Assembly (NCBI GenBank): GCA_029204225.1
Contig: CM055107.1
Span: forward strand, 19,313,815-19,377,814
Direction: 5' to 3'
Length of the DNA stretch: 64,000 bases
From: Diphasiastrum complanatum
Lineage: Eukaryota > Streptophyta > Lycopodiopsida > Lycopodiales > Lycopodiaceae
The notes under the pieces were generated by a model. The model was not told the origin of the DNA. It worked only from the letters and a program-made list of their open reading frames with translations, and made no database searches. The position numbers and the translations under genes were made by a program. Position 1 is the stretch's first letter. Each line of letters opens with the position of its first letter. Of this stretch, positions 1 to 64,000 are shown piece after piece.

Positions 1-348
1 ATCAAAAGTGAGTCCAAAAGAAGTGATTAAGTTTGATTTTCATGTGTTTGAAACAAAACTCATCTTTTGTTCAAGAATCTCAAGTGTTGAGAGAACTAGT
101 CAAGCGAAAAGGAAAATCTAGGTGTCAAATCTTTTCATATCCATTTCAACTTTCAAAAAAGAGAATCATTGGTATTTGATGAGTCCAATAGGAGATTGGA
201 TCTGATTTCTTTTGTGATTTGATTCAAAGATTGTGTGCTTTTGTCTTAGTGATCAAAGCAAAGTTTCCAAGTGACTAGTCATTAGTGTGAAGATTGATTC
301 TTAGGTTTGTGAGCTAGATCTTTTGTAGATCATTCTAGATTATTGAAG
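1..348. other. AT-rich flank, no gene seen
   Basis: No coding similarity, primer-binding site or repeat boundary is visible. It leads directly into the long ORF at 349 and may be its 5' untranslated region. Confidence 0.4.
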
Positions 349-2034
349 ATGTTCAAATCTAGTCTCTTGAAAGTCACAAATTACATTTGTAGAATAATAT
401 CACAGGTTTTTATTCACATGGCATCAATAGGTGGCATCCTATTGAAGGAAAGAAAGGATCCTAAGTGCAGCCTTTGTGGCAAGGGGGAATATATTTTCTC
501 AAGATGCCACAAAAAGAAGACCAATCCATCCAAGGAGAACCAAAGCAAGGGGGCTGAGGTAAAGGATGGAGCTTCAAGTTCAAAATGCAAATACAAGAAG
601 GACAAATCCAAGGAAAGGTATTTCCTTTGTGGAAAAGTAAATGAGGCTTGGAGTCTCACAAGGACTTGCAAAATTTGTCTTCAAGAGTCCATTACAACAC
701 AAGTGAAACATTTTGAAAAAATTTATTTGAAAAGTATTTTGCTTGAAACTTTATATAAGTTCAAACTTATTGTTATGATCCAAAAGAAATCAATCAAGAA
801 TAAGGAGCATCAATCACGAAATGAAAATAGTTTCATTTATGCTCTCATGTCAATTTATGAAGATCTATTTTACTTTGAAAGGATTTTTGTATCTCAAAGG
901 TGGCTTAAGGCAATACTAGTTGAGTGTGATGCCTTAAAGTATAGCAAAGCATGTTTTCCTTGTAAGCTTACATTAGTTAAGAAGACAAGGAAATTGAAAT
1001 ATCTTCATAATGTAGGATTTTTTGGTTTCAATAAGATCATGAATGATGTGTTCATTCATAAAGATGAAAATTGTATGTTTTCAATCCTAAAGGCAAGTTG
1101 TAACCTTCTTATGAGAATAAGTGAAGCATCCAAAGTGGACACTTATATCCATAAGCAAGTAGTTAGCCTTATTGAGATGGAAATACCTTTTGATTTCAAT
1201 ATTGAAAAAATCATGTCAAGTTATGGTGATTTTTGGACTTATGTTTCTAACATAAGTAATCTTGATAATCATAGCAAGTGCATATTGAATGGTCATGATT
1301 GTGGTGATGATTATGAGTCAGGGAAGTCTCTGATTTTCATAAAAAAGGAGCATCATGAAGAGGATCTTAAAGAGTCATCTCAAGGTTCAAGTGTGCCAAG
1401 GATTGAGGAGGAGAGTCCTTCTCAAGGTTCAAGTATGTCAAGGATTGAGGAGGAGAGACCTTCTCAAGTTGTGATTCCAAAAAGAATTTCAAGAAACATG
1501 ATTGATTTCATGTGGCTCATATTTCAAGGGAAAGAGGAGCATACCTCATGTGGTATACATCTCATACTTACTTCTCCTATGTCATTTGATAAATCAATTT
1601 GCTTTAGTGAAATCATTGCATCTCAAAATTGGAGTAAAGTCATACTAGTTGAGGATGAAGTCTCTCTTGAGAACATAGATGATGTTTTTAAAAGGTTGAA
1701 ATTGATTTTAAATCAATTAGAAAGCAAATGGTTATTTCATCAAATGTATGCTCTTGAGTCATGTAAGAGCAAAAGTGATTTGTTCACTCATAATTTGAAA
1801 ATTTGTATTGAGGCAAATTGTAAATTCTTTATGAGAGTAAGTGAATCATCTTCTAAAGACAGTTATCTCTATAATGAAGTATTTAGCCTCATTGGATCTG
1901 AGATTACAATGATAAACAAGTATGAAGATATGATGCAAACACTTTGTTATTATAGCATGCATAGTCTTGCCAATTTGGATGAGTCTAATTCTCTAGATCC
2001 CTCGCAGAACCTTCGCAAGGCAGTCAACTTTTAA
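349..2034 (+). CDS. Unknown 561-residue protein with a duplicated domain
   Basis: The reading frame is open from 343, but the first ATG is at 349, which I take as the start. I do not recognise the protein. The N-terminal part is Lys/Cys-rich with paired cysteines (CSLCGKG near residue 40, CKICLQ near 108), possibly metal-binding. Two diverged copies of one domain follow, about residues 178-300 and 418-545. Matching blocks are FVSQRWLKAILVE against IASQNWSKVILVE, ASCNLLMRISEAS against ANCKFFMRVSESS, and YIHKQVVSLIEMEI against YLYNEVFSLIGSEI. The Ser/Glu-rich linker (about 346-375) is itself a repeat of SQGSS-x-RIEEE. There is no signal peptide or membrane segment. It could be an accessory ORF of a retroelement or a host gene; no catalytic motif is visible. 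An uninterrupted ORF this long among decayed repeats suggests recent or current selection. Confidence 0.5.
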   Translation: MFKSSLLKVTNYICRIISQVFIHMASIGGILLKERKDPKCSLCGKGEYIFSRCHKKKTNPSKENQSKGAEVKDGASSSKCKYKKDKSKERYFLCGKVNEAWSLTRTCKICLQESITTQVKHFEKIYLKSILLETLYKFKLIVMIQKKSIKNKEHQSRNENSFIYALMSIYEDLFYFERIFVSQRWLKAILVECDALKYSKACFPCKLTLVKKTRKLKYLHNVGFFGFNKIMNDVFIHKDENCMFSILKASCNLLMRISEASKVDTYIHKQVVSLIEMEIPFDFNIEKIMSSYGDFWTYVSNISNLDNHSKCILNGHDCGDDYESGKSLIFIKKEHHEEDLKESSQGSSVPRIEEESPSQGSSMSRIEEERPSQVVIPKRISRNMIDFMWLIFQGKEEHTSCGIHLILTSPMSFDKSICFSEIIASQNWSKVILVEDEVSLENIDDVFKRLKLILNQLESKWLFHQMYALESCKSKSDLFTHNLKICIEANCKFFMRVSESSSKDSYLYNEVFSLIGSEITMINKYEDMMQTLCYYSMHSLANLDESNSLDPSQNLRKAVNF

Positions 2035-3828
2035 ACTCTCGCAGACTTCTCTGAGGTCTTAGAATTTTGTAAAGAAGGTCCCTGCAAAAATTTGGGTGGA
2101 ACTGAACAGGGGAAAGTGGATTTCACCTAATACGCACTCTAAATTCCGCTATATAAAAACAAAATTCAAGTCATTTGTCACTTCAACAGTCAAGTTTAGA
2201 ACTTAGAATTTAACTTTTTAACGTTGGGTCCAATCTTGGACTCACATGAATCTTGTGATTTTTAAAGTACTTTTTGTGGACCCTTTGATCAAATTGGATC
2301 CAAAATGAATGGATAGGATCAATGTGAATATTAGCCAATAGGATTTTGGAACAAGGGCCTTTTCCTTTTTATAAAAAGCCACCATTTGTACATTATTTCC
2401 ATGCTTAATAGAGAAGAGTAGACTCTACCATTTTGGGAGCTCAAGCATCCTCAAGTGCTAATCACTCTTTGCTCTTTTGTGATGATTTGTGTTTTGTTTT
2501 CCATTGTCTATGTTTTTAGTTTATGCTAGTTAATATAAACAATGATATTGAGCATTTGAGCTAACTTCCATCTCAAATCTCTCTCCCTCTTTTTCTCTCT
2601 CTCCCTCTCTTTTTTCTACTCTCTCTTCTCTTCACAAAATCATAATGAATGTTAGTTTAGTGGAGTAGAGGTAGGGGTGGGTAGTGTTAGTGGTGATAGA
2701 ATTAGTAAAAAAATAGAGAACTATCTAAGAGTAGCATATTTACATTGTTAGGCACCTATCCAGCATTTTAACCCTTGTTGACAAGCGAGAGGGCTACTAC
2801 GACATGAGATCTTCAACCCTACAAACTCAATAGTGTATTGGAGGGTGCCATTTGCCATCTATATGAGGGGAGGAGGGCGCCCATAGATCTCTTTTGTTTG
2901 CTATGCTTATGCTCAGTATAACTACTAGTGTATAAAGTATTTTTTTGTGTGTCTGAGTACTTAGGGTTTGGATCTTGCTTATGGTATGAAACATAAGTAG
3001 GGTTTGGATCTTGAGTATGCTATGGTTTGTGGTGGTATGCTTGCGATTAGTTATTGGTTAGCAAGGAAATGCTAGATTAGCCAAGTTCTAGGATTGCAGG
3101 TGCTAGCTAGATATGGTTGGATGGTGAATACTTGAGGCCACTTGTTATCTACCTTTGTGATTAAGATTAGGGACACAGGTGGAGGAGAGATCCATGGAGA
3201 CCTGAAGATATTTAATTGCAGGTGGAGGCATCTTGGAGTTAGTTATACCTTTCTACCTACTAGTTTCATAAAAATGGTAATGTAGGAAAAAAAAATAGTG
3301 TAATTTTATGCATAAAAAAGATTTTAAAGTTCTGTTTTTTGTCATTTTGAAATTCTGATTTTTAGACATGTAAATCTAAAAAACAAATCTGAAAAGTGAA
3401 GTTTTCATAGAATTTCATTAGTTTTTCATTTCTAGTCACTAGTTTCATGAATTTGAAAAACTAGCAAAGTGAGAAATGTGAAAATTTGTGATGAATTTAA
3501 AATGACAAATAGAAATGGAATTGGAATGAAAACTTTATGTAAAAATTAGCTTTAAATAGTTAATTGAAGTTTACATAAAGATTAGTTCTGATTTTTGCTT
3601 TGGATTAAGGCAAAAGTAAAAAATTGCTTGGTGTAGTTTTCTCTTAAGCTTGGATTAAGTTTGTAATAAGTAAGCTTGGATTGAGCTTACAAACAATAAG
3701 TATTGAATGAATAGAAGTGATTGCTTTTATTTGCATTGGATTATGTAAGAATTGAAGCATTTCTATCATTCTAATTAGAATTACTTGTTGTGGTATTTAC
3801 ATAATAGGAAAACACACAAGCAACTCCA
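2035..3828. other. AT-rich non-coding stretch
   Basis: No gene is seen. TATA-like strings occur at 2150-2160 and 2371-2380, and a pyrimidine-rich run at 2577-2633. The part from about 3290 to 3780 is strongly A/T-rich with short imperfect repeats of TTTGGATTAAG-like words. It may include an LTR or leader of the gag fragment that follows, but I cannot place its ends. Confidence 0.4.
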
Positions 3829-4960
3829 ATGGATCAAACCAATTAAAACTCATCATTTGATCTATCAAACTCATCCAATGTGGCACAAGCTCTTGAGCTT
3901 TTATACCAACAAATTCAAACCACTAATAAAAAGCTTCTTGAAACTAATCAAAGGAACCAAGACTTAAGTTAGCCAATAAAAAAAAAACATGTAGTTCCAC
4001 CTCCCGTAAAATTGTTTAAGAGGAAAAAAAAAAGATAGAAACTTGCAAGTGGTAAGTTCATGGCTTAATGTATGGAACAAATACTTTGGCATGAACCAAT
4101 TTCCTGAATGTGAAAAATTGTCCACTATAACTATTTTTCTAGAAGGAAGAGCCTTAGTATGGTGAGATGACCTAGTTGCAAAAAGCAATCAACCTTGTAC
4201 ATGGAATGATTTTTGCATATTTTCTAGGGAATACTTCCTACCACTATTAGATGACTATGAACACTTTCAAAAGTTGAGTCATTTAACAATGAATAAAGGT
4301 TTGGAACAATTTATTCAAGATTTTCATGAGTACTTGAATCCACTTTATAGTGACATTCCACCAAAGGTACAAATGTTAATGTTTATTAATGGGTTACCAA
4401 AAGATTACCAAGTGGATGTTTGTAAGAACCATCCAAAAACCCTAGAGGATGCTATTAGGGATGCAAAGTATTTTGATAACACACATAAGCCATCTACGGG
4501 TCACCAGCCTAATGAGCCAAAGAAAGGTTTTCAATTCAAGAGGGAGGTTAAGGAAGCTGTTAATGAAACACATCCCAATTCCAACAATCCTACGAAAATC
4601 AAGAAATTTTTTGAAAAACATTAAGAGTGACAAAGATATAGCTGAAACTCGTAAGAAGAATATGTGCTTCAAGTGCAATGGCGAGGGTCACCTTGCACGA
4701 AATTGCGTCAAAAAATCAGCTTCTACCTCAGGTAATCTATCTCGAAGTAATGAGATGAATGTATGTTTCTTTAGTTCTTTACTTTTTGGACTTAATGACC
4801 TTATTTGCATTAAAGGTAAAGTTAAAGATCAAGTTCTTAATGTCCTTTTTGACACAGGATTACTCAAAATTTTATTAATATAAATTTGGTGCAAATGCTA
4901 AACCTTCCTGCCCGAAAAAATGAAAAAGAATATTGTGTGACAATGACATCGGAAAGCAAT
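3829..4960 (+). pseudogene. Ty3/Gypsy gag-protease fragment
   Basis: An ATG at 3829 opens a frame that soon stops. The best gag block is 4274-4624, with a retrotransposon-gag core (FIQDFHEYLNPLYSDIPPK, then FINGLPKDYQVDV) and a basic tail. A frame change brings in a CCHC zinc knuckle, CFKCNGEGHLARNC, near 4660-4705, then a protease-like VLFDTG near 4840. After about 4960 similarity fades, so reverse transcriptase and integrase are missing. Gag would coat element RNA and the protease would process it, but frameshifts and early stops make this a relic. It resembles the Gypsy fragment at 38582 in gag and protease spacing. Confidence 0.75.
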
Positions 4961-5379
4961 TTTTACCGCATCTTGGACGAATGTTCCCAAGACTTAGTAG
5001 GCCGTTGTAAGGTCCGTGGGACCGGCCGATAGGGTGGTTCTTGGTGAGATGGTGCTCGTATGATTTGCACGTCGTCGTCGTCGTCTTCAATGAGATTTTA
5101 TGGCGCTGTCATGCCATCAAGTGTGGTGGGATCAACACGGTCCGACGATGCTGCATAGGTAGCTACACAAATGCTTCATCGGGCAATGGTTTGTCACCCT
5201 CGACAACTTTCAGAGGTGAAGTGAGAGGTGTGAGAGAGGTGGTGGTGGTTTACATACATGTCTGTATGATGGTCATTACATGCACCACTGATACATTATT
5301 ATCGTGGTGTCAAGTTTACTTTTATATCACTTTCGGTATTAGCATATTATTTGATATTGTCATTAGTGAACATGTACTT
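4961..5379. other. Non-coding stretch, nothing recognised
   Basis: This follows the gag fragment. It contains a GTC-rich run near 5069-5088 and no supported gene. Open frames here are short and have no motif. Confidence 0.35.
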
Positions 5380-6342
5380 TTATTTGCATTTGGTATATGT
5401 TATAATCCACGGCTCTAAAGTGGAACTTGCCACCTTATGTTCGATCAAATCATATTTTGCTTTCAAATACGATCTAACAATTGGTAGGAGCTCAGTTATC
5501 TTTACAGTCCTTTTTGAAGCCTCTTCACACCGGGAAGGACATCTGCTACACATGTCATCAATAAAGCTAGTATCAATATGATATCGCTTAAATACATCAA
5601 TTTGTGACAATGTGACACTGTACTCTTCTGACATGTGCTCCATAATTGTCTTACCCATGTGTCTTCTATTTTTTGTAATGTCACGGTATTCCTTCAAGGA
5701 TAATACTTTGGATGGAAATGCTATGACATCTTTTTTATCACATACAATGCAAAAACCAATTTTACTTTAGTATCCAATAACCCTTGCAATGGTCTTAAAA
5801 GATACGGTGTAATAGATTTCAACTCATTTTTTGTGTCGAGATTTATCTTGCCCTTTAGATTCATCAAGAACCGTCAACCCATTTCTTTATCACCCACGTC
5901 CACATCTTCCAAACCATGTCAGAAGAAAATAATATACAATAACATTCTTTGGGTTCTTTTCATCGCATAACATCTTCCAACATTGACCTAAAAGCCTACA
6001 AAACAAACAAAATTTCACAATTCGTATACATCTATTTTTAAAGCATATGTAGTTCTAGAGACAATAAAAAAATTAGGACTCAATCCATACATGAATAATA
6101 TGTACCTTCCACTTATCACATGTTCGACCACCTCCGATTGGTCTTTCTGGACGTCCACAAAATTCCCATTGTGCTCTCGCTTGATGCAATACCTCGGGAT
6201 ATGAACTTTTTAACTTGTATTCATCATTTAACTCATTCAACGCCCGGGATATCTGTACACACTCTACAGGTGTAACTTTATGACTTAGAATATGAGCACA
6301 AAAAAAGTGAGGCAAAAAATTTTTAAATGTAAGATATAACAT
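5380..6342 (-). pseudogene. Unidentified minus-strand gene relic, possibly two or more exons
   Basis: Two open blocks lie on the minus strand. The upstream block (6342-6073) includes WEFCGRPERPIGGGRTCDKW and is followed by AAG|GTACAT, a possible donor near 6107. A possible acceptor, TTTGTAG, lies near 5996 and would continue with a frame reading AFRSMLEDV. The downstream block (5697-5380) includes SFIDDMCSRCPSRCEEASKR, a Cys cluster that could bind metal. I do not recognise the family. It may be a transposase or host-gene remnant. Stops between the blocks mean it is broken, spliced, or both. The linkage is inference. Confidence 0.3.
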
Positions 6343-6391
6343 ATTGAAGAAAAAAAAAATTGAGTTTAAACATTGAAATTAGAAAAAAGAA

Positions 6392-6435
6392 GGGGGGGGG
6401 GGGGGGGGGGGGTTTGAGAGCCATGACCCCATGGG

Positions 6436-6491
<56 letters not shown>
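6392..6491. repeat. Poly(G) run followed by (CT)n microsatellite
   Basis: A run of 21 G at 6392-6412, a 24-base spacer, then uninterrupted (CT)n at 6437-6491. Unlike most CT tracts here it has no LINE 3' end on its left and no LINE on its right, so it looks like an unoccupied site. Confidence 0.85.
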
Positions 6492-6494
<3 letters not shown>

Positions 6495-6631
6495 TATAAC
6501 TTAACCATAAGTTAATTAATTTTAGTAATCTAAATACTATTGATTGTTAAAAAATTTGCACCGTCTCCCCTCGTTAATTTCGATTTTTTCAAGACTTCTC
6601 ACACTCCTTGTTATATCTTTTTTTCACGTTA

Positions 6632-7060
6632 ATGGTTAAAAAAAAAATTAGTTTATTATACTTTGCCCGAGTTGTAAATTCAGGCAACCTACGTGGCAAT
6701 CCTTATAGGGCTGTTGTTTCATTTAAGACAAGCCTTTTCTTTTTACAAGAGATTGGTATGGCTAGTCCTAAAAGATGTGTGAACAATATGGTTCAAAGAA
6801 CATTGCTTTGCCATAATGCTTGTAAAACCCTAATCATTCACAAGGATGTGATTTTTATGCATACTTTTGAATTTTTAGCTAACCATCTTGTACAACATCA
6901 GACTTCCTTTAAATGTGTTATTGGTAGAGTAGCAAGCTTCTGGAGGTTCCTCTTGGAACAAAGTTTAGACCTTACAAAGTCTACATTGTTGCCTTGTCTT
7001 ATTTCGCTAGCTTCGGATTTATGTAAGCAGATGGATGGCTATTCTGGTGTCAATATTTAA
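6632..7060 (+). CDS. Hypothetical ORF, weak
   Basis: From the first ATG at 6632 a frame of about 142 codons is open to 7060. The protein has no recognised motif, no clear compositional signature and no homologous copy elsewhere in the window. It may be chance in A/T-rich DNA or part of a decayed element. Confidence 0.2.
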   Translation: MVKKKISLLYFARVVNSGNLRGNPYRAVVSFKTSLFFLQEIGMASPKRCVNNMVQRTLLCHNACKTLIIHKDVIFMHTFEFLANHLVQHQTSFKCVIGRVASFWRFLLEQSLDLTKSTLLPCLISLASDLCKQMDGYSGVNI

Positions 7061-7639
7061 AGATGACTTCATGCTTTTTCAAGGTAGGATCAGTGTCTAA
7101 CATGCAGGTCTGTAACTTAAGAAGAGCTTGCGGAACTTGACTCTTCTACTTTTGTTAGAGGTTTATTTCAAAAGCATGCATGTATGTCTACACGGATCTG
7201 ATCTTATTCTTGCATAGTCTATTTACATCTTCTTGTTCTCCATATCAAAGTTAGTATGTTAAAATAAATTTTAACTACCCTCAAGTATTGACTATTTTTC
7301 AGTGTATAGAATTCAAGCTTTCACCTGATAGGTAAGAAAATCTTTACAGACAGAATTTCGTATGTGTTTTCACCCCTTATGAGAGGTTTAAACATCATGT
7401 ACACTCAAAGAATTTCATTTTTGTGGATTACTCTTAATCTGCTTCCCTTTTATTGAGATTCGCAAGACTTTTCTTGCAAATATCGAAGTCATTGTGAAAA
7501 TTACAAAAAGCTATCTTAGTCTTATGGGGTTGACAAGGTTTGTTTGTCAAGCTCCTTGGTGTCATAAGTGGATAGGGCCAATTTGGCATTTGTTGGTAAT
7601 TAGTCAAGTACACATGTAGTTTGGTGATTTGACCAAAAG
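7061..7639. other. Non-coding stretch, nothing recognised
   Basis: No coding motif or repeat boundary is seen. The 5' LTR of the Copia element to the right may begin somewhere in this interval. Confidence 0.35.
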
Positions 7640-8212
7640 TCAACTATGACATAGGTCGAGCTAGTTAGGTTGCTTACACATGTCCAAATTAGGTTTGATG
7701 AGTGATGCACCCTATGTGGTGGCAAAAGTCAAAGGGTCATCCAATCATGAGAGAGAGATGTGTTGTAAGGGTCCAATCAAAAGTGAGGGATGTTGCATCA
7801 CACATCCAATAGAATTAGAGAGGCTATGATTAGGGATCCAATAGGAGGCAAGCATGGATCTCCACGAGTTTTATATGTACTCTCTTTATGAATCATAATC
7901 TATGTGAGTTTTTGAGTCAATCTTGAGATCAATCAATTTTGTGTGTATTCTACTTTCTCTCTCTACCCGAGTCCAACTACTCTATTCTCTCTCTACTCGA
8001 GGAGAGGAGCTTGTTAGGACTTGGATTTTTTACGAGGAACATTTCCAACGTGTGAAACTACTTGGTTATGAATGCATGCTTGAAGATTTGCCTCTTTGCC
8101 TTAGATTTCATCAATTGATCTTGGATTTCCATCAATAGAAGATCTAAGTGCATAAGCTTTGCTTAGGAGATCATTCTCACACTTTAGGGCATTCCCACAC
8201 GTGTGATTCACA
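7640..8212 (+). repeat. Probable 5' LTR of a Copia element (left end not fixed)
   Basis: The right end is set by the primer-binding site that follows: the LTR would end ...GATTCACA at 8212. A TATA-like TTTTATATGTA lies near 7869 and CT-rich leader sequence near 7950-8000, as expected for a promoter-bearing LTR. No second LTR copy is in the window, so the left boundary is a guess. Confidence 0.5.
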
Positions 8213-8225
8213 TGGTATTAGAGCC
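8213..8225 (+). other. Primer-binding site (initiator-Met tRNA)
   Basis: TGGTATTAGAGCC matches the 3' end of plant initiator-Met tRNA with one change from the usual TGGTATCAGAGCC. It abuts the putative LTR end ...CACA and is followed by element leader sequence. Confidence 0.75.
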
Positions 8226-10448
8226 TACCTAAGCTTTTGATGCACCTATCATCCATAGTTTCGAAATTTTCATGAAAATCAAGATCTAGAGAGTGTTGAT
8301 TGCATCTCCCATGCTATCTCAAGCAAATTTGGATCAAGAGGGTTCATCATCATAAAGATTGGATCATTTCTGACATTGTACGGAATTCCCTGCTCAGACA
8401 CATGTGAAGGACAGCCCAATTAACTTTGGTGGTTCTCTTCCATGTGGAATCCAAATTTGGAGCTTGACAGCTAGTTTCAAAGCTATTTGAGTCTAGTTTG
8501 TGTAGCAATTGATTTTATAGAAATTGGATCTCTCAATCAAAACTTATAATCAATTGAATCAAAGTGGGTAGGGCATCCAACCTGGTTGGACACTTTTACT
8601 TTTGACTCTATAATGCTTGTTTGATCAAAAATCTCAAATCTAGGCTTGCCAATCCGATCTTTTTGAGATCTAATCATCATTTTGAGGTCATAGCCATTTT
8701 CTTTCATACAATTGGATTGTATTTGAGTGATTTGTGGATTCTTGGAGTGTTTCACACGTGCCAAAGTTAGCTTGACCCAAACTTTGCCTTCAATCATAAT
8801 AGTGATGGCAAAGCTCTTTTTGCCAAGCACAAAAGGAGGAGCAAAAAGCAACACCAACACCTTCCAAGGACAAAGCAACAAATAAAGACCAAGATGAAGA
8901 GGAGAAGGACACCTCTCATGCTTCTACCTCAAAGAAGAAGAAGAATTTCAAATGTGGCAAGAGAGGTCACTATGCTACAAATTGCTTCAAGAAGAAGAAT
9001 CAATTCAAGCAAGTCAACATTTTGAATGAGAAAGAAGACTCTATTGCAAGTGATGGAGAGGAATCTCTTATGGTCTCTAGTTTTTCATCTACACCTTTCA
9101 AGAAAGATGGATCTTAGTACATTGATAGTGAAGCATCTTCACATATGTGTAGCTCCAAGGAGTCCTTCACATCTATTATGCCTTATGGAGGAGCTAAGAA
9201 GACTATCCATACAGCCAATGACCAAGAATGCAATATTGAAGGCACAGGGAGTATTCCCTTGAAGACCTCATCTTCCAAAGTTCTTTATCTCAACAAAGTT
9301 CTTTTTGAGTCTAATCTTACAAAGAACCTCATAAGTGTTGGCCAACTTCTTGATGGTGGCCTTGATGTGAAATTCAATATTGATACTTGTATTATCAAGA
9401 GAAATGATGAGATCCTTGCACATGGATCAAGATTTGGAGGCATATACAAGCTTGATCCAAGAGAGAGTTGTGATATTGCTTATGTGACAAAGCTTTCCAA
9501 GGAGGAGTTATGGCATATGAGGTTGGGACATCCCAACTACAAATCCATGCTTTATATGATCAAAGAAGCCAAGCTTACCAAAGAGTCTTTCTAAGGAGAT
9601 CAAGCCATGTGAGCCTTGTGCAATTGCAAAATCACACAAGAAAGCATATCAAAGATCCTCCATCAAAAGCACACATCCTTTGGAGTTGATACACTCGGAT
9701 GTGCCCTTCTCATCATCCAAAAGCAAGGGAGGAGCCACTTGCTTTGTGACATTTATTGATGATTTCACAAGATATACATGGTTATATCTTCTTACTTCTA
9801 AAGCTACGATGTATGATCACTTCCTTATATTCAAAGCATATGTTGAGAAGCAATTCTCAATGAAGATCAAGGCTTTGAGGTGTGATGGAGGAGGAGAGTA
9901 TATCTCCAACAAATTCCAAGACTATTATGAGCAAGAAGGCATTAAAAGGGAGTTCTCTTGTGCTTACCATCTCAAAATGGAGTGGCCGAGAGGAAAAATA
10001 GATCCTTATGTGAGTGTGCAAAAGCCATAAGGATTGAAGCATCTTTGCCTAAAGACTTTTGGGGAGAGGCTATAAATTGTGCAAATTATCTTTGCAATAG
10101 GCTCCGACATCTTGCTCTTGAAAGAGGACACCATATGAGGTCTTATTCAAAAAGAAGCCTAAGGTTGATCACCTTAGAGTATTTGGCACTATTTGCTTTA
10201 AACACATTCCCTTGAAAACAAGGAGGAAGGATGATCCATGCTCTAGCAAAGGGATCATGGTTGGAAATTCATCCACCAAAAAGGCTTATAGAGTCTTTGT
10301 GCTCTCTACTTCACAAGTGATTAGAGATGTTATATTCATGAAGATCAACATCCATCACATGAAGGGGCCGAGATCAAGTTACCTCAAGATCCATCACCTA
10401 TCATGCCTATTGAAGACAATCAAGAGATGTTGGGGTCAAGATTTGTAG
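8226..10448 (+). pseudogene. Ty1/Copia gag-integrase relic, 3' half missing
   Basis: Gag is decayed. A zinc knuckle remains near 8950 (NFKCGKRGHYATNC, first Cys lost). Protease follows (YIDSEASSHMC, usually DSGAS) near 9117. The GAG-pre-integrase block (ELWHMRLGHPNYKSM) lies near 9506 and CEPCAIAKSHKKAY near 9610. The integrase core starts with LELIHSDVPFS near 9680, DDFTRYTW near 9758 and RCDGGGEYISNKF near 9879. NGVAERKNRSLCE (near 9973, next frame) and a KAYRVF-type block near 10283 follow. At least three frame changes and several stops interrupt it. It ends abruptly at 10448, so reverse transcriptase, RNase H and the 3' LTR are absent; the next element begins there. Confidence 0.85.
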
Positions 10449-10450
10449 AA

Positions 10451-11716
10451 TGAGGCTCCTCCCCACCACAGGCTGCCTTTATAAATCATCTACTTGTCTT
10501 TCCTATCCTAGGCAAACGGGCCACTGAACCACAAGAACTCCATGTATTGACATGATCAAAACGTGTTGATCATCTGGTGGCCACTACCATGCCCTATCAA
10601 GAGCAATTATCTTTGACAGAACAAAGAGAGTTGATGCTTCTCTTAGTTCCCAATGCAACTTCCATAAGATTTGAGAATAGCGATATAGGGTCAATGGTTG
10701 TGCTAACCTGTCTAACTGTTTCGTGGCTTTTATGACCCAATATGAGCATATGATGTGGGTTCCACACATGGCTCGACCTGCCCATGCCAAGGTTAAGGAT
10801 CACATCTACATCCCAAAAGGCACTTCCATGGACCTTGCGTGTTCGTGGTACTCCTGCACATGAGTTCTTATCTTTTTTTGGTCTTGTATGTCCTCATTCT
10901 TGCAGCGGACTCCAGAGTAGAGTCAACCCCTGACCTCAAGCACGGGAAAGGTATTCCTAACCAACCCAACTCTCTTCCCCAATCATGACTGAATGTCGTT
11001 GATCCAAACTCCTCTCTTCCCAATTCCTCAATATAGTGACATCATAAGTGAGGTTGAGAATGTTGCATGTTTTTGCAAATGTCTGGGGCGGTCTCTGTGA
11101 TTGGAACAGAACTATCAACGACAAAGTCGAATAAACGTGTTAGACTCTAAAATATCTGTGGATCTTTTTGCCCTGAGTTGTTCATCCTTATGATGACAAG
11201 CACAAGCCTGGGCTGTTTTGGACAATCTTATTTAGCAGCTACATCTTTACAAGAGCTCGTTCACACCCCTTCCCAATTCTGACTAAGCTTCATCACGATC
11301 AGAATCGTCATAGAAGGTACTCTTTTCTGATTGTAGATCAAAAGTTCACATGGAGCACTCGTGCTTCCTGCTATAGATATGAATAAAACCAACTCCTTTT
11401 AAAGTTGATGCTGTTTTTAGAGCCTCTCTTTATCCTGCTACAATTCCAATAGAGTAGTTTGTGCATGCAATTCTTGTATACGAGCTAACAATCTGATTTA
11501 TTTGAAATACTGACTACTTTGGTTCCCAAAGCTTGAAAGCTAGGAAGAGGAAATTGAAATGATACAGCAAGGCTACAAGCTAACATGTCAGCACCTTTTG
11601 ATCACATCAAGACATGGGAGTTCCAGTGGTCAATGGCCTTGGGCCAACCACTGATATAGAAAGTGTGACCTCGGATAGGAAAGACAAAGGACAGCCTATG
11701 GTGGGGAGGAGCCTCA
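10451..11716. mobile_element. Non-autonomous DNA element with long terminal inverted repeats
   Basis: The left end (TGAGGCTCCTCCCCACCA from 10452) is the inverse of the right end (TGGTGGGGAGGAGCCTCA ending near 11715). Inverted similarity continues inward for about 130 bases with gaps, including GTCTTTCCTATCC at about 10496-10508 and its inverse at about 11673-11685. The interior has no transposase or other coding motif. No convincing target-site duplication is visible. It truncates the Copia element on its left, so it arrived later or marks a rearrangement. Confidence 0.65.
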
Positions 11717-11815
11717 GTCTACACACTGGCTAGTTTGGTTTCCCAAGCTTGAAAGCTAGGAAGTGTAATAAATCTAGGAAAATAGAAATGATACCACAAG
11801 GTTACAAGCTAAGAT
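11507..11815. repeat. Direct repeat pair around the right end of the inverted-repeat element
   Basis: The sequence at about 11510-11590 (with AAGCTTGAAAGCTAGGAAG) recurs in the same orientation at about 11726-11815. The second copy lies just outside the element's right end. This is more than a target-site duplication and suggests local duplication. Confidence 0.65.
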
Positions 11816-12077
11816 TAGCTTGGCAATTACAGTGCATAAAATAGAAATGGCACAACAATCCTGGACAAAAATACTTACCGTTCAGAAGATCTTCTCAAGA
11901 ACCTTTTCAAACTGAAGATGAGCTTCTAGACATCATGCTCATTATTTCTGTGAGATTTCAATTTGAAAGAATTACACACATATGCTGTCTGCAGTAGTAA
12001 GCCATGAATCAAAGTACAATGAAAGAGTACGATGTGAAAACTATAAATCTCATTTTAAATAGAGTGTCACCAGATGG

Positions 12078-12092
12078 TCATACTTCCTCCAC
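12078..12092 (-). CDS. GLY1: GLY1-like last coding exon (V-E-E-V, stop)
   Basis: The minus strand reads CTGTGACAG then GTGGAGGAAGTATGA. This gives the four-residue C-terminus typical of this enzyme family plus a TGA stop. The exon is only 15 coding bases, too short for ORF searches. It replaces the false end at 12221, where reading through the donor gives a premature TAA. Confidence 0.85.
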   Translation of the reverse strand: MEEV

Positions 12093-15000
12093 CTGTCACA
12101 GAACAAGCCACATTAGGTCTTGTATATTTACTTTCTGGTATCACTGTTAAAAATACCAAGAGCTTTATGTTTAAAAAATGAAAAAGCTAGCTCAAGCTTC
12201 ATTTTTCAAAACCTAGGAAGTTACCATACATGTGGTAAACTCATCAATTCAAGAACAGCTTTTTTTGGCGTCAGCTCATTGTCCAGAATTCGAGCAACAG
12301 CAGTCAAAACAGGCATCTGCACTCGGTATTTGCGAGCCAATGCAATGACGGCTCCAGCAGTGGCAACACCCTCAGCAACCTGCAATATTTTGCATAGTAT
12401 GGTAATATGAACTTTTGTCACCTTCATCACCAAAGTTTTTGCAATCTAGCTTTGCAACTTTTCTTTTTTTCCCTGTAAAACAAGAGGGAGATGGTACCTG
12501 ATTCATAGAAGACTGTATACTTTCAAGTGTTTCGCCTGCTCCAAGCCTCACACCGACTGACCTATTTCGGGAAAGCTTTACAAAACAAGTGAGCATGATA
12601 TCCCCTGTACCTGACAGGCCGGCTAATGTAGAAGATTCTGCTCCCATCTGAAATGTGACAGGAGATCAAAGCTGAACCAGAATAACAAGATACAAATACT
12701 CACCATGACTACTTTTGAAGAACAGTTTTAGAAAAAAAAAAGTTTAACAGTAGAAACTAGAAGAAAGGTCCCAAGCAGTAGCTTTGGTAATAGCAAATCC
12801 TAAATTATTGTGAATACATATACAAATAAAACTATCTCAAAAATACTCTAATTTCCCTTAATGCATAGAACCCACGGTTCTCAGAACCGTGGGTCCTGGG
12901 AACCATGGGGTGAACCGTACCACAGTTCATGAACCGTGGTACGGTTCCTATGTTTAGTTAATTAATTAATTAATTAACAAATTTCACACTCACAGACACA
13001 GATTCATTTCACACTGCACAGACACAGATTCATTTCACATTGCACAGACAAAGATTTCACATTTCAAAATTTGGACAGACTTAAATAGTTTGACAGATTT
13101 CACAGACACAAATTTCTCATTTCACAGATTCAATTCACAGACACAGATTTCACAGATTTATATTCACAGATTTCACAAACATAGATTTCACAGACAGAGT
13201 TCACAGATTTCACAAACACACTTTTTTTGGCCTTTTTATGCATAATTTTAGGCTGTTTTGGGGGGTAGGAACAAAAAAAAAAATTAATTAATTAGTAAGG
13301 TTCCTTAATGTATGCAAAAAAAAGAAGATTATCATGAGGAGAAAATGCATGCACCAATGGAGATACTGAATGAGAGCATATAAGTCGTCACAAGAAGGAT
13401 TCCAAAAGCAAAACAATTTTTTTTTTGCAAAGCATAGTACATCAACAGTAAATCATGTTGTAAATGTCTCTCTAATGTAATGGTCAACATGATTCTACTG
13501 TAACACAAATTAGAATAAGCCAATATATTTGAGATAGGTGCAAGAAATAAAAACCATGAAGACGACCTGTTCAAGGCACTCTAATAGCCCAAGAATGCTA
13601 TAAGGAAATGTCGTGCAAAACCTGAACAAGTACGATATCCAAAGCTAGTCGGAGAGATCAATAGTACCATACGACAGAACTTTGCAATATCACCAAAGGC
13701 CAAACAATATGCAGCAACCAAGAATACCATGGAACATCATCACAAAAAGGCTAAGCAATATGCAACAACCAAGACTACCAAGAAACATCATCACAAAATA
13801 TCCTCTCAAGGCCCATAGGTATATACTGGGTATTTAGCCCCTAACTAGTATACCATTAGGTATTAGGCCACTACCATCGAGGGCATGTCCTTATCGGACA
13901 CATGATAGCTTAGGTTCAGTAATCTTATCCTCTGGAAGGCTCCATTTTAGGGCTTCCTTGTGGGTATATGTAGGGCTGATTGCCGTTCATGTCATAGTTG
14001 ATGACATTGATCTCTCTCTTTAGTGACTAGTCTCCTAAAGCATTCTCTTTGCTGCTTTCTAGAGCTAGTTCCTGCGTATGTGTTGCTTTCTTAGCCTAGC
14101 TATTGATCTGAGGTAAATTTGTTTGTAAGTTGGTATCAGAGCACTTTCCTGAGCGATGGGGAGTGCCTTTCTTTCTGAGTGACTCATACGGTACCACCCC
14201 CATGCCCCGCCAAAGACCTGTGACCCTCTTGGTCACCCCGACTACTTGCCGGCTAGCATCTCGTCACTGACTGCTAGGGTCCCGACGGTCAAGAAACACC
14301 GCATCTCTGACAACTTGTCAGGCGGCCACACCGGGTCACTGCTCGTGATGCACCGGTCCCAACTTGGGACTGATGTCCTCCTCGGTCACTGGCCCTTGCC
14401 AATACTTGGCCTCAGGCCCTTAGGTGACCGGCCGTGCCAAGGTCATGATAGAGTCGTAACTGGACTCTAACATAATCCCTTGTTTCTCGATACTTTCATT
14501 TTGCATCATTTTATTTCATTTCCTTTGTTCTGTGATTTTGATTCCATTCTTACAATCCATTATTTTTTCTTTTGGGATCATCCGTTGTCATTATTTTCCA
14601 TTTTTACAATCCCTTAAAAAAAACACAAATTTCCTTTCCTGACGTGCGTTTTAGTTGTTTTTTCCATCTTGATTCTCGTTTACCTTCGCAATTTGAAAAA
14701 GAACAAAAAAACAAAACATGAGTGCTCGCAAGATTGTTTCAGTGATTTTGCAATACTTTTGTTTCGCGTCTCACCTGGGGTTAGACTCCCAGCAGCTGCT
14801 TCTTACTGGCTTCTTTCGGACCCGAACACATGCCGCTGACTCCGACGATGAGATTCCTATCCCTGTGCCACCGCAGAAAAAGCCCAGATGTAGTCGCCAT
14901 TTGCCTCCATCAGGGCCCACTATACACTCCACTCAGCAGACACTTCACACTTACTTTCGCTGATATGTACATATTCTCCACCTGGCCCGGGTTGTGGGCA

Positions 15001-15241
15001 TTGATACTTTTTATGTAGTTCTTTTGTTATACCTAGCCCGGGTTGTGGGCATTGATACTTTTTATGTAGTTCTTTTGTTATACCTGGCCCGAGTTGTGGG
15101 CTTATTTCACTTCTGCTTTCATTTGTAGCTAGTTTATGGCATTTTATGGCCATGTCCTCCTATGGATGATGCTCCCACTGTTGCTTGTACATATTTTCTT
15201 TTTGGTCTTATGCACCCACGGGTGCCCAAAAGATGTTAATA

Positions 15242-15293
<52 letters not shown>

Positions 15294-18200
15294 GCGATGG
15301 CAGCTCTGTCTCCAGCGATGGCTGCCCTATCCTAGACCCTGCCCTGGTCCGCCCTCCACCATGGCCCCTCCTCCTCCTCGCGCCCCTGCTCGTAGATCAG
15401 CACAATCCCCAGCCACCTCCTCACTCACCTCCCTCGCTCACCACTCACCTCCCCTTGCTGCCCCTTCCCCTAACCCCCTCGCTGCTCCTTCTCCTTCCCC
15501 CCTCGCTGCCCCTTCCCTCGCTGCTCCTTCTTCCCCTAACCCCCTCGCTGCTGCTCCTCCTTCGCCTTCCCCCCTCGCTGCTCCATCCCCCCCCCCCTCG
15601 CTGACCTCCCTGATCTCCTAGCTGCATCCCCCTCACCCATCCTTCTCGTTGACCACTCCTTGTCACTTATTGAATGCTTCACAGTTGACACATATTCCTC
15701 GCTGACCCCAAACCCCCCCTCTCATTGCCCCCTCACCTCACCCCCCTCGCTGATCCCTCACCTCACCCATGATATGGGAGTTACCAGGATTTTAGAGGAC
15801 AGCTTGGGACCTACTACCCCTTACGGTGAGCATTTATTGCAGTTTGGAGACGCCCATGAGTTAACCATTTACAATGGCCTAACTTGTTGGCCAAAATCTG
15901 GCAGTTATACTTGTCACCCTGTTACGAGCTCGTGACTAGTGCCGAACCCTAGAGAACACAGATAGGTCAGATACCACAGTCAGGGTCGTGTCCAGCGTAC
16001 ATGACCAACAGGGCAAGACAGTGTGAGTAGTGTGCCCTAGCACGGTCCATAGCCATGGTCGGCCTAACATAGCGTAGGGACTCTGTCAGCAGGATAGGGC
16101 CTCCAGTTGGGTCCCGACGTGCAGTCGGCCACGTCAGTGACACGTGGCCGACACTTGGTAGTCGCATGCTACCAGTCCTCACACTGGGCTAGGAGGGGCT
16201 TACTCTATATCAGGGAGTAGGCACGGTTGGGTGGATCAGTTAGTGTTTGCCCTACTATGATGTTAGGATCTATTACACTGGTATCAGAGCCATCTCCATC
16301 CTAGGGAGTTGAGTAGCAGCAATAGAGAAAGCTATCAGAAGATAGAAAAGATCTCTGAGTTTCTCAGAAGGGTTTTTGGACTTCAGATTTGCTATTTTGT
16401 GGACAAATTGAGATGTTGTCAGACCAGCGAGGGGGGATAGCAAAAGTTTCAGATTTTTTTGCACTTTTTCCAACCTCAAATCAGATTTCTCAGAAACCGC
16501 AGGTCTGAAAGCAGTTGAGGAAGAGCTGAGAAGGGCTTTTCTTGATTCTCTCTGTGGGAGTACAGTTCTCAGAAAGCGCTAAGTTTTCTTCCCTTGTACA
16601 GTTGTAAATTAGTCTTTTAGACTTTTTTTCCTTCAGAAGTTAAGGTACCTCTCTTTCAGTTTCCAAGATGACCACTCCTCAGGGACCTAATCAACCCCTG
16701 GAGAGAGGCTTCGACGAACTTGAAACAGAAGCCTTGGCTTACAGTAAAGGGAAAGAACCTATGGAAATGGAAGAACAGGAACAGTTTGCCGAAGAACTCG
16801 AAGAACTGGTTACCAAGGAGCAGTTTCTCCAGTTGGTAACAGAAGTGGATGAACTGAAGAGCTTGATTTTGAGTTCCGCGAAAGGAAGCCTTCCCTCCAC
16901 TTCTCAGTTGTCCCCTTCTCCACTTCCATTTGTTTCGGGTGAGACTTTACGGTCTCACCCCAGTGTTTTTAAAGATTTAAAGCCTCCTACTTTTAATGGG
17001 GAAGGATAGAAATGCAAATATTCTACAAACCTTCCTCAGCAAATGGAGGAACATTCATGCTCTTAAACAGACCCCTGACCATTTGCAAGCTACTGAGGCC
17101 AGTCTTTCCTTAGGGCCTATGGCCTATAAGTGGTGGTTAAATCTCCAGGAGACTGGGCAGACTCCCCGGTCATGGAAAGGTTTTGAAGAAGCTTTCCTAA
17201 GAGAATTTCTACGAGAAAATGAACTTGATAGAGCCTGGGAAGCCTAGGAAATAACAGTAATGGACAAGTCCCTCATCCAATATATCTCGCAGTATCGAGA
17301 GGCAATTTAAAAGATTAAAAATATGGATGACTATCAAAAAATCAGGGGATTTGTCCGTGGCCTCAAAGATGAATATAAAGTAGAGGTCCAGAGAAACTCG
17401 CCTACTACCCTTGAGCAAGCTCTCAGATATGCTCAAATCTATGATGATTCAGTGGGTAGGAAGAGAGCGAGACAACAACCACTTTCTGAGCAGCTTCCTC
17501 AGAAAGACTTTCAATTTAAAAAGAAATTTTTAAAAAGAAAGAAAGAAGATAAATTTAAAGGTGAAGCTCCTCAGAAACGCCCTTCACTCATACAGCCCTT
17601 AAAACCAGATGATTTTGAGAAAGCCAAACAAGAACGTTTGTGCTTTGTGTGTATGGGCAAGGGACACAAAGTCAGACAGTGTCCCAAGGGGCCTTTCACT
17701 AAAAAAGATAAAAAAGATAAAAAAACAAGTTCATCTTGTTCAGACTGTATGTTTCCCCAGTGACTCGGCAGCTTCCGAGATCAAAGTGTATCATGAAGAT
17801 CATGAACATTGTTGCCAGCTGACCTCTGCAATGCTAGCGAGACCCTTCAGCTTTGGGCCGCATGACCTAGTACGTATGCATGGGAAAGTTGGTAACCACT
17901 CAGTAAGAGTTATGGTTGATGATGGGGCAACCCATAATTTCATCAACTACACCCTGGTTAAAAAGCTTAAACTACCAGAAGTACCTAGTCAGCATAGGTA
18001 CATAGTTTCATTAGCTAAGGGTGAAGATAAAAAAATACGGGAAACTATGGTAAGTAATTTGAATCTTGGTATTCAAGGGTACCAAGATGAAATAAACTTT
18101 CAGATAATGCACCTGGATCGTACAGACATTGTTCTCGGGAGAGATTGGCTCTACAGTTTAGGACCTTCCCTCCACAGAAACTATCAGGAGAACACCCTCA

Positions 18201-21200
18201 GCTTTCAGCATAAAGGCCGAGAGATCCAATTGCATGGGGAGCATGATGTACCCAACAGTCCTATGGTCTGCAATTCAAAGCTCTGTCAGTTAATCGGAGA
18301 TGAAGACCATCAGGTATTCTTATGTGACTTTGAAGTTTCTATTTCCAGTTCTATTCAGCAGAAAATCAGTAAATTAGAAACTTTATTGTCTAAATTTAAA
18401 GATGTTTTTCTTAAAAATTTGCCACATGGTTTACCACCTAGCAGAGAGGTAGATCATGTAATAAACCTAGTACCAGGTACAGCACCTGTTTCTAAAACTC
18501 CGTATCGGGTCAGCCGAACAGAGGATGAAGAAATAACTAGGCGGTTAACAGACTATCTTGGGAAAGGCCAAATTCAGACCAGTAGTTCACCATGGGCCTC
18601 ACCAGTCCTATTGGTGAAAAAGAAAGAGGGGTCTATGCATCTTTGCGTAGATTACAGAGCCCTCAATAAAGTCACAATTAAGAATAAATACCCTATGCCT
18701 CGGGCAGACGAGTTGTTTGACCAACTCGATGGGGCTAATTTTTTCAGTAAAATAGACCTCAGATCGGGATATCATCAAGTCCGTATTAAATCGGAAGATG
18801 TCTCGAAATAGCTTTTAGGACTCGTCACAGTCATTATGAGTTTAAGGTGATGCCATTTGGCTCACAAATGCTCCAGCTACATTTATGACCTTGATGAACA
18901 GTGTCCTCAGACCATACTTGGGTAAGTTTGTAGTCGTATTTTTAGATGACATCCTCGTATACAGCAAAACGAGGAAGGAGCATCTAAAACACCTCAGAAA
19001 GGTGTTTCGACTGCTCAAAAAGCATAAGCTTTATGCTAAACAATCCAAGTCTGAATTCTTCGTTGAAGAAGTAGCATATTTGGGTCACATTATCTCGTCA
19101 GATGGGATTAAGATGGACCCGAATAAGGTTAAAGCCATACTCAGTTGGCTGAGACCTCATAATATTTTAGAACTTCAGATCTTTCTTGGTTTGGCGGGAT
19201 ATTACAGATGATTTGTCAAGGAATATGCTCAGATAGCAGTTCCCATGACAAATCTTCTTAAGGGGACGGGAAAGGAGTACATTTGGGAGTCCGCACAGCA
19301 GGAGAGCTTTGATGCTCTCAAAACAACCTTAGCTACAGCACCAGTTTTAAAGGTCGTCCACCCCAGTCAGCCATTTGTGGTCGAAACAGATGCTAGCGAC
19401 TTTGCAGTTGGTGCTGTGCTAACTCAGAGTGGACGACCAGTTGCGTTCGAGAGTAAAAAACTCGAGCCAGCTCAGACTAGCTACAGTGCCTATGAAAAGG
19501 AACTCTTTTAGGACTTGGAGGCATTATTTGTATGGTGCCAACTTTGAGGTCCTGATAGACCATGAGAGTCTTAGATACCTTTGCAATCAACCTGAGCTTA
19601 GAGGTCGGAAAGCTCGTTGGGCAAAGTTGATGCAAGAGTTTGACATGTCTATCAGATATAGACGTGGAAAATTCAATAGAATAGCAGATGCCCTTAGTAG
19701 AATGCCTATGATAAACGAGCTGAGTTTTACTCAGATTCGTAATGAGTTACTCGAGTCCTTGAGAGGGAAATGCCAGCATGATGCATTCTTCTCTACTATC
19801 TGGAACTCAGTCCAGAGCAGACAGTTACAGACTCCAGAACCAGTTCCCGGGGCTGGTGCCAGTTCATCCAAGAATACGGCAACTTCCATTGAGGATGATA
19901 ATGAGTACGAGTATACGTCGTCAGATGACGTTGAGGATTTTGAGCCTGTATTACACAAGCAAACCCCAGTGGTTGAGGGTCAGTTGACTCAAGGATTCAA
20001 ATGGAAACAGTATTCCATTCAAGATGAGTACTTGCTCTATAGAGATAGAGTATGTGTCCCCAATTCAGAGGATTATAGGCAGCAGGTCCTATATGCATGT
20101 CATGACAATCCTAGTGCGGGACACCCAGGCATACAGAAGACCTATGAGCTTCTTCGTAGGCAATTTTACTGGCCCAGTATGAAAAAGGACGTTCACCAAT
20201 ATGTAACTAGTTGCCAGAAATATCAAGTAAACAAAGCAGAGCGTTTAAAGGCAGGAGGGTTGTTACATCCCTTAGAAATACCAGCTGGTAAATGGGAGAG
20301 TATCTCCATGGATTTTATAGTAGGCTTGCCTAAAACCCAAAGGGGTAATGACGCTATATGGGTCACAGTTGACCGTCTGACCAAAATGGCTCATTTTATT
20401 CCGACCAAAACAACCGTTAGAGCTCCAGAGTTAGCAAGGTTGTTTGTAGACGGGCTATTTAAATTGTACGGTCTACCTTCCGGCATAGTCAGTGACCGGG
20501 ACAGTAAATTACTAGAAATTTTTGAAGGGCAGTATTCCATCATCTCCATACTAAACTTAATATGAGTACCACCAACCATCCACAGACGGACGGTCAAACA
20601 GGGAGGGTAAATCAAGTGCTGGAGGATATGCTTCGTGCATACGTCAGCAAGAAGCAGACTAATTGGGAGGAGTATCTCTCGATATTAGAGTTTGCTTACA
20701 ACAGTACCAAACATTCAGCTATGGGATACAACCCATTTATGTTGATGTATGGTTTTCAGCCACGCTCACCAACAGCTGTAGGGTTTAAACAAGAAAAAGT
20801 TAAAGCAGCCAGAAACTTTTTAGAGGACCTAAACCAGATGATAGAACATGCTAAGCGTAGCATTAGGCAGTCCCAGGATCGAGCCAGACATTATGAGATC
20901 CACACAGACGGGATGTGCAGTTCTCCACTGGTGAGAAAGTCTACTTGAGAGTCCCAGTCGACTCTAAAACCCTCAAATCAGGAGTGTGTGCTAAGTTGTC
21001 TCCAAGGTATTTAAATCTCAGAATTTATCCCTGTTTTTCAGAAGTTTTTCAGGAGTCTGAGTTTCAAACTTGCTTGCTACAGACCAGCGACCTACAGGCT
21101 GAGAGTAAATCGGAGATTTGAGGTGATTTAGAGCTGTAAATTGGACAAATCGGACCGGATAGGTTGCTGTCCAACAAGCGAGGGCAAGGAGTTCAAAAAT

Positions 21201-24200
21201 TCCGGATTTCCTTTTGTAAATTTCCGGTTTTTGTCGGTTTGTTGGAGCCCCACACCTGAAATCAGATCAGTTAGCTACTCAACTCAAGAACCGGGGAATT
21301 TGGTAACATTTTGAAGCTTCAAACTGGCATTTTCCGGGACAGCAGGTCTGAAATCTTGGGCAAAAGAGCTGAGAGGGTTCCTTTTCATTCTTTCTTTGGA
21401 AGTACAGTCCTCAGAAACAGCTAAGTCATCTTTCCTTTCCCTTGTACAGTTGTAAATTAGTCTTTTAGACTTTTTTTCCTTCAGAAGTTAAGGTAGCTCT
21501 CTTTCAGTTCCGAAGATGACCACTCCTCAGGGACCTGATCAACCCCCGGAGAGAGGCTTCGACGAACTTGAAACAGAAGCCTTGGCTTACAGAAAAGGGA
21601 AGGAACCCATGGAAGTAGAAGAACAGGAACAGTTCACCGAAGAACTCGACGAACTGGTTACCAAGGAGCAATTCCTCCAATTGGTAACAGAAGTGGATGA
21701 ACTGAAGTTGGCATTAGCCAATTTCAAGTCCAGTGTGGACGACTCGTTCGCTGAACTCAAAAACTTGATTTTGAGTTCCGCGAAAGGAAGCTTCTCTCCA
21801 CTTCTCAGTTATCCCCTTCTCCACTTCCATCAGTTTCGGGTGAGACTTTACGGTCTCACCCCAGTGTTTTTAAAGACTTAAAACCTCCTACTTTTAATGG
21901 GGAAGAGAAGGATAGAAATGCAGATATTCTACAAACCTTCCTCAGCAAATGGAAGAACATTCATGCTCTTAAACAGACCCCTGACCATTTGCAAGCTATT
22001 GAGGCCAGTCTTTCCTTAGGGCCTATGGCCTATAAGTGGTGGTTAAATCTCCAAGAGACTGGGCAGACTCCCGGGTCATGGAAAGCTTTTGAAGAAGCTT
22101 TCCTAAGAGAATTTCTACCAGAGAATGAACTTGATAGAGCCTGGGAAGCCTGGGAAAGAACAGTAATGGACAAGTCCCTCATCCAATACATCTCGCAGTA
22201 TCGAGAAGCAATTTTAAAGATTAAAAATATGGATGACTATCAGAAAATCATAAGATTTGTCCGTGGCCTCAAAGATGAATATAAAGTAGAGGTCCAGAGA
22301 AACTCGCCTACTACCCTTGAGCAAGCTCTCAGATATGCTCAAATCTATGATGATTCAGTGGGTAGGAAGAGAGCGAGACAACAACCACTTTCTGAGCAGC
22401 TTCCTCAGAAAGACTTTCAATTTAAAAAGAAATTTTTAAAAAGAAAGAAAGAAGATAAATTTAAAGGTGAAGCTCCTCAGAAACGCCCTTCACTCATACA
22501 GCCCTTAAAACCAGATGATTTTGAGAAAGCCAACAAGAACGTTTGTGCTTTGTGTGTATGGGCAAGGGACACACAGTCAGACAGTGTCCTAAGGGGCCTT
22601 TCACTAAAAAAGATAAGAAAGATAAAAAACAAGTTCATCTTGTTCAGACTGTATGTTTCCCCAGTGACTCGGCAGCTTCCGAGATCAAAGTGTATCATGA
22701 AGATCATGAACACTGTTGCCTTAGCCCCGTCGAGTTGATCAAACAACTCGTCTGCCCGAGGCATAGGGTATTTATTCTTAATTGTGACTTTATTGAGGGC
22801 TCTGTAATCTACGCAAAGACGCATAGACCCCTCTTTCTTTTTCACCAGTAGGACTGGTGAGGCCCATGGTGAACTACTGGTCTGAATTTGGCCTTTCCCA
22901 AGATAGTCTGTTAACTGCCTAGTTATTTCTTCACCCTCTGTTCGGCTGACCTGATACGGAGGTTTAGAAACAGGTGCTGTACCTGGTACTAGGTTTATTA
23001 CATGATCTACCTCTCTGCTAGGTGGTAAACCATGCGGTAAATCTTCAGGAAAAACGTCTTTAAATTTAGACAATAAAGTTTCTAATTTACTGATTTTCTG
23101 CTGAATAGAACTGGAAATAGAAACTTCAGGAATAAACTGAAAGTCACATAAGAATACCTGATGATCTTCGTCTCCGATTAGCTGACAGAGCTCTGAACTG
23201 CAGACCATAGGGCTGGTGGGAACATCATGCTCCCCATGCAACTGGATCTCTCGGCCTTTATGCTGAAAGTTGAGGGTGTTCTCCTGATAGTTTCTGTGGA
23301 GGGAAGGTCCTAAACTGTAGAGCCAATCTCTCCCAAGAACAATGTCTGTTTATCTGAAAGTTTATTTCATCTTGGTATCCCTGAATACCAAGATTTAACT
23401 TACTTACCATAGTTTCCCATATTTTTTTTATCTTCACCCTTAGCTAATGAAACTATGTACCTATGCTGACTAGGTACTTCTGGTAGTTTAAGCTTTTTAA
23501 CCAGGGTGTAGTTGATGAAATTATGGGTTGCCCCATCATCAACCATGACTCTTACTGACTGGTTACCAACTTTCCCATGCATACGTACTAGGTCATGCGG
23601 CCCAAAGCTAAAGGATCTCGCTAGCATTGCAGAGGTCAGTAAAATAGACCTCAGATCGAGATATCATCAAGTCCGTATAAAATCGGAAGATGTCTCGAAA
23701 ACAGCTTTTAGGACTCGTCACGATCATTATGAGTTTAAGGTGATGCCATTTGGGCTCACAAATGCTCCAGCTACCTTTATGACCTTGATGAACAGTGTCC
23801 TCAGACCATACTTGGGTAAGTTTGTAGTCGTATTTCTAGATGACATCCTCGTTTACAGCAAAACGAGGAAGGAGCATCTAAAACACCTCAGAAAGGTGTT
23901 TCGACTGCTCAGAAAGCATAAGCTCTATGCTAAACAATCCAAGTGTGAATTCTTCGTTGAAGAAGTAGCATATTTGGGTCACATTATCTCTTCAGATGGG
24001 ATTAAGATGGACCCAAATAAAAATTAAAGCCATACTCAGTTGGCTGAGACCTCACAATATTTTGGAACTTCAGATCTTTCTTGGTCTGGCGGGATATTAC
24101 AGACGATTTGTCAAGGAATATGCTCAGATAGCAGTCCCTATGACAAATCTCCTTAAGGGGAAGGGAAAGGATTCATTTGGGAATCCGCGCAGCAGGAGAG

Positions 24201-26763
24201 CTTTGATGCTCTCAAAACAGCCTTAGCTACAGCACCAGTTTTAAAAGTCGTCGACCCCAATCAGCCATTTGTGGTCGAAACAAATGCTAGCGACTTTGCA
24301 GTAGGTGCTGTGATAACTCAGGGTGGACGACCTGTTGCGTTCGAGAGTAAAAAACTCGAGCCAGCTCAGACTAGGTACAGTGCCCATGAAAAGGAACTCT
24401 TTTCTATAGTCCATGCCCTTAAGACTTGGAGGCATTATTTGTATGTGCCAACTTTGAGGTCCTGACTGACCATGAGAGTCTCAGATACCTTTGCAACCAA
24501 CCTGAGCTTAGAGGTCGGAAAGCTCGTTGGGCAGAGTTGATGCAAGAGTTTGACATGTCTATTAGATATAGGCGTGGAAAATTCAATACAGTAGCAGATG
24601 CCCTTAGCAGAATGCCTATGATAAACGAGCTGAGTTTTACTCAGATTCGTAATGAGTTACTCGAGTCCTTGAGAGGGAAATGTCAGCATGATGCATTCTT
24701 CTCTATTATCTAGAACTCAGTCCAGAACAGACAGTTACAGACTCCAGAACCAGTTCCCGGGGCTGGTGCCAGTTCATCCAAGAATACGGCAGCTTCCGTT
24801 GAGGATGATGATGAGTCCGAGTATACGTCGTCAAATGACGTTGAGGATTCTGAGCCTGTATTACCCAAGCAAACCCCAGTGGTTGAGGGTCAGTTGACTC
24901 AAGGATTCAAATGGAAGCAGTATTCCATTCAGGATGAGTACTTGCTCTATAGAGATAGAGTATGTGTCCCCAATTCAGAGAATTATAGGCAGCAGGTCCT
25001 ATATGAATGTCATGACAATCCTAGCGCGGGACACCCAGGCATACAGAAGACCTATGAGCTTCTTCGTAGGCAATTTTTCTGGCCCAGTATGAAAAAGGAC
25101 GTCCACCAGTATGTAACCAGTTGCCAAAAATATCAAGTAAATAAAGCAGAGCGTTTAAAGGCAGGAAGGTTGTTGCATCCCTTAAAAATACCAGCTGGTA
25201 AATGGGAGAGTATCTCCATGGATTTTATAGTAGGCCTGCCTAACCCAAAAGGGTAATGATGCTATATGGGTCACAGTTGACCGTCTGACCAAAATGGCTC
25301 ATTTTATTCCTACCAAAACAACCGTTAGAGCTCCAGAGTTAGCGAGGTTGTTTGTAGACGGGCTATTTAAATTGTACGGTCTAGCTTCCGGCATAGTCAG
25401 CGACCGGGACAATAAGTTTACTAGAAATTTTTGGAGGGCAGTATTCCATCATCTCCATACTAAACTTAATATGAGTACCATCGACCATCCACAGACGGAC
25501 GGTCAAACAGAAAGGGTAAATCAAGTGCTGGAGGATATGCTTCGTGCATACGTCAGCAAGAAGCAGACTAATTGGGAGGAGTATCTCTCGATATTAGAGT
25601 TTGCTTATAACAGTACCAAACATTCAGCTACGGGATACAGCCCATTTATGCTGATGTACGATTTTCAGCCACGCTCACCCACAGCTGTAGGGTTTAAACA
25701 AGAAAAAGTTGAAGCAGCCAGAAACTTTTTAGAGGACCTAAACCAGATGATAGAACATGCTAAGCGTAGCATTAGACAGTCCCAGGATCGAGCCAGGCAT
25801 TATGCAGATCCACACAGACGGGATGTGCAGTTCTCCACTGGTGAGAAAGTCTACTTGAGAGTCCCAATTGACTCTAAAACCCTCAAATCAGGAGTGTGTG
25901 CTAAGTTGTCTCCAAGGTATTGTGGTCCCTTTACCATCAGTCGGAGACTAGGCGAGGTCACCTATGAACTAGAACTCCCACACAGCAGTAAGGTTTTTCC
26001 AGTCTTTTTTGTTGGAAGTTTCGTCCGAAGGCGATACATGTTCGGCAATCCGTTGCTTAAGATATACATTTTCTTGCTCAAGCTGCTCCACCCTCTCTTT
26101 GACACTTACGAGATCCATAACCAACTTGCCATTCGCCATTTCAAAAAAGTGTAGTTGTTTCTTAAGGCTGATGATTTCGTTTCGGATGAAACCAATATCA
26201 TAGGCATAAAGACTCTCAATAGGCTTGGAAGGAGTGTAATTGACCGTGGCTTGTTTTGCCGTTTCTGTGACATCAAGTATAGTGTCAGTGAAAATGGAGC
26301 CTTCGAGTGCTTCCTTCATTGCTGTAGGTTGAAATAACATCCCCGGCCATTGTAGAAGGTGGGGGAGGAGAAGAGATGGATAGAAGGGGGGGGGGGGGGG
26401 GGGGGGGGGTTTGTCGGGGTACTCCCCTTTTTCTTAGGTGCCATGTGTGAAGGCAGGATGTAGAAAGGACAGGAAATGTAAAGAGAACACCAAGGACAAC
26501 AGAGCAACACCTGGTCAGAAGGTCAGCGTGTCTGCAGTCAGTACCTCAGGGTAAGGCAGCACCTGGTCAGAGGGGGCCAGTCAGCGCTCCTGCAATCAGG
26601 AGATCAACGGGCTAGTAGACGCTAGCATCTGGTGCAGGGGTCAACCGGGGTCCGGGCAGCATCAGTCAGCGTGCACTTGAGCAGCGCTACCTGCTCAGAC
26701 CATCGCAACTTCTGCGCCCAGCTCAGATCAGAGCCCAGGTCCCGCTCCTAGGTCCCGTTCTGA

Positions 26764-26815
<52 letters not shown>

Positions 26816-28091
26816 TTTGATGCCTTTGAAGAACCAAAAGGTACAGAAGGGAATGGGTTCAAGGAGGCCCAGGGATGTAGTTTGTAGAATAAATGTCGAG
26901 ACATAGCTTGAAGAAGCAGGCCACTATAATAATTTAATTCTCAAGAAAGTAGAAGGGGTTAGGAGGAGCTTTTTCGGTAGGATATTTACTTTGACTTATT
27001 TTGCATTACGGTTATCATTCTCATGGACTAAGCAGGACATATAGCCACCATAATCATCCATATCCTTAAACCATTTGAGTTGAAACCAAGCATTTGGATG
27101 ATCACTTATACACATTCCCATACGAAAATTTTACCCTATCTTGCTAATAAATACATCTATAAAGGGCCAATCCATGCAATCGTGCACATCATACACAATA
27201 AAGTTTGAGGCCACACCATCATATAAGATATCAATCATAATTGTTTCTATTTAGTTAGTCTCCTTGTCTTCTTCCACACATGGTAATATAGCATGCTAAC
27301 ATATCCATGGCGCTTTTGCCGTTGTAACCTATTATTGCCAAACAAAAGGGGAACTATGTGGTATAAGTATCAATTTAAAGCTCAGTCCACAAACACACAA
27401 TGTTAGAGGATAAATACGAAAAAGAAAAGATAAAGTACAAAAGATTTTATTTTTTTTCTTTTAACCCTTCGGCATTAGTTTCCGAGCTTCTGGATAATGA
27501 CGATCTCATTTCTATTTTCTAGTATGAATGAGTTTGCTACATCCTTTTAACCAACTCTACCTTGATATCAACGTTGATTTGACTACAGCAGCCCACCTAT
27601 CAAGTGCACATCTTTATTCATCTATCACTACTTAGATTTCTACACACCTTTTCGGCAAGCCATCGAATTTCTGAGCAACCTTGAGCAACCAAAGCAGCCA
27701 TACAATTATTACCCAAATTCATACCCTCCACAATACCGGCGGCAATTGCAAGAACATTTTTTAGAGCCCCTGCTATCTCAACACCTATAACGTCACTGCA
27801 ATGAGAAATATCCGTCAGAGCCAAGACAAAAAACTTCAATAGAGATACCTACCAAACATGCATCAACTGTACAAGAGTTATTTATGTGAGTGGTTCTTCA
27901 AATATGAATGAGCTTGTATTGTTCCTCATATGAGGATCTTCAAAACAAAGGTCTACTTATAGGTTTTGACATTTTATATAGCACAGTGCAGATTTTTTCA
28001 CTCATCTCAATAGCAACATTATGCTCTCACTTCAAGGACACCATAAAGTTGCTCAAAAACAATGTTGACTCAAGTACCAATTCTTGATGAG

Positions 28092-28162
<71 letters not shown>

Positions 28163-30338
28163 GTCCCATCCACACCACCTTCGGATTGGAGTGTGGAATT
28201 GTGCTCGCATACACTCGTCTTCTACCACAGGGGAGGGGACCTGATTGACTTTATTATTGGCCAAGATGTATTATTCTTTATGGAGACACATGAGAGTCCA
28301 GAGCATTCCCCGGATACAGATCGGACTCAGTATTCCGACATGAGACTAGATCTACCAATGGCCGTGGTTCAGGCGGGGTTGCATGATTATACAAGGAGTC
28401 TCGGACCTATTACTCCATATGATGAGCACTTACTACAGTTTGGGGAGGCACATGAGCTAGCCATATAATGGCTTATCTTGTTGGCCACATTCAGACAGAT
28501 ATACATGCCATCCACACAGTGGCGGACAGAGTGTCGTTCACTATCTGATGGGATCACCATCCTTCATACCCATCGTCTCTGATTTCCAAGTTTCCCCCAC
28601 CACCCTCTCTGATCAATCCTTTCTCTCTTTTGTTATCGGTCACCTTCTGCCCACTCATCCACCCTCACTACCTACACTTATCCGAGCACCCAAATACACA
28701 TTTGAACCCATTTACATGCCAGCATACTAGAAATCCCTAGTTTCGCTTCTACACTCCTTTCCCCATGATAGTCCAGTTGACACCCAAGCAGCTTTTCTCA
28801 CCACCTTTCCCTGGTATCATGTCGAGTGTCATTCTCTTCATCATTTGGTCACCAAATCACGTATTCACACTCCGTATTTGCTTCGATTCTCCCAACGCTC
28901 TTATCACCCCGTGTACTCCGTTGTAAAAAGCGCGTTTATGATAGCTCTGAAAAGAAACATCCTATTGACCTACATTTCAGTTCATCCTCAGGCGCTTTCT
29001 AGCGTGAGTTCATTCCCTGCTCTCCACCAAGATAATATCTCCACGCCCATATGAGTTCTCCTCTGCCATTAAGAAGATGAAGTCCCATAAGGGGCCTGAG
29101 ATATCAAAGACCTCATGCCCATGCATCCGACTTACTCACTCCCACCATAGCCACTCTTCTCCATTCCACAGTTGTCTCAGGCCTCCCTTCATCCTGGTGC
29201 ACCAACATCATCCACCCCCCATCCATAAGAATGGTGACCCCATGATTTCGGGTAACTACCGCACTATCATGATTGGGCATGTTCTAGCAAAGCTATATGG
29301 TACTATACTTCACTCTGTTGTGAGTTTAGAGGCAAAGACTAGGAGAGCACATGCTATGGGTCAGGCAGGTTTTCGAGCCCACTATTCTACTATAGATCAA
29401 TCTTCATGTTACGGGCCTTGATAGAGGAAGCTAAGAACATAAAAGAGAGGGTTTATTGCTGCTTTGTCGACTTCAGGAAAGCCTTTGATTTTATTCCTCG
29501 CTCCTTGCTCATTTAGAGACTCCGAAATCTTGGCTTCTCCACTGACATCATTTTGGCTGTGATGGCTCTTTATGAGCGCATCCTGGGATGTTTCCGGCAT
29601 AGTAATGGTCTCTCTGATCATATTTGGAGCAATATTGGGGTGAAATAGGGCTGCTCTCTTTCACCGGTCCTCTTTGGAATATATTGATGAGCTGGAGAGA
29701 GTCATTTCACAGTGTGGAGGTGATGGTTCCAAGCTCCGTGATATCTTGATTTCTATTCTTCTTTATGCTAATTATGTGGTACTAGTCTCACCGACCAAGG
29801 AGGGCCTACAGCAACAGTTGGATTGCTTACAAGAGTTCCGTACCAGACTAGGGATGAACATTGGGAAGACCAAAGTTATGGTCTTCAGAACTTCTTGAGC
29901 ATTCATGCAGTGACAGGAGCTCAGTTTTGATGGATCTCCATTAAAGAGCTTCCCTCAGGCACTCATCAGTACATCAGACAATTACTTTATCGAGCATATC
30001 TGGAGCGGACTTGGAGTCACCAGTTAGGGGCTAAGCTTGATTTCCACCGGAACCACTTTCTTGAGCTAGACGCAACCAGGATTTCAGTTCTGCCAAGTTA
30101 CTTGGATTCAGGCCCATCAAATTGCTTTAGATTCACATTGGGCCAACTCAGGATTTCTTCACACCAGCTAGCTATTGAGAAAGGGAGGTTCCACAATATT
30201 CCTAGAGAGGAGCGGATTTGCCAGTTATGCTCTTTAGGTGAGGTGGCGTCGGAGGAGTATTTTATCTTTAGATGCCCTATATACTATGAGATCAGAGGGA
30301 CATATCGCTGTTCCTTTTGGCATGGAAAAGACATTAAT

Positions 30339-30415
<77 letters not shown>

Positions 30416-32657
30416 CCCCATCCATAAGAATGGTGACCCCATGATTCCGAGTAACTACCGCACCATAATGATTGGGCATGTCCTGGCGAAACTATATGGT
30501 ACTATATTACAGTCTGTTGTGAGCTCAGAGGCTAACAATAGGAGACTACATGCCATGGGTCAGGCTGGTTTTCGAGCCCATTATTCTACTGCTGATCACA
30601 TCTTCACATTGCGTGCCTTGATTGAGGAGGCTAAGCACAAGAGAGAGAGGGTTTACTGTTGTTTTGTGGACTTCAGGAAAGCCTTTGATTTTGTTCCTCG
30701 CTCATTGCTCATCCAGAGACTTCGAGACCTCGGCTTCTCCACCGACATTGTTCTTGCTGTGATGGCATTTATGAGCGGGTCCTGGGCTGTTTCCGACATA
30801 GCAGTGGCATATCTGATCACATCTGGAGTACTATTGGGGTGAAGCAGGGTTGTTCCCTCTCACCAGTCCTCTTTGGCTTGTATATTGATGAGTTGGAGAG
30901 AGTCATTACACAGGGTGGTGGTCCTGGCTGCAGGCTTGGTGACATCTTGATTGCTATCCTCCTTTATGCCGATGAAATGGTACTGGTCTCACCAGAGAGG
31001 GTCTACAGCGACAGTTGGATTGCTTGCATGAGTTTTGTACCAGATGGGGACTAGGGGTGAACATTGGGAAGACCAAGGTTATGGTTTTCAACACTTCGAG
31101 AGCATTCATAAGCGACAGGAGCTTACTTTGGGTGGGCAGGTTCAAGAGGTGGTCCCTTCCTATACATACCTAGGGGTCCTTTTCTCAGGTCCTATTTTTA
31201 GCATGAGACAGGCCGCTACCACTCGACTGGGGAAGGGACATGCTTCCCTTGTTCAGCTAGAGCGATTTTGCTTCCGGAAGTCCATCCAGGATGCTCGCAG
31301 TAAGTGTCGCCTCTTTAATACCATTGTTAATCCCAGAGACATGGTGTACAGGTCTCCCTTCTGCACACTGGGCCAGTCTCTCACGATTACAGACCACCAT
31401 GCTAGCTCGGTTGATTCGAGCGAAGCCTTCTGTTCCACATGAGATTCTCTTGGCCGAGTTTGCAGTTCCACCTATACAGATCGAGGCAGTTCTTCAGCTC
31501 ATCACCTATATACAGAGGATACAGGCGTTACCAGAGATAGACAAGCGATACATACAGTTTGCACTATCCTCTTCACAGTGTCTTCACGATCAGGACTACA
31601 GGTTATCATGGTTCTCTCAGGACTCTCACCTCCTACTTGCTTCATTTGGCATCTCCATCACAAAGCTCCCCTCAGGCACACATCAGTATATCAGACCTCT
31701 ATCGCACATATCTAGAGCGGACTTGGCGTAACCAGTTAGGGGTTAAGCCAACTTTCTACTGGACTCATTTCTTGGAGCTAGATGCATCGGGGACCCCAGT
31801 CATGCCACGCTACTTGGACTCGGGATTGTCACATTGCCTCAGATTCACATTGGGGCAGCTCAGGGTGTCCTCTCATCAGCTAGCTATTGAGACTGGGAGG
31901 TTCCATGGTATTCCCAGAGAGGAGCGGATTTGCCAGTTATGTTCTCTAGGTGAGGTGGAGTCTGAGGAGCACTTTATCTTTAGGTGCCCTGTATATTATG
32001 AGATCAGAGGGCAGTATTATTGCTTGTTCCGAGGGATGCCTACCAGTCTACGCTCTCTCATAGCTTATGAGGACCCACGGTGTGTCGCTCTGATGGTACG
32101 CGAGATGTCCATACTACGGAGAGATTTATACGAGACACCCCAGCATTTTACCTCACAGCCATTGATTACCTCATTCTTTACTAGGCGGAGATCACGTGAT
32201 TTAGTGCTTGATGATGAGGATTATGATTATGACGACGACACGAGGATGATGGCCGCTCTCATGGTCATAGAGATCAAAGACAGTGTACCTCCCACCATCA
32301 TGTTAATACCAGGATTACCAGACATCCTACACAGAGGCGTACTACTATTACACATGCACGTGCTCATGCTCAAAGACGACACCGGCAGGCTCCAGCGCTT
32401 CCCCATTCTGTGGCTCGCATCACATCTTTTTACAGCATCAGTACAGCAGTAATAGCACAGCCTTGACATCCTACTATAGATACAGATGATTACTATGCGC
32501 ACAATCTCGCATACATGTCTATTTTAGTTTGCACTAGATGTTTTTCTTTATTACAGTTTGGAGACGTTTTTATACGCTCCCAAGGTTATACTTGACATGT
32601 ACTTCATTAGTCTTATATGCCTTTTGGCATGGAAAAGACATTAAAGCTTTCTTTCTT

Positions 32658-32723
<66 letters not shown>

Positions 32724-35700
32724 GCGATGGCGCCTTGCAGCGCGCCTTCTCCTCCCTCCATCTTGCAATGACGCCCTGCAGCACTGGCGCTCACGCGCTT
32801 GCTGCTGCTTGCTGCTACTGCTGCCCATCGCTGCTGCTGCTGCGGCTGCTCGCTGTTATGCTGCTGCTGCTGCGGCTGCTAGCCTGCTGCCTGCTAATCC
32901 TTTGCTAGCCTGCTGTCCCCTCCCCTCCATTCTTTACCCTCCTTTCATGTCCTTCCGTTTGTTGTCCCTTCATCACTGTCCCTGAATCTCTCTTGTCCTT
33001 CCATCACTGCCCCTGCCTCTCTTTTCTGGCCCATCGTTGTACCTTTCTTCCTGCCATTATGGCTGATTGACAATCAGTGAATCAGAAGGGGAAGAAGAAA
33101 ACCCCTCCCCCTTCTCCATTTGTTTTCTCAGCCATCCCTACTACGGCCTCAAATCCCTTTAGCTTGACCAAACCCCCTCCCCCTCCTGCTTCCCCTCATA
33201 AAAACTGGCAGAAGATGAGCAAGTAGAAGAAGGACATTCGGAAGAGGATTCGCTTTCTGCCCTTGTTGAAAAAGTGAAAATCCTTGAAGAAAAGCTTTAA
33301 ATCTCGATAAAGTCATGGGCCGTTCGGTGAAGTAGGGTTGCTCCCTTTCACCGGTCCTTTTGGCCTATATATTGATGAGTTGGAGAGAGTCATTACACAG
33401 TGTGGTGGTACCGGTCGCAGGCTTGCAGATCTCTTGATTGCCATCCTTCTTTATGTTGATAATGTTGTACTAGTCTCACCTACCATAGAGGGCCTACACC
33501 GGTAGTTGAATTGCTTACAAGAGTTCTGTACCAAATGCGGCCTAGGGGTGAACAGTGGAAAGACCAAAGTTATGGTCTTCAACACTTTTCGAGCATTCAT
33601 GCAACGACAGGAGCTCATTTTTGATGGATAGGTTCTAGAGGTGGTCCCCTCTTATACATACCTACGGATCCTTTTCTCCAGTCCTACTTTCAGTATGAGA
33701 CAGGCCGCTACCACTCGATTGGGAAAGGGACATGCCTCCCTGGTTCAGCTAGAGCGGTTTTGTTTTCGGAAGTTCATTTAGGACGCTCGTAGTAAGTGTC
33801 GCCTTTTTGATACCATTGTCACCCCCACTGCTTTATATGCGGCAAAGGCATGGTGTATAGGTCTCCCCTCTTCACATTGGGCCAGTCTTTCATGATTACA
33901 GACCACCATGGTAGCTCAGTTGATTTGAGCAAAGCCTTTTGTTCCACATGAGATTCTTCTAGCTGAGATCCTCTTTGCCTTAAGCCACCTACAATCACAA
34001 AAAAAATTGCAATAGAAACATTCTCACAACCTTAAGGGAGGAAATTTTTCCTCCACCTCCTCATGAACATACAATTGTACCTTATCCTCCCAAGCCTAAG
34101 GATAAGCCTTAGGGGAGTTCTAGGAGTTTCTTAGGGCCATAAGGCCATGAGCTTATGGGAAGTGACTAGAGGTGTTGGTGGGGGTGTGACCCAAGTGACC
34201 CTTGGGCAAGGTGGCATAGGGAAGGTGGTGGCCATGTAATTAGAGGGTAGGTGGTGCCCATAAGGGTTGCCACTTGTCTTAGGGGCATATGCTTGCTAGG
34301 TGGTGAACATAAGGCACATCACCCAGCAAGGCCAAAAGGGAAGGAAAATGGTGTGGGTGGGGGATAAAGGCTCCACTCTCATCATTGAAGAGCTTGTTTT
34401 GGCCTAGCCTCCTTGAGTTGAGCTCTCAAGATTCCTAGCCGATTTGTAGCCAAATTTTACCATTTTTTCCTTCGAAACTACCTTAGTGCGCTATGGTCCC
34501 CATTATGCCCTCAGGTGAAGGATCGTCTTCAACACCCTTCTCCTGAGCTAGATTCCACCCAAATTGTACAGGCTTTAAACTCCCTTCAAAATCAAACCTT
34601 GGAAATACAGTCTAGGCAGGCCGCGACCGAGCAAGAGTGGCATTTTTCGACCCACTCACGGTCCACCATCCTATGTCCCATGTTCAACCCGGAATTCTTT
34701 TCAGGAATCCCGATGTTGTTCTTTTTTGGTTGGTGTTAGAAATTGAGAATAGAGATAGTTGGGATCTTAAATCAAGGTTTACCAACCTAGGAATCCTTGA
34801 TGGTCTTCTACAACTCAAAATAGATCAAAACTAACAACGTGCATTCAACATGCAAGCAAATATAGCAACATGCAAGCAATCTGAAAAATCTAGAGACATG
34901 CATGCGACATGCATGGCCTAATACTTGCACATGCAAAAGTAAATTGCTAGCAAATTGTAGATTTGTTGACATGCAACAAATTGGTCACACTTATGAAGCG
35001 ATTGGATATGCCCAACTATGGTGGACAGTGAAGAAGATGAAGAGGATGTGAGCAGAAAATTGCATAATACTCACGAAAAAAACTTGCTACATAAACTAGA
35101 ATGATAGTGTATGCTATAAGGAGCATTCTAGCATCATTAATCTATGATATTGCTCCTTCAATTAGGCCGAATGTGCTGTCCACAAACTTCCAACATGAAG
35201 AACATTACATTAGCAAGATTACAATGAAAGAAAACAAGATCCAACAAACACCGATCTAGGATAGCATAACACTAACATTAAATGAGCAAGAAATTTTACC
35301 ACACGAGAGCAAAACACAATAGCATATGTGAGAAAGACCTCTCCATCTGAAGTGCGCCTACTAGGAGGAGGAGGGTCTTTTTATAGCTTAGAATAAATCA
35401 TTTTGTGATGTACATGGCTTCCAAGTGTCAATGTAGGTGTCCCACATGCTAAGACTCAAGCATGCACATTCTATGCATGGGTTTTCACTTTCTCTCTTCA
35501 TGCAATGATTTGGCGATAGCCTGGTGGAATGTCTAGTATCTCTAGAGGAGAAAGACACCACAAGTTATGGATTGAGGAACCGTCTCCTCCAAGAGTATCT
35601 AGTGGCTTGGAAGGGGCATCCTTTATCTAATGCTACCTGGGAGACTCGCTAGGCACTACGAAAGTCTTACCCAGAGTTTGTCATCGCGGATCGATGACTT

Positions 35701-38700
35701 GCCAGAAGAGGGAAGGATTGCTAGATGCCAGTCGGGCTCTGACATAATCCTGGCACGACCAGTTACTAGGGGCAGAGGGCCAGAGGATTGTTCAGAGCCA
35801 ATAACTGGGATGGACACCAGGGGACCAGTTGCGTTTGGTGCGTCATAGGCAGTGACCTGGTGTGACCACCTGACAGGATGTCAATAGGCGGAGTTATGAC
35901 CATATGGACCCTAGTCGTCAGCAGCGGAGATGCCTCTGTTTGACGAGTAGCTAACTGGCAGTTACGCTGGGTGACCGCTTGTGTCACTGGTCCATGACGG
36001 GGCACGGGGGTGGTGCCTCAAAGTCACACACTCATTGTGGGTACAGGATTTCATGGAACCATGGGGACCCCTTGCATGGCAGCCATGTGTCCTCGGCCTA
36101 GAATTGCAATCAAATAGACTCAAGAGGTGGGCAGCTATGGATGGGTGGATGATTCCTCACACCGGCCATCAGACTTTGAGAGCTCTTGGGAGATTGGAGT
36201 GCAACAGATGCCTGCCACATAGGCAGCAGTGTTGCCTGCTTAACCTATTGTGGCAGCGCTGCCCGTTGTGGAACGCACTCATCTGCTCCATCGAACAATC
36301 TTTCCACTGCTCCTCCCCGCTCTGATGGACTTTTTCTTGTTCCTATATCCTCCACCTCAGCTATCAGCTCCTCTTCGTTTCAAGAAACATCACCAACTGC
36401 ACCTATCCCTTACACCCCTTCTAAATCAACCGAACTTTTCTCCTCTTGGCAAGATGAGCAATACAAAGCAAAATTCCAGACCATGAAACTAGAAATATCA
36501 TACCTTAAAGAAATAGTATCAACTCTGATCAAGGAAAATAATGTGTCGTAATTCAAGATTTTATCTCTAAAGCAAACGATCGGCAACAAGTAGGTTGCAG
36601 TTTCAGAATCCACTACCACAATGATAAAGGAGCTGGAACATAAGATCGAGAAACTGAAAGAAGAGGCCCTAGGGTCAGAGGGATCCTAGATACACATGAT
36701 GCAATTGTTGAAGCCAAGAGATTCCTTGACAGCACATTAGGTTATAGGACAAATGGTTTGGATGCCGCATGGAGGACTACCAGAGATGCAGCCACACTTA
36801 TTATCTATTTCAATTCATTGAAGAGTCGTACAGATGCTTTGTGTTGCAGAGCCAAGCTCCGCGGTACAACTATCTATATGGATGATGACCTCACATACAG
36901 GTTGAGGAAAGGCATAAAGCCTTTCGGGAGGCCCGAGAGTTTGGCAGACGGGCTATATATCGAGATGGCAGGGTGCGCTTTGTTGATTTATAATGGCATG
37001 ACTTGTTGGCCGGATTTTGGGAGATACACGTGTCATCCTCACAGTGGCAGTCATAGTGTCGTTGATTTTCTCATGGGATCATCATCCTTCATATTTCTCA
37101 CACCACCCTCTCTAATCACTCTTTTCTCTCACACCACCCTCTCTAATCACTCTTTCCTCTCTTACGCTATTGGTCGCCTTCCACCCTGTTATGTACCATA
37201 ACGGTACGCCCTTCAGTGACGGCCTCACAAGGGGCATGATGCAGGTCTGGCATCATCGACATGTTTTGGTGCCACGCGTCACCATCCTAGGTGGTCACGT
37301 GTCGTCGGCAGGACCGTGCTTGATGGGACCCACTATGCTATGCCTATATAGTGGTGGGGCTTCCCTTTTGCCATTCACTCAGTCTACCCGGGAGTTGGTG
37401 GATGGAGAGCGCGTGCATGAGCCAAGATGTATCTCCAGGCCAGGAGATGTGTGCTAGGGAGAGCCAAGGGAGATGGCTGGTGGTATGGGACGCCAGTTAT
37501 CGCCAGAGGCTTGACTAGGCATGACTATGTCGATGGCTCCAATGCATGGGGGTGGGTCGGTTGTGACCCTATGTATAAAGTCCTCATTCCAAGGATTCTA
37601 TTCTAAGCATGCCAGTCACAGCAACACAAGGGAACCTGATGGTGGACAAACCAACCCAACCAAACCTAGATCGAACGGATCTAGCCCCCAAGCTATAGAT
37701 CAATCACAGAGAGGAGAATGGCATCACACCAGCAGCATCCTGCCACCGGTCATGCTATCAAGCATACACTAGTGAGAGCCCAATAGGTATACTTATACCC
37801 TCCCAGGCCCATGCACCACTAGTAGTGCACTGTGACACCTCACTGGACCTGTGGATGGCCCGCAGCAGCAGCTGCGCGGCCATCCCTTTTTATTTTTTTA
37901 AAGGGGAGGGGAGAATCGTACCTTCCCCTCCCTCTTCTTGATCACCTTGATATGTGAGTGATGTGACCTTTTGGGAAGTGGTACGTTTCCCTCTTGCAGC
38001 ATAATAAAACTTTGAAGCTAAAGTTGAATAAGTGTTTAAAAAACTTAAGTTATAAGCTTAAAACTTTGCTTCTAAGTTGAATTCCCAAAAGAGACTTTCA
38101 ATCTTGGTTTAAAAGATTGAAACAAAACTTTCTTGGTGGCTGTCCTTTGTTGAGCGTACTTCCTCCTCCTCCCTCTCTGTACCTGCATATCTCCAAGGCT
38201 TGGAGAGGAGCTGAGGTACGTAGAAGAAGAGAGGAGGGAGAGTAACCTTAACTAAGGTTTATGTCCTAATGGGGTTCATGGGCCATGTGGCACCCTTTGG
38301 TGGCCCCACATGGTAAGAAAGAGCTAGAAGGGACAAATGGGGCCTTGTTTGGGCCCCACCTGCCCTTTTTGCATGGAGGAAGGGGAGAGGCTTTGGAGAG
38401 GGGGTAAAGGAGTGTACGTTCACACTCCTTCACCCCATTTTCACAAGTTGTTTTTGAGTGCTCCCCAGGCTCAAGTTTGTTTATTTTCTTGGGCTTTTGT
38501 ACTATAGTTGTCAGATTTTAACGGTTTGGACACCGTTGTTCCTCGTTTTTCCTCCAGTTTTTTCCCCCTTTTGCTTTTGCCATGGACACCCCTATGGATG
38601 TTACCCAAGCTCGAAGTCCCGCGAGGACTGATATGGAAGAAATAGCACGCGCAATCAATCTGTTGCAACAACACATTGATGGCATGCGCTCCAAGCATGA

Positions 38701-41700
38701 ACGGGCAGAGACCGAGATGCGGGCTATGTCCCAATCTCGGCAGGCACTCCTCAACCCGGTTTACCCCGGAGTTTTTCACTGGGGAGAAAAAAGACAGACA
38801 CCAAGATGTTGTCTTGGCCTGGTTAGATCGATAGCCATCTCATTTTTCCATGCACGATCTGCTAGACAGCTCCCGGATTGTGATTGTCATTATGTTTCAA
38901 CGAGGTAAAGCGTATTTATGGTGGCAAGATCTTAAGGAGCGTGCCACAGTCCCATCTACTTGGGATGACTTTCAGGTAGCCTTTAAGGCCGCCTTCATGG
39001 CAATCCTCAACAATTTTGAGTATTATCGTCGATTTGCTACATTGCAAATGGGGACGAAACCCTTGGATGTCTATTTGCAAGACTTCCAAGAAGTTGCTTT
39101 GCGGTTTGTTAACCGCCTTGACGGAGAGCTCCTTAAGCTGCATTTCATAATGGGCTTGCCCAAAGGATATTAGTTGGAGGTCCGCCGCAATCAACCACAA
39201 TCCCTTGAGGATGTTGTGCGTTTTGCTCGAATTTTCGACGATACGCACACAGTGACCCGCAAAGAGCAGCAAAAGCCTGAATCTAAGGACAAACCCTCTT
39301 CGAGCCTTTCCTTTAAAAAGGGCAAAGAGAGAGTTGTTGACAAAGCTTCCCCTTCGGGAAAGAAAAAGAAGCGCCCTCGGTCAGAGAGAGCTGATTTTGA
39401 CAAGGCCAAAAGCGGTGGGTTGTGTTTCTCTTGCATGGAGAAGGGGCACCTTCCGAAGGAATTCCCGAAGAAACGGAAGAAGGGTGGCCGCTCTTTCAAA
39501 GCTCCAGGTAATTCTTTTATTTCTTGTATTGATGTATCCTTTTCGGATGAAACTGTATGTAGCAATATGAGTGGGTTCGTAGGCAATCAACCTGTGAGTA
39601 TTTTGTTTGACAATGGTTATACTCACTATTTATTAATGCTAAGTTGGTGCAAAAGCTACACTTGGCAACCGCACCAAGTGACCACAAATACATGGTTAGG
39701 ATGGCAGCTGGTGGGGAGGAGCAGGTCCGGGACCAGCTTGTCCTCCACGTGCCGTTGAAGATTCAAAACTATGTAGATAGCTTGTCTTTTCATATTATGG
39801 ATCTTGATAAGGTAGATTTAATCCTACGCAAGGAATGGTTTTATGCTAGGAATGAGTCATTAAAGAAAGATTATGTTTCACATAGTATATCTTTCTTGCA
39901 TAATGGCTCTATGGTTTGTCTTAAAGGTGATGAGCCTAATCTACCTTTTGTAATTGCTCATGAGGCTAATCAATGTTTATTGGATTTGGAGTATCATTCG
40001 TATTTATGTTACCTGAAAGATGAATCGTACATGAATGCTTTTGTTATTCATAATTTCAATGTTGACGTATCTTCTTTCCCTAAAGCATTGTCTTTTTCTG
40101 ATGTTAATTTAGAATTAACGCCTGAGGGCAAAATCTTTAAAAGACTTAGGGAGGAATATAGTGATATGTTCCCGGAGCAGTTGCCTAAGGGTCTTCCCTC
40201 CTCTCGAGGAGTAGACCATCACATAGATCTCCTTCCTGACAGCTCTCCTGTATCGCTTTTTCCTTACAGGATGAGGCCAAAGGAAGAAGACGAGGTTGCT
40301 AGGCAACTTGAGGAGTTAGATGGTAGAACTGTGGCTTTCGAAAGCAAGAAGTTGGACCCAGCTCAAAGTAGATATTCTACTTATGAGAATGAACTTTTTG
40401 TTGTCATCCATGCGTTAAAGATCTGGAGACATCATTTGTACAAAACTGAATTCATGGTTATGACGGATCACGAGTCTCTTACGTATATTTGTGATGCCTC
40501 GGACCTTAGGGGTCGTAAGCCCGTTGGTCCAAAATCATTCAGGAGTTCGGATTCGACATTAAGTACCGTCGAGGTACTTCAAGGAGATCACAGATCCAAT
40601 AAATTGTACAAGTTAAAGTTTCTCAAGGAGGAGAGTGCCATGGGCTACTGAATCCTCAGGAGGTAATCGTAACTCACCATGGCACCAACATTACGGACAA
40701 ATTAACCAGGAAGCATTAAAATACTTGTACAATCAACATGTTGTCACTGGTTTTCATAAGATCACCAACTTAAACATTATTTGTGAGGGACGTGTTCTTG
40801 CAGAACACAATAAAAAGAACCATTTTCAAAGTTCAAGTATGGCCAACTCTCTACTAGATCTTGTGCACATGGATCTTGCTGTGAAGACGTTCTTATTGTA
40901 TGGTGTGTGTTGATGATTTTTCATGGTTTTCCTAGATATAATCCTTGAGGTCTAAATCAAAATGCATTTTCAAAATTTGGGTTCAAGGCTTGTAAAGAAA
41001 ATCAGTTGATGAGGAAGATAAAAGCCATCAAGAAGGACAGAGGTGGCGAATTTAAATCGAATGAGTCTTCTATGTTTTGCAAAACTCATGGTATTTTAAA
41101 AAAATAACTCCTTACATCAGCCAAATGGGGTGGTAGAAAGGAAAATAAGGTCTATAGTTGAAAGTGCCCTTTCTCTGCTTAAATCTAGGAACGTGTCTAA
41201 TCATTTTTGGGGACATCTTGCACGTACTACTATATACATTTAGAAGCTTACTCTTCATAAGTCACTAGGTGGGGAAAATAAGAGCAAGAGAAATGGAAGT
41301 ACGACATTAGGCCTGAGCAAGAGAAACATGCACATCAAAATGAGCCCTATTTTTTATAGAGGAAAGTCTTCTATATATAGACATGATTCCAAAAGTTAGC
41401 AAAAATATAGTTCTATCTATAGTAATATATCGATTGCCAATAATCAAAATATATGATATTCCTAAAAGCTTGTGTCATTTTTGAAATTCAATTGATTCGA
41501 TTTTATCATTGTTTGTCGTTTGTGAAATGTTGTTGTCTGCTTCCTAAGAAGCATCGAGTTCCGGAATGCTACATTCCGGGAGCATTCCGGAATGGTTTTG
41601 GGATCCGAGAGTGTTCTGGATCAAAATGCTACATTCTTTTTCGGGTGGTTCTTTAAATCTATGAGTTAGAAAAAACAACTATTTAGGGATGTAAAAAAAA

Positions 41701-44700
41701 TCCCAAACACATTGTAAAGAATAGTACTTACTACTAGCTGAACAAAGCATTTAAGCTTTAGCATGCTGCATACCAAAATGAAACTTGAAAGCAATCGCAT
41801 AATGCAAACTACAGTGTTGAGTGTATATGATACAAAAACATGGAAAATGATCCACATTCAACACATGCCTCATGAGAATGATCAATATGTCTGATGTCAT
41901 AAACGGTAAAGCTCTGATATATATATATATATCAAGGAGTGGGCCAATGGCCAAGTCCATGAGTAAAATAGATGGACATGGGCTCATATACTCATGCGAC
42001 ACAGAATAAAACCCTGAATCTCTATGACTCAGAGGCATCATGATCCAAAGGGGATTCCTCCTCGTCACTATCATTGGTAGAAGACTAGGAAGATAGCAAA
42101 TCCTCCTCGAGTATGTGTGGCTATGTCCCTGAACATCTGCCCTTGTCTCTGCGACAACAATATCACAGGCCGCTGCTCTCTCTACCTGTGATATTGTTGC
42201 CGCATACCCTACGCAAAGAATAGTACTTACTACTAGCTGAACAAAGCATTTGGGCTTTAGCATGCTACATACCAAAATGAAACTTGAAAGCAATCGCAGA
42301 CTACAGTGCTAAGTGTATATGATACAAAAACATGGAAACTGATTCACATTCAACACATGCCTCATGAGAATGATCAATATGTCTGACGTCATAAACGGTA
42401 AAGCTCTGATATATATCAAGGAGTGGGCCAATGGCCAAGTACATGAGTATGATAGATGGGCATGGACTCATAGACTCATGCGACACAAAATAAAACCCTG
42501 AATCTCTATGACTCAGAGGCATCATGATCAAATGGGGATTCCTCCTCGTCACTATCATTGGTAGAAGACTAGGAAGATAGCGAATCCTCCTCGAGTATGT
42601 GGCTATGTCCTTGAACATCTGCCCCTGTCTTTGCGACAACAATATCACAGGCCGCTGCTCTCTACCTGTGATATGTTGTTGCATACCCTACGCCTACCCC
42701 ACTCTGCATACAAGTGATGCAGGCTTGGCCTCTGTCTCGGCATCAAGATCAACCCACCCCACATCCTCTCGAATGTCCATCTCCATCTCATTCTCCAAGG
42801 GCTCATACTCCTCATTTCATCATCCAATCCCTCCTCAGCCTCATCCCCACCCTCCTCTCCTACATCCTCTGCACCGGTCGTAGCCATGGATCTAGTGGTC
42901 CTACATTGCCTCCTATCATGACGAGCCAGCCCTCGATAATACTTCAAAAAGATCTCATCATCAGCCGCAACCTCTATGTGTGCATGGCCTACTGCAGTGT
43001 CCATGGATCTAAGGGCCTGACTAGGCTCAGGTTGGTGGTGCAATAAACCAACCTGTTTATCTAGGAGACGCTAAGCCTATTGCGTCTCTTTGTGTGCATA
43101 AGAGACCAAGTGCTCCAGTTTTACTCATAAGCCAAAGCGGAACAATCTTGAGCAAGGATACGAGGGGCAATAGTGGTAATATCAAGGGTGGAATTACTCA
43201 GAGCGACTCCTACAAAAGCTCGTCATACTCACCCTGAGATCGAATGAAACATCCCTGTCTACACTCAAAATCCAACATTTGTCTCTTGATCCTACGCAAC
43301 AAGGGGCATGACCTGCACAAAGACGGGACATTGTCAGATTCTCAAAATGAACAAGTTGTCCAAAAGCACAAACAAAGTATTGACAATTACACGAGTGCTT
43401 GGGGGACAACCCTGACCTGGATACCACATTCTCCGTGTATGTCCTCCAGCCGTCCACAAGTTTGTTGGCGTCTGAGCGTATGGCTCCAGTAGCCCACATA
43501 GGTGAAGCAAATGAGCAACTGCGTGTATGGGCTTGTGGAAGAAATTCCACCTGTCAAGCCACTTCTCTCGGATAGCTAACATCCTAAAGAAACAAAAAAA
43601 GGAATCATTGCATTGTAGGAAAAAACAACTCAACAACACAAAAAACTTTTACAAAACAAATGCACAAAACAGATTACAAAAAAGTATACATGCACTCATC
43701 AAAATGTGGTCAGTAATCCTGTCCATAAACTCATAAATGAGGCTGGATGTAGAACCCTCTCAATCCACCAACCTCAACACTTGGTGCACTGGTTGCAAGA
43801 CCTTAACCAATTGCTCGGCCTGTTGCTAGAAATCATCTCCAAAAACAATCCTCTGGAACCTAAGTCCAATCGGCTCACTACTACGATGCCCTTATGTGAA
43901 CTCAGGGCTGGCTCCCATCTGGCACAATGCAAACCCGAAGCAACTGCTCCAATAGGACGAAGTAGTAGGCAAAGCGTGTGGGTATTGGCTTCTTCAGATC
44001 CAGCGGGCTATATGTCCTGAACATGGCAAGGGCCCTCTTCAACCTGGTTACAAATGTGACCAGGAAGATGGCACTAGATGTGATGGTGGAAACCCAAGGG
44101 AGGCATCCCATGTCATACATCAAAAGAGCGATGCAGTGTGTTGCACACGGGCTCCATACAATAGCAGGATAGTGCCTCTCCAAAAGCTCACCCATAGCCA
44201 CATAGTTGCTGACGTTGTCGATGATTGCTTGCACCACATGTTGCGCCCCCACCTCAATGACTGTTGCATGTATACGCACATAGATAAACTCTTCCGACTC
44301 AACAATGCCATCTTGGGAAGCATCCACACCCCCAAGAAATACAGTGCCCAAGTTACGGACTACAAGATACAGGCCTACTGGGCTACTCTGCATATATTCC
44401 GCAGGCCTCTTTACATTTACTGTTGGTTATGTATATTTCTGATTACGCATTTTATATTAGTCATGTACAGGCCCCAGAGCCTTTTTATATGCTTATGACC
44501 CGCACTGGGTCCTTTTTTATGACATTGACTGGCCTTGGGCCCTTATTATATGGTTATATGTGGAGTGGGGGCCCATAGGAGGGCGCACTATTTTCCCTCC
44601 ACATTTTGCCTCCCTTTACTTTTGAATTCCTATTTTAGGGTTCATTGGTAGGGTATTTATAGGGGCATTTGTACACTCATTTTTCAGATTATTGATTGGT

Positions 44701-47700
44701 ATTGCTTGGGCTCTTCGTGGGAGAACCTATTGTCTTGTCTATTGCTTGTAAGGCTTTAGTCTATTGCTGTCTTTTATGCTTCATTGATTCAACACCTGAG
44801 ATTTTGATCTTAACTTGGTATCAGAGCACTTTCCTAATTGCTGAATTTCAGATCTGATTTTCTGATTGGGTGCCCATTTTCCTTGCTGATTTTTCTCTCT
44901 TTGCTGAGGGCTTTCGTCTCTTTGCTTCAGCAACATTCAGCACAGTTTGGAGGAGGACCAACTCCCATCAGAGCATTTTCCTTGGCGGAGCTTTAGCAGA
45001 TAGTTAGCGGAAGTACTTCCACTAAATTTGGCGGCCGGAAAAAAAAAAAGTTGGGCAGATTATTTCCGGCGCCCAAGTTCCAAATCCTTCTCCCTCTTTT
45101 TTTTGAATCCTCGATTTGATTCAGGGAGAGGATTCCCAGCCATCTTTTCAAGCATTGATTGGAGGCTGTCCAGCGCCCTACTTCATCACATTTTTCAGCC
45201 ATTGTTCCAACAGAGTTTCAGCCATATTTCAGTTTTGATTGGAGGCTGTCCATCGCCCTATTTCATTCTCCTTGTGGTCACATTTTCCAGCCAGCTCTTC
45301 GCACATGCTTGGAGCTCTATCGAGAGGTATCTTTGCTGGTTTTTCCTTGCTTTCCACACCTTTTCTTGACATTTGTCATTTCCTTTCTTGCTCTTAGTGT
45401 CGTTTGTGTACCTAAAGCGTATTTGGGGTGACAACGAAAGTCCGCTCCCTCCGATATTAAGCTTTTCTTACACTCTCTTCACTTCCTGCATTCCTTGACC
45501 ATGGATACTTCCCCTACATCTTCTGAGCCTCGCATACCGTCTTCCACTTACCTTGACGAAGTACGGCATGAATTCCGAGATCATCTTAGGGAAGCCATGA
45601 GTGATGTACGCATTGATTTACGCCAGGAGTTACGAGAGACGTTCACTGCTCTTTCTGCCCAGATTGCTATCATTACAGTCCAGTGTTTCTCCACTATCTC
45701 CACCTGTTCCCCCACAACGTACATTTCCACCACCCGAGACTCCTTCATCTTCTGGTCCTTTGCCACGAGACTTTAAGGATAAGGTTCAGCTTACTGTGTA
45801 TTCTGGGTCATCCGATGGGAATGAACTCGAGAATTGGTATTCTAAGCTTGCGACCTACTTCCTTATGTTTCCTAAGACTGACATTCAGCGGATAAATTTG
45901 GCTGCTTTACATTTGGAGGGCCGTGCTGCTACTTGGTGGCGCATGTTTCGCCAGACGGCTTCACACCCTGGCCTTGCTAGTTGGACAGAGTTTATGATCG
46001 CCTAGCGATGATTGATCCTCAGTGGCTTATTCGACAGCGCGACATCTTTCGCAGTTTATCTCACACTGGTGACTTGGCTGCTTATACGACACGGTTTACA
46101 GAGCTTTCCTATCTATTCCCAGATATTTCTACATTGGAGCTCATCTCTCGCTACGTTGCTGGTCTACGAGGCGCACTTAGGTATGATGTTTCTTCTTTTT
46201 TTCCACTCACTCTTTCTCACGCCATCTCCCTTGCTACCGCACTGCAGCACAAGTACTCTCCCATCTCTTCCTCTGTTTCTCGTCCTTCGCGTCCTTTCAC
46301 ACGTCCTATTTTTTCCTCTCCATCCTCTGCTAGTCCCACATCTGTCAGTTCACCTTCGTCCACTCTTCCTTCTGCACCACGTCCTCCTTTTTCTCCTCGT
46401 CCTGTTTTTGTTCGTCGCTACTCACAGCCTGAGATGTCTGAGATCCGTGAGAAGCGCTTATGTTTCAACTGTAAGAGTCTTGATCATATCGCCCGTGATT
46501 GCCGACAGCCTGCCACTGCTACTGCCGTCTATTTCCATGATGCTGACACACCTGATGATAGTCCTGATTCTGCCATATGCCTTCATATTCTTGATGATGA
46601 CCCACCTGTTGATCAGTTTGCCACACCCACTGAGCCTGTTCCTGATCCCCCTGATCTAGCTGTATGCCATGCTCAGCTTGCTTATGCTACTTGGGCCGGT
46701 AAGCCGGGTCCACGCCATATCCGTCTTCGCCTACGTATCACTGGTCGTGAGTTTATTGCCCTTGTTGACATGGGTAGCACTCACTCGTTTTTCAATAGTC
46801 ATATTACTACACGCATTCGTGCGATGCCAATCACTACGCCTCATCCCCTGCATGTTGAGGTTGCCAGCACACACTCTTTTCCTAGCACGCAGATGTATCA
46901 GCAGCTTTCATATCGGATTGGAGACTTCCTTGGTCAGGCAGATTTTCATATTATTCCACTTACACGGTACAATCTTATCCTCGGTGCTGATTGGTTTGCA
47001 TCCCTTGGTGCGGTTACAGTAGACCTCCAGCAGCAGACATTGACATTCTCTCATGATGGTACTCAGCATATATTTTCCGGTATTGATTCTCGGCAGGACT
47101 ATCAGCTTATTTCCGGGCAGCAGTTCATACAAAGCCTCCCGAAGGCCCATTGTGCGGCTAGTCTTCTCTTCAGCCAGTTCAGCCTATTGCGGATGCACCA
47201 CCTTTGCCACAGGTATTTTCTGAACTGTTGCGTGTATTTGAGCATGTTTTTAGAGAGCCGACTTAGTTACCACCTTTACAAGATGTCAACCACCATATAG
47301 ACCTTGTTTCCTCTACATCACCTCCTTCTCGTCCTCCTTTTCGTATGTCTATTGTTGAGCGCGAGGAAGTCCAACGTCAGGTGTCTGATTTATTACATCA
47401 AGGCCTTATTGTTCCTAGCCACAGTCCTTTTGGTGCTCCTGTTTTACTTGTTGATAAGAAGGATGGTACTAAACGTCTATGTATAGATTATCGTGCTTTA
47501 AATAAACTTACTATCCGTAATCAGTACCCTATCCCTCATATGGATAACCTGTTTGACCAGTTAGGCCAAGCCAAGATCTCTAAACTTGACCTCCGTTCCG
47601 GTTATCACCAGATTCCTATGCATCCTCCTGATGAGCACAAGACAGCTTTCCGTACCCACTTTGACCTGTATGAGTTTCGTGTCCTTCCTTTTGGTGTTAC

Positions 47701-50700
47701 CAATGGCCCGCCCACTTTTCAGAATGTCATGAATAACATCTTTTGTCCTCTGCTTGGAAAGTGTGTCATTGTTTATTTTGATGATATCCTCATTTATAGC
47801 ACCACTCTCTCTCTTCATGTTCAGCACGTTCGTTCTGTTTTTGTTTTGTTAGTTACTCATCATCTGTATGCTAAACGTTCTAAATGTTCTTTTGTTGTTG
47901 TACAAATCGAGTTTTTGGGCTTCTTTGTTACTAATGGTATTGTTCCTCTCAACCCTCGTAAGGTCCGTTCTATTCTTCCATGGCCTGTGCCTGCTGATGT
48001 TCATGATGTTCGTATGTTTCTTGGTCTTGCTATCCATCTTCGTAAACCAGTTGCTCATTTTGCCACTCTTGCATCTCCTTTGCATGCTCTATTGAAAAAG
48101 GAAACTTCGTTTGCTTGGACTCCCGCATGTCAATCAGCTTTTGATACTTTGAAGGTTAAGCTTACCACTGCCCCTATTTTATGTCTTCCAGATTTTTCCC
48201 AGCGTTTCGCTGTTGAGACTGATGCTAGTTCCACAGGATTAGGTGCTTTGTTACGTCAGTGTCAGTGTGTTATTGCATATGAATCCCGTTGTCTTCGTTT
48301 GTATGAGCAGCGCTATTCCACTCATGAAAAAGAGTGGCTTGCTATCATTTTTGCTTTAAAGAAGTGGCGTCATTATCTGTATCGTGTTCCGTTTGATGTT
48401 TTTACTGATCACCAGTCACTTCGTTATTTGTATACACAAAAGGATCTTAGTGATCGTCAGTACCGTTGGCTTCAGTTTTTACAGTCCTTTCATTTTGATA
48501 TTCATTATAAGCCTGGTAAAAGTAACGCTGCTGCTGATGCTTTGTCTCGTTTACCTGCTCTTACTTACAGTCTTGTTACGTCTCCCCACTCTTGGTATGA
48601 TGATCTTCCTCAGGCTTATGCCACATGTCCAGACTTTCGTGATGTTATGTCGTCTGCCTCTCGTCCTTCCTCTCACCCTCACCAGGTTTATTCCATTGTT
48701 AATCATCGTTTGTTTCACTATGGTTCGTTATGTATTCCCAGCACTCTCGACATACGTCCACAGCTCCTTCTTGATGCCCATTCCTCTCCTGTTGATGGCC
48801 ATTTTGGTTTTCAGAAGTCCTTGTTCCGTTTGAAAGAACATTTTTATTGGCTTTCCATGAAGCGTGAGCTTTCCCACCTTATTCATACTTGTGATTTTTG
48901 CCTTCGTAACAAGTATTCCCGTGAAAAACCTGGCGGTCTCCTTCAAAGTTGGCCTATTCCTTCCCGCCAGTGGATTGATACATCTATGGACTTCATTTTA
49001 GGTCTTCCCCGTACTCAGCGTGGTCATGACTCTTGTTTGGTGGTAGTTGATAGGTTTTCTAAACAAGCTCATTTCATACCAGTCAGACGTACTATTACAG
49101 CAGAGCAGTGTGGTCATATATTTAATTCTGAGATTTTCCGCTTACATGGTCTCCCACGATCTATACTTACTGATCGGGATACCAAGTTTACATCAGGTTT
49201 TTGGACAGAGCTTATGCGTATCTTGGATCTTAGGATACTTATGGGCACTGCTTATCATTCTTCTGCCGATGGTCAGTCTGAGGTTATTAAGCGGGTGTTG
49301 GAGGATTATTTACGACATTTCTCCTTCTGGTCGTGATCGGGATCAGCATTTACATTTGACTGAGTATAGTTATAACAGTTCTGTTAGTTCCAGCACAGGT
49401 GTTTCTCCTTTCCTGCTTGCTCATGGATACTCACCAGTTCTACCCGGTATACCTGCTCCTCCAGATGATGCACCTGTTACTATTTCATCTTATCTTTCGA
49501 GTGCTCGGGAGATTATTACTAGAGCTGCTACTCATTTACAACATATTCAGCAGCAGTACAGGACCATTGTTGATCGTCATCGGCGCCATGTTGAGTTTGC
49601 AGAGGGAGATACTGTTTTTCTCCAATTACGCTTTGCTCGCCATCGTTTTGTACAGGGTCTTGCTTCTACTGAGAAGCTTGCGCCGCGCTATTATGGGCCT
49701 TTTCAGATTCTTGAGCGCCTCAGTCCAGTTACATATCGTCTTGAGTTACCTGCTGCTACTCGGGCTCGTGATATCTTTCATGTCAGTTTATTACGTGCTG
49801 CTATTGAGGATGATGCTCCTCGAGATTCCTCATTTCCTACAGATCCAGAGCTTTTTCCATTCCTGCCAGTTGCTATTTTACAGGTGCGTTTATTGCATAG
49901 TCGTCGCCATCGGCAGGTTCAGTTTTTGGTCCAGTGGGATGGTCGTCCTATTGAGGAGGCTACTTGGGAGCCCATTGATGTTTTTTTATCATACCCCTAT
50001 CCTAGCTAATCAGGCTCGATCACTTGCAGCTACCATTGCTTCTCGGGATGCTCCGGCTTCTCTTGATATTCCTTTCTCAGATGGGATATCTTGATGCAGT
50101 ATTTTTCTCTGGCACTGGTTCTTATCTTATTTTGCCTACATTGGGGGCAATGTTCTTTATAGCCACGGAGAGTTACGGACTACAGGATACAGGCCTACTG
50201 GGCTACTCTACATATATCCCGCAGGCCTCTTTACATTTACTGTTGGTTATGTATATTTCTGGTTACGCATTTTATATTAGTCATGTACAGGCCCCAGAGC
50301 CTTTTTATATGCTTATGACTCGCACTGGGTCCTTTTTTATGACATTGACTGGCCTTGGCCCTTATTATATGGTTATATGTGGAGTGGGGGCCCGTAGGAG
50401 GGCGCACTATTTTCCCTCCACATTTTGCCTCCCTTTACTTTTGAATTCCTATTTTAGGGTTCATTGGTAGGGTATTTATAGGGGCATTTGTACACTCATT
50501 TTTCAGATTATTGATTGGTATTGCTTGGGCTCTTCGTGGGAGAACCTATTATCTTGTCTATTGCTTGTAGGGCTTTAGTCTATTGCTGTCTTTTATGTTT
50601 GAATTCCTATTTTAGGGTTCATTGGTAGGGTATATATAGGGGCATTTGTACACTCATTTTTCAGATTATTGATTGGTATTGCTTGGGCTCTTCGTCAGAG

Positions 50701-53700
50701 AACCTATTGTCTTGTCTATTGCTTGTAGGGCTTTAGTCTATTGCTGTCTTTTATGCTTCATTGATTCAACACCTGAGATTTTGATCATAATTGCCCACAA
50801 AACCAAGATGTTGATAATAGGCATGTGCCTAATATCAATTCACCCATCTAATAGAATAGTCACCCATCTAATAGAATAGAGCAACCATATGTGGCCCAAG
50901 CATATCGCATGGGGCTGAGCACTCTTGTGATAAATGCATGCTCCTATCTCAAATGGCAAGTACGAAGAGCCTCGCGTGTCGGGGCCTCCAAGCGACATCA
51001 CAAGCTGCAACCTCCCTCATCATGTCACGAAAGACAGTGGAGTCCAGCCAACGCAAATGCAAGGTATTCACTGTAAAAAAACTGGCATGTAAGTCTAGTG
51101 GCTTGTCTTATGGTGTGTCCGCTGCCACCCTGTAGGCACTGTGGTCTATCGATATCCGCCCACCCTGTCCTGTGTAGGTGAATGTGGTCGTCGCCTGACT
51201 CTAGTGCGTGTGTGTGCTCCACCCTGTTTTCTCTCCCCAACACCTCCCATAGCTTCCATAGGATTTGTTGCCTCTAGTAAACCTAGTAGGCCCTCCCCCA
51301 GCTGACTCTCTTAATGGAAAAGACTCTCCTATAGATGATGGCCCTGTTGCTACTATTGACGATGGCCGTGATAGGCTTGCCTCTGCCGATGAAGTTCGTG
51401 ATGGCCTTGCTACTGATGGACTACCCTGCTGCTGCTACTACCAGCCCCAGATCATGTGCCAATAGAACCTAGCTACCCACCAATCTGTACCCTGGGCCCA
51501 GTTGCTGCTGCTCCTCCAAATGTACTCAGTAGGTGCTCTCGCTCAAGTGCAGGAACTGCCACACATGGGCAATGCCCATGCTCCACCCATCTGGCCTAGT
51601 CAGATGAAAGACCCCAGATCTTTACATTACTACTTAGAAATCAAAGTTTGGAGGCTTGAAGGTTGTATGTTTCTAACTCGAAGCAATACATCCATAAGCT
51701 TCTGGACACGTATAACATGTTGGATTGTGAATCAACTGCCACTCCTGCAGAGATCAATATTAAGTTTTCAAGTGCCTTGGATCACCCAAAAGTTGATGCT
51801 ACTACATACAAAAGTCTAGTAGAGGGTCTTATCTATGCTACTATAACTAGACCTTATATTTCACATTCAGTTGGAGTAGTGAGCCAATTTATGCAAGACC
51901 CTAGGGAGAGACACTGGAAAGTTGCAAAGAGGACCCTGCGATATCTGAAGGGTACTTACAACTACCATCTCGAATACAATGATGTGCAAGAACAAGTTCT
52001 TAAAGGATGGTGTGATGTTGACTAGGCTTCAAACATTAAATTCAGTCAATATCTTGGAGCAGCAAAAAGCAGCCTACTGTAGGCTGGCTATTCGTTCTAC
52101 TTAGGTTAGAAGCAATATCTTGTAGCAGCAAAAAGCAGCCTACAGTAGCCATATCTTCCACAGAAGCAAAATACAGGGCAGCTCAGTTAGCAACCGGGGA
52201 AGCTATTTGGTTAAGGAAGCTTCTTCAGGAGAATGATGAAAAACAATTTGGTGCATCTATTATAAGTTGCGAAAACGAGAGTGGCATCAAGATTACTAAG
52301 TATCCAATTTTCCATGGTTGAACGAAGCCCATCAAGATTCACTATCATTTTTATCAATAAAAAGTTTTAGCAGGAGAAGTAGAACTTATTTATTGTTCTT
52401 CAAAAGATCAAGTCGCTGACATCTTTACCAAAGGTCTTCCTAAAGAACGATTTCAAAAGTTAAGAGCTTTGTTGTGAGTTAAATGCAATAAATTTGTCAT
52501 CAAGGGAGAATGTTAGAAGCCCTATCTGGAATATTTCCTATTGATGCTAGGTCTACTAAGTAGAGGTGCCACATTGGCACACCCTAAACGGTAGTTAAGA
52601 GTCATTAGAATTTTCACCAATGTCAGGAGCTTCTCTAGAACACGTGTCGTGAACATTCAAAACGTTCTCCAAGTGGAATTGCGGGACCTCATATGGTTAA
52701 TGTCAAATTTATTCAACAAGAGGGCTCTTCACAAGGTTTTAATGACCCAAAGGCCCAATTTTAAGTTTTGGCCAAGTTTGGATGGGACCAAGTCAATTTG
52801 GAAGGGGCCATGACCATTTATCAATCTTTCTATCCTCCAATTTCAACGCCCTACTTCAAGGTGTGTAACTCTCCTACAGACCCATGAATGACTCTTGGAC
52901 TACTTTGTAACTCCCAATGGCTCTTGGCTCTTGGCTCTTGGCTCTTGGCCCTACATGTACTCTACATTCATTTTAGAAAGAGAACTTGCCTCCTTTGAGA
53001 TCCTGCCTTCTTCTATATTAAATGCATGTTAATTGTGAATATTTTTCAGCATATTTCACTTGTATTGCACCCCATACAAATCTAGTGAGCATGGGACTTT
53101 ACAAATCTGAATGCACCACTTCAAAATGCCCCCTCTAGTAGCAAGGTTTTCAAAAGAAAACGATGCAGAATATATACTATAATGATCGCCCAAAGATCAA
53201 GCCTACAAGAACACTCAAAAGGAGACAGTGGAGCCAAACCACCCAACCAAGTAGAACCTAGAGAACAAACCAGTAGCTTCACCCCCCAGCCAAGAGAGGA
53301 GCGAGTTATGATAACTGAAAATTAGAATCCAAATTACTATTGATACTCCACTACATGCATATAGCCGTCAAACACCATGCACCACTCTACAAGTCAAAAA
53401 TTGGAGTGTCTAGGCCCTCTGAAGCTTATTAATTACATTTTTGGCCTAGATTGGAATATCGAGGCGTGACTAATAGTATTGAACACTGGAGTGCTGGATA
53501 TCCACATTGAGGATTATTCTAAATCCTTGACATAGGACGCGGACATAACACAAAGTGTAGAAAAATTATGTACATGTAGCAAAGGAAAACATCAAAAAAA
53601 GGAACTAGTGGCTTTTTACTTCTATTCTTGATTTGATCATGAACCTAAAGAGGCTAGGCAAGACATAAAACAAAAATGGAGGTAGTCAAAGAATTTGCTT

Positions 53701-54461
53701 ACACAAAGGATCAACAAAATGAATAGTAAAAGATCTACAAAAATTATCTATGACATTGTTGGAGGATATCATTTCATAATCCTAAAGCCCACTGGAACAA
53801 CATCCAAGCACAAACATGGTTCAATTATGCTAAGTCAATAGAAACATTTCAAGTTCAAACGAATGCATGATTCGACGAAACAATAATTGAATAATGAATA
53901 TCCAAGATGGCCAATGATGAAGCTCAAGATGTATCAAAGGGCTACAATTGGAGATCTTTAAAGTGAAGAAGTAAGTCAAATCCAGTTATCATTGATTAAA
54001 TCAACCAATTTGAAGAAAGCTTGAGAGCTTAAACTACAATCATTTACTCGTTCAAGCGTAGTAATCAAAAATATCAAACCCAGTCCCATTATAATAAGCC
54101 ATACTTTGGCAAAATATGTTGGAAAACAAACTTAATGATTGGAATTAAAGGGCTGCAAGCCACTGGACATGTTGCAAAATGCAATTTTGGTGAAAATTGA
54201 TAAAGATTTCCTTTTATATTTTATTCTCTCTTCACCCAAGTCAATAGACCTAAAAAATCAATAAACTCAAAGCAGAACCTACGTGACTTGTGAAGCTAGG
54301 GACATATCAGAGATAAATGTATTCAAGTACATCAAGTAGTAAAAATAAGGAAGTACTAAGTAGTAGCTCCCACCTAGAGGTATTCACCCGTAGATAGCGA
54401 GAAGCTAGAAGTTGTTGTGTAGCCCTTGCTAGCTCTTTGTCTTTTGATGCAACTACCACAG
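12078..54461 (-). CDS. GLY1: Plastid-type NAD(+)-dependent glycerol-3-phosphate dehydrogenase, 3' half, spliced
   Basis: The CDS is the complement of 54461-54374, 27795-27648, 12647-12498, 12379-12230 and 12092-12078. All junctions are GT-AG and keep the frame (5' codon split, then phases 2, 0, 0, 0). The enzyme reduces dihydroxyacetone phosphate with NADH to glycerol-3-phosphate; the plant GLY1/SFD1 form supplies plastid glycerolipid synthesis. Visible signatures are [28 protein letters not shown] (with the lysine expected to be catalytic), [22 protein letters not shown] (substrate-binding Arg region, split here only by normal residues), and the C-terminal V-E-E-V then TGA. The NAD-binding N-terminal half and any transit peptide lie on exons beyond the right edge. 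Introns are 26,578, 15,000, 118 and 137 bp. No frame break or lost key residue is seen, so the gene looks functional. Assignment to the plastid rather than cytosolic form rests on recalled family similarity. Confidence 0.88.
12230..12379 (-). CDS. GLY1: GLY1-like exon, C-terminal helical domain
   Basis: 150 bases, 50 codons, phase 0 at both ends. Acceptor ATTTTGCAG, donor CAT|GTATGG. It encodes [18 protein letters not shown] and later [18 protein letters not shown], the conserved C-terminal helical region of NAD-dependent glycerol-3-phosphate dehydrogenase. The 137-bp intron to its left leads to the last exon. Confidence 0.92.
12498..12647 (-). CDS. GLY1: GLY1-like exon, substrate-binding region
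   Basis: 150 bases, 50 codons, phase 0. Acceptor ACATTTCAG, donor CAG|GTACCA. It encodes [19 protein letters not shown], the most diagnostic block of the family, followed by [15 protein letters not shown]. The Arg in SRNR matches the phosphate-binding Arg of the family. A 118-bp intron follows. Confidence 0.93.
12870..12947. repeat. Two adjacent strong palindromes
   Basis: 12870-12894 is ACCCACGGTTCT-C-AGAACCGTGGGT, a perfect 12-base arm with one central base. 12912-12947 is a 36-base palindrome whose 18-base arms (GAACCGTACCACAGTTCA and the inverse) match at 17 of 18. The two share the motif GAACCGT. They lie inside the giant intron, about 220 bases upstream of its acceptor. They could be the fold-back end of a small element or a cruciform-prone site. 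Confidence 0.85.
12985..13215. repeat. Degenerate minisatellite of TTTCACAGACACAGA-like units
   Basis: Repeats of TTCACAGACACAGATT, with variants TTCACACTGCACAGACA and TTTCACAAACAC, run for about 230 bases. Unit length is irregular (roughly 15-30). No coding potential. Confidence 0.75.
13216..13819. other. Intronic sequence, nothing recognised
   Basis: A/T-rich. It contains a short duplication (GCAATATGCA/ACAACCAAGA words near 13708 and 13767) but no gene or element end that I can support. Confidence 0.4.
13820..14144 (+). mobile_element. Probable LTR 3' part plus primer-binding site of a Gypsy-like element
   Basis: TGGTATCAGAGCAC at 14131-14144 matches initiator-Met tRNA and is followed by TTTCCTGAGCGA, as in the leader of the chromodomain Gypsy at 44816. 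Sequence to its left has LTR-like features (CT-rich leader near 14010-14060), but no LTR partner is present and the left end is not fixed. No gag or pol follows, so this is a remnant. Confidence 0.5.
14190..14480. repeat. GC-rich repeat, related in inverse to 35800-36030
   Basis: Blocks such as ACCACCCCCATGCCCCG, GACTGCTAGGGTCC and CAGGCGGCCACACC-GGTCACTGC recur, diverged, on the opposite strand at 35800-36030. No coding motif. It is probably LTR or leader sequence of one Gypsy family. Confidence 0.55.
14481..14717. other. Short unassigned stretch
   Basis: T-rich sequence between the GC-rich repeat and the LINE piece. No gene or boundary seen. Confidence 0.35.
14718..15244 (+). mobile_element. 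LINE 3' end: ORF2 C-terminus, 3' UTR and terminal hairpin (subfamily C)
   Basis: 14718-14963 encodes the end of LINE ORF2. Its QQLLLTGFF-then-acidic-then-basic tail resembles [13 protein letters not shown] and QPQITSFFSKRRG in the other copies. The 3' UTR holds a 51-bp tandem repeat starting at 14980, 15031 and 15082. The end is a hairpin GCACCC-AC-GGGTGC (15212-15225), then AAAAGATGTTAATAAAG, then (CT)n. The 5' part of the copy is missing. Confidence 0.75.
14980..15101 (+). repeat. 51-bp tandem repeat in a LINE 3' UTR, about 2.4 copies
   Basis: Units begin ACCTGGCCCGGGTTGTGGGC, then ACCTAGCCCGGG, then ACCTGGCCCGAG, at 14980, 15031 and 15082. The first two units differ at one base by eye. 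Confidence 0.9.
15245..15292 (+). repeat. (CT)n tail of LINE, joined to the next LINE
   Basis: Pure (CT)24. The left neighbour is the LINE 3' hairpin and TTAATAAAG. The right neighbour, AGCGATGGCAG, is the 5' region of another copy; the same AGCGATGGC start follows the tract at 32719. Confidence 0.9.
15293..15919 (+). pseudogene. LINE 5' region, Pro-rich ORF1 start and a piece of the ORF2 endonuclease
   Basis: An ATG at 15361 starts a Pro/Ala/Ser-rich frame (86 codons) made of PLAAPSP-like repeats. It resembles the low-complexity N-termini of LINE ORF1 here. From about 15766 a separate piece encodes part of the endonuclease, with [19 protein letters not shown] and YTCHP. The middle of the element is deleted. 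At 15920, inside YTCHP(HSGG), a Gypsy LTR interrupts it. Confidence 0.65.
15920..16277 (+). repeat. 5' LTR of Gypsy copy 1
   Basis: Begins TGTTACGAGC and ends GATCTATTACA, 358 bp, with TG/CA termini. The right end is fixed by the primer site one base away. It interrupts a LINE endonuclease. No second copy of this LTR is in the window. Confidence 0.7.
16279..16291 (+). other. Primer-binding site (initiator-Met tRNA)
   Basis: TGGTATCAGAGCC, complementary to the 3' end of plant initiator-Met tRNA, one base after the LTR end. Confidence 0.85.
16669..21011 (+). pseudogene. Gypsy copy 1, gag-pol relic
   Basis: The leader runs 16292-16668 and gag starts at 16669 ([15 protein letters not shown]). 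Gag has stops near 17245 and 17308, then a good CCHC knuckle ([14 protein letters not shown]). Protease is [12 protein letters not shown] (near 17916). Reverse transcriptase has [20 protein letters not shown] (18611) and [11 protein letters not shown] (18933). RNase H has [13 protein letters not shown] (19384). Integrase has [20 protein letters not shown] (20122), but the zinc-binding CQKC reads CQKY. The frame changes at 18810, 18860, about 19510 and 20510. It ends mid-pol at 21011, before the chromodomain region, and joins the leader of copy 2 without an LTR. Gag also lacks about 20 codons present in copy 2. Confidence 0.9.
21012..25998 (+). pseudogene. Gypsy copy 2, gag-pol relic with an internal inversion
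   Basis: The leader (to 21515) and gag (ATG 21516) closely match copy 1. From 22721 to about 23639 the protease and start of reverse transcriptase are inverted. After that the plus strand resumes with [15 protein letters not shown] and [11 protein letters not shown] (23829). RNase H and integrase follow ([20 protein letters not shown] near 25042; frame break near 25250; then a long frame to the element end). The copy ends at about 25998 after SSKVFPVF. There it meets a minus-strand LINE ORF1, so the pol C-terminus and 3' LTR are missing. It is non-functional. Confidence 0.9.
22721..23639 (-). repeat. 0.92-kb inverted segment inside Gypsy copy 2
   Basis: The minus strand here reads the protease ([12 protein letters not shown]) and the start of reverse transcriptase, collinear with copy 1 at about 17819-18738. 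The right breakpoint has TCAG shared by both sides. A few bases are lost at both ends, and about 15 bases near 23347 relative to copy 1. Confidence 0.9.
25999..26444 (-). pseudogene. LINE ORF1 fragment, coiled coil
   Basis: The ATG is at 26444 ([16 protein letters not shown]...). A Pro run encoded by the poly(G) tract and a frame change follow. Then a coiled-coil-like block runs [19 protein letters not shown] and [20 protein letters not shown]. The motif YTPSKPIES parallels YTPSKSTEL in the LINE ORF1 at 36186. ORF1 proteins of L1-like LINEs bind element RNA. It is cut off at the junction with Gypsy copy 2. Confidence 0.65.
26386..26409. repeat. Poly(G) run, 24 bases
   Basis: On the minus strand it encodes the Pro run near the start of LINE ORF1. 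Length may be unstable in sequencing. Confidence 0.9.
26445..26880 (-). mobile_element. Minus-strand LINE 3' end, (CT)n, then 5' leader of the next LINE
   Basis: Read on the minus strand: about 26880-26812 resembles a LINE 3' end (TGTACCTTTTGGT, then ATCAAATAAGC), a weaker version of the hairpin block. (CT)n follows at 26811-26766, then the leader of the ORF1 at 26444. This is the same tail-then-new-copy order as on the plus strand. Confidence 0.55.
26881..27647. other. Intronic sequence, nothing recognised
   Basis: Unique-looking A/T-rich sequence between the minus-strand LINE and the exon. No element end is seen. Confidence 0.45.
27648..27795 (-). CDS. GLY1: GLY1-like exon with catalytic Lys block
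   Basis: 148 bases: one base completing a split Ser codon, then 49 codons. Acceptor CTCATTGCAG, donor AAG|GTGTGT. It encodes [20 protein letters not shown], whose Lys matches the family's catalytic lysine, and [17 protein letters not shown]. It joins exactly to the exon at 54374 on one side and 12647 on the other. Confidence 0.93.
27796..28093. other. Intronic sequence, nothing recognised
   Basis: Single-copy-looking sequence between the exon and the LINE array. It ends GATGAGATT directly before a (CT)n run. Confidence 0.5.
28094..28160 (+). repeat. (CT)n at the left edge of the LINE array
   Basis: About 67 bases of pure CT. Unlike the others, the sequence to its left shows no LINE 3' end, so this may be the original genomic CT tract that received the first LINE. 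Confidence 0.85.
28161..30342 (+). pseudogene. LINE A: ORF2 relic (endonuclease to zinc motif) and 3' end
   Basis: It starts with the endonuclease N-terminus ([17 protein letters not shown], compare SLRIGFWNCNGFHSSST in the minus-strand copy). It continues with [19 protein letters not shown] and YTCHPHSGG. Reverse transcriptase begins near 29210 ([20 protein letters not shown]) with [11 protein letters not shown]; the catalytic box is degraded to YANYV. A deletion near 29930 skips part of the connection domain. The C-terminal zinc motif is [20 protein letters not shown], joined early to the 3' end (CTTTTGGCATGGAAAAGACATTAATAAA). Many stops and frameshifts; non-functional. It is antisense to the host gene. 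Confidence 0.85.
30343..30413 (+). repeat. (CT)n joining LINE A to LINE B
   Basis: 71 bases of CT. The left side is the LINE A 3' end; the right side starts directly in LINE B reverse transcriptase. One plus-strand frame (30102-30842) reads from LINE A through Ser-Leu repeats into LINE B. Confidence 0.95.
30414..32648 (+). pseudogene. LINE B: 5'-truncated ORF2 and full 3' end
   Basis: It begins at the reverse transcriptase ([20 protein letters not shown]). It has [38 protein letters not shown] and a modified box [11 protein letters not shown] (usually YADD). Frame changes at about 30770, 31000 and 31060 break it. The C-terminus from about 31559 is long and open, with [20 protein letters not shown] and an acidic tail after [13 protein letters not shown]. 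The 3' UTR has GGAGACGTTTTTATACGCTCC near 32561. The terminal hairpin is ATGCC-TTTT-GGCAT at 32617-32630, then GAAAAGACATTAAAG. Confidence 0.87.
32649..32719 (+). repeat. (TTTC)n-(CT)n joining LINE B to LINE C
   Basis: Three TTTC units then about 56 bases of CT. The right side, AGCAGCGATGGC, is a LINE 5' leader like the one at 15293. Confidence 0.92.
32720..33965 (+). pseudogene. LINE C: leader, ORF1 start and reverse-transcriptase piece
   Basis: GC-rich leader with CTG-rich runs (32800-32890). ORF1 ATG at 33059 with a stop at codon 4, then [15 protein letters not shown] in frame. ORF1 breaks near 33320 and joins late reverse transcriptase ([23 protein letters not shown], box changed to YVDNV). 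It continues to VPHEILLAE near 33960 and then loses similarity, so both the middle and the 3' end are deleted. Confidence 0.75.
33966..34501. other. Intronic sequence, nothing recognised
   Basis: Contains a GGTGG-rich part (34140-34330). No coding motif. It may be leader of the gag fragment that follows. Confidence 0.4.
34502..34739 (+). pseudogene. Gypsy gag N-terminal fragment
   Basis: The open frame from 34515 encodes [20 protein letters not shown] and [11 protein letters not shown]. Layout matches the gag N-terminus of the element at 38582 ([16 protein letters not shown]...[11 protein letters not shown]). Ends without the gag core. Confidence 0.45.
34740..35584. other. Intronic sequence, nothing recognised
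   Basis: A/T-rich, with repeated ACATGCAAGCAA-like words near 34845-34920. No gene or boundary supported. Confidence 0.4.
35585..35705 (+). pseudogene. Gypsy chromodomain fragment (end of pol)
   Basis: One frame reads [19 protein letters not shown], a stop, then [14 protein letters not shown]. This is the second half of a chromodomain as found at the end of chromovirus integrase, where it directs insertion to marked chromatin. The rest of this pol is absent. Confidence 0.7.
35706..36185. repeat. Putative 3' LTR after the chromodomain, inverse relative of 14190-14480
   Basis: GC-rich sequence follows the chromodomain and a purine-rich AGAAGAGGGAAGGA. Its inverse complement matches, diverged, the repeat at 14190-14440 (for example GGCACCACCCCCGTGCCCCG). 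LTR ends were not found. Confidence 0.45.
36186..37186 (+). pseudogene. LINE D: ORF1 with RNA-binding region fused to ORF2 endonuclease piece
   Basis: The ORF1 part has [19 protein letters not shown], coiled coil ([20 protein letters not shown]), a frame break, then an RRM-like block: [19 protein letters not shown] and [19 protein letters not shown]. This matches FIFMDDDLTHTQWLARK of the ORF1 at 59885. It passes directly to late endonuclease ([20 protein letters not shown]), so most of the endonuclease is deleted. It is cut at 37187 by another insertion. Confidence 0.75.
37187..37775. mobile_element. Possible solo LTR or LTR-like insertion in LINE D
   Basis: Starts TGTTATGTACCATAACGG right after LINE D, within a conserved endonuclease stretch. 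It has a CTATATAGTGG promoter-like string near 37347. The right end is unclear and no partner is seen. Confidence 0.35.
37776..38581. other. Intronic sequence; possible leader of the next Gypsy
   Basis: Nothing coding. The last 120 bases before 38582 are T/C-rich, like the leaders of the other gag genes. Confidence 0.4.
38582..40600 (+). pseudogene. Gypsy copy 3, gag-protease with reverse-transcriptase core deleted
   Basis: Gag starts [13 protein letters not shown] at 38582. The gag core ([20 protein letters not shown], near 38914) is in another frame, and a stop occurs at 39171. The zinc knuckle is [14 protein letters not shown] with its last Cys replaced. The protease loop reads [10 protein letters not shown] (usually DTG or DSG). 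Pol then has [11 protein letters not shown] and the stretch before reverse transcriptase ([19 protein letters not shown]). At 40315 it jumps from the start of reverse transcriptase to RNase H ([20 protein letters not shown], then TDHESLTYI). The catalytic core is absent. Confidence 0.85.
40601..41280 (+). pseudogene. Copia integrase fragment fused to Gypsy copy 3
   Basis: It starts near 40635 with the zinc-binding region remnant ([13 protein letters not shown], then [12 protein letters not shown], compare LELIHSDV in the Copia at 9680). It continues, with frameshifts, through [20 protein letters not shown] (about 41035) and an NGVVERK-like block. Lengthwise it covers only integrase. No LTR boundary separates it from the Gypsy. 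Confidence 0.7.
41281..41683. other. Intronic sequence, nothing recognised
   Basis: A/T-rich. Contains a GGAATG/CATTCC palindromic patch near 41560-41595. No gene. Confidence 0.4.
41716..42693. repeat. Tandem duplication, about 497-bp unit, in the hAT 3' part
   Basis: Unit 1 is 41716-42212 and unit 2 is 42213-42693, both starting AAAGAATAGTACTTACTACT and ending CATACCCTACGC. They differ by scattered substitutions and small indels, including an (AT)n length change near 41920. Confidence 0.92.
44345..44350. other. Target-site duplication, left copy
   Basis: TGCCCA here and at 50792-50797 flanks the Gypsy element. Five or six bases, depending on which terminal A belongs to the element. Confidence 0.75.
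44351..44815 (+). repeat. 5' LTR of chromodomain Gypsy
   Basis: 465 bp. It begins AGTTACGGAC and ends GATCTTAACT, so the ends form the inverted pair AGTTA/TAACT rather than TG/CA. The primer site follows at once. A promoter-like TATTTATAGGGGC lies near 44653. A dozen or so differences from the 3' LTR by eye. Confidence 0.88.
44816..44829 (+). other. Primer-binding site (initiator-Met tRNA)
   Basis: TGGTATCAGAGCAC, directly after the LTR end, matching the 3' end of initiator-Met tRNA. Confidence 0.9.
45501..47300 (+). pseudogene. gag and protease of chromodomain Gypsy
   Basis: The ATG is at 45501 ([18 protein letters not shown]). The frame changes near 45685 and again near 45990, so gag is split over three frames. 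The gag core includes [17 protein letters not shown] and [24 protein letters not shown] knuckle [14 protein letters not shown] lies near 46460. The protease site reads [14 protein letters not shown], where family members have [23 protein letters not shown] (near 46971) ends the domain. Breaks are few, so the copy is young, but it is not translatable as it stands. Confidence 0.9.
47200..50009 (+). pseudogene. pol of chromodomain Gypsy (reverse transcriptase, RNase H, integrase, chromodomain)
   Basis: One frame is open from 47345 to 49336. Reverse transcriptase has [20 protein letters not shown] and the catalytic [12 protein letters not shown] (47766). RNase H has [13 protein letters not shown] and [10 protein letters not shown]. 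Integrase has the zinc region ending CDFCLRNK (48892) and the core MDFILGLP, with [14 protein letters not shown] near 49166. A frame change near 49315 continues it ([20 protein letters not shown]). It ends in a chromodomain, [20 protein letters not shown] (about 49918-49977). This makes it a chromovirus-type Ty3/Gypsy. Only the late frameshift disables pol. Confidence 0.92.
50171..50791 (+). repeat. 3' LTR of chromodomain Gypsy, with internal duplication
   Basis: Begins AGTTACGGAC and ends GATCATAAT (decayed from TAACT). 621 bp, 156 longer than the 5' LTR. The excess is a tandem duplication of about 156 bp (units near 50443-50598 and 50599-50754, each starting TTTGAATTCCTATTTTAGGG). Confidence 0.9.
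50792..50797. other. Target-site duplication, right copy
   Basis: TGCCCA, matching 44345-44350. hAT sequence resumes beyond it. Confidence 0.75.
50798..51250 (-). pseudogene. hAT transposase, N-terminal side, separated by the Gypsy
   Basis: The minus strand has stretches such as [10 protein letters not shown] and [20 protein letters not shown] with frame breaks. This is the expected position before the VDAS...PCATHC part at 44350. Family match is weaker than on the other side. Contains a short direct repeat CACCCATCTAATAGAATAG (50841-50859, 50861-50879). Confidence 0.5.
51251..51602. other. Probable hAT 5' part, not resolved
   Basis: GC-richer sequence, no clear zinc finger and no terminal inverted repeat found. 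The right end of the hAT should lie here. Confidence 0.3.
51603..52510 (+). pseudogene. Copia reverse-transcriptase C-terminus and RNase H
   Basis: It reads [19 protein letters not shown], shifts frame, then [40 protein letters not shown] and [16 protein letters not shown]. After a stop at 52023 and a small duplication, RNase H follows with [19 protein letters not shown] (52155) and the end [20 protein letters not shown] (52398). A purine tract GGGAGAA (52504-52510) precedes an LTR. Only the 3' part of pol is here. It may be the other half of the integrase fragment at 40601-41280, split by the hAT. Confidence 0.82.
52511..53051 (+). repeat. Probable 3' LTR of the Copia element (right end approximate)
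   Basis: Starts TGTTAGAAGCCC directly after the polypurine tract AAGGGAGAA. Contains a GGCTCTT repeat (52918-52948). A CA end is likely near 53051 (TTTTTCAGCA), but no partner LTR is available to confirm it. Confidence 0.55.
53052..54373. other. Intronic sequence, nothing recognised
   Basis: A/T-rich, no long frame, no repeat end. It lies just downstream of a host exon, so part may be original intron. Confidence 0.5.
54374..54461 (-). CDS. GLY1: GLY1-like short exon
   Basis: 88 bases: two bases completing a split codon, 28 codons, then AG of a split Ser. The acceptor is TACTTGCAG with a branch-like CTAAC about 15 bases upstream; the donor is CTCTAG|GTGGGA. It encodes [20 protein letters not shown] and RYLRVNTS, matching the family block before [10 protein letters not shown]. 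Too short for an ORF search. The phase fits the exon at 27795 exactly. The next exon upstream was not found in the window. Confidence 0.88.
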
Positions 54462-54800
54462 CTGCAAGTACAAGTTAGTTATACAGCATCCAATACATCG
54501 ATACAAAAAGCCAAATGCAACCAACATTTGAACACATAAATAGAACAATCAAAAATAGATTGCTTAAGTTATGACATATACATGTTGTTGACATTAATAA
54601 ATTTCGTTTGACACAAAGCTCTAACTCTAGTTCTAACATTGTAGACCTACAGACATGTCAAGAGTTCAAAGAGCTCATTCTGGCACCAATGCCTAGCCCT
54701 CTTCACAATTTTCTTCACCATGAGAAACAAAGCATGCTTAAAATTTTCACCATGAAGCTCCATGAAGAAGAAGCTTTGTAGTTACAATGTTCATTTTTTA
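54462..54800. other. Intron, nothing recognised
   Basis: Start of the next upstream intron of the host gene. No coding similarity found. Confidence 0.45.
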
Positions 54801-55177
54801 TGCATAGTTCTTTCTTGGAGACGTTTATATACGCTCCCATGGTTACCACATACTTGAGGTGTACTTTTATCTACCCTATATGCCTTTGCGCATGGAAAAG
54901 ACATTAATAAAGCTCCTCCTCCTCTCTCTCTCATGTTGCAACACGCATTACATCTTTCTACAGCATCAGCACAAACATGACATCATGACATGGATACATA
55001 TTATTATGCACACACACTCTCATTTTCACCTTTATCTTAGTTTGTACTAGATGTTTCTTTATTACAGCTTCGGAGACGTTTTATGCGCTCCCATTGTTGC
55101 CACATACTTGACATGTACTTCATTAGTCTTATATGCCTTTTGGCATGGAAAAGACATTAATAAAGCTCTCTCTCTCT
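54801..55177 (+). mobile_element. Two LINE 3' ends head to tail
   Basis: First end: GGAGACGTTTATATACGCTCC (about 54815), hairpin ATGCC-TTTG-CGCAT (54880-54893), GAAAAGACATTAATAAAG, then a short CT tract to about 54940. Second: a 5'-truncated copy starts at 54941 with 3' UTR. It has GGAGACGTTTTATGCGCTCC, hairpin ATGCC-TTTT-GGCAT (55133-55146) and CT (55165-55177). Confidence 0.85.
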
Positions 55178-55678
55178 TATATCAGACAGCAGATTTATCG
55201 AAGCTACATACGCACTATATCGTCACAGCCTAATCCTGATAGGGTCAATATACATTTCTACGGCACACATCTATTACGACTGGATGCTACGGGCATTCCT
55301 ATCCTTCCAGCATATCTTACATAGCCGCTATCTTTTGGTCTGAGATACCGTAAGGGACAACTTCGAGTTCTTCTCACCAGCCTGCTATCGAGACGGGTAG
55401 ATACACGGACACCCCCAGATTGCAGAGGATATGTCAGTTTTGCTCTCTTCGCTCGTAGCTAGTCCCTCCGCAGAGCAGGTGGTTAAGCTCTTGCATTGTA
55501 CCCTCACAAGCGAGTGGTCAAGCTTTGTTACTTCTTCTTAGAGATAGAGAGATAGATATACTAGTTCTTTTCTTTTCTTTAGTAAATAAGTCCGTATGCG
55601 GACAATGCACCTCACGTTTGTACTCTCTTTTGTCTTATGTACCTTTGGGTACCAAAAGACGTTAATAATAATAATTCT

Positions 55679-55737
<59 letters not shown>
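55178..55737 (+). mobile_element. LINE ORF2 C-terminus and 3' end (subfamily B) with (CT)n
   Basis: Starts right after CT at 55178 with IRQQIYRSYIRTI, then VNIHFYGTHLLRLDATGIP. This matches IRQQLYRRY and VKLTFYGTHILRRDCLGLP in the minus-strand LINE. The 3' UTR has a hairpin GTCCG-TATG-CGGAC (55590-55603) and the terminal hairpin GTACC-TTTG-GGTAC (55639-55652). AAAAGACGTTAATAATAATAA and (CT)n (55682-55737) follow. Confidence 0.82.
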
Positions 55738-55742
<5 letters not shown>

Positions 55743-55841
55743 AAAATTCTTAGCAAGTCATTTGGATTGGGAGCCGTCGAAAAGTTCCAGGGTGCAGTTC
55801 CATCTGGCATTGACTCCATCTGGCAGGGCGCAACTCCACCG

Positions 55842-56764
55842 ATGCCTCCACGCAAGCATGGGGGGGGAAACTCCCATGGCTCGCCATCTCGGTCTAGCCC
55901 CAACGATGCAAATAGTAGCTCCAGTGCGAAGAAGGTTGATGTCTCCATCCCTCCTCCCAACTCTGATGTGTGCAGTAGCTCCAACGAACCTGCTCCCAGT
56001 GCGGATATGTGCAGTAGCTCTAGCGCACCTAGCGCTGCTCCACCCTTCATCGCTGCTGTGAAAGACTCCATTTCTGCAGCTCTATCTTCTACAGGACCTG
56101 AGACAGTAACCAGCGCTGGTGCTCCATCTCTGACAAGGCCTACGGATACCTTCTTCGAGGCATCCTCCAATGTTGTTGAGTCAGCTGCCAATTCTATCCT
56201 TGCAGTAAGGTCCTCCTCGAATGCTCCAATTGATGATTTCTACACACCAAGAAGGGCATTTGAGGGATACCTGAAAGCAGAGGTAGATGCCTTACGATCC
56301 TACATTGAACAGTTTACACAGGACTCAAGCTACCTACGGAAAGAAATGGAACAAATGCAGGCTACCATTCAAGCTATGTCCATCGAAAAGGAGGCTATGA
56401 GAGCCCGGATTACCTCGTTGGAGGAGGCAATGAGCAAGCAGAGAGAACTAGCCAACTCTACACTGGAATCTAGCTATCTAAAGACTGAAATGGGCCAAAT
56501 GAAGACCACAATACAAGCTATGGCAACCGAGAAGCAATTGACGACCCGAATCATCTCCTTGGAAGAGGCCTTGAGCAAGAAGGACGAACCAGCCAGCACC
56601 ACCAGCACAAGGATCCAAGAACTGGAGGAACGGATTGAGCAACATAAGGCAGAGACCAAAACATGGGCCTCTCTATTCAAAGAAGGTGGTAAAGAAGTCA
56701 ATAGCGTCATCTCAGCCACCATCTCCGAAGAAGAAATGCAGAAATATAAATCTATGAACCACTA
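55842..56764 (+). pseudogene. LINE ORF1, coiled-coil protein, 3' part missing
   Basis: ATG at 55842 (MPPRKHGGGNSHGSPS). The N-terminus is Ser/Ala/Pro-rich. A long coiled coil follows, with two related heptad blocks: SSYLRKEMEQMQATIQAMS and SSYLKTEMGQMKTTIQAMA, each followed by an RITSLEEA or RIISLEEA segment. ETKTWASLFKEGGKE matches EETKSWATLFKKDSG in the minus-strand ORF1. The frame is open but the RRM-like domain is cut off at about 56764, where an inverted LINE begins. It follows directly on a (CT)n tail at 55737. Confidence 0.8.
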
Positions 56765-59700
56765 CACCCAATGTGCATATCTGGCATATCCGATGCTCTC
56801 TCAAAATGCCTGAATATTTGCCTGTCTCAATAGCAAGCTGATGTGAAGAGACTCGTAGCTGTCCCAATCTGTATCGGAGCCCAAAAGAAAGAGGGAGAGA
56901 GGGATATAAAGGTCTAACAGGGAGTCCCAAACAGTCTCTGCGTAAGATATGTGTGCCATAGAAGGTAAGCTTGACTCTCTCATGGTCAGGACGATCCCAT
57001 ACTATGTGACAATATCTCCGATACAGCTGCTGTCTGATAAATGTATGAGTTCCCTGTGGGAGATCCAGCATCGAGAAGCCCCATGACTGAAAGAAAGCCA
57101 CCACATCACCATACCAAGAAGACCTAGCCTGTTGTCCAGCTATAGTCTGAGAAGAAGTAAGTGCTGCCCTCACGTATCTGTGAGTATCCATGGTCTCAAG
57201 TCGATGTAGAAAGGTAACAATCTGAAACATAGCCTCTACCACCATGGGGAGTGAGGCAAACTCCGCTAAAAGAATCTCATGAGGAACTGACGGCTTCGCA
57301 CGAATCATCCTCCCTAACATGGTGATCTGCAGACGAGTGATGTCTCGCCAAGTACTCTGAGATATCCCTGGGCACCAGACCTCCGCTAAGTGCATAGCCA
57401 CAAGTGAGACTACTGTAGAGAAAAGGTGGTCTCTGGTAGTAGGATCATGAATATGGTAAGTAGTACACACTCTCTCCATATGTACCAAGGCAGCATGCCC
57501 CTTACGCAGGCGATATAGAGCAGTAGAGCGAAAAGTGAGTAAGGGACCAGTGAATAATACACCTAGATAGGTGTATGATGTAACAATCTCCAGCTGTTGT
57601 GCATCATAATAGAAAGCGTCATCTTTCATATGCTGCCGATTTGTGTTAAACACCATAACTTTGGTCTTAGCAATATTCACCGTCAGGCCCCCACTAAGCA
57701 AAAACCATATAGAGCATCAAGATGTCGATGTAATCCAGAGGCTGTAGAAGATATCAATGCCACGTCATCCGCATACAGTAGGATAGGAATAATAACATCA
57801 GCAAGAGGACATCCATCACCCCCCTCCTCGATGATCCGCTCTAGATCATCAATGTACAATGCAAAAAGAGTGGGAGAGAGTGGACATCCCTGCTTGACTC
57901 CAACTGTGCTTTGGATAGAAGGCGACCAGCTGCTGCCATCTCTGAAACGTGCTAAAACCCTCTCATATAAGGCGTTGATAGCCATAATGACATATTGTGA
58001 GAAGCCAGGTGAAGATAAGCGCTGAAGTAGCAGGTGCCGTGGAACTGAGTCAAAGGCCTTGCGGAAATCCACAAAGCAGCAGTATACTCTTTGTCTCCAA
58101 TGTCGAGCCTCCTCTATGATGCAGCGTAGGACAAATGCATGATCAATGGTAGAGTATCCGGGTCTAAAGCCAGCCTGTCCAAGAGCAAATAACTCATCTG
58201 ATTCCGCCTGGGATCCAACCATAGATTGCAGAACTGAGCCATAAAGCTTCGCCATCATGTGACTGATCATGAGAGTGCGATAGTTATCCACGTTCATTGG
58301 ATCACCAGCCTTGAGAATGGGATGGAGAAGGTTCGTGCACCAGTTGGTGGGGAAGCCCGAGGTAACAGCCAAGTTAAAAGTGTGGGCAAAGTAAGGAGAG
58401 AGAAGCTGGGAGACAGGTTTGAGGAAGTCTGTGTTAAGAGAGTCGACGTCCTTCGCTTTATGGGATTGGGCTTTACTAATCGCGAATTCAATTTGGTCAG
58501 AGGTAAAAAGAGAGAATGTAGCGGGTCGTGTGATAGGGATAGGCGGAGCATCTATAGTGTATAAGCAAGTAGCATACTTCACCCAAGAGTCAATATCAAT
58601 AGGTGAAAGTAAGGAAGACTTCTTAGAAAAGATTTTCCAGAAATGAGAGGAGGAAGAGAAAAGGGAGCCTATAAGTTTCTGACCATCTCTTGTTAGAGAG
58701 TCGCTTTTCTTTTTATTAACTACATGATGATATTGCTTTTGTACGAGTACTAAAAGATTAGGAGAGTGAGGCTTATGTAAGGCGTAGCAATCATGGTGAT
58801 CATCGGTTATAGGTTTTTCGATGAGTGGGATATGTCTTAGGGGGAAAGGCCTAGGTGGTGACTTGTATAAGGGAGAGTGACAAGAGGCTGGCATGTTGCT
58901 CAATAAGAGAGGAGAAGGGAAAATCTTGCAAAAGAGAGTTGAGCGCGACTATGTAGCGTGGGATGAAATATGTACGAAAAGAAAAGTGAGGTGTAGTGGT
59001 CTTGGGTCGAATGATTGGAAGGGGAGAGGTCTGGCCAACAGAGAGTAAGAGCAGTAAGTGATCAGCAAGGGTAGGAGAGAGTATAGTAAAGCTCTGAATG
59101 AGAGGAATCAAGGCTGGTGAGCCAATGAAGTAATCCACCACACTATGTCCGCCACTATGTGGATGACAAGTGAATGCTGCTGAATCTGGCCACTGTGATA
59201 AACCGTTCAGAATGACCAAGGAATGTGCCTCGGAAATCCTGAGTAGCTGCTCACCAAATGTAGTAGAAGGGGTAGCCTCATCATGTGATGTCCGCACAAG
59301 ACCTGTATCCAAAGCATGAAGCTGGAGATAATCCGTCATCGCATGAAATTCTGTCTAACCGGTGGCCGTGCGTGCGTTGAAGTCACCTGCCAAAAGTACA
59401 TACCCCTGGGGAGAAAAGATAGAAATATCCTCTGATAAAACCTGAAAAGGGTCCCCACCATAGTCTGCAAATGTCGAACTCTGAGGAGCAATATAACATG
59501 CTGCCAAGAAGATATCTCTAGCCAAGCCTAGGGAATGCCCAACTAATTGTAACCATATAAAACGAGCGTACGGATCTTTCTTAACCAGCTTAACGTATGA
59601 CTATACTGGTCTCTGTATAAGCATGCCACCCCACCTGAGCCTCTGGAGGTCGTCCCTCGTAGGAATGGTCTAAAAACTGAGTGCCAAGAGAAATCTATCA

Positions 59701-59842
59701 TCATAGGAAGAGGACGAAATTGAGATTCATGAGTCTCTGCTAGTAGTAAAATATCTATACGAGCAAGATAGGATTGCAAGTCACCTGCAGTAGAGGAAGA
59801 GTGGAAGCCATTACAATTCCAAAAGCCAATACGAAGCGACAT
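56765..59842 (-). pseudogene. LINE G ORF2: endonuclease and reverse transcriptase, the best copy here
   Basis: Starts SLRIGFWNCNGFHSSST at 59842. Endonuclease motifs are THESQ, LLAGDFNART (about 59390) and YFIGSPALIPL. Stops occur near 59543 and 59357. Reverse transcriptase (58903-57683) has [60 protein letters not shown] and the catalytic LLYADDVALIS. A frameshift near 57695 leads to a long open C-terminal part (57701-56765) with [11 protein letters not shown] and [12 protein letters not shown]. The zinc motif is cut after CQICTLG by the junction at 56765. It copied element RNA at a nicked target; the present copy is dead. Confidence 0.9.
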
Positions 59843-59884
59843 AGGGGATCTCAGGCTGCTCCCATGCCCGAGAGCCCCAAGTCC

Positions 59885-60648
59885 CTATAGTGAGCGCTCA
59901 TAGTATCGTGGTTTGCTGTCAATAAACACCACCCGTTGCCCTTTTTCCTTAGCTTCTTGTATGAAATTTTTCCTTGCTAGCCATTGCGTATGAGTTAAAT
60001 CATCGTCCATAAAAATAAAAGTCCCTTTCAGCTTGGCTCGAAGTTTCAAGGCAGCATTACGATGTACAAGAGACCGGAATTTAATAAATAGAACATTCTC
60101 ATCATACTTGCCTCTCCAAGCAGTTTCAAATCCCTCAGTTGAGTGTGAGAGTTTATTGCAAAGTAAATCCTTGGCTTCCTCAAGAGGTTTTCCAGCATTT
60201 GGGATGCCTCTCACTCTAATATTAAGGGCTTTTTTGGCTCTTTTCTCTTGCTCCGAAAACATACTTTCTGATCTTGAGTCAATTGAAATATTCGTAGGCA
60301 AATGTATTATACCACTATCTTTTTTAAACAATGTTGCCCAAGATTTCGTCTCTTCTACTTGTTTCTCAAGGCTGGAAATCTTGTTAGAAGTTTCTGCAAG
60401 ATCCGTAGTAGATGATGGTAATAGAGTTCGCAGCTGGCTGGTCTCATCTCGCAATTTTTGAACCTCCAATTTGAGTGCTATGTTTTTTGTACCTCTGAAA
60501 ATAGTGCATACAACTGCCCAACATGATAATGAACATCTTCCGGTAGAATAGAGCGAGGAATAGTTGGAGGTGAGACCTTAAATAGCACAAATGGAGGAGG
60601 AGTAGAAGGATTAGGAGGGAGAGCTGAGGGAGGCGTAGCTGGTTCCAT
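59885..60648 (-). pseudogene. LINE G ORF1: coiled coil plus RRM-like RNA-binding domain
   Basis: ATG at 60648 (MEPATPPSALPPNPSTPPPF). A one-base frameshift in an A run near 60480 leads to an open frame of about 194 codons. It has coiled coil (SNKISSLEKQVEETKSWATL), then LNIRVRGIPNAGKPLEEAK, VLFIKFRSLVHRNAALKLRA and FIFMDDDLTHTQWLARKNF. This is the layout of L1-type ORF1p: coiled coil, RRM-like fold, C-terminal domain with DDDLT. It lies 42 bases before ORF2, in order ORF1-ORF2. Confidence 0.85.
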
Positions 60649-61170
60649 ATCCAAGCAGGGACAAGGCTAGGTATGACAAGGAAGGGCCAACCCGTCAGAG
60701 CTTTGGAGCTGCTCCTGATGGTTCTTCCTCTAATTCTGAGCAATTACTCCTTCACTTTCACCTGTTCATCACTCAGCTGCAGCAACGCTTCTCTGACATC
60801 GCATTCCACAGAAGAGGATCCGGGCTTCAAGACATGGATCCGCAATCCTGGATCGTAAGCAAATGCAAGTTTACTTCCGTGATTGCCCTTCTAAGCAATA
60901 TCTGAGCGTTGGCTTTCAACTAGTTCTTACTGTGTGAGCATCACGTCATTGCTGCTCCCATCGATGAGAGAGAGAGAGTGCTCCACGATCCAAGTGTGAG
61001 GTCCACTCCAGGTGTGAGGGAGAGAGAGAGAGAGAGGTCCGCTCCAAGATAGAGGTCCGTTCCAGGACAGAGATCCGCCCCTCAGAGATCGCTCCTCAAA
61101 GATCCGTTCCAAGACAGAATTCGCTCCATTGTCCACTCAAAGATCCGTTCTAGGACAGAGATCCGCCCCT

Positions 61171-61175
<5 letters not shown>
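60649..61175 (-). mobile_element. Leader of LINE G
   Basis: 5' region with (GA)n at 60965-60978 and 61018-61036. Repeated words such as GATCCGTTC(C/T)A-GACAGA and AGAGATCCGCCCCTCAGAG occur near 61080 and 61155. Confidence 0.55.
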
Positions 61176-61220
<45 letters not shown>

Positions 61221-61610
61221 CAGAGAGACAGAGAGAAAATGGTGTGATTTTGTGTGTGTGTGTGAGTGATTGTGTGATATTGTGTGTGTGTGCACTGTGT
61301 GTGTGTCTTTTGATGTGTACAGTGTGTGTGTGAGTGAATCAGTGATTGTGCGTGAGAGAGAGTGTGTGTGTGATATTATGATATTGTGTGTGTGTGTGTG
61401 TGTGACATGTGTGCATTGTGTGTGTGTGTGTGTGTGTGTGTGAGTTTTGAGATGTGTGCACACTGCACTATGAGTTTGTGTGAGGCTTGAGCACTGAGAT
61501 TGTGTGTGTGTGCACTGTGTGTGTGTTTGTGTGTGTCAGTGTGTGTGCACTCAGCACTGTGTGTGATATTTTGTGTGTGTGTGACATTGTGTGCACTGTG
61601 TGTGTTGAAT
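61176..61610. repeat. Large compound (GT)n/(GA)n microsatellite
   Basis: About 430 bases of GT runs with GA (61203-61236) and short interruptions such as GTGCACTGTG. His-Thr reading frames on the minus strand are a by-product. Confidence 0.92.
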
Positions 61611-61777
61611 CTTGATGGGGTTCAATGTGGGGCCTGGGCAGTGCGCATTGTGAGGGGTGTGGGACCTGCTACTTAGTTAGAAGTTAGAACTTAGAACTTG
61701 GAAGTTAGGAGTTAGTGACTAGTCCGAGTTAGTAGTTACTAGTTACTAGAGTCTAGTTAGAACTTAGAGAGATCTAT
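61611..61777. repeat. Linker with TTAGAAGTTAGAACTTAGA repeats
   Basis: Short repeats of GTTAGAACTTAG and AGTTACTAG near 61675-61770. Probably the far 5' leader of LINE G, since the LINE F tail abuts it. Confidence 0.45.
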
Positions 61778-61803
61778 GAGAGAGAGAGAGAGAAAGAAAG
61801 AAA
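61778..61803 (-). repeat. (CT)n tail of LINE F (minus strand)
   Basis: GA run and GAAAGAAAGAAAG on the plus strand, that is CTTTC then (CT)n on the minus strand. Compare the TTTC-then-CT tail at 32649. Confidence 0.88.
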
Positions 61804-62890
61804 GCTTTATTAATGTCTTTTCCATGCCAAAAGGCATATAAGACTAGTAAATGTACATGTCAAGTGTGTGGTAACCATAGGAGCGTATGAAACGTCTCCA
61901 AAACAGTAACAACAGTAGCAATCTAGAGCTAAAGCTATAAACTGAAATAGATGTGATGCTATAAGAAACATGTGGGAGCATGTATACTGCTAACAGTCAT
62001 GAGTGAGGTATGACGCTATCATCTAGTCCTGTCCTGCTGGTGCTGATGCTATAGAAGGATGTAATACGGCCTGCGGCATGAGGGGCCACTGGTGGTCTCT
62101 AACATCATCTAAGAGGATGAAGAGGTCTCCTCGTGATAGGTCGAGTAGCTCGTGCTGCAACATGGGTATGTGTGGCACGTTGTCTCTGGTCTCTGTGGGC
62201 AAGTAGGTCATCATCATCATCATCGTCACCATCATCAAAATGTCCTCTCCTCTTGGAGAAGAAAGAAGTGATCTGAGGCTGAGAAACCTGACTCGGCTGG
62301 GCTGTCTGATACAAATCCTGTCGTAGTATAAACATCTCTCGTATCATGAGTGCCGCGCATCGAGAATCCTCATAAGCTCTGAGCGATCGTAAGGTGACAG
62401 GTGTGTCTCGGAACAAACAGTGGTATCTCCCTCTGATCTCGTAATATACCGGGCACCTAAAGATAAAGTGCTCCTCTGACTCCACCTCCTCTAAAGAGCA
62501 TAACTGGCAAATCCACTCCTCTCTCGGGGTACCCTGGAATCTACCAGTCTCAATAGCCAACTGACGTGATGATACGCGGAGCTGTCCCAATGTAAATCTA
62601 AGGCAATGTGATAGTCTCGAGTCCAAATAATGCGGTAAGACCGGGAACCCTGCTATGTCAAGCTCAATAAAATGAGTCCAGTAGTAGCCGGGTTTAACCC
62701 CAAGCTGTCGCCCCCAAGTACGGTCGAGATATGCCCGATATAAGATGCGCCTGATATACTGATGAGTACCTGAGGGGAGCTCTGTAATGGAGATACCAAA
62801 TGACTCAAGGAGGAAATGGGATGCCTAAGAGAACCACGATAGTCGATAACCCTGGTCATGAAGAAAGTGCGAGGAGACAAGTGATGATTT
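61804..62890 (-). pseudogene. LINE F: ORF2 C-terminus and 3' end
   Basis: Minus strand. The frame 62626-62105 encodes [40 protein letters not shown] and the tail QPQITSFFSKRRGHFDDG. The 3' UTR includes GGAGACGTTTCATACGCTC (about 61880). The terminal hairpin ATGCC-TTTT-GGCAT (61837-61824) is followed by GAAAAGACATTAATAAAG. The 5' side is interrupted near 62890 by the Copia LTR. Confidence 0.88.
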
Positions 62891-63277
62891 GCAAGACCCA
62901 GCTATGGAGTATCTTAACTCAAATGCTAGATCAACTATCAAAGCCTGAGAAACTTGGCTATGGAAAATATCACACATAAGGAGAATTGCATAAGCACCTC
63001 ACAAACTCAAAAGTCTGAAGAAGAAATGAATTGCTAGAGAGAGAGAGGAGGGCGTGGGTCCTCCAAATCCCTTGTGAGGCAAGCACCTCCTTTACATGCA
63101 TGGAAAGTCTAGGTGTCAACCATAGGAGTGAGCTACTTGGCCAAGTGGGCCACTTGCACTAATTTACTTAACTTACAAAAGGGGGTCTCATGTATTTAAT
63201 TAAAACATGCCCCATGAGTTATGTACAACTTAACTAATGCTTAGCCAAAGGGGTAAAATAGGCATTGCTCTTCAACA
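62891..63277 (-). repeat. 3' LTR of a Copia element (inner end fixed, outer end approximate)
   Basis: On the minus strand it starts TGTTGAAGAGCAATGCC at 63277, directly after the polypurine tract. It runs to about 62891, where LINE F coding similarity resumes. No second LTR is in the window. Confidence 0.65.
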
Positions 63278-63286
63278 CCCCCCCTT
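63278..63286 (-). other. Polypurine tract
   Basis: AAGGGGGGG on the minus strand directly before the LTR TGTTG, the usual start site for plus-strand DNA synthesis. Confidence 0.8.
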
Positions 63287-64000
63287 AATGGCAATTTTAT
63301 TCAAACTGACACCCAACAAAGTTCTGAACTTTTCAAACTTATCTTTACTAAGTGGTTTAGTAAAAATATCAGCTATCTGGTCGTTGGTGTCACAATAAAC
63401 TAGCTCAATCTCCCCACTATACACTTTCTCTCGTATAAAATGCTGGTCCACCTCTATGTGTTTTGTCCGTGCATGATAGACTGGATTCCTCGCAAGCTGA
63501 ATGCAACTTTGGTTATCACAATGTAACAATGTAGGTCTTACTTGAGCAATCTGCATGTCCTCAAGTAGACGGCGTAACCAAATGGCTTCACATGCGACCT
63601 CGTAGTCGCCCTGTACTCAGCTTCGGTAGATGATAGAGCAATAGTAGGCGTGCTTCTTACTGCACCATGATATAGCCCCTGAACCTAGGCTGAAACAATA
63701 GCCTGTCGTCGATCTCCGATCGTCTCTATCACCTGCCCAATCAGAATCTGAATAACCCTTCAGCTGAAGGTCCCCGTCATCTGTGTATCCAATCCCATAA
63801 GTCATTGTCCCTCTCACGTATCGTAGGATCCACTTGGCTGCCTTCCAATGTGCTTCGGTAGGCTTACTCATGAATTGACTTGCAATCCCAACCGCATCAT
63901 CTTTTGATGGCTTGTTGCTTGCATCCATGGGTGTGCTGATTGGTTTGCTTTCTTGCATGTTAAACCTCTTCAATAATTTCTCTGCATACTTTGCCTGTGA
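63278..64000 (-). pseudogene. Copia RNase H and pol C-terminus, runs off the right edge
   Basis: Minus strand. 63973-63617 has PISTPMDASNKPSKDDAV, KPTEAHWKAAKWILRYVRGT and GYSDSDWAGDRDDRRSTTGY. A frame change near 63620 leads to 63556-63272 with LHCDNQSCIQLARNPVYHAR, KHIEVDQHFIREKV and DQIADIFTKPLSKDKFEKF, the usual end of Copia pol. Reverse transcriptase and the 5' LTR would lie beyond 64000. Only one frame break is seen, so it is fairly young. Confidence 0.88.

Follow-up and report, generated by a model that had tools for sequence, protein, structure and literature searches.

Waldo is a microsatellite-specific LINE of insects, and R1 possesses an AP-type endonuclease. The closest described systems share one or another feature with the locus analyzed here. 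Mino is described as inserting into AC repeats (PMC3124438); the insect precedent that a sequence-only reading of this DNA had invoked is apt. Tandem R1 elements in Drosophila rDNA appear, in a published account, to have arisen when new elements entered the target duplication found at the 5′ end of copies already in place (PMC2718515). The Togen elements of fish are reported to be (TG)n-specific and some HERO families to target microsatellites (PMC4640811). The Zepp and Zepp-like LINEs of green algae are described as building arrays when new copies land in older ones (PMC8226300, PMC3446292). The principle has precedents among animals, and the plant case seems to be new: our literature search, conducted mostly outside subscription papers, found no plant LINE targeting a microsatellite, in line with the sequence-only reading, which knew of no such example.

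That reading concerned a stretch of 64,000 nucleotides of the lycopod Diphasiastrum complanatum (hereafter, the window), in which it recognized a LINE family that appeared to insert into CT/GA microsatellites and into the tails of its own copies. The data presented below are best explained by a plant LINE that targets CT tracts, its own tails included, and we assign this explanation a probability of roughly 0.7.

Element identity and relatives

The window element is an AP-endonuclease LINE (non-LTR retrotransposon). A domain search of the window yielded, on the minus strand of LINE G, an Exo_endo_phos match (59546-59884, 1.5e-6) and an RVT_1 match (57686-58903, 1.7e-22), that is, the order of AP-like endonuclease and then RVT_1 by which such LINEs are defined; in a relative (P0015) both lie within one protein. 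In copy H the C-terminal domain matched zf-RVT weakly (E 0.02; 16 bits, the cut-off being 27.5). The RT protein search matched 915 proteins, and the identities given here are from the 120 of these that were listed. Among the matches listed, the named relatives with the highest scores come from the fern Adiantum nelumboides (33-55% identity; 45% for the top hit), and one named relative comes from a 1.1-kb contig assigned to the Enterobacter cloacae complex, probably a case of contamination. Three RT relatives among the matches listed (P0020, P0047 and P0066) contain a PHD finger (PF00628) within the same predicted protein. Scans of viral and prokaryote contigs turned up no relative. Compared with solved structures by pairwise score rather than in a clade tree, P0015 reached 75.7 bits with an R2 protein and 54.6 with L1.

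Copies and junctions in the window

The features of the window are collected in Table 1. According to the sequence-only reading, the base next to a CT run belongs to another copy of the family at eight junctions. We inspected all eight base by base and found a CT-rich tract at each of them. Pure CT tracts of the plus strand occupy 15245-15292, 30343-30413, 32662-32719, 55166-55177 and 55682-55737, pure tracts reading as GA (CT of the minus strand) occupy 26766-26811 and 61778-61793, and the tract that ends at 54940 is compound, CTCCTCCTCCTCTCTCTCTC. Seven of the eight junctions have an unambiguous LINE 3′ end ahead of the tract, shortened in one case (32637); the 3′ end upstream of the tract at 26766 has diverged and is weakly identified. 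LINE sequence, recognized via DNA self-matches or ORF1 homology, follows the tract directly or further inside the copy at seven junctions as well (15293, 30414, 32720, 54941, 55178, 55738 and, on the minus strand, 26765). As had been claimed, base reading and self-matches show downstream copies that start at the leader (15293 and 32720, where the first few hundred bases are known as LINE only from EN or RT further in) or are 5′-truncated (30414, 54941 and 55178). The claim that LINE A has CT on both sides and no LINE to its left (tract 28094-28160) was likewise confirmed.

The remaining junction is that at 61778, where the next 540 bp from 61777 on the minus strand are CA-rich. This stretch, which is present also in locus L046 of the genome sample described below, may belong to LINE G as its leader or form a distinct unit flanked by CT. 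Homology of the G leader to locus L031 begins near 61170, and the start of LINE G is given as 61777 or ~61170 because L046 has the 540 bp in between. In L046 (2041-2922, minus strand) a 245-bp CT tract is followed, at most ~20 bp past its end, by the CA-rich stretch in common with window positions 61237-61777 and then by (CT)61; LINE sequence was recognized on neither side of this unit, which is perhaps a short non-autonomous element with the same target.

Several other arrangements were observed in the window. At 56758/56759 copies D4 (plus strand) and G (minus strand) meet head-on, each without its 3′ part, as if two converging arrays had been fused by deletion or inversion; twin priming of a single element was ruled out because both copies carry a 5′ part of their own. 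LINE T2 is interrupted by a Gypsy-like element (15920-26100, labeled by eye), of which a partial second copy is present in inverted orientation (17819-18738 vs 22721-23639, 93% identical). A pure (CT)27 tract at 6437-6491 has no adjoining LINE in the self-comparison and is a possible unoccupied target. At 50440-50755 a 158-bp unit, related to 44351-44813, occurs twice in tandem (97% alike).

Table 1. LINE copies and associated CT tracts in the window.
Feature	Position	Strand	Remark
LINE T1, 3′ part; hairpin GCACCC/GGGTGC, AATAAAG, (CT)24 tail	14771-15292	+	left edge not CT; L035/L037 homology from 14771
LINE T2; leader directly after T1 tail, then endonuclease sequence; interrupted by Gypsy-like element (label by eye)	15293-15919	+	
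LINE E2; 5′ leader and ORF1 directly after E tail	25900-26765	-	ORF1 89% identical over 74 aa to L049, stops as X
3′ end E; diverged, LINE-like, (CT)23 tail, identity weak	26766-26846	-	
(TC)33 tract, no LINE to left	28094-28160	+	
LINE A; 5′-truncated in endonuclease, (CT)35 tail	28161-30413	+	
LINE B; 5′-truncated in RT, directly after A tail, (CTTT)n(CT)n tail	30414-32719	+	
LINE C; leader directly after B tail, internal deletion, RT from ~33326, without 3′ end	32720-33970	+	
LINE D1, 3′ fragment; compound CT tail	54776-54940	+	left edge not CT
LINE D2, 3′ fragment; directly after D1 tail, (CT)6 tail	54941-55177	+	
LINE D3′ fragment; directly after D2 tail, hairpin GTACC/GGTAC, (TC)28 tail	55178-55737	+	
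LINE D4; leader and ORF1 directly after D3′ tail	55738-56758	+	ORF1 matches L039 at 40% identity (95 aa)
LINE G; 5′ leader (start 61777 or ~61170), ORF1, AP endonuclease, RT in two overlapping ORFs; without 3′ end	56759-61777	-	
LINE H; 5′-truncated, hairpin, AATAAAG, (CTTT)n(CT)8 tail	61778-62890	-	left edge not CT

Left and right edges in the genome

The host genome (1,744,706,496 bases, or 1.74 Gb, in 5,176 contigs) was sampled using 126 bp of copy D1 as query (40 best scored of 1,416 candidates), and 30 loci were extracted with 1.5 kb on each side; 20 of the 30 were also extended ~8.4 kb upstream. Left edges were located by protein domains, starts of shared homology and direct reading. Subtracting the window itself (L001), two near-identical duplicates (L003/L004 and L005/L006, one of each pair kept in the tallies) and six loci without a determinable left edge (L024, L025, L026, L027, L041 and L032, the last because of N bases) leaves 21 readable copies.

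The left edge lies at a CT or CTTT tract, each time in LINE orientation, in 13 of the 21. Eight of these edges come after the tail of another LINE (L035, L039, L040, L042, L043, L046, L047 and L049) and five after non-LINE DNA (L029, L033, L037, L038 and L044). The tract is a short CTTT tail in L042 and L043; an 18-bp AC run separates CT tract and LINE in L039; and in L035, L046 and L049 the first tens of bases past the tract were counted as LINE because LINE homology begins slightly further in. The other eight left edges are not CT (L028, L030, L031, L034, L036, L045, L048 and L050). This group includes L034, scored so despite a 17-bp CT tract ~90 bp upstream, and L045 (exact edge not located), which has no CT tract of at least 12 bp upstream within the locus; no target-site duplication was seen by eye at L048 and L050. 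A repeat on both sides in fixed orientation, the hallmark of a microsatellite-targeting LINE, is found for the majority only, because these eight edges fail.

Pure CT stands directly at the edge in 10 of the 21 readable copies. With every CT tract of 12 bp or more in the 262,849 sampled bases counted (49 in total), the chance baseline is 0.0011 per random edge, which the observed fraction exceeds ~400-fold (p 1e-24); chance adjacency of CT tracts and LINE edges was rejected at this value.

On the other side of the element, 10 of the 20 larger regions have a similarly oriented LINE after the tail (L031, L032, L036, L037, L038, L042, L043, L045, L047 and L049); in L031, L032, L042 and L045 the leader found after the tail was judged to be LINE because ORF1 comes next. 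Arrays occur on nine contigs among the loci extracted and mix subfamilies, with array neighbors differing by hairpin at L035 and L047 and by tail shape at L049. The arrangement seen in the window is real and was confirmed outside it as well. At L040 (~3160) and L046 (~6038) LINE fragments of the same orientation adjoin with neither tail nor CT tract between them. The left end of the L040 array was not found in L051, a locus meant to reach it.

Unoccupied CT tracts

The sequence-only reading had looked to empty orthologous sites with (CT)n and no LINE. Two CT tracts of this kind were found, both at paralogous rather than orthologous sites, and the comparison covers the right flank of the LINE array only. 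The DNA flanking the L041 LINE on the right has a counterpart in L031 (82.5% identity across 292 bp). On the reverse strand of L031 this counterpart is preceded by a (CT)28 tract, with LINE sequence recognized on neither side of the tract; the C-terminal peptides encoded at the shared flank match as well (E 1e-13). The gene flanking the LINE in L029 was considered as a third member of this repeat and left out because BLASTP gave only E 0.03. The other site is in L040, where the LINE tail is followed by a 123-bp right flank that occurs a second time at 93.5% identity, with plain (CT)20 ahead of the second copy.

Along the LINE, this post-tail DNA of L040 (8468-8756) is a tandem duplication of the 123-bp unit with a CT tract between, and a shorter duplication of the same kind occurs in L041 (8450-8540). 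These could represent insertion of a tail alone, accompanied by a long duplication of the target, or a tandem repeat of older date.

The 3′ terminus

The LINE 3′ end comprises a conserved hairpin, AATAAAG and a pyrimidine tail, the order after the hairpin being AAGAC, ATTAATAAAG and tail. A pyrimidine stretch of at least 11 bases follows the hairpin in 30 of 30 sampled copies of one 3′-end subfamily (the window copy and two duplicates included), which upholds the claim that the copies end in a (CT)n-type tail. In many of the 30 copies the tail has a fixed internal order, (CTT)n or (CTTT)n proximal to the LINE and (CT)n outside; this outer CT may correspond to the target's other half.

The 3′-end pattern gave 41 matches, 39 of which are LINE ends, 30 of them distinct. 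The hairpin was aligned for 26 of the 30, omitting window copy A, L032 at 9857 and L038 at 8725 (broken or shifted stems) as well as one consensus-like row. In these 26 copies 93.1% of the cells of two stacked helices are paired, a percentage biased high because of these omissions, and 13 cells are changed on both sides, at 3 of the 10 pairs. None of 500 shuffles matched the 93.1% pairing, the 13 double-changed cells or the covariation score. There was no excess over shuffles in the number of pairs with a double change (reached by 238 of 500) or in the number of pair types (reached by 497 of 500). Slid versions of the hairpin are 33-59% paired, and a slide of +2 has 8 pair types vs 7. The sequence thus aligned would place the element among LINEs of the stringent type, with a conserved 3′ stem-loop ahead of a repeat tail; a 3′ stem-loop of this type is described for a plant L1 lineage (PMC3747384).

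Relative ages of neighbors and alternative explanations

To date array neighbors relative to each other, decay was counted as stops plus frame changes in non-overlapping protein matches for six tail-joined pairs (upstream, then downstream copy). The counts were 7/403 vs 3/410 for A and B of the window (p 0.22), 0/239 vs 0/764 for H and G, 5/347 vs 7/981 in L042 (p 0.32) and 1/114 vs 5/375 for copies 2 and 3 of L046 (p 1). The downstream copy was the older one in L040 (b and c, 3/661 vs 8/362, p 0.021) and in L039 (copies 3 and 4, 2/1154 vs 2/111, p 0.041). Overall, two of the six pairs differ at p<0.05 uncorrected and none after correction for six tests; neighbors without a tail between them (L040 a and b, p 0.42; L046 copies 1 and 2) showed no difference in decay. 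The counts are few, and they constitute neither proof of separate events nor support for a younger downstream copy. The two nominally different pairs run against the expectation that tail insertion leaves the downstream copy younger; a possible explanation for these is that a newcomer entered the CT tract to the left of an older copy.

Given such a weak age test (two nominal differences in six, with the downstream copy older), template jumping may hold for the arrays. Here the reverse transcriptase would jump between RNAs onto the CU tail in the course of one insertion, so that neighbors are co-inserted, and the CT on the left would perhaps come from a second RNA. End-to-end jumping has been reported for the R2 enzyme (PMC2718515), the arrays are head-to-tail with tail-to-start junctions, and four of the six tail-joined pairs show no difference in decay. 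We nevertheless regard template jumping as an unlikely account, since window copy A and five sampled copies carry CT on the left but no LINE farther out, CT is present at two paralogous sites without a LINE, two pairs are nominally unequal in decay, and some neighbors belong to different subfamilies (although a jump between the RNAs of two subfamilies is possible). A LINE with little target specificity appears quite improbable. Such an element would insert anywhere, the only CT being that of its tail, and arrays would arise later via recombination between dispersed CT tracts or from fragile or open microsatellites. The eight non-CT left edges fit this explanation, and microsatellites have been proposed as landing pads for plant transposable elements (PMC12477314). 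On the other hand, it is at odds with the 13 of 21 left edges at CT or CTTT in LINE orientation, far above chance, with CT on both sides of solo copies and, again, with CT at the two paralogous sites.

Targeting of CT tracts together with landing in the element's own tails is favored by window copy A and the five sampled solo copies, where left CT occurs without an upstream LINE. Counted against it are the eight non-CT left edges, the paralogous nature of the empty sites and the fact that the left edge of L041 itself was not reached, together with the outcome of the decay counts, the two covariation measures that show no excess over shuffles and the restriction of the sample to the best matches of a single query. 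Insertion into CT/GA microsatellites, as originally proposed, is supported by the 13 CT or CTTT edges (five without an upstream LINE), the pyrimidine tail of 30 of 30 copies and the two empty sites but not by the remaining eight edges, and the original interpretation as a whole is partly supported. Family members lying mostly in non-CT flanks with ordinary target-site duplications, or neighbors always of equal age, had been named as evidence to the contrary; neither pattern was observed.

Proposed mechanism and comparison with known systems

In the proposed mechanism, a group of related AP-endonuclease LINEs would target (CT)n/(GA)n microsatellites with an RNA terminating in the hairpin, AAUAAAG and a (CUU)n/(CUUU)n/(CU)n tail. 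The endonuclease would nick the GA strand inside a CT/GA tract, and the GA 3′ end would anneal to the CU tail of the RNA. The reverse transcriptase, probably recognizing the hairpin, would then copy the RNA, often incompletely, and the new copy would end up between the two halves of the tract. Existing copies would thereby turn into targets, and arrays would grow head to tail because each insertion leaves a fresh CT tract. The fuller proposition, namely a plant LINE lineage that has an endonuclease putatively specific for (GA)n/(CT)n, carries its target sequence as its own tail, makes a new landing site with every insertion and comprises several subfamilies that extend shared arrays genome-wide, seems to us somewhat better than an even bet. 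If this holds, a target-specific LINE using a dinucleotide repeat that is renewed with every insertion exists in a vascular plant. This would explain why head-to-tail LINE fragments, and CT tracts, cluster in genomes of this sort, with long CT tracts beside LINEs being insertion footprints, and would provide an AP endonuclease whose microsatellite preference is directly testable.

Among known systems, Kibi (a 2004 paper) is reportedly a (TC)n-specific LINE; its dinucleotide target would be the same, its host being a fish. With the R1-clade LINEs (Mino and tandem R1), as far as these are described in the sources cited above, the element has in common a repeat target and the logic of a renewed target; unlike them, it resides in a plant rather than an animal host, has another target and would renew that target by its own tail. 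Togen and some HERO families, in the account cited, are likewise LINEs with a microsatellite target, but theirs is a restriction-like endonuclease, whereas the window LINE has an AP-type endonuclease domain. Zepp, as described, resembles it in forming nested, mostly 5′-truncated tandem arrays from insertion into existing copies. In contrast to the single cluster per chromosome, at probable centromeres, that is described for Zepp, the arrays here were seen on nine contigs among the loci extracted, and single copies also occupy CT tracts without any upstream LINE.
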